Below the pieces are notes generated by a model. It was not told the origin of the DNA, did not search any database, and was given only the letters and a program-made list of their open reading frames with translations. The position numbers and the translations under genes are program-made. A stretch of 64,000 nt of DNA, from NCBI RefSeq assembly GCF_026914265.1, contig NC_069138.1, positions 26,255,262 through 26,319,261 of the forward strand, read 5' to 3'. Shown here piece after piece: positions 1 to 64,000 of this stretch. The DNA comes from Mya arenaria. Lineage: Eukaryota > Mollusca > Bivalvia > Myida > Myidae. The stretch's first letter is position 1. Every line of letters starts with the position of its first letter.

Positions 1-579
1 AGGCGATTTTGGTTTTTGTTTATTAAAACAGTTTAACTAAACCATGTGTATAAGATTCATGAAAGAGTCTCTTATTGCTTAAATAACATAAGAAAGTGAG
101 AATCATTTGTTGAAAAATCCGGTACTTTGCAAATAATTAATAGAGATATTGTTCAATCCTTCGAATATATCGGACAGCTGTAAAGTAATTTTAATATTGC
201 CTATCATAATTAATAAGCCTTTCAGAGCAGAACAGCTACACTTTTTAATTAATTGATATCTACGTTGAATCTTTCTAGATGTGGTATAGATGAAGGATAT
301 TAGCACAGAGTGATTTTATATATGGTTTTCAAAGTATGCATTTATAAGAGACATACATGATAGGATTTTAAACTCATCTTTGCCAAAAAAGTATATAAAA
401 TGGTCATTTTTAAACAAACATTGCATAAAATAGGCAAAATTAATCCAATGATGTTCAATTTACTCTTTTATTAACGTTATTCATTTTTTTCACATACAAG
501 ATGGTGGAAAGATTATGTCATTTTCTCTGTCAAACTGCTGATACAAATGAACAAGTTTCATGCCATACTTTTACCACAG
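1..579 (+). other. GRP-1 intron upstream of first visible exon
   Basis: Non-coding. It aligns by eye with the intron before exon 4 of GRP-2 (about 12300-12837) and GRP-3 (about 24780-25265), sharing phrases such as 'aatccggtactttgca' and 'gattttatacatggttttc'. Exons 1-3 of GRP-1 must lie left of the window. The short ORFs here are not conserved between paralogs. Confidence 0.6.
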
Positions 580-777
580 GGGGCTTCGGTGCTGGCGGTT
601 CCGCTGGCCCTGGCGGCCCTCGCGGCTGGAGAATAGGCGGAGCCGGACGCGTTTCCGGTAGCTTCGGACCTGGCAGGCAGATTGCCTTTGGTCGACGCGG
701 AGGCTTTGGGGGAAGAGGAATTGTCGGCACCGGTTTAGGACCAAGCAATGGATTTGGATTCGGTGGATCTTTTGGAG
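580..777 (+). CDS. GRP-1 exon (homolog of exon 4)
   Basis: Acceptor CCACAG before 580; 66 codons in a phase 1-1 exon. Encodes GGFGAGG..., a GWRIGGAGRVSGSFGPG core and a PSNGFGFGGSFGG end. The homologous donor position reads GAATGG. The nearest upstream in-frame GT that keeps phase 1 is in the GGT codon after 762. Confidence 0.65.
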
Positions 778-2771
778 GAATGGATAAGTCTTTTCACGAA
801 GAAGAAAAATTTAAAGCTTTCGCAGTTTGACAAAAGTTGTTAAGTATTTAGATGTTCGCAATATGCGATCATATATCGATTAGTTTCAAGTGCATAAACA
901 CACAGCATTGCGTAGTTACCGATTATAATCATAAATAGTTTACATGATAATTCCAGGCGGTGCATTTGTAAGCGGTGGACCCACTGCTGGTGGACCAACA
1001 TTCGGTCCAGTGTTTGGTGGCCCAAACGGTGCTAGACCAAGCACTGGATTTGGCGTTAGTGGATCTTTCGGAGGTATGGAGAAGTATTTAACGAAGATAA
1101 AAAATATTAAAAATTTTAAAATGCAGTTTGTCAAAATTTTGTTTAACTATTGAAGAGGTTTATAATGTGTGGTTATTGACCTTCGTCAGCTGGAAATGAC
1201 GCGAAACAGCATTCTCAATAAGAATGAATAAATTGTAATTTAAATCATTTAACTATACTTTTCAAGGCGGGCCATTTGTAAGTGGTGTACCCACTGTTGG
1301 TGGACAGACATTCGGTCGCGTGTTCGGAGTTCCTGTAGCCGGTGGCCCAATTTCCGGAGGTGCTATATTTGGCCCCTTTGGCTCCTTCCCGGGCGGCCTT
1401 GTTTCTGGTGGCCCCACCGGTGCTGGACCTAGCAATGGATTTAGATTTGGTGGATCTTTAAGAGGAATGGACAAGTCTTTAACAGAAAAATATTGAAACT
1501 TAAAAATACAGTTTGTCAAATTGTACTTTACTACTAAAAAGGTTTATAGTGTGCGGTTATAGCTATTTCCATTATCTAATATTACGGAAAAAAGCAGCAT
1601 TGCATAGCTTGAATAAATAAATTGTATATATATATTTTAAATTTACATAACAATTTCAGGCGGGGCATTTGTAAGCGGTGGACCCACTGCTGGTGGACCG
1701 ACATTCGGTCCAGTGTTTGGAGGTCCTGTTTCCGGTGGCCCCATATCAGGAGGTGCTGTATCTGGCCCCAGTGGCCCCTTCCCGGCTGTCCCTGTCTCTG
1801 GTGGTCCCGTAGCTGGTCCGAGTGGCTTCTTTACAGGCAGAACTAGTGGTTCTGTCGTTATGACAAGCGGACAAAGCGGCCCGGCAACTGGTATCCCCGT
1901 TTCCGGGTCTGGACTTCCAGTGTTCGGAGGATCTGGTGCCGGCGTTGTAAGTGGCGGATTCGGAGGTTCATTTGGAGGCGGTTTTGGAGGCAACGTCGGT
2001 GGTGTCTCCATTGGAAAAAGTGAGTATTTGCTGATATTGAAAGATGGCTTATATTTAACCAAACGATCATATTTTAAATGTCCGCATGGTTTATCAATCT
2101 AAAGGCATTTAAACGTTAGCTAATAATCTATGCACTTTAAACAAACATGTATGACGTTTTGACTAAATCGAGAATGTAAGTAATGACTCCACAAAGTTCT
2201 CTTAAAATCGTCATGATTTTAAAATATGAAAAACCTTTTTCTTTTATTAAAATCTGGATCTATCATGATGACAATCGTCACGGGTAGATATGATGTAAAA
2301 TATCCGATTATGGATTTAATTGTATTCAAAAGGTAATTTCTGTGTGCATGATTCTGCAAAAATACGGAGACTATAACATGGAAGCCTGTGTTTTTCTTAG
2401 TATACAGAATTAATCAACATTTATTCCTCTTTATATCGCTTAAGTTGTCCATACTTATTATCGAAGTCTGAAACAGTTCTCTAAATGAAGATTAGAATTT
2501 TGGTGGCAAATGATTTATACGAAGTTACTATTTAAAGTGTTATAATCATTTAATATCAAATTGTATATGAAAATCAAATGACACTATGTATAATCGGAGT
2601 TTTGGATTAGTTAAATAAAAATGAATACAAACATTGTGATATATTTTCAGCCTACTAGTCGTGAAGAATCACGTGCATCGTTCTTTAAACATTCCCAACG
2701 ATGATTTGCCAGTGTCTTTTGCATTCTGTCCCGACGTCAACTGGACCGGTTTTACCGACGAGATATATTAG
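580..2771 (+). CDS. GRP-1: secreted glycine-rich repeat protein, 5'-partial
   Basis: Join of 580-777, 957-1073, 1267-1464, 1660-2019 and 2659-2771; all junctions are phase 1. The visible part codes for about 328 residues of Gly/Pro/Ser/Val-rich protein without cysteine until the last exon. Motifs: GGPVS-like pentapeptides, PSNGF, FGGSFGG, and a penultimate LPVFGGSGAGVVSG stretch. The signal-peptide exon and promoter are outside the window; they are inferred from GRP-2 to GRP-4. Two of the four visible donors (after 777 and 1464) read GA instead of GT, so the transcript may differ from this model. The family resembles elastomeric or silk-like matrix proteins in composition only; I do not recognise a named ortholog. 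The reading of the last exon is discussed in its own entry. Confidence 0.7.
957..1073 (+). CDS. GRP-1 repeat exon, short form
   Basis: Acceptor TTCCAG, donor GTATGG; 39 codons, phase 1-1. Compared with the homologous 189-bp exon of GRP-2 it lacks 72 bp (24 codons) of the GGPVS block, an in-frame loss. Confidence 0.7.
1267..1464 (+). CDS. GRP-1 repeat exon
   Basis: Acceptor TTCAAG, 66 codons, phase 1-1. Carries GGPISGGAIFGPFGSFPGG and a PSNGFRFGGSLRG end. The donor position reads GAATGG (GA instead of GT). Confidence 0.65.
1660..2019 (+). CDS. GRP-1 long penultimate exon
   Basis: Acceptor TTTCAG; strong donor GTGAGT after 2019; 120 codons, phase 1-1. Encodes the GGPVSGGPISGG block, a GRTSGSVVMTSGQSGP segment and the LPVFGGSGAGVVSGGFGG tail shared with GRP-2 and GRP-3. 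Confidence 0.8.
2659..2771 (+). CDS. GRP-1 C-terminal exon (distal acceptor)
   Basis: Two AGs lie 8 nt apart: TTTTCAG ending at 2650 and CTACTAG ending at 2658. Using the first gives Thr-Tyr-stop at once. Using the second keeps phase 1 and opens 37 codons ending in NDDLPVSFAFCPDVNWTG then FTDEIY and a TAG at 2769-2771. The same frame is kept in GRP-2 and GRP-3, so I favour the distal acceptor. Confidence 0.6.
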
Positions 2772-2904
2772 ATTTTAGTTGCATTCTAATTAATTTGTCC
2801 GCTTTAATACTCCGTTTGTATGTATGTATGTTGTTTGTATTTTCCAAATGCCATGTTGAGAATTCTTTGTTGGGTTTGTTTGTGTTGATGTCGGCTTCTT
2901 AAGC

Positions 2905-2910
2905 ATTAAA
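2905..2910 (+). promoter_or_regulatory. GRP-1 polyadenylation signal (ATTAAA)
   Basis: ATTAAA sits where GRP-2, GRP-3 and GRP-4 have AATAAA, in a conserved 3' UTR context followed by a TG-rich stretch (TAATGTGTTTGTT). Confidence 0.6.
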
Positions 2911-4414
2911 TAATTGTCTTTCATAATGTGTTTGTTTTAAGATATGCATGCAGTTGCAGCTGTGATAAATGCTGATTGTTTTGAATACCAAAACATAGAT
3001 GCAACAGTGTATTTTGAATGTCCAATTGTTAAAACACTACGTGCAGATGCCAATACCATTATGTTTTACTTATGATGAAAAACATATAATAACTCAAGAA
3101 CTAAGTTCTTGGCGTTGCCATATCGCTGTTTGGCATGTCTTTTTCAGATCGATTAAACAAATATAAATAATGCTTATTATTTTGTCAGGTATATTAGCTG
3201 TTGGTATACCAATTGTAATTCAAAAGGCAAAACTCATAAATAATTGGCCAGGTCATATCTCAAGTGTAAGTGCATTGACGCCAATGCAGAAGGATATGTT
3301 TATGATCGTATACAATATATTTTGATGCCTCCACTCCTTGCGCCATTGAACTGAAACCAAATCCAAATCATGCTAATACATTTTGAAAGCAATACCAAAG
3401 GTATCTAACAGCCATAGTACCCATTATACTTCAAACTTTCTGGCGATATCGACGCCTGTGCTAGCATTCGAGGGCTTCCTAGATAAAGCATGCACATAAT
3501 TTATAGTTATTTATACATTAAATTCAGGCAAATACGATTACTTGCACTTAGACAGAAGTGTTCCATAAATATGTCAGCTAATAAATATATTTTGCTTAAC
3601 CAGAACCTGACTGTTTTCCGGCCGAATGCAATATGGATTTATGGAAACCTTAACGGTGCTAAACTTCTCAGTTAGTAAATTGTCTTAGGGGTAACGCGAT
3701 TTACCGACTTCATTGCTTAACTCAAATGGGTTTGAACATAATTTAAGGAAATTATGGTTTTCATGTATGTGAAAATCTTTAAATGGCGTTTTCCCAATCT
3801 GAAATGTTGCCTGTTTCCTTTGAAATGTATAAAACATAATAAGTACACAAAGCATATAATCTAAAGAGACCAAACGGTTTTGCTAAAAAAAGTCTTATTT
3901 AACGCAAAGGATGTATGGTATCACACTTTTTCTAGCAACTTATCACTTTAAAATGCATTGATTTTGATAAAAAAAATGATCATAATAATTCATTTCCTGT
4001 TTTCTCGTCGTCTGCATTCCTACGTTCATTCCAAAGTGTGGAAACAATAAAGTAATTTAGGCTTTGACCATGATTCGTACGCTGGAAACAATAATATGGA
4101 TGGCTGTCTAGATATTAACAGTTCACCTTTAGTACTATATTACTAACTTAAGAAGTAAATTGCTGTTTAATCAACATCAGGTTTCGACGACTCAATTTAC
4201 AAGTGGCATAATAGAGAATAAGATTATTCGGTGCACAACATATATCTTTCCTTAATTTCATTTTCTCAGTGTGTAACAACGTATACAACTTTAAAACAAT
4301 GTGGTGTGACATCCTTTATACTACAGAACAGTATAATTTGTGAAGTTTTCTTTCAATTTCAAATTATTGTTCATGGAAACCTGCTATGGTGATTGAATTG
4401 CACGTGTGCCTGTA
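2911..4414. other. Intergenic, 3' flank of GRP-1
   Basis: No credible gene. The part just after the poly(A) signal resembles the 3' flanks of the other GRP genes (a GCATGCAG(T/C)TGCAGC block). About 3590-3700 resembles 16790-16880, 29795-29900 and 31018-31110, a recurrent non-coding intergenic block. Confidence 0.5.
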
Positions 4415-4550
<136 letters not shown>

Positions 4551-6439
4551 TATGATAACAAAACCTGCATAGTTATTTTGCATCAAATCTGAGAAGGTAA
4601 ATGATATACACAACTTATCGCTCGCCTTCAGAATGCGTTTGTTCATCAAAGTCCTCTTTCGCCGCTTCGTTATATCTTTTAAATACGAAAATGTATATAT
4701 TTTCTCTCGCTCGCCGCAAGTGTTTCCTTAAAATCCGTTGAGCTAAATATTAATTTGGGTTGGCATTAAGAACAAATAATACGTAATTGGCCAGTGCATT
4801 GGTCTGTTAATAACTACTAAGTATTTGGCCATGTTATTTAGCTGTTAAAACATTCAATAAGTGGCGACCTGTACAATTTGGTCACTCTTTTCATGCACTG
4901 GTCAATTTTAAGAGAAATCGTGCATTTACTCTGATTATCTGGAACACATATTCATTAATAAAAGCATATTGATAAATGCTACTGAAATAAGAGTAAATAA
5001 TAAACTTAAACAAAAAACATATTAGAAATCTATTTCTCCAAAAGTCTGCGTAGGAACGAAAGTCTACGTAATCATCGATCAAATCCTAGTATGAGGGGCC
5101 TCAAACAGAAATTGTAATAACTTTATTTATTTCACATCGATAAAAATGTAAACCTGTAGAGGAACGAACGCCCACGTCATAAACGATCGGGTAGCAACGG
5201 GGTATTCAAATTTAGGGGTATTGAGAAAATTAAATTAAAGTTCCAACACATCTCCGAAAACAAACATAAAAGCAGAAAATGTGTTGATTTCAGTCGAACT
5301 TCACATATTATTTCACTCGCGAGTGTAAAAATATTTAAGTATATAAACCCTATTTACATTCCTGAAATAAACTATGATCTTAAACCGAAATCAACAAATA
5401 TTTTCCATGTATTCGATATTGCTCATGGCACGGCTGTACAAAACAATTTGAAACATGGGAGAGTAACATTTCAAATAATGCATCCCTTCCATAAAAACAT
5501 AAAAAAAATCCTCAAGCCATAGAAAGGTTTTGCTAGACTCAATTTGATGTTTTCCTCTGTATCATGTTGCAGAAATTTTAAGTGTATGCGCACTAAATGA
5601 TGCAAATGGATATGTCTTCGAGACTACAAACATATTTCGACCCTCACCTTCCCCACGGCAATTGTAATGGCATCAAATTCAATGTATATTAACACAGTTT
5701 ACAAGCAGCTACAACACATAAAAGTGCATTTGTCTTGGATTATTCTAAACTAGGAATTTTCACGTGCTTAGTGATTTTGATTCTCATATTTGACATGGCG
5801 TTTCATTCGTTCCGGCAAAGCTGTATTTACTGGCACGATCTTAAAAAGAAAGTCTGTGCTTTTATTAAGTTAGCGGTTCAGACCTATAACCGACTTGCAG
5901 CGGACGACGACGCGATTAACTATAATAACACATGACATTTGTGTTGAAACAGAATATCTAATGCAATAAACCACGCAAGTAAATAGTCAAACCCTATGAC
6001 AATCAAGTGATGGCTGCATTAAGAAATGTTAAACTTCTTGTAAAAGCAGAGTCGGACATTAAGGAAACAGAAATCTTTCACCTTATCAGTTTATTGATAA
6101 AAAATATGTGTTCATTTCACTAGTAAAATTTTAGCGTTAACAACAGCTTGTGTTTCAAAACCTATATACTTCGTATGGCTTACAAAACATACTTAACTAT
6201 TCCACCATTAAGGTGATATAACATGTTACACTGATTTCCCTTGTCCAAACTTCACTTTAGCGTTAACTTTATAACAAATGTGTGTTCATTTAAGACAAAC
6301 TACTATAACTATATTATTTTCACTCCAGAGACATAAATTGGGTATTCTGTGCTTGTATCGCAAAACGTAGATGTTAGATACAGACTTTGAAAACTGCTTG
6401 GTCAAAATGCTAATAACTTTTGTAAATATTATCTGAATA
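4551..6439. other. Intergenic DNA without recognisable genes
   Basis: AT-rich. Much of it is paralogous to about 17600-20280 in unit 2. The 5735-5935 open frame is not kept in the paralogous stretch (about 19350-19560), which argues against a gene. Confidence 0.5.
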
Positions 6440-8705
6440 GGAGATTTAAATTATGACTTTCAAAAAAGAGATACATTTAAACTTCTTCATAACATCTTTG
6501 ATAACCTTAGCCTGGAAAATATTATTTCTGAACCTACATGTTTTATCAAAAACGGCAGGCTCACATGTAAAGATGTCATCCTCACCAATGCAAATTATTT
6601 TATGTGTGTGAAAGTCAACTTAAATTGCGGTTTTATCTACAGTCATAACCTTATAGCAACTAATATTAGAAAACAATGTGAGCCATTTATTTAAAAGAAG
6701 GTCACTTTTAAATCTTGCATAAACTTTGACAAAAATTATCTACTTGAACATAATGTTATATCTGGAACTCAGCTAAATGATTAACACACTTGTCTTGACA
6801 TTTTATAGGAACATTGCTAAACGTTATCTTACTTTCATTTCATCCTGGTCACCAATAAAGATATTGGTAAATATAGTGATCGGTAAAATCAAAAACAGCA
6901 ACTCCCAAAATCATCAGTGCTGGCACTGATGCTTCAAATGTTCTCAACCGAAACATGGTCAATGAAATCATGAGCCAAGAATCATTTCCAAATAGTCTTA
7001 AGCTAGCACAAGTTACACCTATTTTCAAGAAACATGACCCCTTTATAAAAGAGAACTCTAAACCAGACAGTATTTTACCATCAATGTCAACCTTATATGA
7101 ACGAGCTATAAATGAGCAACTGATTAGTCATTTTGATAATAGTTTTCTTTTTTCTTTTTCCTGGCAGCTTTCATAACAATATATGGATATCAAACGACTC
7201 TGTTAAGGCTGACGGAAGACTGCGAAAACCCCTGTATAAGAACAAATATGTAGGTGCATTTCTAATGGACCTCTCAAAAGCATTCGACTGCCTGGCCCAT
7301 GATCTCATCCTAAACAAGCTTAAAGCATATGGTATCTCAGCCCCAGCATGTAAACTTATGCACAGCTATCTTACAAACAAAAATCAATGGGTCAAACTTG
7401 GTCAAATTACCAGTGCTCGGGACTCCATCTTGAAAGGTGTGCCACAAGGATCAATATTAGGGCCTCTAGTTTTCAGATATCTTTGTAAATGACTGATTCT
7501 GCTTTATCAGTGAGGCAGCCTTGTATAAATATGCAGATGACAAGACTCTTTCTGTATGTGATAAAAATATCCTTACGTTCTTAAGACCACTCTTGAAGAA
7601 GAAAGTAACATTTTGATAAACTGGTTTACTTCCAATCAGTTGCAGGCTAACCCTGAAAAATTTCACCCTTTTACTTACAAAAATCTTCTTCATAGAATTC
7701 AGTTGCCAACATTATTTTGAATAGGGTAAGATGTATCGCTATTGAAACTTATAAATATCTTTACGGTATATCACCAGGATATGTTCAAACCCGTGTAGCT
7801 TTTAAGACATGTAATTGTCCTCTCATTTATGAAAACTGTGTAGATGTGCCATCATTAAGAACAACTAAATATGGGAAGAACTTTTCCGCCTTGATGTCAG
7901 TCAGAGCCTCGCAAAAGAAATAAGGTGCTATCAAATTTACATTGAATCTAGAAGGCTGATCTGCACCTGACCAGGTCCCTCTTGGAAATTTTCAATCAGC
8001 AAATAATACTTTATAACTTAAAACATAAAAAGAAATTGATATTTATAAGGTGGTCACTGAATATCTGTTATCCCTTGTCTTCACGAAAAACGTGTTTTCA
8101 GTGGGATTGCCTATACCTGGACAAAAGTTGGCATTCATAGACCAGAAAAAATCGAACATGAATAAAAATTATCGAATTAAATAACAAGGGCAAATATATA
8201 TTCATGACTCTTTCAAATGTATAGATCATTAGAATCTGCCAAACACATACATATACTTGTGTGTTGTTTCGTCAAGTATTTGTATTACTATTTGGCATTT
8301 TCAATTAATATTCTTAAAAAGTGGTAGGTGCGGATATTGTCAAGAAGGTGGCCGGGCAGAAGTATGGATGGTTACCTGTAGGTAGGATTGACCAAATATT
8401 AGGAGCAACCATGACTTTGCACGCTACTGTTTCTGATAATATAACTGAACAATCTAGTAGTGTTTAAATTACATGATAAATTAAGTACCTCCTCTTAGCA
8501 ATAGTTTTTACTAGCAAGCTGAATTAATCATAACATTTTTACCAACTACACATCACTGTACCATGCTGTAATTTCTATGTACATAATGCTTCGTACGAAA
8601 GTTTTATTATGTTATGTATTGTTTTTATTCATGACGGAAAATAGCTCACTGAGCTAATATACCTTGTTAGTGTATACCCGACATATAATAAAGATTCTTA
8701 TATCT
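6440..8705 (+). mobile_element. Decayed non-LTR retrotransposon (CR1/Jockey-like), copy 1
   Basis: Fragments of one coding strand in shifting frames. The end of an endonuclease lies near 6510-6610 (LENIISEPTCF, DVILTNANYF). Reverse transcriptase pieces follow at 6955-7490: QESFPNSLKLAQVTPIFKK, FLMDLSKAFDCLAHDL, GVPQGSILGPLVF. A YADD-like block lies near 7530, then a thumb-region remnant at 7717-7920. The 3' end is probably near 8690 (AATAAAGATTCTTAT). Multiple frameshifts and stops show it is dead. A homolog sits at 20290-22525. Confidence 0.75.
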
Positions 8706-9944
8706 TGTATAACACTTCTATCAGCAATTTCTTCTTTTCTAATTTTGAATAGGTATCTTTAATATTATTATCGTTTTCTTTACTTTTCACAGACATACGA
8801 GTATTTATTAAAATTCAACTTGAATAGATTTTCACATAAGTATTGATTCATGCAAAAAAAGATCAGAAGAAGTAGAAGAATTATGAGAAAAACAACAGCA
8901 AAAATAGTGAAGCTCACGAAGCTCACTATAATTGGAAATCTATACGAACATATAAATCCTTAATGAGTCAGATAAAAACGGATATTAATACATGTCTTCC
9001 ATAACTAGTAATTGTTAAAGCTAGGGATTTAGGCTTAGGTTTTTATAATACCGAATACTTGCAATTACATCGCTGCAACAAAATTATTTAAATGGGATGT
9101 TTCTATCAGCTTTAGGGGTCACCTTTGACCGCAGTATAGGGTTATTACTACTTTTATGTTCGACATTGAAATATTGTATAATCAATTAACATGTAAAAAA
9201 TAAATATTGTATCATCCAATGCAAACAGCAATAAATGCAAATATATGCTTTTTATATTGTTCCATGTAATATGTATACATTAACGTGCATGATTTCGTTT
9301 TGCAGATGTGTTTTCAAAATAACGTTTCAAGTTTTAAAGTACTAAGCTTAATGACGACTTCATCTTGAGATAGTTAAACTTTGATTTGCAAGGGAAAAAA
9401 CAATGTAAATATCAAAGTTATATCGTATTTATTTTAATGACAGTCCATAGCAAAAACATATTCACCAATGGCGCCACCGCAGACAATGTTTAACACATGT
9501 ATGTGTAATGATATTTGTTTTAACCGATGGGTCTCCTCGTGCAAACATTCCCACGAACATGCACAAGTAAAATTGTCATTTGAATTTAAAGAAACTGTAA
9601 ATATCATTTTAACAGCATGGTGCAATTCTAGTCTCATAGTTCCGAAGTGAATACAACAAATAAGTCATCGATGGCTTTTTATGGAACACAATTGATTATG
9701 AAATGCTTCATGTTGATCAAATCAGAATGCGGTCGCAGTCAAAGGTACATACAACGACCAGCTGAATGTCATACCATTCAAAATATTTTTCTGAAACAAT
9801 GTGATGACGTTAGACATGATTCATTAGGTTTGATGATTTATTTGTACAAAGCTCTAGTTAACATAAATCTGCAGCAAAAGGCGTTGTTTTGTTGTGTGAA
9901 AATAACATTCACACAACTTCACCTCGCCCCCCTCCCCCCCCCCC
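8706..9944. other. Intergenic DNA without recognisable genes
   Basis: AT-rich. 9420-9640 is paralogous to 22860-23100. Open frames in it are short and differ between the two copies. Confidence 0.45.
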
Positions 9945-11020
9945 CGAAAACAAAATCCCGACTTACCTACCCTATAATGCCTCCAACCCCATTTCCCGTC
10001 TTACCTACCCCATAATCCCTCCCCACCTCACTATCCAGACTTACCTACCCATTATATCTCCCACCCAATAATCGCGACTTACCTTCCCCAATATTTCTCC
10101 CAACCCATTATCCCTCCCGACCCAATTTTCCCAACTTCCCTACACCCGTTATCCCGACTTAACTATACTATTATCCCTCCCAACCCACTATTAAAACTAA
10201 ACTCCCCATTATCTTTCCCACCCAATTATCCAAACTTTGGTACTCCATTATCCCTCCCACCCAATCATCCCGACTTACTTACCCCATTATGCCTCCCACC
10301 CCATTGCCCCGATTTACCTACCCCATTATCCCTCCAACCAAATTATCCCGACTTACCAACCCTAGTCCCCGTCCCACTCAATTATTCCGACTTACCTATC
10401 CCATTATCCCTCCCACCCCATTATCTCTCCCTACCCACTATCCCAACTTATCTACCCTATAATCCGTCCCATCCCATTTTTCCGACTAACCTTACCCATC
10501 ATCCCTTTCATCCCATTATCCCGACTAACCTACCCCATTATTCCTCCCGACCCCATTACCCCGACTTACCTACCCCATTGTCCTTCCCACCCCATCATCC
10601 CGACTTACCAACCCCATTATCCTTCCCACCCCATTTTCCCGCCTTTCCTACCCAATTATCCCTCCCGACCCCATTATCTCGACTTACCTATCCCATTATC
10701 CCTCCCACCTTATTATCTCGACTTACCTATCCCATTATCCCTCCAACCTCATTATCTCGATTTACCTGCCCAATAATCCCTCCCACACCATTATCCCGAC
10801 TCACATACCCCAAAATCCGTCACATCCCTTTATCCTGACTGACCTACCCCATATTCCCTCCCAAACTATTATCCCGACTTACATCTTCCATTATCCATCC
10901 CCATCCCATTATCCCAATTTAACTACCCTATAAACCCGATTCCATTATCCCAACTTAACTATCCTTTAATCTCTCCCACCCTACTATCCCGACTTACCTT
11001 CTCAATTATTATACGGCAGT
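9945..11020. repeat. 39-bp C/T-rich minisatellite, copy 1
   Basis: About 27 degenerate units of a pyrimidine-rich 39-bp motif with core phrases CCCATTATCCCTCCCA and CCCGACTTACCTACC. It ends about 400 bp upstream of the GRP-2 TATA box. A shorter array occupies the same place before GRP-3. The 13-residue repeat in one frame (RLTYPIIPPTPLS) simply mirrors the 39-bp period. Confidence 0.85.
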
Positions 11021-11194
11021 GAAATCGGAAGAAAATATTTTTTGGCCTTATTTAAACTGTATACACTTAAATTTACCTTAATATTAACACTTAAAATATT
11101 TGTTTTTATGAATTGCAGTTCAGGAACACATATGTACCTTTCTTAATGCATGCTGATCATAAACAAACAATAATGGTTTAAGTGAGGTGAGAAT

Positions 11195-11454
11195 ATGCAT
11201 GTTCCTTTCCGTTCGGCAGTGGTTATGTTTCATCAAGTGATGCACTTCGTAACAATAACATGCACATGTAAAAGCAACGGTTTAATTGACGCGAGAGAAT
11301 CATACGAACGGCTCATTGTCTTTTATCACCGTGTTTACATATTTACATACAAGGTAATAATTTCTGCATTATTCATCCATGTAATGATATGTTAGATGAT
11401 CAAATAGGTTCCGGGCCTTTTTGATATAAAAGTCGCGCAATCTTGTTAGCGATT
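11195..11454 (+). promoter_or_regulatory. GRP-2 promoter, conserved paralogous block
   Basis: About 260 bp nearly identical to 23653-23911 before GRP-3. The proximal half is also conserved before the more divergent GRP-4 (34274-34400). The phrase CATTGTCTTTTATCACCGTG starts at 11314, 111 bp before the TATA box. The same phrase is 110 bp upstream in GRP-3 and GRP-4. Confidence 0.65.
11425..11431 (+). promoter_or_regulatory. GRP-2 TATA box
   Basis: TATAAAA, about 30 bp before the conserved start of exon 1 (GCATTCGACGTC). Conserved at 23882-23888 and, as TATATAA, at 34384-34390. Confidence 0.7.
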
Positions 11455-11482
11455 CGCATTCGACGTCTTATCTCAACGCAGG
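11455..11482 (+). other. GRP-2 non-coding exon 1 (5' UTR)
   Basis: The end is set by the donor CAACGCAGG|GTAAGT, identical in GRP-3 and GRP-4. The start is estimated from TATA spacing. Confidence 0.55.
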
Positions 11483-11685
11483 GTAAGTCATCATTCAATA
11501 ATTTACTCAGGATTTTAAGATTGAGACAAGAGTTTACAAAATATTAAGCCCAAAATAACTAAGATATAACCGTTAAAGATATTTGTTTTTTTAGATAGAG
11601 TACTACAACATGTGAATATTAAATTGAAATAAGCTATATGGATATTAATAAATCTTTATTTATAGATTTCAGACAATCTACAGCG

Positions 11686-11743
11686 ATGCAGATACTCTTA
11701 ATCACTAGTCTGCTAGTCGGCACTACTCTGGCCGTCGGCAAAG
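11686..11743 (+). CDS. GRP-2 exon 2, signal peptide
   Basis: Acceptor TTTCAG ends at 11672; the ATG follows 13 nt later. It codes 19 residues plus one base; donor GTCCGT. The hydrophobic core ILLITSLLVG and an LA-V cleavage site are typical of a secretory signal. Confidence 0.85.
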
Positions 11744-14700
11744 GTCCGTTTTATTTGGTTGAACAGATTTATGTACAATACAGTTAACAATGAATAAATA
11801 ACTAAGTTTGTTTTTATCTTAAATATGAAATAAATATATTTTACAAAAAAGTCAATATATCTTATCAACTCAATATTCTAAAACTCGTGAAATATATACC
11901 TGTATAGACGTATTATTACTAGACGGTTTTGTTACATTACAATTAATGAATTTTTCATCTGCTTTTGCTCAGGTAGGTATGGCGGAGGTTTTGGTGGTGC
12001 AAGTGCGGACGCCTCAGGAGGAATTGGTGGTGCAATAACCGGTGGCGGTGCTCTTGGAGGTGGCGGTGGGGGATCCGGAAGTGGCCATGTAATGGTTGTT
12101 GCTGGTGGCGGCGGTGGATCTGGCTATCCTTACGGTATTACTCTCATACAAATCATTTAAGTAAGATCGCTATTGTTAACATATATTGAATATGCGTCCA
12201 AAAGACCTCGATTCCACCAGAAAGCGTTATCAACGTTATTGGCAATAAAATTAAATTTGGGTATTTTGGCGTTTGTTAAAGAAAAAGGAAAACTAATACA
12301 TTTATATTAATAAAATTCGTGAACTATTCTTTATTGCTATATTAACAAAAGAAAACTCAGAAACCTTTGTAGAAAAATCCGGTACTTTGCATACCATTTA
12401 AAGAGAACTTTTTCAATACCGCTCATATATCTGACAGCTGTAAAGTACTTTTAATATTGCTTAACATAATCAATAAGCAATTAAGAGCAGAACAGTTATA
12501 ATTTTGAAATAATTTATTTGTTCGTTGTACCTCTCCAGATATGGTATGAATGAATAATATCTTAACAGACTGATTTTATACATGGTTTTCAAAGTATCCA
12601 GTAATATGAGACTTACAAAATAATATTTAAAGCTGATTCATTTTCGTATATAAAAGGTTTTTTTATGCTCAAACAAACATTGCATAAAATAGGCAAAAGT
12701 AATCTATGGATTTTCATGTTACTCTTTTTTAAGCTTGTTAAGTTTCTTTGACATACAAGATAACCAATGGTGGAAACAATGTCATTTTCCCTCTCAAATT
12801 GTTGTTACAAATGAACATGTTTCATGTATTACCACAGGGGTTTTTGGTGCTGGCGGTCCCGGTGGCTCTGGCGGCCATGGTGGCCCTAGCGGCTGGAGAA
12901 TAGCTGGCGCCGGAAGCGTATCCTCTGGCTTCGGACCTGGCGGGCAGAGCTCTTTGGGAAGAGGGATTGACGGCACCGGTTCAGGACCAAGCAATGGATT
13001 TAGATTCGGTGGATCTTTTGGAGGAATGTATAAGTCTTTTCACGAAGAAGGAAAAAATATTAAACTGTTCGCAGTTTGTCAAGTAGATGTTAAGTATTTT
13101 AGATGTTCACAATATGCGATCATATTTCTGACAGCTTTGGATGAATAAACAATCAGATGGCGTAGTTTGGATAAATTAATTGCAATCACAACTAGTTTAA
13201 ATAAATTCCAGGCGGTGCATTTGGACCCACTGCTGGTGGACCGACATTCGGTCCCGTATCTGGAGGCCCTAGTTACGGTGGCCCTACTTCCGAAGGTGCT
13301 GTTACTGGTCCCAGTGGCTCGTTCCCGGGCGGCCTCGTTTTTGGTGGCCCCAACGGTGCTAGACCAAGCACTGGATTTGGCGTTAGTGGATCTTTCGGAG
13401 GTATGGAAAAGTATTTAACGGAGATAACATATTCAGAAACTTTTAAAATGAAGTTTTACAATGTGTGATAAGTGACCTTCGTCAGCTGAAAATGACACAA
13501 AACAGCATTCTCAGTAAGAATGAATAAATTGTAACTTAAATTACTTAACTTAAAATTTCCAGGCGGGGCATTTTTAAGTGGTGTTCCCACTGTTGGTGGA
13601 CAGACATTCAGCCCAGTGTCTGGAGGCCCTGTGTCCGGTGGCCCAATTTCCGGAGGGGCTCTATCTGGCCCCTTTGGCTCGTTCCCGGGCGGCCCTGTTT
13701 CTGGTGGCCCCACCGCTGCTGGACCAAGCAATGGATTTAGATTTGGTGGATCTTTCAGAGGCATGGATGAGTTTTTAACAAAGATAAACAAATATTGAAA
13801 CTTTCAAATTACAGTTTTTCAAAATTTGTTTTACTATTGAAGAGGTTCAAAATGTGTGATCAGACTTACTTCTATCAGCTAAAAAAGTACGCTAAACAGC
13901 ATTGCACAGTTCGAATTCATGAATTTAAATCTTTAAATGAAAATTTTAATATTTATAGGCGGCGCATCTGTAAGCGGTGGACCAACTGCTGGTGGACCGA
14001 CATTTGGTCCAGTGTCCGCAGGACCTATTTCCGGAAGTGCTGTATCTGGCCCCAATGGCCCCTTCTCGGGTGGTCCTGTCTCTGGTGGTCCTGTAGCTAG
14101 TCCGAGTGGCTTCTTCACAGGCAGAACTAGTGGTACCGTCGTTATGACAAGCGGACAAAGCGGCCCGGCTCCTGGTCTCCCCGTTTCCGGGTCTGGACTT
14201 CCAGTTTTCGGAGGATCTGGTGCCGGCGTTGTAAGTGGCGATTTTGGTGGTGCAATCGGAGGCAGTTTTGGAGGAAACGTCGGTGGTTCCTCCGTTAGAA
14301 AAAGTGAGTTATTGCCCTTGATATATTTGAAGTATAATTGTATAGTTAACCGAAATGCTTTGCTCTATTGCTGATATTGAAAGATGTCAAATGTTTAATC
14401 AAACTATTTTATATTAAATTTCCGCATGGTTTATCAATCTATAGGCGTATAAACACAAAGGTGCAAAAAGATGGATTAAAATTAAAATTATATTTTCTGC
14501 AACAATCAGGAGATGCTAGCCTGTATGTTTTAGTATAAATAAATAACGAACATTTAAGCCCCCTTATAACGCTTAAGTTGACTCTTCAAAAATGAGGCAT
14601 TTTTTTAAAATTAATACGAACATTGTGATATATTTTCAGCCTACTAGTCGTGAGGATTTACGTGAATCGTTCTTTAAACATTCCCGACGATGATTTGCCA

Positions 14701-14772
14701 ATGTCTTTTGCATTCTGTCCCGACGTCAACTGGACCGGGTTTACCGACGAGATATATAATATTTTTTCCTGA
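11686..14772 (+). CDS. GRP-2: secreted glycine-rich repeat protein
   Basis: Join of 11686-11743, 11973-12134, 12838-13023, 13212-13400, 13563-13760, 13959-14303 and 14648-14772; 1263 nt, 420 residues. All introns are phase 1. The start is the only ATG of exon 2 and opens a signal peptide (MQILLITSLLVGTTLA, probable cleavage before VGKG). Then come a poly-Gly exon with a VMVVAGGGG insert, three GGPVS/PSNGF repeat exons, a long exon with GRTSGTVVMTSGQSGP and LPVFGGSGAGVVSG, and an acidic C-terminal exon. There is no cysteine between the signal peptide and the last exon. Odd points: donor GA after 13023, donor GC after 13760, and two alternative last acceptors. A structural extracellular-matrix role is inferred from composition and secretion signal; no catalytic domain is visible. 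Confidence 0.78.
11973..12134 (+). CDS. GRP-2 exon 3, Gly-rich
   Basis: Acceptor GCTCAG, donor GTATTA; 54 codons, phase 1-1. Encodes a GRYGGGFGGAS start, GGGALGGGGGGSGSG and a VMVVAGGGGGSGYPY end. Nearly identical to 24429-24590. Confidence 0.85.
12838..13023 (+). CDS. GRP-2 exon 4
   Basis: Acceptor CCACAG, 62 codons, phase 1-1. VFGAGGPGGSGGHGGPSGW start, PSNGFRFGGSFGG end. The donor position reads GAATGT. A GT four bases downstream would break the frame of exon 5. Confidence 0.65.
13212..13400 (+). CDS. GRP-2 exon 5, repeat exon
   Basis: Acceptor TTCCAG, donor GTATGG, 63 codons, phase 1-1. It lacks the VSG tripeptide seen after the opening GGAF in the other copies (an in-frame difference). 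Confidence 0.75.
13563..13760 (+). CDS. GRP-2 exon 6, repeat exon
   Basis: Acceptor TTCCAG, 66 codons, phase 1-1. The donor is GCATGG, a GC-AG intron shared with GRP-3. Confidence 0.72.
13959..14303 (+). CDS. GRP-2 exon 7, long penultimate exon
   Basis: Acceptor TTATAG, strong donor GTGAGT, 115 codons, phase 1-1. Five codons (15 bp) shorter than in GRP-1 and GRP-3 within the GPVSGGP block. Confidence 0.8.
14648..14772 (+). CDS. GRP-2 C-terminal exon (distal acceptor)
   Basis: The proximal AG ends at 14639 and gives Thr-Tyr-stop. The distal AG ends at 14647, keeps the phase and encodes RSLNIPDDDLPMSFAFC, then PDVNWTGFTDEIYNIFS and TGA at 14770-14772. Conservation of the frame across paralogs supports the distal choice. 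Confidence 0.6.
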
Positions 14773-15002
14773 TTTGTTTTTTTTTCAAATGTCATGTTAA
14801 GAATGAGTCCTTTTACGGCTTCAAAAGAAATTAAAAAATGTATCCAACTTTGTTACTAAGCTGTAAGAATACTACTTCAATTCTTATCAATTTGTTTGCT
14901 TTAATACTCCGTTTGTGTGTTTATATGTTGGTTATATTTCCCAAATGCCATGTTAAGATTTCGTTGATTTATGTATTGATGTCATGTTACGGCTTCTTAA
15001 GC

Positions 15003-15008
15003 AATAAA
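15003..15008 (+). promoter_or_regulatory. GRP-2 polyadenylation signal
   Basis: AATAAA in the conserved 3' UTR context, followed by a TG-rich element (TAATGTGTTTGTT). Confidence 0.65.
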
Positions 15009-15025
15009 TAATTGTCTTTCATAAT

Positions 15026-15769
15026 GTGTTTGTTATAAGGTATGCATGCAGCTGCAGCATTTTTTAATTCTCAATTGTTTGAACACCGAATAGAGATACA
15101 ACATTGTGAAGTGTCTAGTTGTTAAAAACTACGTACAAATGCATATACCTTAATGTTTAAAATGATAAAAACATAGAATAACTCATGAACAAAGATTTGG
15201 AAGTGTCGTTTCATTATTAGGTTTGACTAACTGCCTTAAATTAAAAAGACACTTCGAAGAACGTTTATGAATTTGTCAGATTAATTGGGTATTTGGTAGG
15301 TTTGCATGTATCAACCAAAGCGTAAAAGCAAGGGTAGAAAAAACAATAGTCTTAAACATTTTTTGGGTTATTCAAAAATGTCAAGTGTGTGCGCACTGAT
15401 GCCGATGCGAAAGAAAATGTCAATGAACGTATACAAAGGAACCTGACGCCCCCATTCCTAGGACAAATGTGAAGAAACCAATTACATATCATGCCAATGA
15501 AATTTACAAGCAGTAGCAAAGATGTCTACTAGCAATATCATTAACTATGCTTCAAACTTTGTGTCGGATGTCTACTTTCTGGCGATATTGACGCATGTGC
15601 TGGTATTTGAGAGCTTCCTTGAAAAGGCATAGCAATAGTTCAAGGTGTGTTTTAACGAAATGCTAAGTTTAAATCAAAGGGTATTGTTCTTTTCCTGTCA
15701 ACGGTACAGATTACATAAAATTTAAATTTATATACTTGAGGACTTCAATAAAACAGTCACACTGTTTTC
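15026..15769. other. Intergenic, 3' flank of GRP-2
   Basis: No gene seen. Closely paralogous to about 27630-28255 downstream of GRP-3, more weakly to the flanks of GRP-1 and GRP-4. Confidence 0.5.
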
Positions 15770-16030
15770 ATCGCCTGTGTAATTTTCTATTCCAGATAAT
15801 AATTCTGATGTACTTAAAGGATGAAATATTCGAGTATTTCGAAACAATAATCCGCGTTCTTTGCCGTATCTAGTACAATTAAAGAAATAATTTTCTGCAT
15901 CTTCTGTTCCTTATCCACAGTCACAAATAGGATAATTACGAAGAAAGATTATATGGAGATGTGCATAAAGATTGCTGCAAACATTTCCGATTTTTGTATG
16001 GTGGATGTAAGTAAGTCTGTCCCCGACAAA
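15770..16030 (-). pseudogene. 3' fragment of a non-LTR retrotransposon, minus strand
   Basis: The minus strand reads a decayed C-terminal motif of the CDCG...EDAENYFFNC type, typical of the zinc-ribbon-like tail of CR1/Jockey-like ORF2 proteins. Paralogous to the longer relic at 28530-29790, so this copy has lost its 5' portion. Confidence 0.6.
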
Positions 16031-19000
16031 ATATTATTTCGGAACATTTGAGCCTTTTGTGTATCTTCTTAATTTGACTTTAATTCGTTAATCGTGTTAA
16101 CTGGTGTGAACGTGAACATAATGTCGCCTGCATTCCTACGAGCACGGAAACTGTCCAAAAATGGTTAAATATTGATTGCGATAACTTAGAATGTGTGCAA
16201 AGATGTGTAGAATTGCATAATTTTATGCTTAAAATGCCTTTTGAGTCCTGGGACAGTGATTACGAACAGTCTCAAGTCTGAGTTCTGACTGAAGACTCAT
16301 CATGGCAAAACTTCATTTCATTGTCATGTTGCTGCTATCAAAGCATTGGTGGTAAAATTTGCTGAAATGTATTACCATTTGAATGTTTTAATATTATTTA
16401 CATACATTTTTATAAAAGAAATGGAATAAATATGATTTCCACAAATGCTTTTCTGTGTCTGAGTCGACACTTGGACTTGGGATTGTTCGTAATGATCATG
16501 GCCCGAAGTTCTGTTGGAAATCTCGAAGAATGGCATTTTCGTAAAAACGCTTTAAAATTGCACACGCACTGTGCTATAATGAGTGCATTTATGTGTGTAG
16601 GACTAATTGAAAGTAGTTTTTTTATAAAATAAATGCAGGGACGGGGTCTGGAATGCCCTCCTAATATATGAGATTACAAATGCTTCTACAGATTGATATT
16701 GCATTGAGTGTGAGTGATGCACATAACTTTTAAACGTTATTCCTTAATCCAGTCCAATACCTACACTCGTGCATAAATATATAGTGTTTTTGCTGGACAA
16801 GAACTACTGGTGCAGCATGAAACTTTGGTAAAATGAACAATGCCAAACTTTACAGTGAGTGAATATTTTAGGAGAAACGCGACACACCCTTTTATTGTTT
16901 AAAAGAGTGTTTGGACTGAATTTAAAAAAAATGTATGGTTGTCATAAACATTAATCGCTAAAAATTGCATTTTCTAAATCTGAAGTGGCTTACAATGTAT
17001 AGGGAAATTTATTAAAATGTATAATCTCAACCAAAGTTTCATTCCCAGACAACAAATTTCTAGCAGGTATGTGCTTCCTAAGGGTAATAAAATAGAATTG
17101 TGGGAACATGTATCCCAAATCCCATTTTAAAACTTTAAACATACATGTATCTTTCTGACTCATGACTTCCTTAAGAGGAACTATGGCATTGATATTCGAA
17201 GACTAGAATTCCACGAATCGACTATGTCGCCTTTCGAGAGTGCACGTCATTGTCAAACCCAACTAAGTAGTAATGTTTTACACACCATAGCGAATGCAGA
17301 TATTGCCATATATATATTCAATACCTTTAATAAAGACTTTCACATATTTTATTTTGGAAATTGAAATGTAAAAATATATTTTTGTTTGTATTCGTTAGAT
17401 TCTTTGAAAGGTAAAGAAAGTATTTTTTCGCTCGATAGCCCAATTTTGTTTCTTAAAAATTCTTGAAAAAAGAAATTGATGTGGCCTGAAGAACTACTAC
17501 AACGAGTGCGTCCAATTTATTGGGCTGTAAATAACTACACTAAGATTTCGACCAGCTAATTGGACTGATTATAACTATTATAATTATTCGGCAAGGTTAT
17601 TTAGGTATTTATCATGTATTGGTATGTCAATCTTGTCTTTGGACATTTGCGTACAAAAATCAAACGTTAATGTGAACTGACGCCTAAGCTAAAGATGTGC
17701 CTTTAAAAACAGGCAAAATACATAAAACAGCCACAAACACAAACAAATTGAGTGACGTACCATATACTCTACAAATATGAATTTGCAATAATATAAAAAC
17801 AAGTCATGCTTTTCGGTGAATATGGAGTTTATCAGTGAAAAAATAACAGTGAAATTCGGATATTTTCACTACAACTTTAAGAGTGACAATATCAATTTTA
17901 AGAATTACTTTTAAAATCATTTGTAGTTTCTTTCCTTTGATCAAAATGGAGTATCTCACTTTTGAACAAGTAACTTATGTCAAAATATAATTATTTGATG
18001 TAAAAATGCATATATTTAAACAAGGACTTTTATTGGAATTCGACCTCACTTATTTAGGATATGGTAATCGTATTATTCAAACGTATTCTTGAACTGAATG
18101 CTCGAACTTATGTTTTCATAATTCATTACAGTCACAAAAATAACTTGAACATAAATTCGGTCTTATATCATTTATTTAATATATTTTCAAAACCGTCTGA
18201 CTTTGTAATACGAATATCGCGAAAAATTTACTCAGCAACTGTCTTATAACTTAACTAATTTAACTGAAATACCCCACTGCTAGATGACGAGAATGAAGCT
18301 GAGTCATCGTTTTCCATCTGGAAAACGAACCGTCTAAAATCGAATTCAGACAGTGAGGGTGTAAATATCCATGTATCATGAAGCCATGTGCCTGGAAACA
18401 AAGTCTAAAAGTTTGAAATATGTTTTTAATCAACTCAATGTTTTTCCAATTTGTTTCGCTGATACGTTCGATCTTTTAAATTTTCATTCAGTAAATGACG
18501 ACCAGTTTAATTTGGTCAGTGTATTCATGCCCTAGTCAATTTTAAATGAAATCGTGCATTTACTCATAATATCTGGAACACACATTAATAAACGCTTATT
18601 GACGAATGTTGTTGAAACAAGAGTAAACATTCTACGTCATCATCGACCAAATGTTATTTATTTCAAAACGATAGTAAGGGCAACTTGCGGAGGAACGAAC
18701 GTCCACGTCATCATTGATCGGGTAGCAACGGGGTATTCAAAAATAGGCTATTTAAAAATAGTTAAATTAAAACACCATTGACTCTTCTAAAACAACGTGC
18801 AAAAACAGAACATTGTTTGATTCCAGTGTAAGCATTTTATTTCGCTTGCAATCGAAATATATTATGTTATATAAACTATATTTAAACTAGTGAAATAAAC
18901 TACGACCTCACTCCGAAATCAACGAATATCCTCTATGTATTCGATGTTGCTCATGGCACGGCTGTATTAAAACATTTGAACCACAAGTTTTAACGGCGTA

Positions 19001-20289
19001 TTCCTATAATTAGGGAGAGTAGCATTTCAGTTATTGCACCACTTTTAATTTAAACAAAATACAATCCACATGCCATATAACGTTTATGCCAGACATATTT
19101 TGATGTTTCCTCTGTATGCATCATGTCGCTGAATGAGTGTAAAAGCCAATCAGCTGAAATATTACTGGGTTCTGTAGAACTTATCAGTGTTTACGCACTG
19201 AAGCCGATTGAAAAGATATGTCTTCGAGCTTTAAACATATTCCTACCCTCACCCTCCCCACAGCAATTGTAACGGCATCAACTGCAAAGTATGTTAACAC
19301 AGTTTACAAGCAGTTTCACAACAAAATACATTTGTGTTGGGTTATTCTGTACTAGGATTTTCATTTAGTTATAATATTTGTGCATTGTGTGAGCTTAGCG
19401 ATTTTTGTTCTCATCTTTGACATTACATTTCCTTTCTTCCGCCAAAGCTGTATTTACTGACACGATATTAACAAGCAAGTCTGTGCTTTCATGAGTTGGC
19501 GGTTCTGACTTAAAGCCGAATTGCAGCGGACGACGATGTGATTCACTATAATGACGCATGGCATTAAACAGAATATCTAATGCAACAATCCACGCAAGTA
19601 AATTGTTTAACCCTTTGACAATCCAATGATGGCTGCATTAAGAAATGTTTAACTTGTTTTAAAAGCAGAGTCGGATATTAAAGAAACAGAAATCTTTCAG
19701 ATGTTCTTCCTCTATATTCATCACTGCTTCTCGAAAGAAAGTGGAACCCAAATGTTTCGAAATTATATGCCGTCAGATGTTTAATGCATTTGACACATGT
19801 TTTAAAATGGCAAAACCTACAAACTTTGTATGGCTTACAAAACATACTTAACTATTCCACCATTAAGGTGATATAACATGTAACACTGATGTCCCTTGTC
19901 CAAACTTCACTTCAGCTTTAACAACAGCTTGCGTTTCAAAACCTACATACTTTGTATGGCTTACAAAACATACTTAACTAATCCACCATTAAGGTGATAT
20001 ACAATGTTACACTGATGTCCCTTGTCCAAACTTCACTTCAGCTTTAACAACATCTTGCGTTATCAAATCCTGCATATTTTGTATATTTTCTAGAGTTAGT
20101 TGTTTTTGGAACCATTTCCAATGATTCGTTTATCAATAAAATTATGATAAATTGGTCAACAACATAACAAATGTGTGTTCATTTAAGACAAACAACATTT
20201 ATAACTATATTGTTGTCATTCCAGTGGCCTAAATTGGGTATTCCGTGCTTGTATCGCAAACCGTAGATGTCAGATACAGACTTTGAAAA
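16031..20289. other. Intergenic DNA of unit 2
   Basis: No credible gene. It holds paralogs of 3590-3700 (at 16790-16880), a block at 17205-17330 shared with 31430-31560 and 50735-50840, and stretches matching 4780-5900. The open frames at 16432-16632 and 18554-18781 are not conserved in their paralogs. Confidence 0.5.
19805..20090. repeat. Local tandem duplication (about 120-bp unit)
   Basis: The phrase AACTTTGTATGGCTTACAA and the following ACTTAACTATTCCACCATT are repeated twice in tandem with few changes, followed by a partial third copy. Unit 1 has one copy only (6150-6265), so the duplication is younger than the 12-kb segmental duplication. Confidence 0.8.
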
Positions 20290-22525
20290 TTATGCCTCTA
20301 TGTTAATAACTTTTGAACATATCATCTGCATGGGAAAATTAAATTATGACTTTCTGAAATGACATATATGTAAACTCCTCCATAACATCTCTGATAACAT
20401 TATCCTAGAAAATATCATTTCTGAACCTACATGTTTTATGAAAAACAGCAGGTGTCTCACCATCCTCACCAATGCAAAGTATTTTGTGTGTATAAATGTC
20501 AACTTTAATTAAGGCTTTATCGGCTGTCACATAGCAACTAATATTAGAAATCAATGTGAGCCATATACGATCATACAATAACTTTGACAACAACTCTTAC
20601 ATGACGATATTTCACATCAATATAGCCAAAAATAATGGAAAATCTGGAACTGAGCTTAATGAACAACAACCTATTTTTGACAATATACAGTAATATTGTC
20701 AAACGTTACCCGACTTTTATTTCAATCCGGTCACCGATAAAGATATTGGAAAATATATTGATCGATAAAATAGAAAACAATGCAACTCCCAAAATCATCA
20801 TTGCTGGCATTGATACTTTAAAAAATCCCAACCAAAACATGGCCAATGAAATCATATGTCAAGAATCATTTCCAAATAGTCTAAAGCTAGCACAAGTTAC
20901 CCCTATGTTTAGGGAAAATAACTCTAAGCCAGTCAGTATTTTACAATCAATGTCAAACGATTTATAAGTGGGCAACTGATTAGTCATTTTGATAACATTT
21001 TTTTTCTTCCATGGCAGCTTTCATAACAACAAGGATGTCAAACTACTCAGCTAAGGCTGCTGGAAGACTGGGAAAGACCCTTGAGAACAAATATGTAGAT
21101 GGAGCTCTTATGGACCTCTCAAAAGCATTCGACTGCCTGCCTGAAGCTTAAAGCATATGGTATCTCAACTGCAGCATGTAAACTTACGCACATCTATCTT
21201 AAAAACAGGACAAAAAATGGTCAAATTGGAAGGCATGCCACAAGGGCCTCTAGTCTTCAACAATAAGGCAGCCTTGTGTTATTATGCAGATGACAATACT
21301 CTGTGTGTTTGATAAAAATCTTGATGTTGTTAAGACCACTTAACTAAGAAGAAAAATAACATTGTGTTAAACTGGTTTACTTCCAATCAGTTGCAGGCTA
21401 TCCCTTACATATTTCAAGGAATTTCAGTTGGCTCAAAGTCTGTTTAAGAAATAAAACAAATCAATTTACTTACTCCCATTAATGTTTATGAAGAGGAGGT
21501 TAAACTTTTAGCGTTGAGGTAGATATTTTATTAGATTTTGATGCCCAGGTGTCTAAAGAAAGCAAAATATAGCAACAAAGCAATTGAACATCCTTCAAAC
21601 ACTTAGCATATTTTTGACAGAATAATACCAGAAAACCGTGTAGATGTGCCATCAGTATGAACAAATAAATATGGATACATCCGCATTGAAGCCAGTCATG
21701 TATGGAACAACCTCCAAAATGAAATAAGGTGCTCTCAAAACTACATGGAATTTAGAAGACTGATCCGCACCTGGACAGGTCCCTTTTGTAAATGCTGAAT
21801 GTGAAAATAATATTTTATAACTTAAAACATAAGAAAAAAAATAGAATTATGAGGTGTTTCACTGAATATCTTTTATCCTTTGTCATCACTGAATAGGAGA
21901 TTTGCTTTCAGTGGAATAGCTAACATCCACTGGACAAAATTGCATAAATAAAACTGAAAAAGTTTAGCGGGATATTTGAATATGAATAAAAAATATCAAA
22001 TTAAATAGCAGGGTCTAATATCTATTATTGACAGTTTCAAATGTATAGATCATTAAAATCTGTCAAACACATACAACAACTTGTGTGTTTGTTCATCAAG
22101 TATTGTTACCGTGTCAGGATTTTGCATTTTCAATTAATATTCTTACACAGTAGTGGGAGCTGATATTGTCAGGACAGTGACCGGGCAGACGTTTGAATGG
22201 TTATCTGTAGGTACTGATTGACCCAATCAAAGGAGCAACCATGCCTTAGAACGCTACTGTTTCTGATAATATCAACAAAGTCTTGTAGTATTTAAATTAC
22301 ATGATACATTAAATACCTCCACTTAGCAATACTTGTTTAAGTTGTTTACCAGCAAGCTGAATTATTATTACACATGACTGTACCATGCTGCAATATAATG
22401 CACATTTTGCTACTTACAAAAGTATTGATATGTTATGTATTGTTGTGTTTCATGTCGGAAAACAGCTCATTGTGCTAATATTCCATGTTAGTATATACTC
22501 GACTTTAATTAAAGATTCATGTAGG
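20290..22525 (+). mobile_element. Decayed non-LTR retrotransposon (CR1/Jockey-like), copy 2
   Basis: Paralog of 6440-8705. Readable pieces: ENIISEPTCFMK (about 20410), an RT start with QESFPNSLKLAQVTPMF (20860-20910), LMDLSKAFDCLP (about 21110) and a YADD-like remnant near 21280. More deletions than copy 1, including most of the GVPQGS block. The 3' end lies near 22515 (TTAATTAAAGATTC). Confidence 0.7.
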
Positions 22526-23171
22526 TTGAATGTTTTACAAGACCAAGATACAAATCAGCGTTTTCTTGTTTTCTCCTTTTTTAAATAGGTTTCTTTAACA
22601 CTATTTTCTTTTACTTAACTTTTCACGGATATAATTATAATAATTAAACGCAACGAATAGTATCATCAAACGCAAATCACAATAACTTTAAGCATATGTA
22701 ATTTATATTCATACATTATTTGTATTTGTCATTGTTTTGTATTATGTTCTAAATGTAAAAGTACTAAGCTTGATGTAAACTTCATCTTGTGAAAGTTGAA
22801 CTTTGTTTTGCGAAAACAAATAGAAACAAACATGTTAATCTCAAACCTTTTCTTATTAAATTAAATTCAAGGGCATAGCAAACAATATTCACCATGGCGT
22901 CACCGCAGACAATGTTTTACACAATTTATGTGCAACGACATTGGCTTCAACAGATGTGTTGTATGTGCAATGTCCACTAAAATCATCTCGTACAAACATT
23001 CCCACCAGGTAGTATCAAGGACATGCACAAGTAAATTTGTCAATTCATTTTAAGAAAATGAAAATATCATCTGAGCAACAAAGTGCAATTCTAGACTCAT
23101 AGATCTAAAGTGCGTACAACGAATAACAATTACATTCGGACACAACTTCACCCTAAAAAATAGATAAATAA
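22526..23171. other. Intergenic DNA before the GRP-3 minisatellite
   Basis: No gene seen; paralogous to about 8750-9650 with deletions. Confidence 0.45.
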
Positions 23172-23550
23172 ATGTCCCGACTTATATACCCTATAATCCC
23201 TCCCACCCCATTATCCCGGCTTACCTACCCGACTTTCTCTCCAACCCAAGTATCCCGATTTCCCTACCCCATTATCTCTCCCACCCCATTATCCCGAATT
23301 ACCTACCTTATAATCCCTCCCACCCCATTATCCCGACTTACCTACCCTATGATCCCTCATACCACATCATTCCAACTTACCTACCCCATTATCTCTCCCA
23401 CCCCATTATCCCGACTTCCCTACCCTATAATCCCTCCCACCCCATTATCCCGACTTACCTACCCTATAATCCCTCATACCACATCATTCCAACTTACCTA
23501 CCCCATTATCTCTCCACACCCCAGTATCCCGAATATCCTACCCAATTATT
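23172..23550. repeat. 39-bp C/T-rich minisatellite, copy 2
   Basis: About ten units of the same motif as 9945-11020, but more homogeneous. Two neighbouring units carry the same CATACCACATCATTCCAA variant, showing recent duplication within the array. Confidence 0.85.
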
Positions 23551-23652
23551 ATGGGGCAGTGAAATCGGAAACAAATATTTTTTTAGATTTATTTGAAATG
23601 TATACATTTAAATTAACCTTAATATTAATAATTATAAAAAATAAAAATAAAT

Positions 23653-23911
23653 ATGCATGTTCCTTTTCGTGCGGCAGTGGTTATGTTGCATCAAGTGATG
23701 CACTTCGTAACAATAACATGCACATGTAAAAGCAACGGTTTAATTGACGCGAGAGAATCATACGAACGGCTCATTGTCTTTTATCACCGTGTTTACATAT
23801 TTACATACAAGGTAATAATTTCTGCATTATTCATCCATGTAATGATATGTAAGTTGATCAAATAGGTTCCGGGACTTTTGATATAAAAGTCGCGCAATCT
23901 CGTAAGCAATT
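23653..23911 (+). promoter_or_regulatory. GRP-3 promoter, conserved block with TATA box
   Basis: Nearly identical to 11195-11454. TATAAAA at 23882-23888. The conserved phrase CATTGTCTTTTATCACCGTG starts at 23772, 110 bp upstream of the TATA box. Confidence 0.65.
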
Positions 23912-23939
23912 CGCATTCGACGTCTTACCTCAACGCAGG
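23912..23939 (+). other. GRP-3 non-coding exon 1 (5' UTR)
   Basis: Ends at CAACGCAGG|GTAAGT; start estimated from TATA spacing. Confidence 0.55.
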
Positions 23940-24146
23940 GTAAGTCATTCAATAATTTACTCAGGTTTTTTTTTAAGATTGAGAAAAGAGTGCACGAAAT
24001 ATTAAGCCAAAAATAACTTAGATATAACCGTTAAAGATATGCGTTATTCTTTTACAATAGAGTACTATAACATGTGTATATTAATTGCAATAAGCTATAT
24101 GGATATTAATAAATCTGTATTTATAGATTTCAGACAATCTACAACG

Positions 24147-24204
24147 ATGCAGATACTCTTAATCACTAGTCTGCTAGTCGGCACTACTCTGGCCGTCGGC
24201 AAAG
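24147..24204 (+). CDS. GRP-3 exon 2, signal peptide
   Basis: Same 58-nt coding part as GRP-2 exon 2; acceptor TTTCAG ends at 24133, donor GTCCGT. Confidence 0.85.
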
Positions 24205-27200
24205 GTCCGTTTTATTTCGTTGAACAGATTTATGTACAATACAGTTAACAATGTATAAATAATTAAGTTTGTTTCTATCTTAAATATAAAACAAATATGT
24301 TTTGCAATAAAGTCAATATATCTATTCAACTTAATATTCTCGTGAAATGTATACCTATATAGACGTATTATTGCTATACGGTTTTCGTAACATTACAATT
24401 AAGGAAATTTTCATCTGCTTTTGCTCAGGTAGTTATGGTGGAGGTTTTGGTGGTGTAAGTGGCGGCGCCTCAGGAGGAATTGGTGGTTCAATAACCGGTG
24501 GCGGTGCTCTTGGAGGTGGCGGTGGGGGATCCGGAAGTGGCAATGTAATGGTTGTTGCTGGTGGCGGCGGTGGTTCTGGATATCCTTACGGTATTACTCT
24601 CAAACAAATCATTCCAGTAAGATCTCCATTTTTAACATATATTGAATATGCGACTATAAGAGCTCGATTTTACCAGAAAGCTTTATCAGCGCTCTTGGCT
24701 ATTAAATTATTTTTGGATATTTTGGTGTTTGTTCAAGAAAAAGGAAAACTAATACGTTTATTTTAATAAAATTCGTGAACTATTTCTTTATTGCTAAATT
24801 AACATAAGAAAACTCGGAAACCTTTGTTTAAAAAAAATCTGGCACTTTGCAAACCAATCATAGAGAAAGCTGTTAACTCCATTTAATATTGCCTAACAAT
24901 AAATAAGCAATTAAGAGCAGAACAGTTATAATTTTAAAAACAATTTAGTACTTCGTTGTACCCCTCTAGATGTGGTATGAATGAAGAATTTTTAACAGAG
25001 TGATTTTATACATGGTTTTCAATGTATGCAGTAATATGAGACTTACAAAATAATATTTAAAGCTGATTCATTTTCCTCAAAAACGTATATAAAAGGGTAT
25101 TTTTATGCTCAAATAAACATAAAAATAGGCAAAAGTAATCCAAGGATTTTCATGTTGCTCTTTTTTAATCTTTTTGCCTTGACATACAAGATAACCAATG
25201 GTGGAAACATTATGTTATTCGCTCTCAAATTGTTGATACAAATGATGTTTCATGCTTTACCACAGGGGGTATTGGTGCTGGCGGTCCCGGTGGCTCTGGT
25301 GGCCCTTGGGGCCCTAGCGGCTGGAGAATAGGCGGCGCCGGAAGCGTATCCGGTAGCTTCGGACCTGGCGATCAGAGCTCTTTTGGAAGAGGGATTGACG
25401 GCACCGGTTCAGGACCAAGCAATGGATTTGGATTCGGTGGATCTTTCGGAGGAATGTATAAGTCTTTTCACGAAGAAGGAAAAAATATTAAACTTTTCGC
25501 AGTTTGTCAAGTAGGTGTTTAGTATTTTAGATGTTCCCAAGATGCGTTCATATTTCGACAGCTTTGGATGAATAAACAAACAGCATTGCGTAGTTTGGAT
25601 AAATCAATTGCAATCACAAATAGTTTAAATAAATTCCAGGCAGTGCATTTGTAAGCGGTGGACCCAATGCTGGTGGACCGACATTCGGTCCCGTGTCCGG
25701 AGGTCCTAGTTACGGTGGTCCTACTTCCGGAGGTGCTGTTACTGGTCCCAGTGGCTCGTTCCCGGGCGGCCTCGTTTTTGGTGGCCCCACCGGTGCTAGA
25801 CCAAGCACTGGATTTGGCGTTAGTGAATCTTTCGGAGGTATGGAAAAGTATTTAACGAAGATATTATATTCAGAAACTTTTAAAATGCAGTTTGTCAAAA
25901 TTTTGTTTAACTATTGAAAAGGTTTACCATGTGTGATAAGTGACCTTCATCAGCTGAAAATGACGCAAAACAGCAATCTCAGTAACAATGAATAAATTGT
26001 AATTTAAATTATTTAACTTAAAATTTCCAGGCGGGGCATTTTTAAGTGGTGTTCCCACGTTTGGTGGACAGACATTCGGTCCAGTGTCTGGAGGCCTTCT
26101 TTCCGGTGGCCCAATTTCCGGAAGTGCTGCATCTGGCCCCTTTGGCTCGTTCCCGGGCGGCCTTGTTTCTGTTGGCCCCACCGGTGCTAGACCAAGCAAT
26201 GGATTTAGATTTGGTGGATCTTTCAGAGGCATGAATGAGTCTTTAACAAAGATAAACAAATATTGAAACTTTCAAATTACAGTTTTTTAAAATTTGTTTT
26301 ACTATTGAAAAGTTCAGACTTACTTCTATCAGCTTAATACGTACGCTAAATAACATTGCACAGTTCGAATTCATGAATTTAAATCTTTAAATAAGTATTT
26401 TACTATTTTTTTAGGCGGCGCATTTGTAAGCGGTGGACCAACTGCTGGTGGACCGACATTTGGTCCAGTGTCCGCAGGACCTGTCTCCGGTGGCCCCATG
26501 TCCGGAGGTGCTGTATCTGGCCCCAGTGGTCCCTTCTCGGGTGGTCCTGTCTCTGGTGGTCCTGTAGCTAGTCCGAGTGGCTTCTTCACAGGCAGAACTA
26601 GTGGTACCGTCGTTATGACAAGTGGACAAAGAGGCCCTGCTCCTGGTCTCCCCATTTCCGGGTCTCGACTTCCAGTGTTCGGAGGATCTGGTGCCGGCGT
26701 TGTAAGTGGCGACTTCGGGGGTGCAATCGGAGGCAGTTTGGGAGGAAATGTCGGTGGTTCATCCGTTAGAAAAAGTGAGTTATTGCCGTTGATCTATTTG
26801 AAGTATAATTGTATAGTTAGGCTTTAGGTATCAGCAAACCGAAATGTTTTACTCGATTGCTGATATTGAACGATGTCTAATGTTTAATCTAACGATTATA
26901 TATTAAATTCTCGCATGGTTTATCAGTCTATAGGCATATAAACACAAAGGTGCAAAATATGGTTTCAAATTAAAATTAAATTTTCTGCAACAATCAGGAG
27001 ATATATATATATCGCTTAAGTTGACTCTCCAAAAATGAAACAATTCTTTAAATGAGCATTCATATTTTTGGGGAAGCAACGTGTTTTACAAACAATGACA
27101 ATGATCAAATAACTTATATTAATTCACTAGCGAAAGTGTTGAAAGTGTTGTCATTTATTATGTTGCCTTAAAAGTTTCGAATAAGCATCTATGACGCAAT

Positions 27201-27349
27201 GTTTTTGGACATTTAAATGAATACGAACATTGTGGTACATTTTCAGCCTACTAGCCGACGATGATTTGCCAGTGTCTTTTGCATTCAGTACCGACGTCAA
27301 CTGGACCGGTTTTACCGACGAGATATATTATATTTTATTTAAATTATAA
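24147..27349 (+). CDS. GRP-3: secreted glycine-rich repeat protein
   Basis: Join of 24147-24204, 24429-24590, 25266-25451, 25640-25837, 26031-26228, 26415-26774 and 27255-27349; 1257 nt, 418 residues, all introns phase 1. The signal peptide is identical to that of GRP-2. The domain order is the same: Gly-rich exon with VMVVAGGGG, three GGPVS/PSNGF exons, long LPVFGGSGAGVVSG exon, acidic tail. GRP-2 and GRP-3 are near-identical in promoter and exons 1-3, less so in repeat exons and introns, consistent with segmental duplication plus local conversion. Same odd donors as GRP-2: GA after 25451, GC after 26228. The last exon lost 36 bp (12 codons) in frame and the one cysteine of the tail. Structural matrix role inferred, not proven. 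Confidence 0.78.
24429..24590 (+). CDS. GRP-3 exon 3, Gly-rich
   Basis: 54 codons, phase 1-1, acceptor GCTCAG, donor GTATTA. GSYGGGFGGVSGGASGG start; GNVMVVAGGGGGSGYPY end. Confidence 0.85.
25266..25451 (+). CDS. GRP-3 exon 4
   Basis: 62 codons, phase 1-1, acceptor CCACAG. GIGAGGPGGSGGPWGPSGW start. The donor position reads GAATGT as in GRP-2. Confidence 0.65.
25640..25837 (+). CDS. GRP-3 exon 5, repeat exon
   Basis: 66 codons, phase 1-1, acceptor TTCCAG, donor GTATGG. Confidence 0.75.
26031..26228 (+). CDS. GRP-3 exon 6, repeat exon
   Basis: 66 codons, phase 1-1, acceptor TTCCAG. The donor is GCATGA (GC-AG intron), weaker than the GCATGG of GRP-2. Confidence 0.7.
26415..26774 (+). CDS. 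GRP-3 exon 7, long penultimate exon
   Basis: 120 codons, phase 1-1, acceptor TTTTAG, strong donor GTGAGT. Confidence 0.8.
27255..27349 (+). CDS. GRP-3 C-terminal exon (distal acceptor)
   Basis: Distal AG ends at 27254. Encodes TDDDLPVSFAFSTDVNWTG, FTDEIYYILFKL and TAA at 27347-27349. Relative to GRP-1 and GRP-2, 36 bp are missing directly after the acceptor without disturbing the frame. Confidence 0.6.
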
Positions 27350-27606
27350 TCAATTAGTTCGCTTATATACTCTCTTATATTGTTGATTTGTTTTTCCCAA
27401 ATGCCATGTTGAGAATGAGTCCTTTTACGGCTTAATAAAAAAATGTATCCAACTGTGTTACTAGTTGTTAGAACACTACTTCAATTCTTATCAATTTGTT
27501 CGCTTTAATACTCCGTTTGTATGTTTGTATGTTGGTTGTATTTCCCAAATGTCATGTTAAGATTTCGTTGAGATATGTAATGATGTCATGTTACGGCTTC
27601 TGAAGC

Positions 27607-27612
27607 AATAAA
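27607..27612 (+). promoter_or_regulatory. GRP-3 polyadenylation signal
   Basis: AATAAA in the same conserved context as in GRP-2. Confidence 0.65.
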
Positions 27613-27629
27613 TAATTGTCTTTCATAAT

Positions 27630-28529
27630 GTGTTTGTTATAAGATATGCATGCAGCTGCAGCATTGTTTAATTCTCAATTGTTTGAACACCGAATAGAGA
27701 TACAACATTGTGAAGTGTCTAGTTGTTAAAAAACTACGTTCAAATGTCAATACCTTAATGTTTTCCTATGATAAAAACATAGAATAACTCATGAACACAG
27801 ATTTGGAAGTGGCATTGGCTGTTTGGTTTGACTACCTGCCTTAGATTAAAAAGACACTTCAAAGAACGTTTATGAATTTGTCAGATTAATTGGCTATTTG
27901 ATAGGTTTGCATGTTACAACAAAAGCGTTAAAGCAAGAGTAGAAAAAAAACAATATTCTTAAACATTTTCTGGGTTATGCGGAATCTCAAGTGTGTGCGC
28001 ACTGATGCAGATGCAAAACGAAATGTCAATGAACGTATACAAAATATCCTGACGCCCCTATTCCTAGGGAAAATGTAAAGAAGCCAAATACAAATCATGC
28101 CAATGAAGTTTACAAGCAGTAACGAAGATGTCTACTAGCAATATTATTCAATGTACTTCAAGCTTTGTGTCGGATGTTTACTTTCTGGCGAATTCGACGC
28201 ATGTGCAAGCATTTGAAAGTTTCCTCAATAAAGCATAGCAATAGTTCAAGGTGTGCTTTAACGAAATGGTAGTTTAGTTTAACCCCTTCCCAGCCGTCAA
28301 TGTTACGTCGATGTCGTTTTAATCTTTGATTAAAAGTAACAAGAAAATGTTAACATTTTTAATTTAAGAAAAAAGATAATTGGTTGCCACCAAAAGAAAA
28401 AAAAAACATTGTAATAACAGCCAAGACCATTTATATCGTGCTTGAGAGTGATATTAAAAGAGCGTTTGGTTAATTTTATATACTTGAGAGCTTCAGTAAA
28501 ACACACTGTTTTCATCGCCTGTGTTATTT
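27630..28529. other. Intergenic, 3' flank of GRP-3
   Basis: No gene seen; paralogous to 15026-15770 up to about 28255, then a short stretch not matched in unit 2. Confidence 0.5.
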
Positions 28530-29790
28530 TCAATTCCAGATAATAATTCTAATGTACTTAAAGGATGAAATATTCGAGTATTTCGAAACAATAACACGCG
28601 TTGTTCGCCGTATCTAGTACATTTAAAGAAATAATTTCTGCATATTCTGTTCCTTATCCACAGTCACCAATAGGAGTATCACGAAAAAAACTTATATGGA
28701 GATGTGCATTTATTTGCTGCAAGCATTTCTGATTCTTGTATTGTGGATATAAGAAATTCTGTCTAAGATTAAGAGTTTTAATAAGTTTATATTTTAACAA
28801 GCTTATTGACACAAGCACTTGAGAGACTGAATTATTAATTTGACTTATACGGTCGTGCAATGTTCCATTCGCTATAAACCAATGCCGTACGTGTTAATAA
28901 TTCCAAACAAAGTTCAACAAAGTATCGTTGAACATAATATTTGGTTGAATTTGATTGCATAAAAAAGCCATTGTTAAGCCCAATTTAAAATCTTTTTATG
29001 ATCGCTAATTAGTGTATATTCAATATGACTGGTATCTGACGAAAAAATGGCTTGCGAGCTATTATCTGCAAAGTGTCGCGTTGTACTAACAAGGGAGTTG
29101 TTAATGGCATTAACATTAATAAGAAAAGCAATGGACCAAGTACAGACCCTTGAGGTACACCAGCATTAGCATTGCGTACTTAAGATGACGTTTGTCCAAT
29201 AATGTGCTTATACGACAAATAATGAAAACTCCAATCGTTCTCATTGTGTTCGATGCCATATTCTTGTATTTTAAAAATATGTCAGACTCTGACAACAGCT
29301 TTGAACATATCACAGAAAACCATGCAAGTTGATTTATTTTCATCAAATGCCTTACATATTTGATTGTATATATCAATCACCTGAAAAGCCGTGGAGAGAC
29401 CAGGTAAAAACTCAGATTTTAAATTATAAATAAGAATATTGGGAAGTAGATGATGGCAGACATATTTGAAAAAAATACGTTCAATAATCTTTCCTACGCA
29501 GTTTATTCACGAAATCGGTCGATAATTAGACAGAAGAGATCTATTATCCTTTTTTCCGTTACATAGGAGTAACATTGGCTATTTTTCGAAAAGCAGGATA
29601 CACGCATTCACAAAGCGATTTATGAAACAATAATTGTAACGGATACGGTAGAAAACGTTGGGGTTTTTTTTCAAAATTTTATGACTTATCAGATCCGGTC
29701 CACATGCTTTATTTATCACCAGATTATTTAAAATGTATTTAAAATGTCAGAGGGAAAAAAATCCATAAATATCTCATATATGAGATATTG
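28530..29790 (-). mobile_element. Decayed non-LTR retrotransposon RT region, minus strand
   Basis: Read on the minus strand from about 29600: NYRPIS-like, VGKIIERIF, a PGLSTAFQVIDIYNQICKAF block (29340-29430), then GVPQGSVLGPLLF at about 29120-29160. Near 28650 follows a C-terminal C-x-CG...ED motif. Frames shift repeatedly, so it is dead. It is a different lineage or orientation from the + strand relics at 6440 and 20290. Confidence 0.65.
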
Positions 29791-30630
29791 TATGCTGGAC
29801 CAGAACCTGGCTTACTTCCGGCAACATGGATTCACGGAAAAATTGACGGTGCTTAACTTCAATGATAGTGAGCTGTTTGAAGTAAAACGCGACACATCGT
29901 TTTTATTGCTTAAATCAATTGAGTTTGAACTCAATTTAAAGGAAATGTATGGTTGCCATGGTTTTCATTAACGTGAAACGCTATAAATGGTGTTTTTCCA
30001 ATCTGAAGTGTTGCCTCTTTTTCATTGAAATGTATAGGCAAATTTACTAGAAGTGTTTAATCTGACTGGTCCAAATTGCTTTGTTTAAGAAGTGTAATCT
30101 TTGCTATGAAATATATGGCATCTTACTTTTTCAGCAAGACACTACTATTAAATGCATTTATATTGTCCGGTTGATTTAAGTATTCCATTTTCTGGTTATC
30201 ACAATTTTCACCTATTTTTTAATTAATTCGTCTGCATTCCTGTGAGCACGCACACTGTCCAAAAATGGTAAAATATTCATTGCTAGAACTTGAAATGCGT
30301 GCAAAGATGTGTGGAGCAGCAACATTTGATGCCATATGGGTCCAGGTTCAGTTTAAAAACCTCGAAGAATGGCTTTTTGTCAAAACGCTTAAAATTAAAG
30401 ACGCACAGGTGATTGGATGGCATTCACTGAAACTAGAAAACCTGTCAGGGACAATCAGATTGATCTAGAAGTGTGTGTATTTATGTATGTACTATCAAAA
30501 GTCTTTTTCAAAAAAGAAAATGCAGGGACTGGCCCCAGTTGGCTTCCTCTTTAACTAAGATTGCGAAAGCTACTTCAGATAGATATTTTGTTGAGTCTGA
30601 GTGATTGCACATAATTTGTACACTTAACAT
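29791..30630. other. Intergenic DNA
   Basis: Contains another copy of the recurrent block (29795-29900, compare 3590-3700 and 16790-16880). Open frames at 29744-29971 and 30265-30468 fall in repeated non-coding sequence and are not supported as genes. Confidence 0.45.
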
Positions 30631-30634
30631 TTAA

Positions 30635-30960
30635 AGTGACACTCTTATTTAAAATCAATACAAATTCATATATTACAAACACAGTTTGAGTGATAAACTT
30701 TAAACTACTTACTAAACAATGCACTTTTGAAAAATATATATTACCAATAACAGGAGTATGACCGTGTATTTACTTGTTGAAAACGCAAAAATATTAAATG
30801 ATTGGTGAATGCTGAAAGATTTACTCTGATTTACTATCATTTCATATGGTAGATATCCCTCGTAAGAACCATTAGTTTTTTTATATTTATTCATCCTTTT
30901 TGGTATATTAAAACACTTGTATTAACTTTGGTAATTATATTTGGGAGTAAGAGTGCGTCT
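30635..30960. mobile_element. MITE X, copy 1, with TTAA target duplication
   Basis: Flanked by TTAA at 30631-30634 and 30961-30964. Ends are AGTGACACTCTTAT and its imperfect inverse AGTAAGAGTGCGTCT. The inside matches 51154-51508. TTAA duplications are typical of piggyBac-type transposition; no transposase is encoded. Confidence 0.8.
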
Positions 30961-30964
30961 TTAA

Positions 30965-33900
30965 AATTCAGCCAAATATGTGCAGTCAGAGGGAAATATA
31001 TCAGAGATTAAAGTGTTTTTGCTGGACAAGAACTACTGGTGCAGTATGAACGTTTGGTATAATAAACGGTGCTAAACTTCAAAGTGAGTGACCTTTTAGG
31101 AGAAACGCGACTTATCTTTTTTTCATTGTTTAAATCAATAGGGTTTGATCTGAATTTAAAGTGTATGTTTGTCATATTCGTGAATCGCTAAAAATGCCAT
31201 TTTCTCAATCTGAAGTGTTGCCGGTTTGAATTGAATTGTAAAGGGAAATTCATTAAAAGTGTATCATCTCAAACAAAGTTTTATTCTCGGACAAGAAATT
31301 GCTGGTAAGTGTGCTCCCTAAGGTTGATAATATAGAATTGTGGAAGCTTGTTTGCCAAATCCCATAAAGCACACTTGCATCTGACTTATGACTTACTTAA
31401 GAGCAACTATGACATAACAGTGTCAGTTAATACTAGAATTCCGCGAATCGAATAGGTCGCCTGTCGGGAGCGCCGGTCATTGTCAAACCCAATTAAGTAG
31501 TAATATTTTACGCACAATAGCGAATGCAGATACTGCCATATATAGTCAATACTTCTTTGTATAATACAATCTAAAACGCAACAAACTCGCTTTAAATAAA
31601 TGAGTGTATCTATTTTTCACAAGTAATGAGAAAAGGCTTGAAAATTGAAATGTGAACCTTTTGAAATATATGTGTTATGTAGTTGCTAGGTCCTAATTTT
31701 ATGGCGTTTCCGACTGAAATTTTACAAAGTGTATTTAATTAAAGTTTTGAGATTTTCACAGACCGTAACTCTAGAATACATCATCCGACCTTTTTGTTTA
31801 TCGAAATCAAATGAGATATTATCACCATTGCCAGTCGCCCAATCTGTAAGGATTCGATTGTGAGAGCTCACAAAGTTAATTCGGTCAAATTTACATTTTA
31901 ATGGTCATATCTCCAGATGTAATAAAGTGTGGACATTGAACGAAAAAGACAACATACAACCATCGATTCAACTCATTTTAACAGTATTATTGTGATAATG
32001 AACATACATCCAATTGAAATGAGTCCTGAAATTAGGACATGAAAATTAGACGCGAATACCGGTACTACATGACGGAAATGCCGAGTAACTGCGCTCAGAC
32101 GACGTATATAATGAATTACCCTTCTCTGGCCACCATGATTGAACAACCAACAATGCTGCGTGCGCTCATTTTTAACGAAAGCGCTTTGGTTAAACATTTC
32201 TTTCCAAATTTATATATGTTATACGGAAACAATTTGAATTTCCAAAATTTTACAAGTATTAAAAGCAATTGTTAAAATGGACAAATATCAAAACAATAAC
32301 GGGGATATGGTAGCTCGTTCGAGCATATAGTAACAAAATATATTTTTATTTAACTATTCTGTTGCAACAAGTTTGTTCATGTATTTCATGATTTAAGTGT
32401 TATCTGAGGAAATGTTTTACAAATGCCTAAATTGCATTGCGAACTGCCATCATCATCAGTAAAATTGTTTTACAAACTACTGAAGAAAAACTATTGTTAC
32501 CATTCAAGCATTGTTTCCATGAACAAAATACTGATTAATAATAGTAAAAAAGCCGAAAATTCTAAATTAATTTAGGGGTAGGGCTATGTCCCTGTAGGAT
32601 CCATTGCCTGTATTTAATTCTAATGAATTTTTCATACGAAGGAAAATATCCAAACTAACGTAAATAAGTTTTTTTAACCCTGTTCATATACTTCTTTGAG
32701 CAAGAAACATTACATCGAGAATCAGAGTGTTATATTTTCACTATATTTTAAGCAAATTTGAGACTTCCACCATCAACAAATAAAAATTAAAGAATTTTAA
32801 ATTAAGTGATAGACACGGTCTGCGCAGGGTGGTTGCAAAATCCTGACGTTGTAGATATTCACCGTGTTTCTGCTTACTTATACGAGCAATAAAATCCAAA
32901 GATGGTTTGCTTTCATTTCTACACAAATCAAAGACATTTACAATATTTATTCTTAATGTATGTTCTAATATGATCATAACTCATAAAACAACGGTTTTAC
33001 AATTCAACCCCTTTCAATTCCTCTTGTTCCATTTGAAGTGCTCGTGTATGGCAATAAAGTTAAATATAACCTTATTTATTCTACAATTGTAACGAAATGT
33101 ATATAAATTTATTCTAAGTCACTCTCGTTAGAACAGAGTAAAACAGCATACTTTTTGGAAAGGTCAGGACATTTTTACCACTCCTTCTGAATAGAGTGAA
33201 TAATACGATTACAACAGACATTTCTGAACTGTTACGGTTTCCTGAATGTCCAAATAGGCATTTAAAAGCAGTTGCTTTACATAACTCTTTGCTACAATTA
33301 TTTGACAATTTACTAGGATTGCAATAGTATATGGTCCATAGGTATTCTGTTAAATGTCCATGCATTGTCAAACGTTGCAAGTCGGCGATTAGCTGAACAT
33401 ATAGGGGTAATCGTAACATTATAACATGGGATTCGGTTTACAATCTCACACATTTCTCAACATTGTTATAACTCTTTATGTGCATTTTTGGAAGCACAGA
33501 ATTGCTAGTAACTTAGTTAAAATCATTATTTATTTCATGAAATACATTGAAACACATATTGTACATGTATCACGGCAAGAATTAAGGAGATTGCTGAAAA
33601 CAAATGGTATAGCCTCTCTACTAGCAACTATTATTGTCCGGGGTAAAACTTTGGTGGAACAAAATGCAATGCTATGTCCTGGGTGCGATCGAGTACAAGC
33701 ACGTGAGTCGAACACACGGAAAGGAGACGTCTGCGTAGGTAGTGCATTTATAGTAGCATTCAATAAATACTATTGCTATGATGAATGCTTACATTCATAT
33801 ATGTTGTAATATACATTTGAATATATTTTTCAAGTGATTGCATAAGCATTGCTCGGAAGGCCGGGGTCGATGATGTTACAACTGAGCACGAAACAAAATT

Positions 33901-34273
33901 GCATCTACATTAGGTGTTCAAACAATTGAACATGAATCAATGATGCAACTGTATGCAGATTTTATAACAACCATTTGTTAAACACAATATTTTATTGTTT
34001 AATGACGAAATAACACGACATAAAACTACACTACTATTAATAATTAAAGGTATTAGTTCTTACGCCTAAACAAACACAGTCCCATTGTAAATCACAAAAA
34101 CATATGTAGCTTTCGTTATGCAAAATAATCTTAACCCGACTGTAAAAGGTATTAGTGAGGTGCATGCTCTTGTTACAAAGCTCATTACTTAATTAAACAT
34201 AACCACTGCAATCACAAAAAGGGACATTCAAAATCAACGGCTTAAATGACTCAAGCGAATCACATGTATGGTT
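30965..34273. other. Intergenic DNA upstream of GRP-4
   Basis: No credible gene. 31018-31340 holds two more copies of the recurrent intergenic block. 31430-31560 matches 17205-17330 and 50735-50840. About 31950-32250 matches 51740-51900, and 33420-34060 matches 52250-52690, so this sequence also precedes the dead fifth unit. The open frame 33426-33809 is broken in the latter copy. Confidence 0.5.
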
Positions 34274-34412
34274 CATTGTCTTTTATCACCGTGTTCACAT
34301 GTTAACATACAAGGTAATAAATTCTGCATTTTTCATCCATGTAATGATATGTTAGCTGATCGAATGGGTTCCGAGACTATTGATATATAAGTCGCTCAAT
34401 CTCGCATTCGCC
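34274..34412 (+). promoter_or_regulatory. GRP-4 promoter with TATA box
   Basis: TATATAA at 34384-34390. Upstream, CATTGTCTTTTATCACCGTG (34274) and ACATACAAGGTAATAA are kept from GRP-2 and GRP-3 at the same distance although surrounding DNA has diverged. Confidence 0.65.
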
Positions 34413-34430
34413 ATCTTATTTCAACGCAGG
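34413..34430 (+). other. GRP-4 non-coding exon 1 (5' UTR)
   Basis: Ends at CAACGCAGG|GTAAGT; start estimated from TATA spacing. Confidence 0.5.
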
Positions 34431-34646
34431 GTAAGTCATTTGCTGGGAATTTTTTTTTGCTAAGTTAAGATTGAAAAAGGGTGAACAAAGTATTTGCGTG
34501 CAAAATAACTAAGACAATAAGAATTAAAGGAATTCTTTTTTTTCTTTTACAATAGGGGACAGTCACATGTGTAGATAAATTAGATGGAATTAAGCTAAAT
34601 TGATAATTATAAAGCAACATTGAAATATTTCAGACAATCTACAAGG

Positions 34647-34704
34647 ATGCAGATACTCTTAATCGCTAGTCTGCTGGTCGGTACTTCTCTGGCCATTGGC
34701 AAAG
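34647..34704 (+). CDS. GRP-4 exon 2, signal peptide
   Basis: Acceptor TTTCAG ends at 34633; same length and phase as in GRP-2/3 with T-to-A, T-to-S and V-to-I changes. Donor GTGCGT. Confidence 0.85.
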
Positions 34705-37700
34705 GTGCGTTATGTATTAGCTGTACAGATAGAAATATGTATAAATTTGTGAACATTGAATAACTAGCTATGTTTGTTATTTCCCAAATATATAACTAAC
34801 ATGGGTTTCAAAAAAAGTCAATATAATAAATCATCTTCTGATTTAATACTTCTTGTGCAGTTAAAACAGAAACATGAAAATAGAGCTATAATTTCGACTT
34901 GTTTTGATAACAGTACCATTTATGATTAATATGATACCTTACATAAATGTGTATCTTCTTTGTGTATATAAAGTTGATCGGACCATATAATTATCATTGT
35001 ATTTTAATAAAAATCCAGTTTGAATGGTCCGTAACTCGGCAAAAATTTAATATGGGCTGCTGACGTTATATTATAAGGACCGCTGGCATCATAAAACTTA
35101 GTTCTGCTTGCAATTATCACAACGACATTTTTTTCGCAAGTAAACATTATTGGCTTTGTTCAATAAAACACGTTAAAGGCGCTTTAAAATTGTTCAATGG
35201 TATAATAAGTATTCGGCATAATATAAGAAATATAACACACCAGTTCGGGCCATATGGCATTATAAGGACCGGCCTTCGGGTGCTGACTCGCCGGTCCTTA
35301 TAATGTCAAATGACCCTCAGTGGCGTGTACTATTTCTTAATTCCATTTGCTATTGCCCAGGTGGTTACGGCGGAGGTTTTGGTGGTGCAGGTGGTGGCAC
35401 CATTTCCGGCGGCACTTTAGGAGGCGGCGGTGGTTCATTTACCGGTAGCGGTGCTTTTGGAGGTGGCGGCGGCGGATCAGGAAGTGGTCATGTTATGGTT
35501 GTTGCTGGCGGCAGCGGTGGTTCTGGATATCCGGTCGAAGGTACTCTCATAGAAATCATTTGACAGTGTGTCTTTTGCTTTTGATATACTGTATAACAGT
35601 AAAGTAATAACTTCTAATTATAACAAGACAATCTTCGTTTGTTATATTTATGCACGACGATTCTCATATTGGAATATCCCAAAGACAGCAAGGGTTTTTA
35701 TGGTTCGTGTAGACGTGCTGGACAAGGCTTTTACAATGGTTAAAGTGTTTCGATTAAGTGCACTAACAATCGTTTACGCGGTGTGGTACAGTGCTCGGTC
35801 AATTTATAGTATTGCAAGACATTGTTCTTTTTATGTTTTTTTATATTGCAATATGCTGTTCTTTCAGTAAGCAAGGAACTTGCAAGGTACTGACTTGTTA
35901 ATTTAATTATCGGCGAAACACTGTCTATGTATACTAGGAACAATTTCTATAACTTTTTTAGTTGTGAGAAGGAGATTGGTTTTTATAACAACAGTCGTGA
36001 TTTAAATTTTTATCGTTTTTTTTTTATTAAATAACAATATCCTTCAGCTTCAAATATTAACGCGACATATTCACGTGTTATAGGGTTAAAAACTAAAACA
36101 GTTTTACGTGAGAAATGTGGACAAAACATCCTCATGACAATGATTTAACAGCATCGTAAGATCAAATAAGATATCTACTGCGACCAAAAATGATCAAACT
36201 CGGCAAAAAGCGTTATTAACGCTATTGACAATTAAATTACATTAGGGTATTCGGTTTTTTTTTAATTGAATTAAAATGTGGTATTTTTAACAAAGTTTGA
36301 TAACATTTATTGCCAGTATATAATTTGTGAACAACTCCGTAATTGCTTCTTAAAGATAATGAACTAAAAAATCTTGCAGAAAAGTCATGTCCTTTGAAAA
36401 TGGTTCATCGAGATATTTCCCAATTCTACATGCATTTTGTTCAGCTGTAATGCACGTTTATAACTCCCTTCCATACTACATAAGCAATTCAAAGCAGAGC
36501 AGTTATGATTTTAGATTAATTCTGGTCTGCGTTGAAACTCGGTAGCTGTGGTATGGATAAACGACACTTGCATAAAATGATTTTATATCTGGTTTCCGAA
36601 GTATTTGCTGATATGAGACTCTCTTTTTTCAACTTGATGCACTTTCGCCAAAAGATAGAACATAAAATGGTCATGTCTTGCTGAAACAAACATTGCATAA
36701 AATGAGTCCAAGAAATCCTAGATTTTAATATAATTATTTTTTACTCATCACATACAATATATCCAATGGTGGAAACGGTATATATAATTCTCCACCCCAA
36801 TCTCTTAATGCAAATTAAAGTGTTTCATGTCATACATTAACCATAGGGGCCTTTGGTGATGGCGGTCCTGGTGGCAATGCCGGCCCTAACGGCTGGAGAG
36901 TAGGAGCATCCGGCAGCGTAACCGGTAGCTGGGGAACTGGCGGACAGAGCTCTTGGGGTGGATTCGGGGGAAGTGAAGGACCGTTCCCCGGGGATGGCAT
37001 GCCCGGAACTGGAGGTAGCAGTGTCACAGGCGGAAGTGGTGGTGTTGGCCCAACAGATGGTGTAGGTGAAGGATGGGGCGGACGAATTAGTGGTAGCTGG
37101 GGATCAACATTGGGGGGAACCGGATCAACAGGAGGGAGGAACGGAGGAGGATCCATCGGCACCGATGCTAGACCAAGCAATGGATTTGTATTCGGTAGAG
37201 CTTTCGAAGGAATGAATAAGTATTTTTAACAAAGAGTACAAAATATTATAACTTAAACAGTACGTCAATATTTGAGTTCATAATTTTAGAGGTTCACAAT
37301 GTGCGATCATACTTCGCACAGCTAAAACGGATGCTAATCAACAACAGTGCAGAGTAAGGATTAACTAATTGAGATCTTAAATATTTTACATTAACATTTA
37401 AGCCAGGGCATTCGTTAGCGGTCGATCAACTGCTGGTGGACCGACATTCGGTCCAATGTCCGGAGGCCCTCGTTCCGGTGGCCCCATTTCCGGAGCATCT
37501 GTATCTGGTCCCAGCGGCTCCTTCCCGAGCGGCCCTGGTGGTCCAACCAGTGCTGGACCTAGCATTGGATTTGGATTCGGTGGATCTTTTGGAGGTATGG
37601 ATAAGTCTTTAAAAAAGTACATAATATTTCAATTTAAAAAGTATATCAATATTTGGGTTCAGTATTTTAAAGATTCACAATGTGCGATCATACTTCAGAC

Positions 37701-40700
37701 AGTTCAAACAGATGCTAAAAACAGCATTGCATAATAACGATGTTTATTTCAGATCTTTAATAGTACATATTAAACTTCAGGCGGGGCATTCATAAGCAGT
37801 GGACCTACTGCTGGTGAACCGACATTCGGTCCAGTGTCCGGAGGCCCTCGTTACGGTAGCGGAGGATCTGTATCTGGTCCCAGCGGCTCCTTCCCGAGCG
37901 GCCCTATTGCTGGTGGCCCCACCGGTGCTGGACCTAGCAATGGATTTGGATTCGGTGGATCTTTTGGAGGAATGGATAAGTTATTTATCATAGACGGAAT
38001 TTTTTTCTTTTTAAAAATACAATTTGTCAATATTTTTTTGGTTCTAAATGTGATGCAAAAACAACAATATTGCATATCGAGGATAATTCAATTACAATCT
38101 TGAATATTTCACATTAAACTTCCAGGCGGTGCATTTGTAAGCAGTGGACCAACTGCTGGTGGAACGACATTTGGTCCAAGGTCCGGAGGCCCTATTTCCA
38201 GTGGCCCTGTTTCAGGAGGTCCTTTATCTGGTCCCAGTGGTTCCTTCCCGGGCGGCCCAGTTTCTGGTGGCCCCACCGGTGCTGGACCAAGCAATGGATT
38301 TGAATTTAGTGGATCTATCGGAGGTTTGGATAAGTACATAACAAAAATAAACGTAATATTAAAATACATTTTGTTAAAATTTTGGCTTACTATTGAAAAG
38401 GTTCGCAAATTGCAATTATAGTTTGGGCAATTCAAATGCATGCAAAAAAAACATAGCATAGTGACGATGTTTTTAAAAAAAAAAGTTTTATTCAATTTAC
38501 AGGCGGGGCATTTTTAAGCGGTGGACCCACTGCTCGGGGATCTACATTCGGTCCAGCGTCCAGAAGCCCTGCTTCCGGTCGTCCCATGTCCGGAGGCTCT
38601 GTAACTGGTCCCAGTGGCTCCTTCCCGGGTGGTCCTGTCTCTGGTGGTCCCATTTCTGGAGGTCCTGAAGCTGAGCCCAATGGCTTCTACCCAGGCGGCA
38701 CAATTTCAGGTGGAGCCAGCGGTACCCTCGTCATGTCAAGCGGACCTAGCGGGCTAAGGTCCGGAGGCCCTGTTTCCAGTGGACCTGTTTCCAATGGACC
38801 TGTTTCCGGAGGTCCTTTATCTGGTCCCAGTGGTTCCTTCCCGGGCGGTCCAGTTTCTGGTGGCCCCACCGGTACTGGACCAAGCAATGGATTCGATTTT
38901 AGTGGATCTATCGGGGGTATGGATAAATACCTAAATAAGATAAAAAAAAATATTGAAACTTATTAAAATACAGTTTGTCAAAATTTTTGTTTACTAAGGT
39001 TCGCTAAGTGCGATCATACGTCAATTAAAATGGATGCAAATAACAGCATGGCATAATAAGGATGAATTTAAAAAAAAATGAATATATTTTTCATTGAATT
39101 TACAGGCGGGGTATCATTAAGCGGTGGACCCACTGCTCGGGGACCTACATTCGGTCCAGTGTCCGGAAGACCTGTTTCCGGTGGTCCCATATCCGGAGGC
39201 CCGGTGTCTGGTCCCAGTGGCTCCTTACCGGGTGGCCCTGTCTCTGGTGGTCCCTCTTCCAGAGGTTCTGTAGCTGGGCCCAGTGGCTTTTACCCAGGCG
39301 GCACATTTTCAGGTGGAGCCAGCGGTACCCTCGTCATGACAAGCGGACCTAGTGGGCCAAGGTCCGGAGGCCCTGTTTCCAATGGACCTGTTTCTGGAGG
39401 TCCTTTATCTGGTCCCAGTGGTTCCTTCCCGGGCGGCCCAGTTTCTGGTGGCCCAACCGGTACTGGACCAAGCAATGGATTTGAATTTAGTGGATCTATC
39501 GGGGGTATGGATAAATACCTAAATAAGATATAAAAAAATATTGAAACTTATTAAAATACAGTTTGTCAAAGTTTTTGTTTACTAAGGATCGCTAAGTGCG
39601 ATCATACGTCAATTAAAATGGATGCAAATAACAGCATGGCATAATATGGATGAATTTAAAAAAATGTCTTAATATTATTCATTTAATTTACAGGCGGGGT
39701 ATCTTTAAGCGGTGGACCCACTGCTCGGGGACCTACATTCGGTCCAGTGTCCGGAAGACCTGTTTCCGGTGGTCCCATATCCGGAGGCCCGGTGTCTGGT
39801 CCCAGTGGCTCCTTCCCGGGTGGCCCTGTCTCTGGTGGTCCCTCTTCCAGAGGCTCTGTAGCTGGGCCCAGTGGCTTCTACCCAGGCGGCACATTTTCAG
39901 GTAGAGCCAGCGGTACCCTCGTCATGACAAGCGGACCTAGCGGGTCAAGGTCCGGAGGCCCTGTTTCCAGTGGACCTGTTTCCGGAGGTCCTTTATCTGG
40001 TCCCAGTGGTTCCTTCCCGGGCGGCCCAGTTTCTGGTGGCCCCACCGGTACTGGACCAAGCAATGGATTTGATTTTAGTGGATCTATCGGGGGTATGGAT
40101 AAGTACCTAAATAAGATAAAAAAAAATATTGAAACTTATTGAAATACAGATTGTCAAAACAATTGTTTACTAAGGTTCGCTAAGTGCGATCATACGTCAA
40201 TTAAAATGGATGCAATAACAGCATGGCATAATTAGGATGAATTTAAAAAAAAATGTTTTAATATTATTCATTTAATTTACAGGCGGGGTATCTTTAAGCG
40301 GTGGACCCACTGCTCGGGGACCTACATTCGGTCCAGTGTCCGGAAGACCTGTTTCCGGTGGTCCCATATCCGGAGGCCCTGTGTCTGGTCCCAGTGGCTC
40401 CTTCCCGGGTGGCCCTGTCTCTGGTGGTCCCTCTTCCAGAGGCTCTGTAGCTGGGCCCAGTGGCTTCTACCCAGGCGGCACATTTTCAGGTAGAGCCAGC
40501 GGTTCCCTTGTCATGACAAGCGGACCTAGCGGGTCAAGGTCCGGAGGCCCGGTTTCCAATGGACCTGTTTCCGGAGGTCCTTTATCTGGTCCCAGTGATT
40601 CCTTCCCGGGCGGCCCAGTTTCTGGTGGCCCCACCGGTACTGGACCAAGCAATGGATTTGATTTTAGTGGATCTATCGGGGGTATGGATAAGTACCTAAA

Positions 40701-43049
40701 TAAGATAAAAAAAATAATATTGAAACTTATTGAAATACAGATTGTCAAAACAATTGTTTACTAAGGTTCGCTAAGTGCGATCAAACGTCAATTAAAATGG
40801 ATGCAAATAACAGCATGGCATAATAAGGATGAATTTAAAAAAAAAAAAAAATTATTTAATTTACAGGCGGTCCATTTTTAAGCGGTGGACCCACTGCTCG
40901 GGGACCTACATTCGGTCCAGTGTCCGGAAGACCTGTTTCCGTAGGTCCCATATCCGGAGGCCCTTTGTCTGGTCCCAATGGCTCCTTCCCGGATGGCCCT
41001 GTCTCTGGTGGTCCCTCTTCCAGAGGCTCTGTAGCTGGGCCCAGTGGCTTCTACCCAGGCGGCACATTTTCAGGTAGACCCAGCGGTACCCTTGTCATGA
41101 CAAGCGGACCTAGCGGGCCAAGATCCGGAGGCCCTGTTTCCAATGGACCTGTTTCCGGAGGTCCTTTATCTGGTCCCAGTGGTTCCTTCCCGGGCGGCCC
41201 AGTTTCTGGTGGCCCCACCGGTACTGGACCAAGCAATGGATTTGAATTTAGTGGATCTATCGGGGGTATGGATAAGTACCTAACAAAGATATAAAAAAAT
41301 GAAACTTATTAAAATAAGCCTGTCAAAATTTTGTTTACTAAGCTTCGCTAAGTGTGATCATACTTTGGTTAATTGAAATGAATGCAAATAACAGCATGGC
41401 ATAATAAGGATGAATTTAAAAAAAGGTTTTAATATTATTCATTTAATTTACCGGCGGGGCATTTTTAAGCGGTGGACCCACTGCTCGGGGACCTTCATTT
41501 GGTCCAGTGTCCGGAAGCCCTGTTTCCGGTGGTCCCATATCCGGAGGCCCGGTGTCTGGTCCCAGTGGCTCCTTACCGGGTGGCCCTGTCTCTGGTGGTC
41601 CCTCTTCCAGAGGTTCTGTAGCTGGGCCCAGTGGCTTCTACCCAGGCGGCACATTTTCAGGTAGAGCCAGCGGTACCCTCGTCATGACAAGCGGACCTAG
41701 CGGGCCAAGATCCGGAGGCCCTGGTTCCAATGGACCTGTTTCCGGAGGTCCTTTATCTGGTCCCAGTGCTTCCTTCCCGGGCGGCCCAGTTTCTGGTGGC
41801 CCCACCGGTACTGGACCAAGCAATGGATTTGAATTAAGTGGATCTATCGGGGGTATGGATAAGTACCTAACAAAGATATAAAAAAATGAAACTTATTAAA
41901 ATAAGCCTGTCAAAAATTTTGTTTACTAAGCTTCGCTAAGTGCGCTCATACCTTGGTTAATTGAAATGAATGCAAATAACAGCATGGCATAATAAGGATG
42001 AATTTAAAAAAAGGTTTTAATATTATTCATTTAATTTACCGGCGGGGCATTTTTAAGCGGTGGACCCACTGCTCGGGGACCTTCATTCGGTCCAGTGTCC
42101 GGAAGACCTGTTTCCGGTGGTCCCATATCCGGAGGCCCGGTGTCTGGTCCCAGTGGCTCCTTACCGGGTGGCCCTGTCTCTGGTGGACCCTCTTCCAGAG
42201 GTTCTGTAGCTGGGCCCAGTGGCTTCTACCCAGGCGGCACATTTTCAGGTGGAGCCAGCGGTACCCTCGTCTTGACAAGCGGATCTAGCGGGCCTAGCAG
42301 CCCGGTTCAAGGCGGTCCCGTTTACAATGGCCCAGGAGGATCCATGCCTGACCTTCCGGTGTTCGGTGGAGCTGGTCCAGGTGTTGTGGATGGTGGCTTT
42401 GGAGGCACATTTGGAGGCGATTTCGGTGGAAACGTCGGAGGCGTCTCCATTGACAGAAGTCAGTTATTACTCATGATCGGTATTTAGAAAAAAAATACAA
42501 TGGTAAAAATAATTAATTTCAGTTTCTATGAACTGTGGGTTTTTAAAAGGTAACAAAATAGTAACCAAAGTTGTAAGTTTTCAAATTTCAACCTGAGTGT
42601 ATCAAAAATGGTTTCATTTCTGCAAATCTTACGATACTAGCATACACTATTTGTACATGTGTGGTGTTGCAAATTTAATTATGATACATTCATATATTCA
42701 AATTAATATCAAATGGCATATTATATTATAGGCATTTTCGATAAGTTTAATCAAAATGAATACGGACTTGGTTATTTATTTCCAGCCTACTAGTTTCTTC
42801 CACTAAGCAACAGAACACGGTAGCATCATGGGACGTTGTCAAAATATCCCGACGATGAGTTGCCCGTGTATTTTCCTTTCTTTACCAACGTCGACGGGAT
42901 CAGTATTACCGACGAGATGTATTGTATTTGAGTTGTATTTTAAGTTATTACTTTGCTTATATACACCCTTGTATTGTTGTGTTGTAATTCCCAAATCCCA
43001 TGCTGATAATGCGTTGAGACATGTTCTGTTGTTATGTTACGGGCTTTAA
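34647..43049 (+). CDS. GRP-4: giant secreted glycine-rich repeat protein
   Basis: Exons: 34647-34704, 35361-35540, 36847-37209, 37403-37594, 37781-37969, 38126-38323, 38503-38916, 39106-39504, 39694-40092, 40283-40681, 40867-41265, 41454-41852, 42042-42458, then a last exon near 42814-43049. The first 13 sum to 4006 nt, about 1335 residues, all in phase 1. Signal peptide MQILLIASLLVGTSLA; Gly-rich exon; a long Trp-containing exon 4; then repeat exons dominated by the pentapeptide GGPVS and its variants. The seven last repeat exons are tandem copies with introns. Problems: GA donors after 37209 and 37969, CG instead of AG before the nominal exons at 41454 and 42042, and a frame slip in the last exon. 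It is therefore uncertain which exons are used and how the protein ends. Structural matrix role inferred from composition. Confidence 0.68.
35258..35305. repeat. Perfect 15-bp inverted repeat in GRP-4 intron 2
   Basis: CATTATAAGGACCGG (35258-35272) and its exact inverse (35291-35305) around an 18-nt loop, 55 nt before the exon 3 acceptor. A third partial copy (ATTATAAGGACCG) is near 35072. Intron 2 is 656 bp here against 229 bp in GRP-2, so this is probably part of an inserted foldback element. Confidence 0.75.
35361..35540 (+). CDS. GRP-4 exon 3, Gly-rich
   Basis: Acceptor GCCCAG, donor GTACTC, 60 codons, phase 1-1. GYGGGFGGAGGGTISGG start; HVMVVAGGSGGSGYPVE end, matching exon 3 of GRP-2/3. 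Confidence 0.82.
36847..37209 (+). CDS. GRP-4 exon 4, long Gly/Trp form
   Basis: Acceptor CCATAG, 121 codons, phase 1-1, almost double the GRP-2 exon. Five Trp in GW or SW contexts, a PFPGDGMPGTGGSS block, and the shared PSNGF end. The donor position reads GAATGA. A GTAGAG after 37194 would also keep phase 1. Confidence 0.65.
37403..37594 (+). CDS. GRP-4 exon 5, repeat exon
   Basis: Acceptor TTTAAG (the later CCAG would break the phase), donor GTATGG, 64 codons, phase 1-1. Confidence 0.65.
37781..37969 (+). CDS. GRP-4 exon 6, repeat exon
   Basis: Acceptor CTTCAG, 63 codons, phase 1-1. The donor position reads GAATGG. Confidence 0.62.
38126..38323 (+). CDS. GRP-4 exon 7, repeat exon
   Basis: Acceptor TTCCAG, donor GTTTGG, 66 codons, phase 1-1. 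First exon with the FEFSGSIGG end found in the amplified exons. Confidence 0.7.
38503..38916 (+). CDS. GRP-4 exon 8, repeat exon
   Basis: 138 codons, phase 1-1, acceptor TTACAG, donor GTATGG. Five codons longer than the next units, partly through an extra VS(S/N)GP pentapeptide. Confidence 0.75.
39106..39504 (+). CDS. GRP-4 exon 9, repeat exon
   Basis: 133 codons, phase 1-1, acceptor TTACAG, donor GTATGG. GVSLSGGPTARGPTFGPVSG start, SGGASGTLVMTSG middle, FEFSGSIGG end. Confidence 0.75.
39694..40092 (+). CDS. GRP-4 exon 10, repeat exon
   Basis: 133 codons, acceptor TTACAG, donor GTATGG; nearly identical to exons 9 and 11. Confidence 0.75.
40283..40681 (+). CDS. GRP-4 exon 11, repeat exon
   Basis: 133 codons, acceptor TTACAG, donor GTATGG. 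Carries a Ser-to-Asp change in the GPSDSFPGG block. Confidence 0.75.
40867..41265 (+). CDS. GRP-4 exon 12, repeat exon
   Basis: 133 codons, acceptor TTACAG, donor GTATGG; starts GPFLSGG instead of GVSLSGG. Confidence 0.75.
41454..41852 (+). CDS. GRP-4 exon 13, repeat exon with damaged acceptor
   Basis: 133 codons if read from the nominal start, but the acceptor reads TTACCG instead of TTACAG. An in-phase AG (GGTCCAG, exon from 41508) would rescue the exon minus 18 codons; skipping it also keeps the frame. Donor GTATGG. Confidence 0.55.
42042..42458 (+). CDS. GRP-4 exon 14, penultimate exon with damaged acceptor
   Basis: 139 codons nominally; repeat-exon start joined to the LPVFGGAGPGVVDGGFGG tail; donor GTCAGT. 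The acceptor reads TTACCG as before exon 13. The in-phase AG would start the exon at 42096. Confidence 0.55.
42814..43049 (+). CDS. GRP-4 last exon, frame-slipped
   Basis: AGs end at 42785, 42793, 42801, 42813 and 42823. The one at 42813 gives the same 20-nt distance to the conserved CGTT as in GRP-2. After it one base is missing relative to GRP-2 (near 42838-42848), so the conserved acidic frame (PDDELPVYFPF ... TDEMYCI, 42849-42927) is read out of frame. The used frame runs to TAA at 43047-43049. Upstream acceptors stop at 42791-42793 or 42856-42858. It may be a true change or a sequence error. Confidence 0.4.
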
Positions 43050-43051
43050 GC

Positions 43052-43057
43052 AATAAA
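43052..43057 (+). promoter_or_regulatory. GRP-4 polyadenylation signal
   Basis: AATAAA in a context matching the other family members (TTAAGCAATAAAA). Confidence 0.65.
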
Positions 43058-44189
43058 ATGTTGTGTTTAATATTGAGTTTGTTTTTTTGATCAGCGTGCA
43101 GCTGCAACATTGTTGAATGTTCAATTGTTACAACACTACGTGTAGATGTCAATACGTCTATGCTTTAATAATGATAAAACCATAACAGAAGATTCGCTTT
43201 AATTGGCATCATAGAAGTACTTGGGGTTTACCTATACGTTTATTATTATTTGTTTTATTGATAAGTTTCCTCAAGTTAATGCATACTTTGATAAGATTTA
43301 CCTTTTGCGTTTTATCTTTATTAAGAATTGTTAGAATAAGAGTGAGGTTTGTGCACATAAACTGGTTTAAACCCCCAGTAAATTTACACTTTACTGACCG
43401 TTCCAAGGCGGTACCTAACAATTCTTGATAAACATACCTATTTTTTATATATAGTATGTATGCACTGTGCTGTTTGTGGAGTTTTGTGCTGTTCTTCTAT
43501 GTTTCTTGTTTGTGATTTTATGTTCTATGTCTTTGGCGTTTACCCCGTGCCACTAAACCGGGTCTATGTTTAAACTTTTTGCTACTGAGCTTGTTTCTGT
43601 AGCTTTTTGCATAAATATTCAGTTCAAAAAGCATAACTCAGGAATAACAAATTAATTGGCAAGGTTATTTAGCTGTTTTCATGTATCCCTCATGTCATTA
43701 AATCAAGGTTAGAAAACAACAATAGTATTAAACAAGTTCTTGGTTATATGAAAACCTCAAATATATATGCACTGATGAGATGCAAAAGCACGTATGAACG
43801 TATGAAAAATATCTTGACGCCTCCTAGATCAATTGCAATAAGACCAATTACAAACCCATGCATAAGTAACAAAGATATATACTAGTCGTATTATTCATCT
43901 AGTAATACATCAACTTGTCAGACGACTTCTTTCAGGCGATTGCGACTCATGTGCTACTAATCGAACGCATCCATTGCAGTTTGTTTCACCAAATTTTAAT
44001 TCTCGGACAAGAACCAGCAAGCAAGTATGTGTTTCTTAAATTTGACAATTAAAGTCAAGTCAGGTCAAACAACGTTTATTCTCTCGTACCATAATATATG
44101 GCAAAAGAGGTATATAAAATGAACATAAATGACATGGCGGCAGATACATGTTTAAATTAACTTGTATACTAAACCTCATTTTAAAAAGC
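43058..44189. other. Intergenic, 3' flank of GRP-4
   Basis: No gene seen. The first 100 bp resemble the flanks of the other genes (GTGCAGCTGCAACATT). 44055-44120 looks like the inverted 3' end of an old LINE (AAACAACGTTTATTCTCTCG). Confidence 0.45.
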
Positions 44190-44211
44190 TGTGTGAAGTT
44201 AGCTAAACATA

Positions 44212-44695
44212 CGACATTGGACATTGGACATTCAAAATCGAATGTTGTGCTGGCACGACATTGGACATTGGACATTCAAAAGTGAAAGTCGTGCTAGCAC
44301 GACATTGGACATTGGACATTCATAATCGAATGTTGTGCTGACACGACATTGGACATTGGACATTCAAAAGTGAAAGTCGTGCTAGCACGACATTGGACAT
44401 TGGACATTCATAATCGAATGTAGTGCTGGCACGACATTGGACATTGGACATTCAAAAGTGAAAGTCGTGCTAGCACGACATTGGACATTGGATATTCATA
44501 ATCGAATGTTGTGCTGGCACGACATTGGACATTGGACATTCAAAAGTGAAAGTCGTGCTGGCACGACATTGGACATTGCACATTCAAAAACGATTGTCGT
44601 GCCGGCACGACATTGGACATTGGACATTCATAATCGAATGTTGTGCTGGCACGACATTGGACATTGTACATTCAAAAGTGAAAGTCGTGCTAGCA
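44212..44695 (+). repeat. Left 44-bp tandem array, exactly 11 units
   Basis: 484 bp = 11 x 44. Each unit begins CGACATTGGACATTGGACAT. Two unit types alternate: one ends AAAGTCGTGCTAGCA, the other GAATGTTGTGCTGGCA. Unit 9 is a third type ending GTCGTGCCGGCA. Confidence 0.95.
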
Positions 44696-45310
44696 GTTAG
44701 CACATTCAAATCAATGTATGACATGTTTTATGAATGAATGGTTTTTTTTACCGACTTTAAATTAATTTTGATGGCATGCAATATTCGGATTTTTTGAGAT
44801 ATTGTCTTGAAATTATTTGAAAAGGTTTAGAGATCACAAAGCAATGAACCATTATAGAATTTATTAACACCAAGAGAGCATTGTCATGACGATTCCATCG
44901 CAATATTTGAAACTTAAGCATGATTCAGATATATATGATGTCACATATGCAGAGAAAGTGGATTATATGTAGACAAACAGTGATAATGCTTTCAAAATGG
45001 CATATTTTAATAAGCTTAATTGTTTACACACCACTGCTACACGTCTAGTACCATTTATAAAGGAAGTGAAAATAATTATATCCACAGTATATAATGACAT
45101 ATGGAAAATATAGACATGCATTGGTGATTCCTACAAGTATAAATGTAATCGTCCGTACATCTATCTGGTTTTACGTAAACACAAAAAAATATTGTCAATG
45201 AGTCGATAAAGTAACCTATTCCTGCCTGTCGACTTGTTTTTTTATCGACTCAGTTAGTCGAACATGCTACGTCGTCTTCATTTGGTAAAGATTATATGAA
45301 ATAATTGTGT
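44696..45310. other. Interior of the bounded element, no gene seen
   Basis: AT-rich, no conserved reading frame or recognisable repeat. Confidence 0.45.
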
Positions 45311-46005
45311 TCCCACAATTAATACTATTGTTTTATTATTCCAAAAAGGATCAATAAATGTCGAAAACAATGGTTCCAATGAAGGGTACCTATTTTAACT
45401 TGAAGGAAATGTGCATAAAACACAGTATTTCCACAATTTGAGATCATAGTGGATGACAGTAAATCTTTAAGCATTCACCAATCATTTAATATTTTTGCGT
45501 TTTCAGCTATTAAATACACTGTTACAATCTTGTTTTCAGTAATATTTTCCATAAATGAATTATTAAGTAAGTAGTTAAAGCTGCACTCTCACAGATTGAA
45601 CGATTTGACAACTTTTTTTTATTTTTTGTCATGGAACGAGCCAATTTTTGCGAAAATCCATGGAAAACAGTGATACAAGACTGCTTGCAAAAAAATTAAA
45701 CCGCAGATTTTTGTATTCAAGTTCAAAAATCGATGTTAATGATTTTTTCTTAAACCGTCAGTAACGGTTTAAGCCATAAAACATTAATTTTTGAAGGAAA
45801 TATGAAAATCTACGATCTGATTTTTGTCAACATTCTTATATCGTTGGTTTGCAGATATTTACGCAAAAATTTGCCCTTTCCAAGACAAATAATAAAAAAG
45901 TTGTAAAAATGGTATATCTGTGAGAGTGCAGCTTTAAAGAGTTAACAGTCAAAATATATGTTTGTTATACATGTGTATGCATTGATATTGAATAAGTGTG
46001 TCACT
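45311..46005. mobile_element. MITE X, copy 2, 5'-damaged, hosting MITE Y
   Basis: Matches 58121-58334 plus 63254-63395. The right end GAATAAGTGTGTCACT is followed by TTAA (46006-46009). The first 20 bp or so are missing. Its internal TTAA was used as target by MITE Y. Confidence 0.75.
45579..45933. mobile_element. MITE Y, foldback element with TTAA target duplication
   Basis: Perfect 18-bp ends AGCTGCACTCTCACAGAT and inverse, flanked by TTAA at 45575-45578 and 45934-45937. Inner arms also pair (TTTTTGCGAAAAT near 45648 with CGCAAAAATTTG near 45862), down to CTTAAACCGT/ACGGTTTAAG in the centre, so the whole 355 bp is an imperfect hairpin. No coding capacity. Confidence 0.9.
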
Positions 46006-46729
46006 TTAAACAGTTGACATGGTAACTAGAGTCTAGTTTTCTTAGGAAACTGTAATTGTTGTCTAAAACCCTTAGTACTTTCAATGTGATACTTTTTTAG
46101 CATGTCCGCTTCAGTCAATGAAATATTTCTGTTATTTTGTATTCATTTGGTCATACTTTGTATACAATTATATTTATAATTTAACCTTGAAAATTGCTGA
46201 CAATCTTATACTTATATTAAAAGATTCAGAATTGATAGATGGGTTAAAGTTCACCTTTTTTACAATTGTAAGGCAAATCAATGCAAGATATACATAATTC
46301 TCCTTTTTAACAAAAACCCATGTTTCTTAGCATTTTTTGATTTTTTTAATGGTTACCATGGCAACTAATTTTCTGTTTGCCTTTAATCATCCTATTTATA
46401 ATACTATTAACTGGCCATGTTGTTTATGTAAACAAATGATCTCAGCGCGACATGCACTAATTGGAAAGGCCATAAAAGTACCCGAGAACAAGACAGTGCT
46501 GACACTATAAACATAAAAGGTCCCGCCTATCAATATAAAAATCAACATATATTAATTAAGCACCACATCTCTGCGGGCACCCATAAGTTGAAACAGTCGT
46601 CTGTGAATTTATCGGAAAAATGAATTTATTAATTCCTGCCATTTACTTAAAGTGATATAGCCTTACGTGTTTATACATATAAGCCCAAACATTAAGAAGT
46701 GAACCCCTCCCCTCATACCAAATATGCCC

Positions 46730-46915
46730 TATGGGTATACGGGGAAACTAAACATTCCCGAACACCAAGCGTGTACCGGAAACACAAATGTCCGTGTTTC
46801 CATTTTGTACGGGTAACGTTACTTGTATATTTCCGTACATCCATAATATACGGCATTTGTACACGCCCGTACATTCATCATGTACGGGAAACTAAACCTT
46901 CCCGAGCCCTAGCCG
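46730..46915. repeat. Cluster of CCCGTACAT...ATGTACGGG palindromes, block 1
   Basis: Degenerate units of about 23-30 bp built on a CCGTACATNCATNATGTACGG core, one nearly perfect at about 46868-46890. Spaced by AAACTAAACNTTCCCGA phrases. Confidence 0.65.
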
Positions 46916-47334
46916 TGAATTAATCCAACCAGCATTGTCAAATTCAATTACTAGTATTTTGTATCTTAAAGATGTCAATATTTCTACAAAACGCGACTCG
47001 TCTTACTCTGCGAAACACGGAAAAACGAAAATGGTATATGTAATAAATATTGATCATATCATATATGCTGTCAAATGATACACCAATAAGCATTGTCAAA
47101 TTTTATTATTTTTTATCATAAAGATGTCGATTTAATTTCATCAAAGGCTGTTAAACCCCCAAAAGGGCATTACATTTTCTACAAAAAGTGACTCTTACTT
47201 ACATTTTCCTGTTCCTCTACGTAACACGGGAAAATGTTAACAAGTCAATGATATATATATGTTGTTCATAGCATACATGCTATCAAATTCAACGCCAATA
47301 TACCTAACTTGATGACATAATTCATTTTTGTATT

Positions 47335-47485
47335 ATAACATTGGTGTTCGGGTAAGTTCACGCCCGTACATCGAATCCCATATACTCAAGATGTACGAGA
47401 ACACACCCGTATATTCATCATCCCGTACACTTACCGTACACGTTGGATGTACGGGTTTCAGTACATTCCCGTATATTAAACCATT
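47335..47485. repeat. Cluster of CCCGTACAT...ATGTACGGG palindromes, block 2
   Basis: Second block with the same CCCGTACA / TGTACGGG half-sites, e.g. CCGTACACGTTGGATGTACGG at about 47430. Confidence 0.65.
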
Positions 47486-48005
47486 TTCCGCAGTGGTATA
47501 TTTCAAATTCGCCAATGGGTTTCTTTGGTAAACAACAGTCAGCCGTTCTTGATTTTAATCAGGTGAACCGATATATATAAACAGTCGTTGGCCCACTTAG
47601 TGGGTAGTTGACACAATAGTATTGTACATCACAAAATAGTTAATGCATGTTAATTTAATTAATAATATGTTCACTATGTCACATCAAACCACTTATTTTA
47701 TGAGTACATTCGTACAACTTTTAACCATTACGAAATGTAAACTACGTATGAAGCAACTCTATAAAAACTATATTTACAATTTTAGCATTTTTTTACGTCC
47801 GGAAAACGCTTGATTTTTGTTATGTGCTGTTAATGAGTTAAGAATTGGAGTATTATCACCGGTAAAATTATCTTAAGTAACATAAAAAAATGGATATACT
47901 AGCATTACATGTAAAACGCTGTGTGTTCCCCCTAGTATCGGCGAGATATTGAAACTATAACGTTTTTTTTTTTAATTTGCGTTCAACATTGTAAGGAAAC
48001 ATAGA

Positions 48006-48247
48006 GCTCCCGACACACTCTAACCAGAACTTTGTTAAAGTTAACAACGTGTTTAACGACATCGTTGTTATTTTAAACGTGAATAAGTGATGATGTGCTG
48101 ATTTATTTAAATGCTAACAAGTACAGCTCAAATATTGTTTGAAATACAGCAGATCACAAGTGAGTTCATTAAACTTCCAGAGCAGGAAAGATTTAAAAGT
48201 TAACAACGATGTTAACTTTAAAAAAATTCTGAACGATCGGCCCGAGA
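48006..48247. mobile_element. Putative short foldback element
   Basis: Left arm CAGAACTTTGTTAAAGTTAAC (near 48025) pairs imperfectly with GTTAACTTTAAAAAAATTCTG (near 48210). CCCGA-type ends lie on both sides and a further AAAGTTAACAACG is internal. Target duplication not clear. Confidence 0.45.
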
Positions 48248-49179
48248 TGCCTATGACCTTATTTTACCCATACTGTATCATCTTGTCACATCCATAAAAA
48301 AGGTACTATTCCGAACAGGTGGGAATAATAGGATCTCATTTGCCACACACATTTCAAACACATACGTTCCTGTGAGTTTTTTTACCAAAATGTTTATTTT
48401 TTTTACATCTCTGTCACATTTTTTAAATAAAGATAGTGTTGGGAATTTAAAGCTATGGTAAAATGTTCGTCTAAAGAGCCACTTTTCTATTCATAGTTGT
48501 TTTTGTTGTTCTAGGTGTGATTACTGAAGTAAAAAAAAACACGTTGTTTATGGTGTGTTGCTGTATTAGTAGTTGCGACTTTACTGCGATTGAAGGCATA
48601 GTAACGTTTGATATAGAGATATTTGTTGTTGTAGTAATTATAAAGAATATTTTTCTGTGTTTTATGTTGTTGTTGTAGTTTAAGTTATAGTTATGACCGT
48701 TGTTGGTGTGGTTATTTGGGTTGGTCGTGGGGTGTAAGCAGTAATGGACGTGTTTTCAGTTGAGGGATTTTGATAATTAAAATCAAGATTACTAGTGATA
48801 GACGAATACAATTAAGAAATAGTGTTCCAAATATAAGAAACAACAATGGATTTTGTTTAGAACAAACTAAAGAAGAGATCCTTTTTGACAAGTACCGTTC
48901 AAAATTGACTTCTTTATATCAGTTTGAAGTATACAATTTTCTATTAGTTTTCGAGTGTTACTTAGCGTCATTACGGAGCACTGTAGTACCTTAATATTCC
49001 CAGATCATATTCTTCACAGGTCTGGGAAAAATAGGATCCTATTCTTCACAGTTTCAAACTGTGACATATATGATTGACCAAAATGGTGGTAAGCAAGAGA
49101 ATCATATTATTCACAGATTTTGTCGATGACATTGCTGTTTGATAATTATGATTTTGAAAATGTAATATTAAAATGAATA

Positions 49180-49208
49180 ATACTAATACTAATACTAATA
49201 CTAATACT

Positions 49209-49288
<80 letters not shown>

Positions 49289-49312
49289 TAGTAATAATGA
49301 TAGCATGAGAAA

Positions 49313-49366
<54 letters not shown>

Positions 49367-49405
49367 TAATAATAACAACAACAACAACAACAACATATAT
49401 TCTTA
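49180..49405. repeat. Compound microsatellite (TACTAA)n-(TAA)n-(ACA)n
   Basis: Four TACTAA units, two long TAA tracts separated by a 29-bp unique stretch, then ACAACA. Long Asn or Ile runs in the frames are artefacts of the repeat. Confidence 0.95.
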
Positions 49406-49524
49406 AAACTACGCCTTATACAAAAACAATAAATCATATTCTTACAACAACAATAACAACAACACCACCACCAATTATCCGTCTATCATGGGTCCAAAAT
49501 TTATATTTATTACCAAGACAACTA

Positions 49525-50612
49525 GCCAGCACGACATATTGTTTTGAATGCCCAATGTCGTGCTATTTCGATTTTGAATGTCCAATGTCCAATGTCGTGC
49601 CAGCACAACATTCAATTTTGAATGTCCAATGTCCAATGTCGTGCTAGCACGACTTTCACTTTTGAATGTCCAATGTCGTGCCAGCACAACATTCGATTTT
49701 GAATGTCCAATGTCCAATGTCGTGCTAGCACGACTTTCACTTTTAAATGTCCAATGTCGTGCCAGCACAACATTCAATTTTGAATGTCCAATGTCGTGCT
49801 AGCACGACTTTCACTTTTGAATGTCCAATGTCCAATGTCGTGCCAGCACAACATTCGATTTTGAATGTCCAATGTCCAATGTCGTGCTAGCACGACTTTC
49901 ACTTTTGAATGTCCAATGTCCAATGTCGTGCCAGCACAACATTCGATTATGAATGTCCAATGTCCAATGTCGTGCCGGCACGACAATCGTTTTTGAATGT
50001 CCAATGTCCAATGTCGTGCCAGCACAACATTCGATTTTGAATGTCCAATGTCCAATGTCGTGCCAGCACAACATTCAATTTTTAAATGTCCAATGTCGTG
50101 CTAGCACGACTTTCACTTTTGAATGTCCAATGTCCAATGTCGTGCCAGCACAACATTCGATTTTGAATGTCCAATGTCCAATGTCGTGCTAGCACGACTT
50201 TCACTTTTGAATGTCCAATGTCGTGCCAGCACAACATTCGATTATGAATGTCCAATGTCCAATGTCTTGCCGGCACAACATTCGATTATGAATGTCCAAT
50301 GTCCAATGACGTGCTAGCACGACTTTCACTTTTGAATGTCCAATGTCCAATGTCGTGCTAGCACGACTTTCACTTTTGAATGTCCAATGTCCAATGTCGA
50401 GCCAGCACAACATTCGATTTTGAATGCCCAATGTCCAATGTCGTGCTAGCACGACTTTCACTTTTGAATGTCCAATGTCCAACGTCGTGCCAGCACAACA
50501 TTCAATTTTGAATGTCCAATGTCCAATGTCGTGCTAGCACGACTTTCACTTTTGAATGTCCAATGTCCAATGTCGTGCCAGCACAACATTCGATTTTGAA
50601 TGTCCAATGTCG
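49525..50612 (-). repeat. Right 44-bp tandem array, inverted
   Basis: Inverse complement of the left array, about 1.09 kb. Mix of 44-bp units and 37-bp units that lack one of the two 7-bp TCCAATG sub-repeats. The same three unit types occur, again mostly alternating. Confidence 0.93.
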
Positions 50613-50639
50613 TATGTTTGGCTAACTTCACACAGCTAT

Positions 50640-51149
50640 TTTAAAGCGTTACGGGGTACATGAATATTTCTAACACATGGCCTACTTGCAACGTTTTGGA
50701 CGATAAGAACAACTATGCCATACATTGACATTTTAGAGCTAGAATTCTGCAAATTTGATTTGTCGCCCTTATTGTCAAACAAATTTAGTAACGAAGCGAA
50801 TGCAGATATTGCCATATATATGCAATACCTTTTTATATAACAGTCTACAAATAGTACAAATATCTCTTTAAATCAATGATTGTATATTTTCCGAACAAAT
50901 TTCGAGAAAATGGTTGGAAGTATACACAAATAAAACGTTTAAAATATAGTAGTATTGCATTTGCAAGGTCATTCGTGTGAACCAAGCATTGACTGGTCAA
51001 GATATATAATCGAATAATTGTTCTGATCATTTTGCGTTTCCTGCTGAAATTAACAAAGAGTATTAAAGTGAGGTTTCGAACTCTGTCCTTAAATCTTCAC
51101 AAGGAGCTGAATTTTCAAAATAAATATGGTACTTTAAGTGAAAGGCTAG
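50640..51149. other. Relic flank of a fifth GRP unit
   Basis: 50735-50840 matches 31430-31560 and 17205-17330 (GCGAATGCAGATATTGCCAT). No gene seen. Confidence 0.5.
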
Positions 51150-51153
51150 TTAA

Positions 51154-51508
51154 AGTGACACTCTTATTCAAAATCAATACATACACATGTATAACAAACA
51201 CACATTTTTTTAGTGATAAACCTTTAACTTATTATTAAACAATGCATTTATGTAAAAATTTATAACTGATAAAAATATTATAACTGTGTATTTAATAGCT
51301 GAAAATGCACAAATATTAAATGATTGGTGAGTGCTAAAATATTTACTTTTATCTTATATCGTCTCATTAGTTAGAAATACCGTGTTTTCTGCCCCTTTCT
51401 TAAATTAAACTCAGTATCCTTCATTAGAACCATTGTATTTGACATTTATTTATACTTTAAGCAATTTTATTAATTGTGGTAAATCTAATTGGGAGTAAGA
51501 GTGCATCT
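51154..51508. mobile_element. MITE X, copy 3, complete
   Basis: TTAA at 51150-51153 and 51509-51512. Ends AGTGACACTCTTATTC and GGGAGTAAGAGTGCATCT. Best reference for the uninterrupted family. Confidence 0.85.
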
Positions 51509-51512
51509 TTAA

Positions 51513-52794
51513 CAGCAGATTCGACGAGGTTTTAGAGGAGCATAAACGGCCAATTATATGAGATCCAGGACATGTAGGACTGCATTGGACGACAAAGACG
51601 GGTAAGCCGCTTATCGAAAAGTGATCAGCAAGGACAGCAACTGTATGACGGCCCTTCAGTCGGACATACGAAGACGGGAGAGGAACACCAACGTACATAC
51701 ATTAATCAAAAACAGCATGCAACGGACTTACCACTCATTACTAAGAGTATGGTAGTGATAATGAAGATTAATGCAATGGAAATGAAGTCTGAAATTCAGG
51801 ACAAGAACTGTATACCCGTATGTCGATATTGTATGACTGAAATGCCGTGTGACTTCAACTCACTGGCTACAATTATATGCTAAACACAACAATAATGCAT
51901 AGGTTAAAAAAATCTATATCTTCTTTCCACAGTTATTTCTTTAAGGTTCGTCTCGTTTTGGTATGGTAATTATGATTATAATGTTATTTTAAGAATCTTT
52001 TTACGACTATTACATTAAAGAACAATTTGCTGCCTATAATTGCATAGCTAACTGGAAATGTCGTCCCGCTTCAATACTTCGCACGTGTCAAATTGTTTTT
52101 ACAAATTGCTTATTAATAAGAATATGATGCTGCATTTTGATACCACTTAACCATTATTATGATGAAAGAAATATATTGTCATAGTTGCTTTAGCCGCCAA
52201 ACACGTTGCAAGCCGGCCATAAGTTGGAACGGTAAGGGTAATTTATAATGGAATTTGGTATACAGGCTCCCATAATTTTACATATTGTTTAAACTCTTTA
52301 TATGAACTTTGGGAAGCAAAGTCTTTCTAGAAACTTATTGTCCGAGGAATGAAACTTTGGTAGAACGAAAAACAATGCTATGTCAAGAATGCGATTAAAT
52401 GCTAGCATATGTTTCGAGATCGCGCCGGAAAGTAGACCTCTGCATACAGAGTGCACAGTTAAATGAATATCATTTCTAGTTCAAATTTTCACTGATGAAT
52501 GCATACATATATCTTAATGCTTGTAAGTTGCATTTGCATGGCTTTAAAAAAAAATTATAAGCAATGCTCCTGGGAGGGGATCGTTGTTCAAACAACAGAA
52601 CACTTAACATTATTTCAACTGAAAGCAGCTTTCATGGTAAACACATTGTTAAACACAATATTGTATTGCTTTATGACGGAATAACATGACGACCGTACAT
52701 ATCTCAACGCATTCTCAGCATAACAGCATATACATTCAAGTATACAGTAATATTAAATATCAAATAAGGGCAATAACTCACTTTTGCAAATCGA
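51513..52794. other. Relic upstream region of a fifth GRP unit
   Basis: About 51740-51900 and 52250-52690 align with 31950-32250 and 33420-34060, the sequence upstream of the GRP-4 promoter. The promoter itself is not found; homology stops near 52690. Confidence 0.55.
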
Positions 52795-53190
52795 GACACC
52801 GCCGCCATTTCCCCCCTGGATGTGCCTCCGAAGTCGCCACTTATGACACCAGCACTAGCTCCTCCGGTAGTCCTGACACGGACCCTCATATGCCATCGTA
52901 AACGGGGCAACAAGGAGCCGGGCCACTAGCTCCGGTTCATGACGAGGGGCTGATTGGTCCACTTGACATACAAACAGGACAGCTTGGTCAACCAGAACTT
53001 GGCCACCTGGCCAGTGTGACCAACTACATGACCTCCGGCAATTAGGAATTAGAAACAGAGCCGCCTTGGAAGGAGCCACTTGGACCAAATAAGGGCCACA
53101 AGAAGTGGGGCCACCGGAAACGGGGCCTCCAGATACTAAACCGAATGTCGCTCCACCAACAGTGGGTCCAACGCTTACTAATCTAATGCC
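52795..53190 (-). pseudogene. Inverted GRP exon relic (penultimate-type exon)
   Basis: On the minus strand, a start like GGPTVGGATFGLVSGGPVSGG (from about 53170) leads through frame-shifted remains of SGPSGSF and RTSG-like blocks to GASAGVISGDFGGTS (near 52820), the equivalent of GAGVVSGDFGG in GRP-2. Frameshifts and stops make it dead. Its orientation is opposite to all four genes. Confidence 0.75.
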
Positions 53191-55584
53191 AAGCTAAATT
53201 TAAATATGTATTTTAAAGAATCCGCACAAAGTATTGTAATGTTGCAATCATTGACCACAATTTAAACTTGATGGAAATAAGTAGAACGATTCAACGCTGA
53301 AATTTTGGCCAAGGATTGCATCATTACACTACAAGCAAATCTAAAATATTTCACCCCAAAGATTTAGAAAATATCATAATCATTTATTGGCTAAGAAATG
53401 TTATCTTATCTTTTCTGTCAAAATATAAAACAAAAATCATCATTTACATGTTTTGTTTACATCGGTTGTGACCCGAGCTGACGCATAAGAGAACCCCTTT
53501 GAAGTCACGTGTTTCTTCACCCTGTCTGCTCTGAAAGAATTACTAATGTAAGGCACTATTTAGAGTACATTTCTATTTTCTATAGTGGCATATAATTGCT
53601 TTAAGATAATCTGATAACGTTAGCCAATTGTTTCGTGTTAACTAACTATGTTCGAACTCTAGTTAATATTAGCTAACCTTTTTTGGTAAGATAAAGATCT
53701 TAAGACTTAAAACGGGCTTGAAAGTTCCCAGAACTGCCACCTGTTACCTTTTTATGTTGTACAAGACTAATACGTTATCTATTTATGGTTTGTGAATTCC
53801 ACTTAGTAAGTAACATAACAACCGGTTAACTATATAGGATTCGTGTTAACACTTATCTGTAAATGCATTTCTGGCTTCGAGCAGTAAGTGGTTATCTAGT
53901 TATGACATGCGAATTCCACTAAGTAAGTAACTTACTAAATGGTTAACTAGATAACGTGTGTGAGAGAGTTTTATAAATTTTTCTGTTTTGTAATTGTGCA
54001 TAAGAAGAACTACATCAATTGTAACGTTCAGCAGTAGGCAGAAGTGCGTTCATAGTGTAACGTTCCGTTGTAGATGGAAGTGCGTTCATAGTACGTTGAT
54101 GTACTTGGTATTATGCAAATTAGCATAACCAGTTTTCCGTGTGGAGGTTCAGGGCCTATGTATATAAGACCAGTTGACCCCATCAGGGTTGAGCATGCTT
54201 TTATCTGAACGGATATGTTGGCCTTGTTGGCCTCGCATGCTACACAGCACACGATTTATTTTAACTGACTTATTTTAACATACAGGATTTTGCAGCATGT
54301 TTTGTTATGTATCCGAGAGATAACAAACACATATTTTTACTAGTTCTGCGCGTCACAAATATTAGTGAGCGGTTAAATCGGATGTAAAATCCAGGTGACC
54401 AATGGCTATTGGTTGACGGTTTAGGCGAGATAATGCTCGTGGCGATTAGTTCTACGCTCGACAGCGATCCGAACGGTCAACTTTTCAGGCAATCAAATTC
54501 AAGTGTTGTTGCTTTACAATATTAGATATGATTTTGTTATAGAAATGTATCGATATAATGCAGTGTTGTCTTAAGGCATGACACAATTATATTCGCAGAG
54601 TGTATGTGGTTATAGTGGGAACAGTTTTCCAGTGTATTTTACACTCTTTTGTTGGGGCGAAGTTTATCTCTGGTTTTTAATCCGACCCATGCTATCTTTG
54701 CACAGAGTTTGTAGTTTAACAGAATGCTACAATTAAAAGCAATTAAAAGCAAATATTTCGTTGAAAAAGATTTGACTAGATGTTGTATATTGTTGTAACG
54801 ATGTTGTATGCGCTATACCAGTGACTGCTCACGCTGTTTCAAGCAATAAATCGCATGTCCTGTCCCGGCAAAGGTGTTTGTTATTTGTAATAGAAGTGTT
54901 CAGACACATCGTTCACTAGTTTAGTAGTTACCCTATCTGTGCTACTTAATAAAAACGGATATTTGCCGACAGCCAGATAGGTGCCTAACAGCAGACTTGT
55001 GATTTAGAGCAACTGCACGGTTACCAATTGTTTGTATTATATCAAGGGCTATTTACTATGATTATCGATGTAGATTTTTGCATCAATTAAAACTAAAAAT
55101 GTATACGTTCGCTGATGTAGAATAGAAAATTGTCCTGAAAGGTCAAAGTCTTAGTATTTTGTTCATCCCTTTCTCAAGTGTATCGTATAAACCCGAGTAA
55201 ATGACCAATAGTTTTCCTTGCGTTGTGATAAGATTGCAAATGCGAATTATGCAGGAGTTACGAACCAATTGAATCAACTTCTATATCAGTACATAGATGA
55301 GAAATGTACAAATAATTAACTTGTAAACACGAGGATCAAAGAAACTAAATTGTGACTATATTTTTCTCTAAAGCATTGAGATCATAACATATGTATTACA
55401 AAACTTGAAACTATTGCATAAATAAAGAGTCATACAAATAACAACATTTTTCGCAAGAACATGCAAATGGCACGGCATGCGGTTGCTTCACTGGCTACAC
55501 TTTACGCTATTTTGCGGTGTTACAGCTTCAAAGGCAATGCGACGGCTTCATATGCAATTTACAGCTTCATAAATAATGTGACAG
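53191..55584. other. Intergenic DNA without recognisable genes
   Basis: AT-rich unique-looking sequence. 53620-53960 repeats GTTAACTA/TAGTTAACC phrases and GAATTCCACTNAGTAAGTAA twice. 54030-54100 has a repeated AGTGCGTTCATAGT. No supported gene. Confidence 0.4.
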
Positions 55585-55585
55585 C

Positions 55586-55805
55586 ATCGGTTAGCGCTGT
55601 GGTTTACGCACTCGCTTCTTAGCAAGGCAAGTGTCGATTCCCAGCCAGAGCGCATGTGAGTTTGGTTAGTGGTCATCAACCCTTACAATTAGATTTCTCC
55701 GGGTACTCCGGTTTACCCCACAACACAAGACCACACTCTAGCGCAACATCGTGCCAAAGTTATCGTAACTTTCTGTACAATCGTTGTTAAATATATAATG
55801 CTTAA
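55586..55805 (+). mobile_element. tRNA-derived SINE (Meta-SINE-like)
   Basis: A tRNA-like head with A-box-like TTAGCGCTGTGGTTTACGC and B-box-like GTGTCGATTCC is followed by CTCCGGGTACTCCGGTTTAC, resembling the conserved central domain I recall from metazoan Meta-SINEs. Then comes an AT-rich tail near 55800. Subfamily not assigned. Confidence 0.7.
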
Positions 55806-57641
55806 ACTTAAACAGATGAACAACGAGTACTCAGTTTAACCCAACTGCAGTCCAAAATGTGTCAAAACATGTGAAACAAAACAATGCGAAAATGAGATAA
55901 CGACGAAACCATTAACGAAGCCCATGATTTAGAACACAAAAACGAACTTGACATTTCAAAATCTTGAATGCAACTGACCGTATTCAATAATGAAAAAGAG
56001 ATATTGCCGTTCCACATTAAAGTGGAAGCGACATTATTGCCAGAGTGCCAAAATCACCACACGCATAATTATGATTGGTGTGTTCTATTTCAACAAAGAA
56101 AAAACACATTGTTAGGACAGTCTTGGAACAGACAGATCAAACTATTATTCCTGATGGCTTAAAAATATGTTGTCTCTAATTAACGGTAAACACATAAAAC
56201 ATATCAAATAATATTCTCAAATGTCTTGAAACAAGCACACACTATTGATTGTGAACTTTTTGCAATTTCCTTATTTAACCGTATTGTTTTAAGATCGCGC
56301 TTTGTCGTGAATTAATATTTGAATGCACAAAATTAAGAACACATTTAATGCAATGCTTCAATAATTGCAAGATGGCGGAATTTCCGACGACAGGCAAACA
56401 ATTAGTTCCAGAATAATCAAACAATCTAAAACATTAGACATTAGCCATTGGACAATTACTGCATATTCAATATGCCATCGTGTGATGATAACATGGTTTA
56501 GTATGACAAATACTCATGCCGGTATTATAAATATTGCGTTAATGCACCATGCGATATTTCAATGGCAGCCCAGGACACTAATCACGCTTCTATTGATGCT
56601 CTTTGTTATCACTACATGTATTCAGTATAGACATGCTATAGCTTATTTTCAGTATCCTTAAAATGTGTATATGTGTGGTTATTGTTTATGTGCGCATATC
56701 ACATTCTGAAACAGTATTTATGTTTTGATAATAGAATGGACACTGAATTTTTATTTTATATGTTAACCTGTTTTAATACTGTATCACACTTGTTCCTTAC
56801 AACATAATTTCAAATGGTATTCATTAGGGATGCAAACAAATATCTAAATATTCGATCGAACGTTTAGTAATCGAATGTCGAATGTGCTAGGTATAGTCTA
56901 AAAACTGTTTATAACGTTCGTGCTTTGAAATGTAACTGCAAAGTTGAACGTTTAATGTTGTTTATATAAAGTGAAGGTCAATCCCAGAACGAGGCTGCAA
57001 GATTTTGTTGTAACGTCATCCAAATACATTTGTCTGGCCGGATAGTATATGTCTGGAATATTTGCAAGGCTGTCCGATTATCCGGACAACTGCATGCACC
57101 TGCACAATAGAATGTAACTGTGATGTCTATTTCCATGACCATATGAAAATATTAATAAAAAACGGAAGTGCACAGTTCCATTTTTTCGATAGAACTGATT
57201 GCCCAATTCAATCTGTTTGAGTAAATATTACTTCAAATCAATTAGATTTACCTTCATTTTTATCAGAAATATGTCGGTATATATATATAAAAGAGATAAA
57301 CATAAACATTTCTCCCACCTCAGATAAGTAGATCCAATAATTTAACCATGCTAGAAATTCTTTTCTTAACCCACGGGCGAAGATAAAATGCCCGTATGGA
57401 ACTCCTTTGGTCACCACATTGTAATTACCTCCCTTGTTGAAGACTGTCGTCTGGAGCATCATGGAAACCTTGTCTTGTGACAATATTTAGAACGCTAATT
57501 AATTATTTCCCGCTTCAAATGTCACCATAAAACAGTTTTCACGCACCTTTCAAAAAATTATACTTTTAAATCTGAATCACTGCGCGCATATCCATGACAA
57601 CCACGAATTATCGCATATCCATACGCGATTATGTTCACTAA
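55806..57641. other. Intergenic DNA without recognisable genes
   Basis: Open frames at 55968-56162, 56365-56661 and 57238-57483 show no recognisable domain or splice-supported continuation. Confidence 0.4.
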
Positions 57642-58120
57642 GGGAGTAAGAGTGCATCTTTAAGGTAGACTGGCATTTCGATGTTTTAAATTGTTGTTTT
57701 TGATTTCAAGCCGTTTAAACAGGATTTAATGAAAATATATTTTCCACTTTCACTTGCGACATAGACAATTTAAACTATCAGTTTAACAGCACCTAGATCA
57801 ACGATGGGCATAGTTGAAGTATTGTAAACTAAGAAATAGCAAATAATAGTTATGTAATATTCCATAGTGGAAGAGGCAGACTTATACAATAATACCTCGG
57901 TTAAAACTTTCTACATTGCCGTCAGTAAGCGTTTTCAATATAGGGTGCATAAATCAATTGTGTAAAAAAACTATGTAATTCAACCATAGATAATTCAATA
58001 CCATTACTCAGATGCACTCGTTGTTATTATGTATTTCTTTTTCGCATGCTCATGCTGTCATGTTACATGAACTGAGTTGTTTGAAAATAAAACTTGGAAA
58101 CTTGGAAACTCTTACTCCCA
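57642..58120. other. MITE X terminus plus a short element with CTTGGAAA tail
   Basis: An isolated inverted X end (GGGAGTAAGAGTGCATCT plus TTAA) lies at 57643-57664. 57665-58106 ends with AATAAAACTTGGAAACTTGGAAAC, the kind of short tandem tail seen at LINE 3' ends; its body is not identified. Confidence 0.45.
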
Positions 58121-58334
58121 AATAAGCTGTGGCACAATTATTACAGTTGTTTTAATTTACCGAAAAGGATGAATAAATATCGAAATCAATGGTTCTTATG
58201 AAGGATATCGAGTTTAATTTGAAACAAAGGTGCAGAAAACACGGTATTTCTACCTTATGCAAACAATAGTTGATCACTGTAAATATTTTACGACTCACCA
58301 GTCATTTAATATTTGTGCGTTTTCAGCTATTAAT
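58107..58334. mobile_element. MITE X, copy 4, left part (interrupted by LINE)
   Basis: Starts CTCTTACTCCCAAATA, without the outermost bases. Ends at CAGCTATTAAT where the LINE begins. The uninterrupted copy near 45505 reads CAGCTATTAAATACAC. Confidence 0.75.
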
Positions 58335-58764
58335 AACATAACATAACATAACAGAAAATTTATTTTGACTTAAGCATATAAACAGCTCATCGTCACATTA
58401 CACAACATACACAATACGCATACACATACAAATAAATAATACATAGATGAATAAATGCATGAATTATTCAATTTCTATATATATGGTGATAGAGAGAAAA
58501 AAACAACAACAACAAAACAACAACAACAGCTTTCATCGCGCCTATAGATACCTGTGAGAGTGTTCACTCCCTACTCTCCATAGAGGAACGTTTAGGCAAA
58601 TGTTAGGCAAGGGTACTTTAAAAGAATACAGTGGTTTGATCACTAAATTGTTATCAGCGCAAAGATAACAGTACAAATACAACTAATCTTAAGACATCTA
58701 CAAAACACATTGGATAACATCCAGTACAAGGATATAAATATTTCTAGAAAAAGCATATATGTAT

Positions 58765-60810
58765 TCAAACATAATCATTTCTTTCTTTGAAAGCTTTTAA
58801 ACAATAAATAGCTAGTTTAACCAGAAGAGGTTTATTATCTGTTTGCAGTAAGGTAATAATTTTTTCATTACTAGGATGTCTTGAATAGTAATTTGGCAAA
58901 TACCTTCTACGAATATCAGCATATAGTGGACATCTTAAAACGAAATGGTACTCGTCTTCTATATCGTTAAGGTTGCAATAGGTACATTTTCTATCATGTC
59001 TTGCAATACCATTATGTCGGCCAACTTCAATATTTAACCTATGGGAAGATAGCCGTAATTGTGCAAGCACTTGTCTGTATTTGATATTGTCTAAAAGAGA
59101 AATATAATTAGAAACTTGGTAATTACATTTAAATTTTTTATATATATTTAATGAACTACAGCTATCCATACCCACTCTCCATTCTGAGATATAAATATCT
59201 CGTAATCTATTTCTAAGCAGAGGTACAAATGCAGACATATTCACTGATTCGGGGAATAACCAAACATCATTAAAACCTGAGCGTTGTAATACATCTCGAA
59301 CATTCGAGGCCCAATTTATGACAGCAGGATTTAGTTCTACTTCACTCACTTCCTTTAAAATGATAGTTCTTAAAATACAATTCTTAGATTTGCATGTAAA
59401 CAATTTGACAAAGTATTTAATGCATCGCATGTATCTTTCAATATACAATGGGAACCGGCCCAGCTCGCTATATAGAGAAAGAGTATTTGTCGACCTTTTC
59501 ACTTTGAGGATCCATTTACAAAACCTTTTTTGCACTCTTTCCGAACATTCATACTTACCAAATCCCCATACCTCCGATCCATAATTAAGTAAAGACATAA
59601 CATATGCATCAAACAGATTAAAAAGAATATGGACAGGGGCGAGTGTATCTTTTATAACCGCAAATAGACTATTCATAGACCTTATAGCTTTGCCAGCTAA
59701 AGTTTTAGCTGCTTGAGCAAATGAGCCACCAGATGAGAAAACAACACCAAGATAATTGAAGGAATTTACGATTTCTACAACAACACCTTTATATTTCCAT
59801 TCAACATTTTGCGACAATCTACCGCCTTTTCTAAATACAACTATTTTAGTTTTTTCAATATTTACAGTGAGATTCCAGCGATCACAGTATGTTTGTAAGT
59901 TATCTAATGACGTCTGAAGGCCTTCTTTCGACTCTGACATTAACACAGCATCGTCTGCAAACAACAACAGAAAGATATTTATTTCATCGAGAGTGATCCC
60001 GGCATCAGTTCCTTGTTGCATATGTAACTCTATATCATTTAAAAACAGAGAGAAACAAATCGGGGAAGTTATTTCCCCTTGAAATAATCCGACATTACTA
60101 TCAAAGAAATCAGACAATGTCCCAACATGTTTAACACAAAGCTTCACTTCCTCGTACATTGAGCGTAAAAGGGCCAGTAATTTATCATCGACGCCGGATT
60201 TTATTAGTTTATACCATAGCCTGCTCCTACTTATACTGTCATACGCCTTTTTAAAGTCCACAAAACAACAATACAACTTCTTTTTAGAGTTTAACTGTCT
60301 TTGGATCAATGATTGTAATATAAATATAGGATCTACTGTACTACAATTGTTCTTAAAACCAAATTGTGCATCCGTGAGAACATCGTACTCCATCGCCCAT
60401 TTCTTAATCCTCTCATTTAATATACCGGTGAACAACTTTGCAAAGCAACTGATCAGTGTAATCCCCCTGTAGTTGTTAGTGTCCGAAAGATCTCCTTTCT
60501 TATATATGGGAATAATAGCCCCGTTAGCCCATGACTTGGGAAACGTGCCCTTGTTAAGGATAGTGTTAAAAAACAAATGCAATGGCTTGATCAGAACCGG
60601 AACACTGGTTTTAAAATATTCGTATAAAACATTATCTATGGAACATGCCTTATTATTACCAAGTCTACTAATCGCCTTTAAAATTTCTTCTTCACTGATT
60701 AATCTATCAAGACAATCAAACGTAGGTGAATTACCATTATTGTTCCTATCAAAATCTGCTAAAAACTCAGAGCTTAAATCATCATCATGGTCCTGAGCAC
60801 CAGACATCAA
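58765..60810 (-). CDS. LINE ORF2, reverse transcriptase and C-terminal part
   Basis: 681 codons listed from the first possible start; the frame is open further upstream to the A6 run at 60880-60885, so it is the continuation of the endonuclease frame rather than an independent gene. RT motifs in order: IIPIYKKGD, NNYRGITLIS, CFVDFKKAYDS, GLFQGEITSPICF and the catalytic FADDAVLMSES, then a KTKIVVF block. Near the C-terminus a C-x2-C...EDEYHFVLRCPLY motif is the zinc-ribbon-like tail common in non-LTR elements. Role: target-primed reverse transcription. Confidence 0.9.
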   Translation of the reverse strand: MMSGAQDHDDDLSSEFLADFDRNNNGNSPTFDCLDRLISEEEILKAISRLGNNKACSIDNVLYEYFKTSVPVLIKPLHLFFNTILNKGTFPKSWANGAIIPIYKKGDLSDTNNYRGITLISCFAKLFTGILNERIKKWAMEYDVLTDAQFGFKNNCSTVDPIFILQSLIQRQLNSKKKLYCCFVDFKKAYDSISRSRLWYKLIKSGVDDKLLALLRSMYEEVKLCVKHVGTLSDFFDSNVGLFQGEITSPICFSLFLNDIELHMQQGTDAGITLDEINIFLLLFADDAVLMSESKEGLQTSLDNLQTYCDRWNLTVNIEKTKIVVFRKGGRLSQNVEWKYKGVVVEIVNSFNYLGVVFSSGGSFAQAAKTLAGKAIRSMNSLFAVIKDTLAPVHILFNLFDAYVMSLLNYGSEVWGFGKYECSERVQKRFCKWILKVKRSTNTLSLYSELGRFPLYIERYMRCIKYFVKLFTCKSKNCILRTIILKEVSEVELNPAVINWASNVRDVLQRSGFNDVWLFPESVNMSAFVPLLRNRLRDIYISEWRVGMDSCSSLNIYKKFKCNYQVSNYISLLDNIKYRQVLAQLRLSSHRLNIEVGRHNGIARHDRKCTYCNLNDIEDEYHFVLRCPLYADIRRRYLPNYYSRHPSNEKIITLLQTDNKPLLVKLAIYCLKAFKERNDYV

Positions 60811-60877
60811 CCCTTCGAAATATACCTTAAAATCCTCATTTGGAATATCGTCACCCTTTTGACATGTAGCCTTTACC

Positions 60878-62167
60878 CTAAAAAATCTTCCAAAACTCCC
60901 TAGGTGATTTTCTACGCATGTCGTTCATTTTTTTACTACGCTCTGCGTGAAATGATAATTTGGACTTTCTACACTGGTATTTATAATCTTTTTTGGCCTG
61001 TAAAACTCTCTCTCTCCCTTCATTACCTGATGCCTTATTAAAATTTGTCAAGTATTCTTTATATACTAATAACTTTTGTTTGCAACTCTCATCATACCAA
61101 TCTTTTTTATTCTTATCACCATCAATGAAATAAGTACGGGCGGGCCTCTTTGACCTCTTAGAAAAATATTTATCACCCTTACTGCAAATATAATTTGTAA
61201 AAATAGACGTCAATGTATCAATATTGCAGGTCCCATTGATTTCTACGTTTAAATCCCGCTCGAGGCAATGTATATAAGTTGACAAATCATCAACAAAAAC
61301 AGTCTGGAAATTTGGATCCCATTTATAATAGGTATTTCTATATTCCGACTTTGTATGTATTAAAGTATTAATTTTCACTGCGAACTTCACGGGTGCATGA
61401 TTTGAGAATACATTAAAATCGCCAACCTCAAAACTCGACAATGAATCAAAATTATCCAATGATGTAAGTAAATAATCCACTAAGCTCTGACCGTTATGTG
61501 TCATGCACGTGAACTTGCCGGGGTCATTGAACAGACGACCATTCACAATACGTATATTTGTAGCCTTACACAAATCAAGCATACAATCCCCAAAACGATT
61601 GGAGGTACAATCACGTGATTGCCGAGGCGTGGGAAAATCTATCTCATCTACGTCATCGCTGTCAAGGCTACGATCAAACTCAATGTAATCCCTTTTATGA
61701 CCTACTCTACTATTTGTATCACCTGTAATAAAAAGTTTACCAAATTGACTGAAATATGTAATATCCTGCTCTAACTGCATAAATAAATCAATATCATAAA
61801 TGGCATGTACCGGGCTTGCTTCCGGGCTTATATAATTAGCACAAATGTAAATATTTGACTCGAGATTAAAAAACAACTTATCGAACTTTAGCCATACTAT
61901 GCAATCAATAGTATTTCTAACAACAGATACCCCCTTTCTTATATTATTTTTGATATAAATGATGATACCACCACTCGGACGTTTTGCCCTGCGGTTTTGA
62001 AATCTCCTAAATGAATGAATTGGTTTACTATAATTTTTTAATTCAATATTTGATCTAGAATTTGTCCATGTTTCGCTTAAGCATATAACATCATACTTAG
62101 AGATAAAATCAACAAACTCTGGTGATGATCGTTTTTCAGCACTAAGACCTTCAATGTTCCATGACAA
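60878..62167 (-). CDS. LINE ORF2, APE-type endonuclease part
   Basis: Endonuclease/exonuclease/phosphatase fold: SWNIEGL (Asn), LSETW (Glu), a GDTNSR block, SLVDYLL (Asp) and SNHAPV. The last motif is usually SDH; here Asn replaces Asp, which may weaken nicking. The same frame as ORF1 continues upstream to the ORF1 TAG at 62195-62197; no ATG lies between that stop and the catalytic region. It ends at a TAG created by a base shift in a T6 run (A6 on the + strand at 60880-60885). Confidence 0.85.
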   Translation of the reverse strand: MSWNIEGLSAEKRSSPEFVDFISKYDVICLSETWTNSRSNIELKNYSKPIHSFRRFQNRRAKRPSGGIIIYIKNNIRKGVSVVRNTIDCIVWLKFDKLFFNLESNIYICANYISPEASPVHAIYDIDLFMQLEQDITYFSQFGKLFITGDTNSRVGHKRDYIEFDRSLDSDDVDEIDFPTPRQSRDCTSNRFGDCMLDLCKATNIRIVNGRLFNDPGKFTCMTHNGQSLVDYLLTSLDNFDSLSSFEVGDFNVFSNHAPVKFAVKINTLIHTKSEYRNTYYKWDPNFQTVFVDDLSTYIHCLERDLNVEINGTCNIDTLTSIFTNYICSKGDKYFSKRSKRPARTYFIDGDKNKKDWYDESCKQKLLVYKEYLTNFNKASGNEGRERVLQAKKDYKYQCRKSKLSFHAERSKKMNDMRRKSPREFWKIF

Positions 62168-62194
62168 GAATTTGAGAACACTCTCACTGTCTCC

Positions 62195-63196
62195 CTAGTC
62201 ACTCTCCTTATATAGTTGTTTGTCTATGAAGAGCTTGTCCACTCGAATGAACGCATCTTTACCTTGTTTCCGGGCATCAATCATGATCGGGATGAGCTTC
62301 CGGCGTTTCTCCATTACCTCCCGGGGATACTGTTCGGAGATCCCAAAGTTCGTTCCCTTTAATTGCTTGGCGGCCTGCCGAACACGCTCGCGATCGGGAT
62401 ACAGCACGAACTTTGCGACTAGTGGGCGAACCTTGCCGTCCTTGCGAGCACCCACCCTGTGTGCACGGTGCAGCCCAATCTCCGCAGCGTTAGGGATCTT
62501 GAGTTTTTCGTCAATAAATGACAGAACTTTACGTTCGCAATTTTCCTCAGCGTCCTCCGGAATGTTATAAAACATTAAATTGTCCCTCATACTGCGGCAA
62601 CGTAGATCTTGGATTTCATCCTTGAATTCTTGTTTTTCCTTAGTCTGCTGGCTCTCGACCGACTTCATTTTCTGTATGAGAGAATCAAGTTCTTTTTGTT
62701 GTCGATCAATCTTCTCGATTGAGGAACTATCAAACTGGCGACTCTGTTCTATGTCTTTGACCTTTGACTCTATTTCGCTGATCCGTGACTCCATTGACTG
62801 AACTTTTACCGTAAGATTGTTAATCGATGATTGAATATAGTCAAGCTGCACCAGTTTCTTATCCATACTATCAAACCGATTCATAATCCGTGTAAACATG
62901 TCGTTGTTTACCTGTGCACCTGGAGAAGTCTGAACAGGTGTTATTGGGGTCATAGGCGTGCCCCCTTGAGCCCCTGGGGCCCAACATGTGTATTGTCCAC
63001 TATTCATGTTCATTGCTTGGGTAAAAGGACCCGGTGAGAACTGGGGGTTGCTTCCATACATTTGATTGTTCATTGTACCAAAGTCAAAACACTGACCGCT
63101 ACTATTATCCTTTTCCCGCCTCTTACTAGGCGTCCGGAGGTGATTTTCATTTGGCGATGATTTCGCCCTGTTCCTCTTTGCTTTTCGGTTTGGCAT
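62195..63196 (-). CDS. LINE ORF1 protein, L1-ORF1p-like RNA-binding protein
   Basis: 333 codons. Basic N-terminus (MPNRKAKRNRAK), a Gly/Pro/Met-rich linker, and a long coiled coil at about residues 105-190 (regular hydrophobic heptads). Then come an RRM-like region starting RDNLMFYNIPEDAEE and a basic C-terminal domain with HRAHRVGARKDGKVRP. This order matches the transposase_22/L1 ORF1p family, which forms trimeric RNA chaperones in the LINE RNP. The ATG at 63196 is 51 nt from the element's 5' end. Confidence 0.85.
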   Translation of the reverse strand: MPNRKAKRNRAKSSPNENHLRTPSKRREKDNSSGQCFDFGTMNNQMYGSNPQFSPGPFTQAMNMNSGQYTCWAPGAQGGTPMTPITPVQTSPGAQVNNDMFTRIMNRFDSMDKKLVQLDYIQSSINNLTVKVQSMESRISEIESKVKDIEQSRQFDSSSIEKIDRQQKELDSLIQKMKSVESQQTKEKQEFKDEIQDLRCRSMRDNLMFYNIPEDAEENCERKVLSFIDEKLKIPNAAEIGLHRAHRVGARKDGKVRPLVAKFVLYPDRERVRQAAKQLKGTNFGISEQYPREVMEKRRKLIPIMIDARKQGKDAFIRVDKLFIDKQLYKESD

Positions 63197-63253
63197 TTAA
63201 ACATCGTTTACACCACTACATTTCAATTCATTTTAATCCAAAACAAAATTAAT

Positions 63254-63395
63254 TACACGGTAACAATCTTGTTATCAGTAATTAATATGTTCCATAAATG
63301 TATTATTTAGTAAGACGTTAAAGATTTATCAATGAAAATACAGGTTTGTTATACTAGTACATGTGTATGTATTGATTTTAAATATGAGTGTCACG
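63254..63395. mobile_element. MITE X, copy 4, right part
   Basis: Resumes with TACACGGTAACAATC and ends ATGAGTGTCACG followed by TTAA (63396-63399). Together with 58107-58334 it reconstitutes one X copy. Confidence 0.75.
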
Positions 63396-64000
63396 TTAAA
63401 TGCACAAGTAAAGCAAAAACATTCGCAAACTGAGAAAGAGACAAATCCAAACTGGCCTATTTTACCTATATCCCCAATAACTTATAACATCATAAAACTC
63501 AATATGTTCATAATATGTATGTTGTAAAACAAAAACCAAACAAAAACTAAAAAAGTGTTTTATATTTTATCATTCAATCTGCTTCAATATATGTTCAAGG
63601 TTAAAAATTATATATGTTATATTATCTTACTCCAAACACTATTTTAGTGTAATGATCATTAATTTTATGTCAATATTAACAGCTGTTACACAAACATGCA
63701 CTTTCGATGGGGATTTCCAACGGAGAATACAACGATCAGGGGTGGTATTCAATAATAACTAAAGGCAATCTTATGGCCATACATCATTGACTCCATTCAC
63801 TGTATAGGTCCGTTATTTATATAGAGTAATCCGATAAGCTACATCGTTCTAGTCATAACCTTGCTATTTATATAAACACCTACTTGATGGAAGTTTTGTA
63901 AGTGCGGTTAGACCATTATAAGCTCTACAAAATACACACATTTTGGTGAAATAACTGAATGGGAAATTGGTTTTCAATACGTAAGTTGTTTTTACCATAA
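63396..64000. other. Intergenic DNA without recognisable genes
   Basis: AT-rich, no conserved frame or repeat recognised. Confidence 0.45.

Follow-up and report, generated by a model that had tools for sequence, protein, structure and literature searches.

What do the tandem genes in this 64,000-nucleotide stretch of Mya arenaria DNA (the window) encode, and how could their transcripts be spliced when a GT donor is missing from many of the internal exons? The earlier note placed four related genes here, and this is borne out with the reservation that only three of them (A2, A3 and A4) are complete inside the window, while A1 is represented by its 3' part, its signal-peptide and Gly-rich exons lying upstream at -881 and -619 in window coordinates. 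Four sister genes (family B, B1-B4) are also located upstream. The first description is confirmed in part, the cluster being larger than described. The eight gene models (four A and four B) are all open, with predicted proteins of 373-1,337 aa; all have a putative signal sequence and a Gly-rich exon, and their proteins terminate in -[KR][TR]Y. A decayed copy of the family, with its ATG changed to GTG and its frame broken, was found on the reverse strand (52750..55018). An Rfam scan of the window gave nothing at the gathering threshold.

All family A exons are on the forward strand. In the window, A1 comprises exon 3 (580..777, donor GAG|GAATGG), the mid exons m1 (957..1073, GAG|GTATGG) and m2 (1267..1464, GAG|GAATGG), a C-terminal exon (1660..2019, AAA|GTGAGT) and the coding part of the last exon (2651..2658, ending in TY and a stop), with ATTAAA near 2905. 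A TATA-like box precedes A2 (11425..11431); a similar box is found 261-270 bases 5' of the ATG in A1-A4, followed by the GGTAAGT-type donor of a putative 5' UTR exon. The A2 gene then consists of a signal-peptide exon (11686..11743), a Gly-rich exon (11973..12134), exon 3 (12838..13023, GAG|GAATGT), m1 (13212..13400, GAG|GTATGG), m2 (13563..13760, GAG|GCATGG), a C-terminal exon (13959..14303) and a last exon with coding part at 14640..14647. The corresponding exons of A3 are at 24147..24204, 24429..24590, 25266..25451 (exon 3, GAG|GAATGT), 25640..25837 (m1, GAG|GTATGG), 26031..26228 (m2, GAG|GCATGA), 26415..26774 and 27247..27254. A4 is the longest, with its signal-peptide exon at 34647..34704, Gly-rich exon at 35361..35540, exon 3 at 36847..37209 (AAG|GAATGA), m1 at 37403..37594 (GAG|GTATGG), m2 at 37781..37969 (GAG|GAATGG) and m3 at 38126..38323 (GAG|GTTTGG). 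A tandem array of long exons opens with m4 (38503..38916, GGG|GTATGG) and continues with m5 (39106..39504), m6 (39694..40092), m7 (40283..40681), m8 (40867..41265) and m9 (41454..41852), before the C-terminal exon (42042..42458) and the coding part of the last exon (42786..42793), with AATAAA near 43052. A conserved open frame in the last exon (DDDLPVSF...TDEIY) was rejected and read as 3' UTR, because neither B3 nor A4 keeps it intact, whereas all eight genes have the short Y-stop end.

All eight genes start with a putative N-terminal hydrophobic signal sequence of the MQILLITSLLVGTTLA type, and no hydrophobic stretch is seen beyond it, both judged by eye. The mature chains are of low complexity, with 33-44% Gly, 9-14% Pro, 0.5-1.8% Met and only 1-2 lysines each. 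The GGPVS/GGPIS period of five reported previously is real in all four A proteins, in which lag 5 is the strongest of lags 1-19 (z 3.9, 5.2, 4.7 and 16.6, from 200 shuffles per protein), and is absent in the four B proteins (lag-5 z -0.7 to 0.7). Collagen is characterized by long Gly-X-Y runs; the longest run in the eight proteins is 6-9 repeats, so that these are not collagens, as first claimed. Likewise, the statement that no named family is recognizable agrees with 0 matches in Pfam. A PDB search yielded no match at E 0.01 and one chance-level match at E 0.97, five repeat strings had no occurrence in the 5.39 million papers searched, and no matching family is named in the titles and abstract openings surveyed. 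AlphaFold gives a mean pLDDT of 43 for one mid exon from single-sequence input, which is weak evidence for disorder.

That every intron is phase 1, as first proposed, holds for all 47 introns as modelled (31/31 in A and 16/16 in B), but in part by way of predicted non-canonical junctions. Eight of the 31 A introns have a non-GT phase-1 donor in the model (six GA and two GC), and two acceptors, before m9 and the C-terminal exon of A4, read TTACCG, with CG instead of AG. As these two exons are without an AG acceptor, the full 1,337-aa A4 product is doubtful. The related idea that loss of any exon leaves the frame intact is correct as far as the reading frame goes, but it overlooked the many internal exons without a GT donor. 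Exon indels are multiples of three in 27/29 cases compared to 58/232 in non-coding sequence (Fisher p 6e-13, six gene pairs, with events common to related pairs counted more than once). A C-terminal-exon query matches the start of all 15 mid exons, an exon-3 query matches the end of five of these at E 1e-3, and the remaining ones carry an exon-3-type end in a hand alignment. Since the mid exons pair the C-terminal exon's 5' part with the 3' end found in exon 3, the introns between them are probably all copies of one ancestral intron. The loss of the exon 3 acceptor in B1 and B2 is only apparent, a new phase-1 TAG|GC acceptor being present nearby. Phase-2 splicing from an AA|GT donor to a TAAG|C acceptor was rejected: the stretch between the two AGs varies as coding sequence does, with changes at the third position of GGN and hardly any at the other two, and the first of these AGs is under constraint.

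Exon 3 in B ends at GCG|GTAAGT, GCA|GTAAGT or GCA|GTGAGT (4/4), whereas all 19 internal A donors are without the G|GTAAGT present in B. At this old position A has an A at +1 in 19/19, followed by RAGT in 17 and AAAT in two. The best-supported replacement, judged from the sequences, is AG|GNATG, six bases upstream of the old site, in which the second intron base N is T in 11, A in six and C in two sites. A flank score that ignores +1/+2, built on 28 reference donors (16 from this cluster), gives a mean percentile of 95.8 for the AG|GN site, compared to 82.6 for the old site and 54.1 for the GGT/AGT codon that lies 15 bases before AG|GN; among the AG|GN sites themselves, the eight non-GT sites reach 97.0-99.9 and the eleven GT sites 89.4-99.3. 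AG directly precedes the donor in 8/8 non-GT versus 5/11 GT sites (Fisher p 0.018), and all six GA sites combine this AG with an A at +3. The AG before the non-GT donors matches the AG|GAA rule given for copepod and Oikopleura GA donors in excerpts of two studies (PMC5714493, PMC7072748). Constraint is evident at the acceptor AG, whose 2 sites show 1 change where neighbouring sites average 3.9, and at RAGT, whose 4 sites show 3 changes where intron sites average 2.19 (p 0.025). An ordinary coding glycine would likewise leave the third base of GGN free, and this counts against the donor reading. As two conserved genes of the same genome have GT-AG in 31/31 introns, the non-GT donors look local to this cluster.

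For the pairs among A1-A3, dN/dS was estimated with the signal-peptide exon omitted and internal exons counted up to and including the ATG codon. Pooled values are 0.38 (A1-A2), 0.50 (A1-A3) and 0.64 (A2-A3); the C-terminal exon by itself has 0.35, 0.42 and 0.31 in the same order of pairs, and B3-B4 gives 0.22, 0.30 and 0.37 for the Gly-rich exon, exon 3 and the C-terminal exon. Exon 3 is under purifying selection in two of the three A gene pairs (A1-A2 0.40, p 0.022; A1-A3 0.34, p 0.011) despite a GA donor in 4/4 A genes. Between A2 and A3, exon 3 (1.08) and m2 (1.30) stand out from the other three exons (0.31-0.60), with N:S above that of the pair's other exons (p 0.043), which could mean relaxed use; no such N:S difference is seen in A1-A2 (p 0.59) or A1-A3 (p 1.0). 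Weak constraint also marks the Gly-rich exon in a single pair (A1-A3, 0.96), and exon 3 of B1-B2, with ordinary donors, gives 1.27.

One explanation for the odd donors is that the exons carrying GA or GC are dead cassettes, skipped without a frame change (phase 1-1) and persisting only through youth. GA donors are normally rare and non-GT donors are rarely used in animals; the uniform GT-AG introns of the two conserved genes and the high dN/dS that the recent A2-A3 pair shows for exon 3 and m2 point in the same direction. Dead exons are, however, difficult to reconcile with the purifying selection on exon 3 between A1 and A2/A3, with exon indels that are in frame in 12/12 cases in the three A1-A3 pairs (events shared between pairs being counted repeatedly), or with the strong flanks of the non-GT donors, and this explanation appears fairly unlikely. 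The introns may instead begin at the GT of the upstream GGT/AGT codon, which is invariant in 19/19, or at the old position as AN-AG introns, where the constraint on the +1 A and RAGT would fit. Both starts have weaker flanks than AG|GN, the stretch following the upstream GT is coding-like (8 changes at third, 5 at first and 2 at second positions), and AN-AG introns with a free second base have no known precedent; starts of either kind are considered very unlikely.

As to the product, a hinge-ligament elastomer of the abductin type is suggested by the bivalve source, the Gly and Phe richness and the FGGSFGG motifs. Scallop abductin is likewise rich in Gly and Phe, and a random coil is probable in both. 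Abductin is Gly/Met-rich with very little proline and a GGFGGMGGGX repeat, according to a partial text (PMC13052691), whereas the clam proteins are high in proline, contain little methionine and lack this repeat. In Pinctada, a Met-rich region is common to most of the insoluble proteins identified from shell and ligament (PMC7591529), and an abductin-type elastomer is improbable.

A U1 variant matched to the GA donors is not supported by a genome pattern search: no exact ATACTTTCCTGGC match was found, and among 49 one-mismatch matches 47 carry ATACTTACCTGGC, while neither of the other two, both on C14, scores as U1 (one judged by eye). As the pattern tolerates a single mismatch, and as no more than 42 of 13,997 first-look candidates were scored in the family search, a more divergent variant could be missed.

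The explanation considered reasonably probable is a tandem family of secreted, probably disordered Gly/Ser/Pro-rich silk-like matrix proteins that would contribute to an extracellular organic material, with a moved donor in family A. The earlier interpretation is in this respect partly supported: a secreted, repetitive and likely extracellular structural role is supported by the putative signal sequence, the Gly content, the low complexity, the lack of a Pfam relative and a SilkSlider-type composition. A load-bearing or elastomeric material, as first suggested, is a candidate role; the traits of abductin are absent. As a first guess, a mantle-type epithelium may secrete the proteins, with periostracum, siphon covering or shell framework as their destination; the hinge ligament and a juvenile byssus are alternatives. 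The chains would form flexible, turn-rich Gly-Gly-Pro segments joined by non-covalent contacts or a few tyrosines, and would lengthen through unequal exchange. The ancestral family A intron would have lost its G|GTAAGT donor, which most likely shifted six bases upstream to AG|GNATG with a free second intron base (T, A or C), and the RAGT relic at the old donor may still help to recruit U1. A tentative extension, possible but doubtful, is that U1 recognition is decoupled from the cut site, with U1 on the relic RAGT and the cut six bases upstream at AG|GN; if so, the second intron base would be free and GT, GA and GC donors could interchange between copies of one intron.

The family would represent a modular clam biomaterial varying in length by whole exons. 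Within a single cluster, what is probably one 5' splice site also occurs in 19 natural copies whose second intron base is T, A or C, a test bed for separating U1 binding from the cut site. Gene finders demanding GT would probably truncate genes of the family A type, and similar structural families may be under-annotated for this reason. The published annotation of Mya arenaria drew on RNA-seq from six tissues (PMC10663159).

Among known systems, Eurytemora affinis and Oikopleura dioica have GA-AG introns that likewise combine AG at the exon end, a GA donor and A at +3. In an excerpt on Eurytemora, GA/GG donors make up 10-12% of introns in sampled genes and genes carrying them are truncated by GT-demanding gene finders (PMC5714493), whereas GA donors in the clam are, within the genes tested, limited to a single gene family. 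The clam U1 genes examined have an ordinary 5' end. Among the 10 of 61 literature matches listed, none has a title that deals with GA-AG introns of molluscs.

Vertebrate elastin resembles the clam proteins in its five-residue Gly/Pro repeats, and it has in-phase cassette exons. Its domains tend to correspond to single exons, and Lys/Ala cross-link domains alternate with hydrophobic domains, as described in part of a published account (PMC3291537); the clam chains, in contrast, have no Lys/Ala cross-link domains, and the Pfam and PDB searches revealed no relative. With so few lysines per mature chain, elastin-type lysine cross-linking is unlikely. The closest fit in composition appears to be the silk-like structural proteins, a class including shematrins and KRMPs, which are also secreted, glycine-rich, of low complexity, repetitive and without a recognised domain. 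The SilkSlider definition, as excerpted, asks for a signal peptide, no TM and a Gly content of 25% or more over 80 aa (PMC4944945), and a qualifying window must exist here as entire mature chains are 33-44% Gly. This class is set by composition and not by descent, and the clam likeness is one of composition, without demonstrated sequence kinship; what distinguishes the clam family within such a comparison is the period-five GGPVS unit together with cassette exons that are all phase 1.

Searching the window and its flanks (254 kb of DNA inspected in all) with exon sequences located four family-A genes, A1 to A4, with signal-peptide exons at window coordinates -881, 11686, 24147 and 34647, and upstream of them four sister genes, B1 to B4, with signal-peptide exons at -51583, -34749, -23964 and -14316. 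The four-gene family proposed in the earlier note is present as four A genes; the signal-peptide and Gly-rich exons of A1 lie outside the window. A B-like remnant lies near -9,019 and a broken copy near 52,750-55,018 on the minus strand. In the whole assembly (1,216,080,610 bases, 18 contigs) the pattern GGPVSGGP gave 19 forward matches and one reverse match, all inside the cluster, while the backward control gave 0 and 1; as a pattern hit the lone reverse match is no better than this control, although it is backed by tblastn. A whole-genome protein search with the Gly-rich exon of A4 returned four matches, the four A genes, and as it failed to recover the B genes, distant relatives elsewhere may be missed. 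Open frames between family genes (6849-7492 and 20626-20967) look by eye like reverse-transcriptase fragments, and a minus-strand non-LTR retrotransposon at 58765-63196 has long open frames carrying reverse transcriptase (PF00078) and endonuclease (PF03372), with weak, below cut-off coiled-coil matches in the first frame. A similar 39-base tandem repeat precedes both A2 (9955-10999) and A3 (23175-23543) and was probably copied along with the genes. Beyond A4, two 44-base repeat arrays (44211-44695 and 49567-50611) lie ~5 kb apart in apparently opposite orientation.

All eight genes translate without stops when joined in phase 1, giving proteins of 373, 381, 389 and 1,337 aa (A1 to A4) and 415, 405, 520 and 463 aa (B1 to B4). 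All 47 modelled introns are phase 1, both the 31 of family A, for which the earlier note had claimed it, and the 16 of family B. Donors are GT in 39, GA in 6 and GC in 2; acceptors are AG in 45 and CG in two, both before A4 exons. In the A genes a common TATA-like box lies 261-270 bases 5' of the ATG and is followed by GGTAAGT, which suggests a 5' UTR exon. The last exon, common to all eight genes, contributes TY (A) or RY (B) before the stop; the 3' sequence beyond it is alike among the genes and contains poly(A)-like signals. If read, the sequence after the stop gives a DDDLPVSF..TDEIY stretch, alike in A and B (2651-2760, 14640-14760, 27247-27340 and 42786-42930), its frame broken in B3 and A4. 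At their start all 15 mid exons are matched by the C-terminal query, and at their end five are matched by the exon-3 query, the remaining ends being alike in a hand alignment. Unequal exchange between exon 3 and the C-terminal exon can therefore generate mid exons, each such event copying the intervening intron. Of the nine mid exons in A4 six are long; compared with the long-exon query, five of these show 95.6-97.0% identity and m4 shows 82%.

The intron after exon 3 opens with GTAAGT or GTGAGT in all four B genes. At this old donor position the 19 internal A exons (four exon 3, 15 mid) invariably have A at +1 and a variable +2, followed by RAGT in 17 and AAAT in two. Three phase-1 donor alternatives were compared by flank scoring, with +1/+2 ignored, against 28 reference donors (12 from Prp8, 16 unique cluster donors). 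The mean percentile was 95.8 for AG|GN, six bases upstream, 82.6 for the old site and 54.1 for a GGT/AGT codon further upstream. The second intron base at AG|GN is T in 11, A in six and C in two, and AG precedes all eight non-GT donors versus five of the 11 GT cases (p 0.018).

Whether such donors are local or genome-wide was judged from recognisable exons of Prp8 and RPB2. GT-AG was found at 12/12 Prp8 junctions (a script assigned 11, and the remaining one, at which the clam and human sequences differ, was read again manually) and 19/19 RPB2 junctions, a GT-AG split in RPB2 being accepted if within one residue of the best split. At RPB2 junction 7 the GT-AG split agrees with five of six typed residues and the other split with all six; the former, accepted under this rule, carries the aspartate that the PDB chain shows. 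With none of 31 junctions non-GT-AG, a copepod-like 12% is excluded at p 0.019 (upper 95% bound 9.2%). PF00562 matches occur twice, with similar scores and in opposite orientation (G000:C1:35291308-35297132 and C1:44894119-44902804), which suggests that either an RNA polymerase subunit gene is duplicated or the assembly contains a duplication. A U1 variant is speculated on in PMC7072748; here, five U1 genes read and 47/49 U1 pattern matches have an ordinary 5' end. Many U1 genes stand in tandem at G000:C12:65361611-65483653, often spaced ~1.3 kb. Shifted and bulged U1 pairing registers are possible, as PMC9311317 describes, and we infer that in family A U1 pairing and cut may be offset by six bases.

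Exon 3 carries GA in all four A copies, so this donor most simply predates the split of the A genes. An excess of silent changes in exon 3 (A1-A2 p 0.022, A1-A3 p 0.011; none in A2-A3, p 1.0) indicates, with moderate confidence, that the exon is used despite GA. Among six aligned gene pairs, where events common to related pairs are counted repeatedly, indels were multiples of three in 27/29 cases inside exons versus 58/232 in non-coding sequence. The two frame-breaking exon indels, both B3-B4 and of sizes 46 and 5 (sum 51), may be one alignment artefact. Pooled over five exon types, with exon ranges extending through the ATG codon, dN/dS was 0.38 (A1-A2), 0.50 (A1-A3) and 0.64 (A2-A3). In the same order the values were 0.48, 0.96 and 0.60 for the Gly-rich exon, 0.40, 0.34 and 1.08 for exon 3, 0, 0.35 and 0.47 for m1, 0.44, 0.66 and 1.30 for m2, and 0.35, 0.42 and 0.31 for the C-terminal exon. 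B1-B2 gave 0.16 (Gly-rich), 1.27 (exon 3) and 0.47 (C-terminal exon), and six A4 tandem comparisons 0.33-1.21.

The eight modelled mature chains contain 33-44% Gly, 10-19% Ser, 9-14% Pro, no Cys and one or two Lys each. The proposed period of five applies to family A, where lag five is strongest among lags 1-19 in all four proteins, but not to B, where lag 8 or 13 is. That the earlier note recognised no named family agrees with zero Pfam matches for four family segments and two full proteins; in a first PDB search the single match was at chance level (E 0.97), and a second returned none at 0.01. One mid exon folded alone reached a mean pLDDT of 43. Judged by composition, deposition in periostracum or siphon covering is our guess. 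Composition and the SilkSlider criteria (PMC4944945) suggest a secreted, structural role. The Met content is low and the Pro content high, which speaks against abductin (PMC13052691) and against the Met-rich shell and ligament proteins (PMC7591529). The GA donors of the clam family have the same AG|GAA form as those described from a copepod and a tunicate (PMC5714493, PMC7072748).
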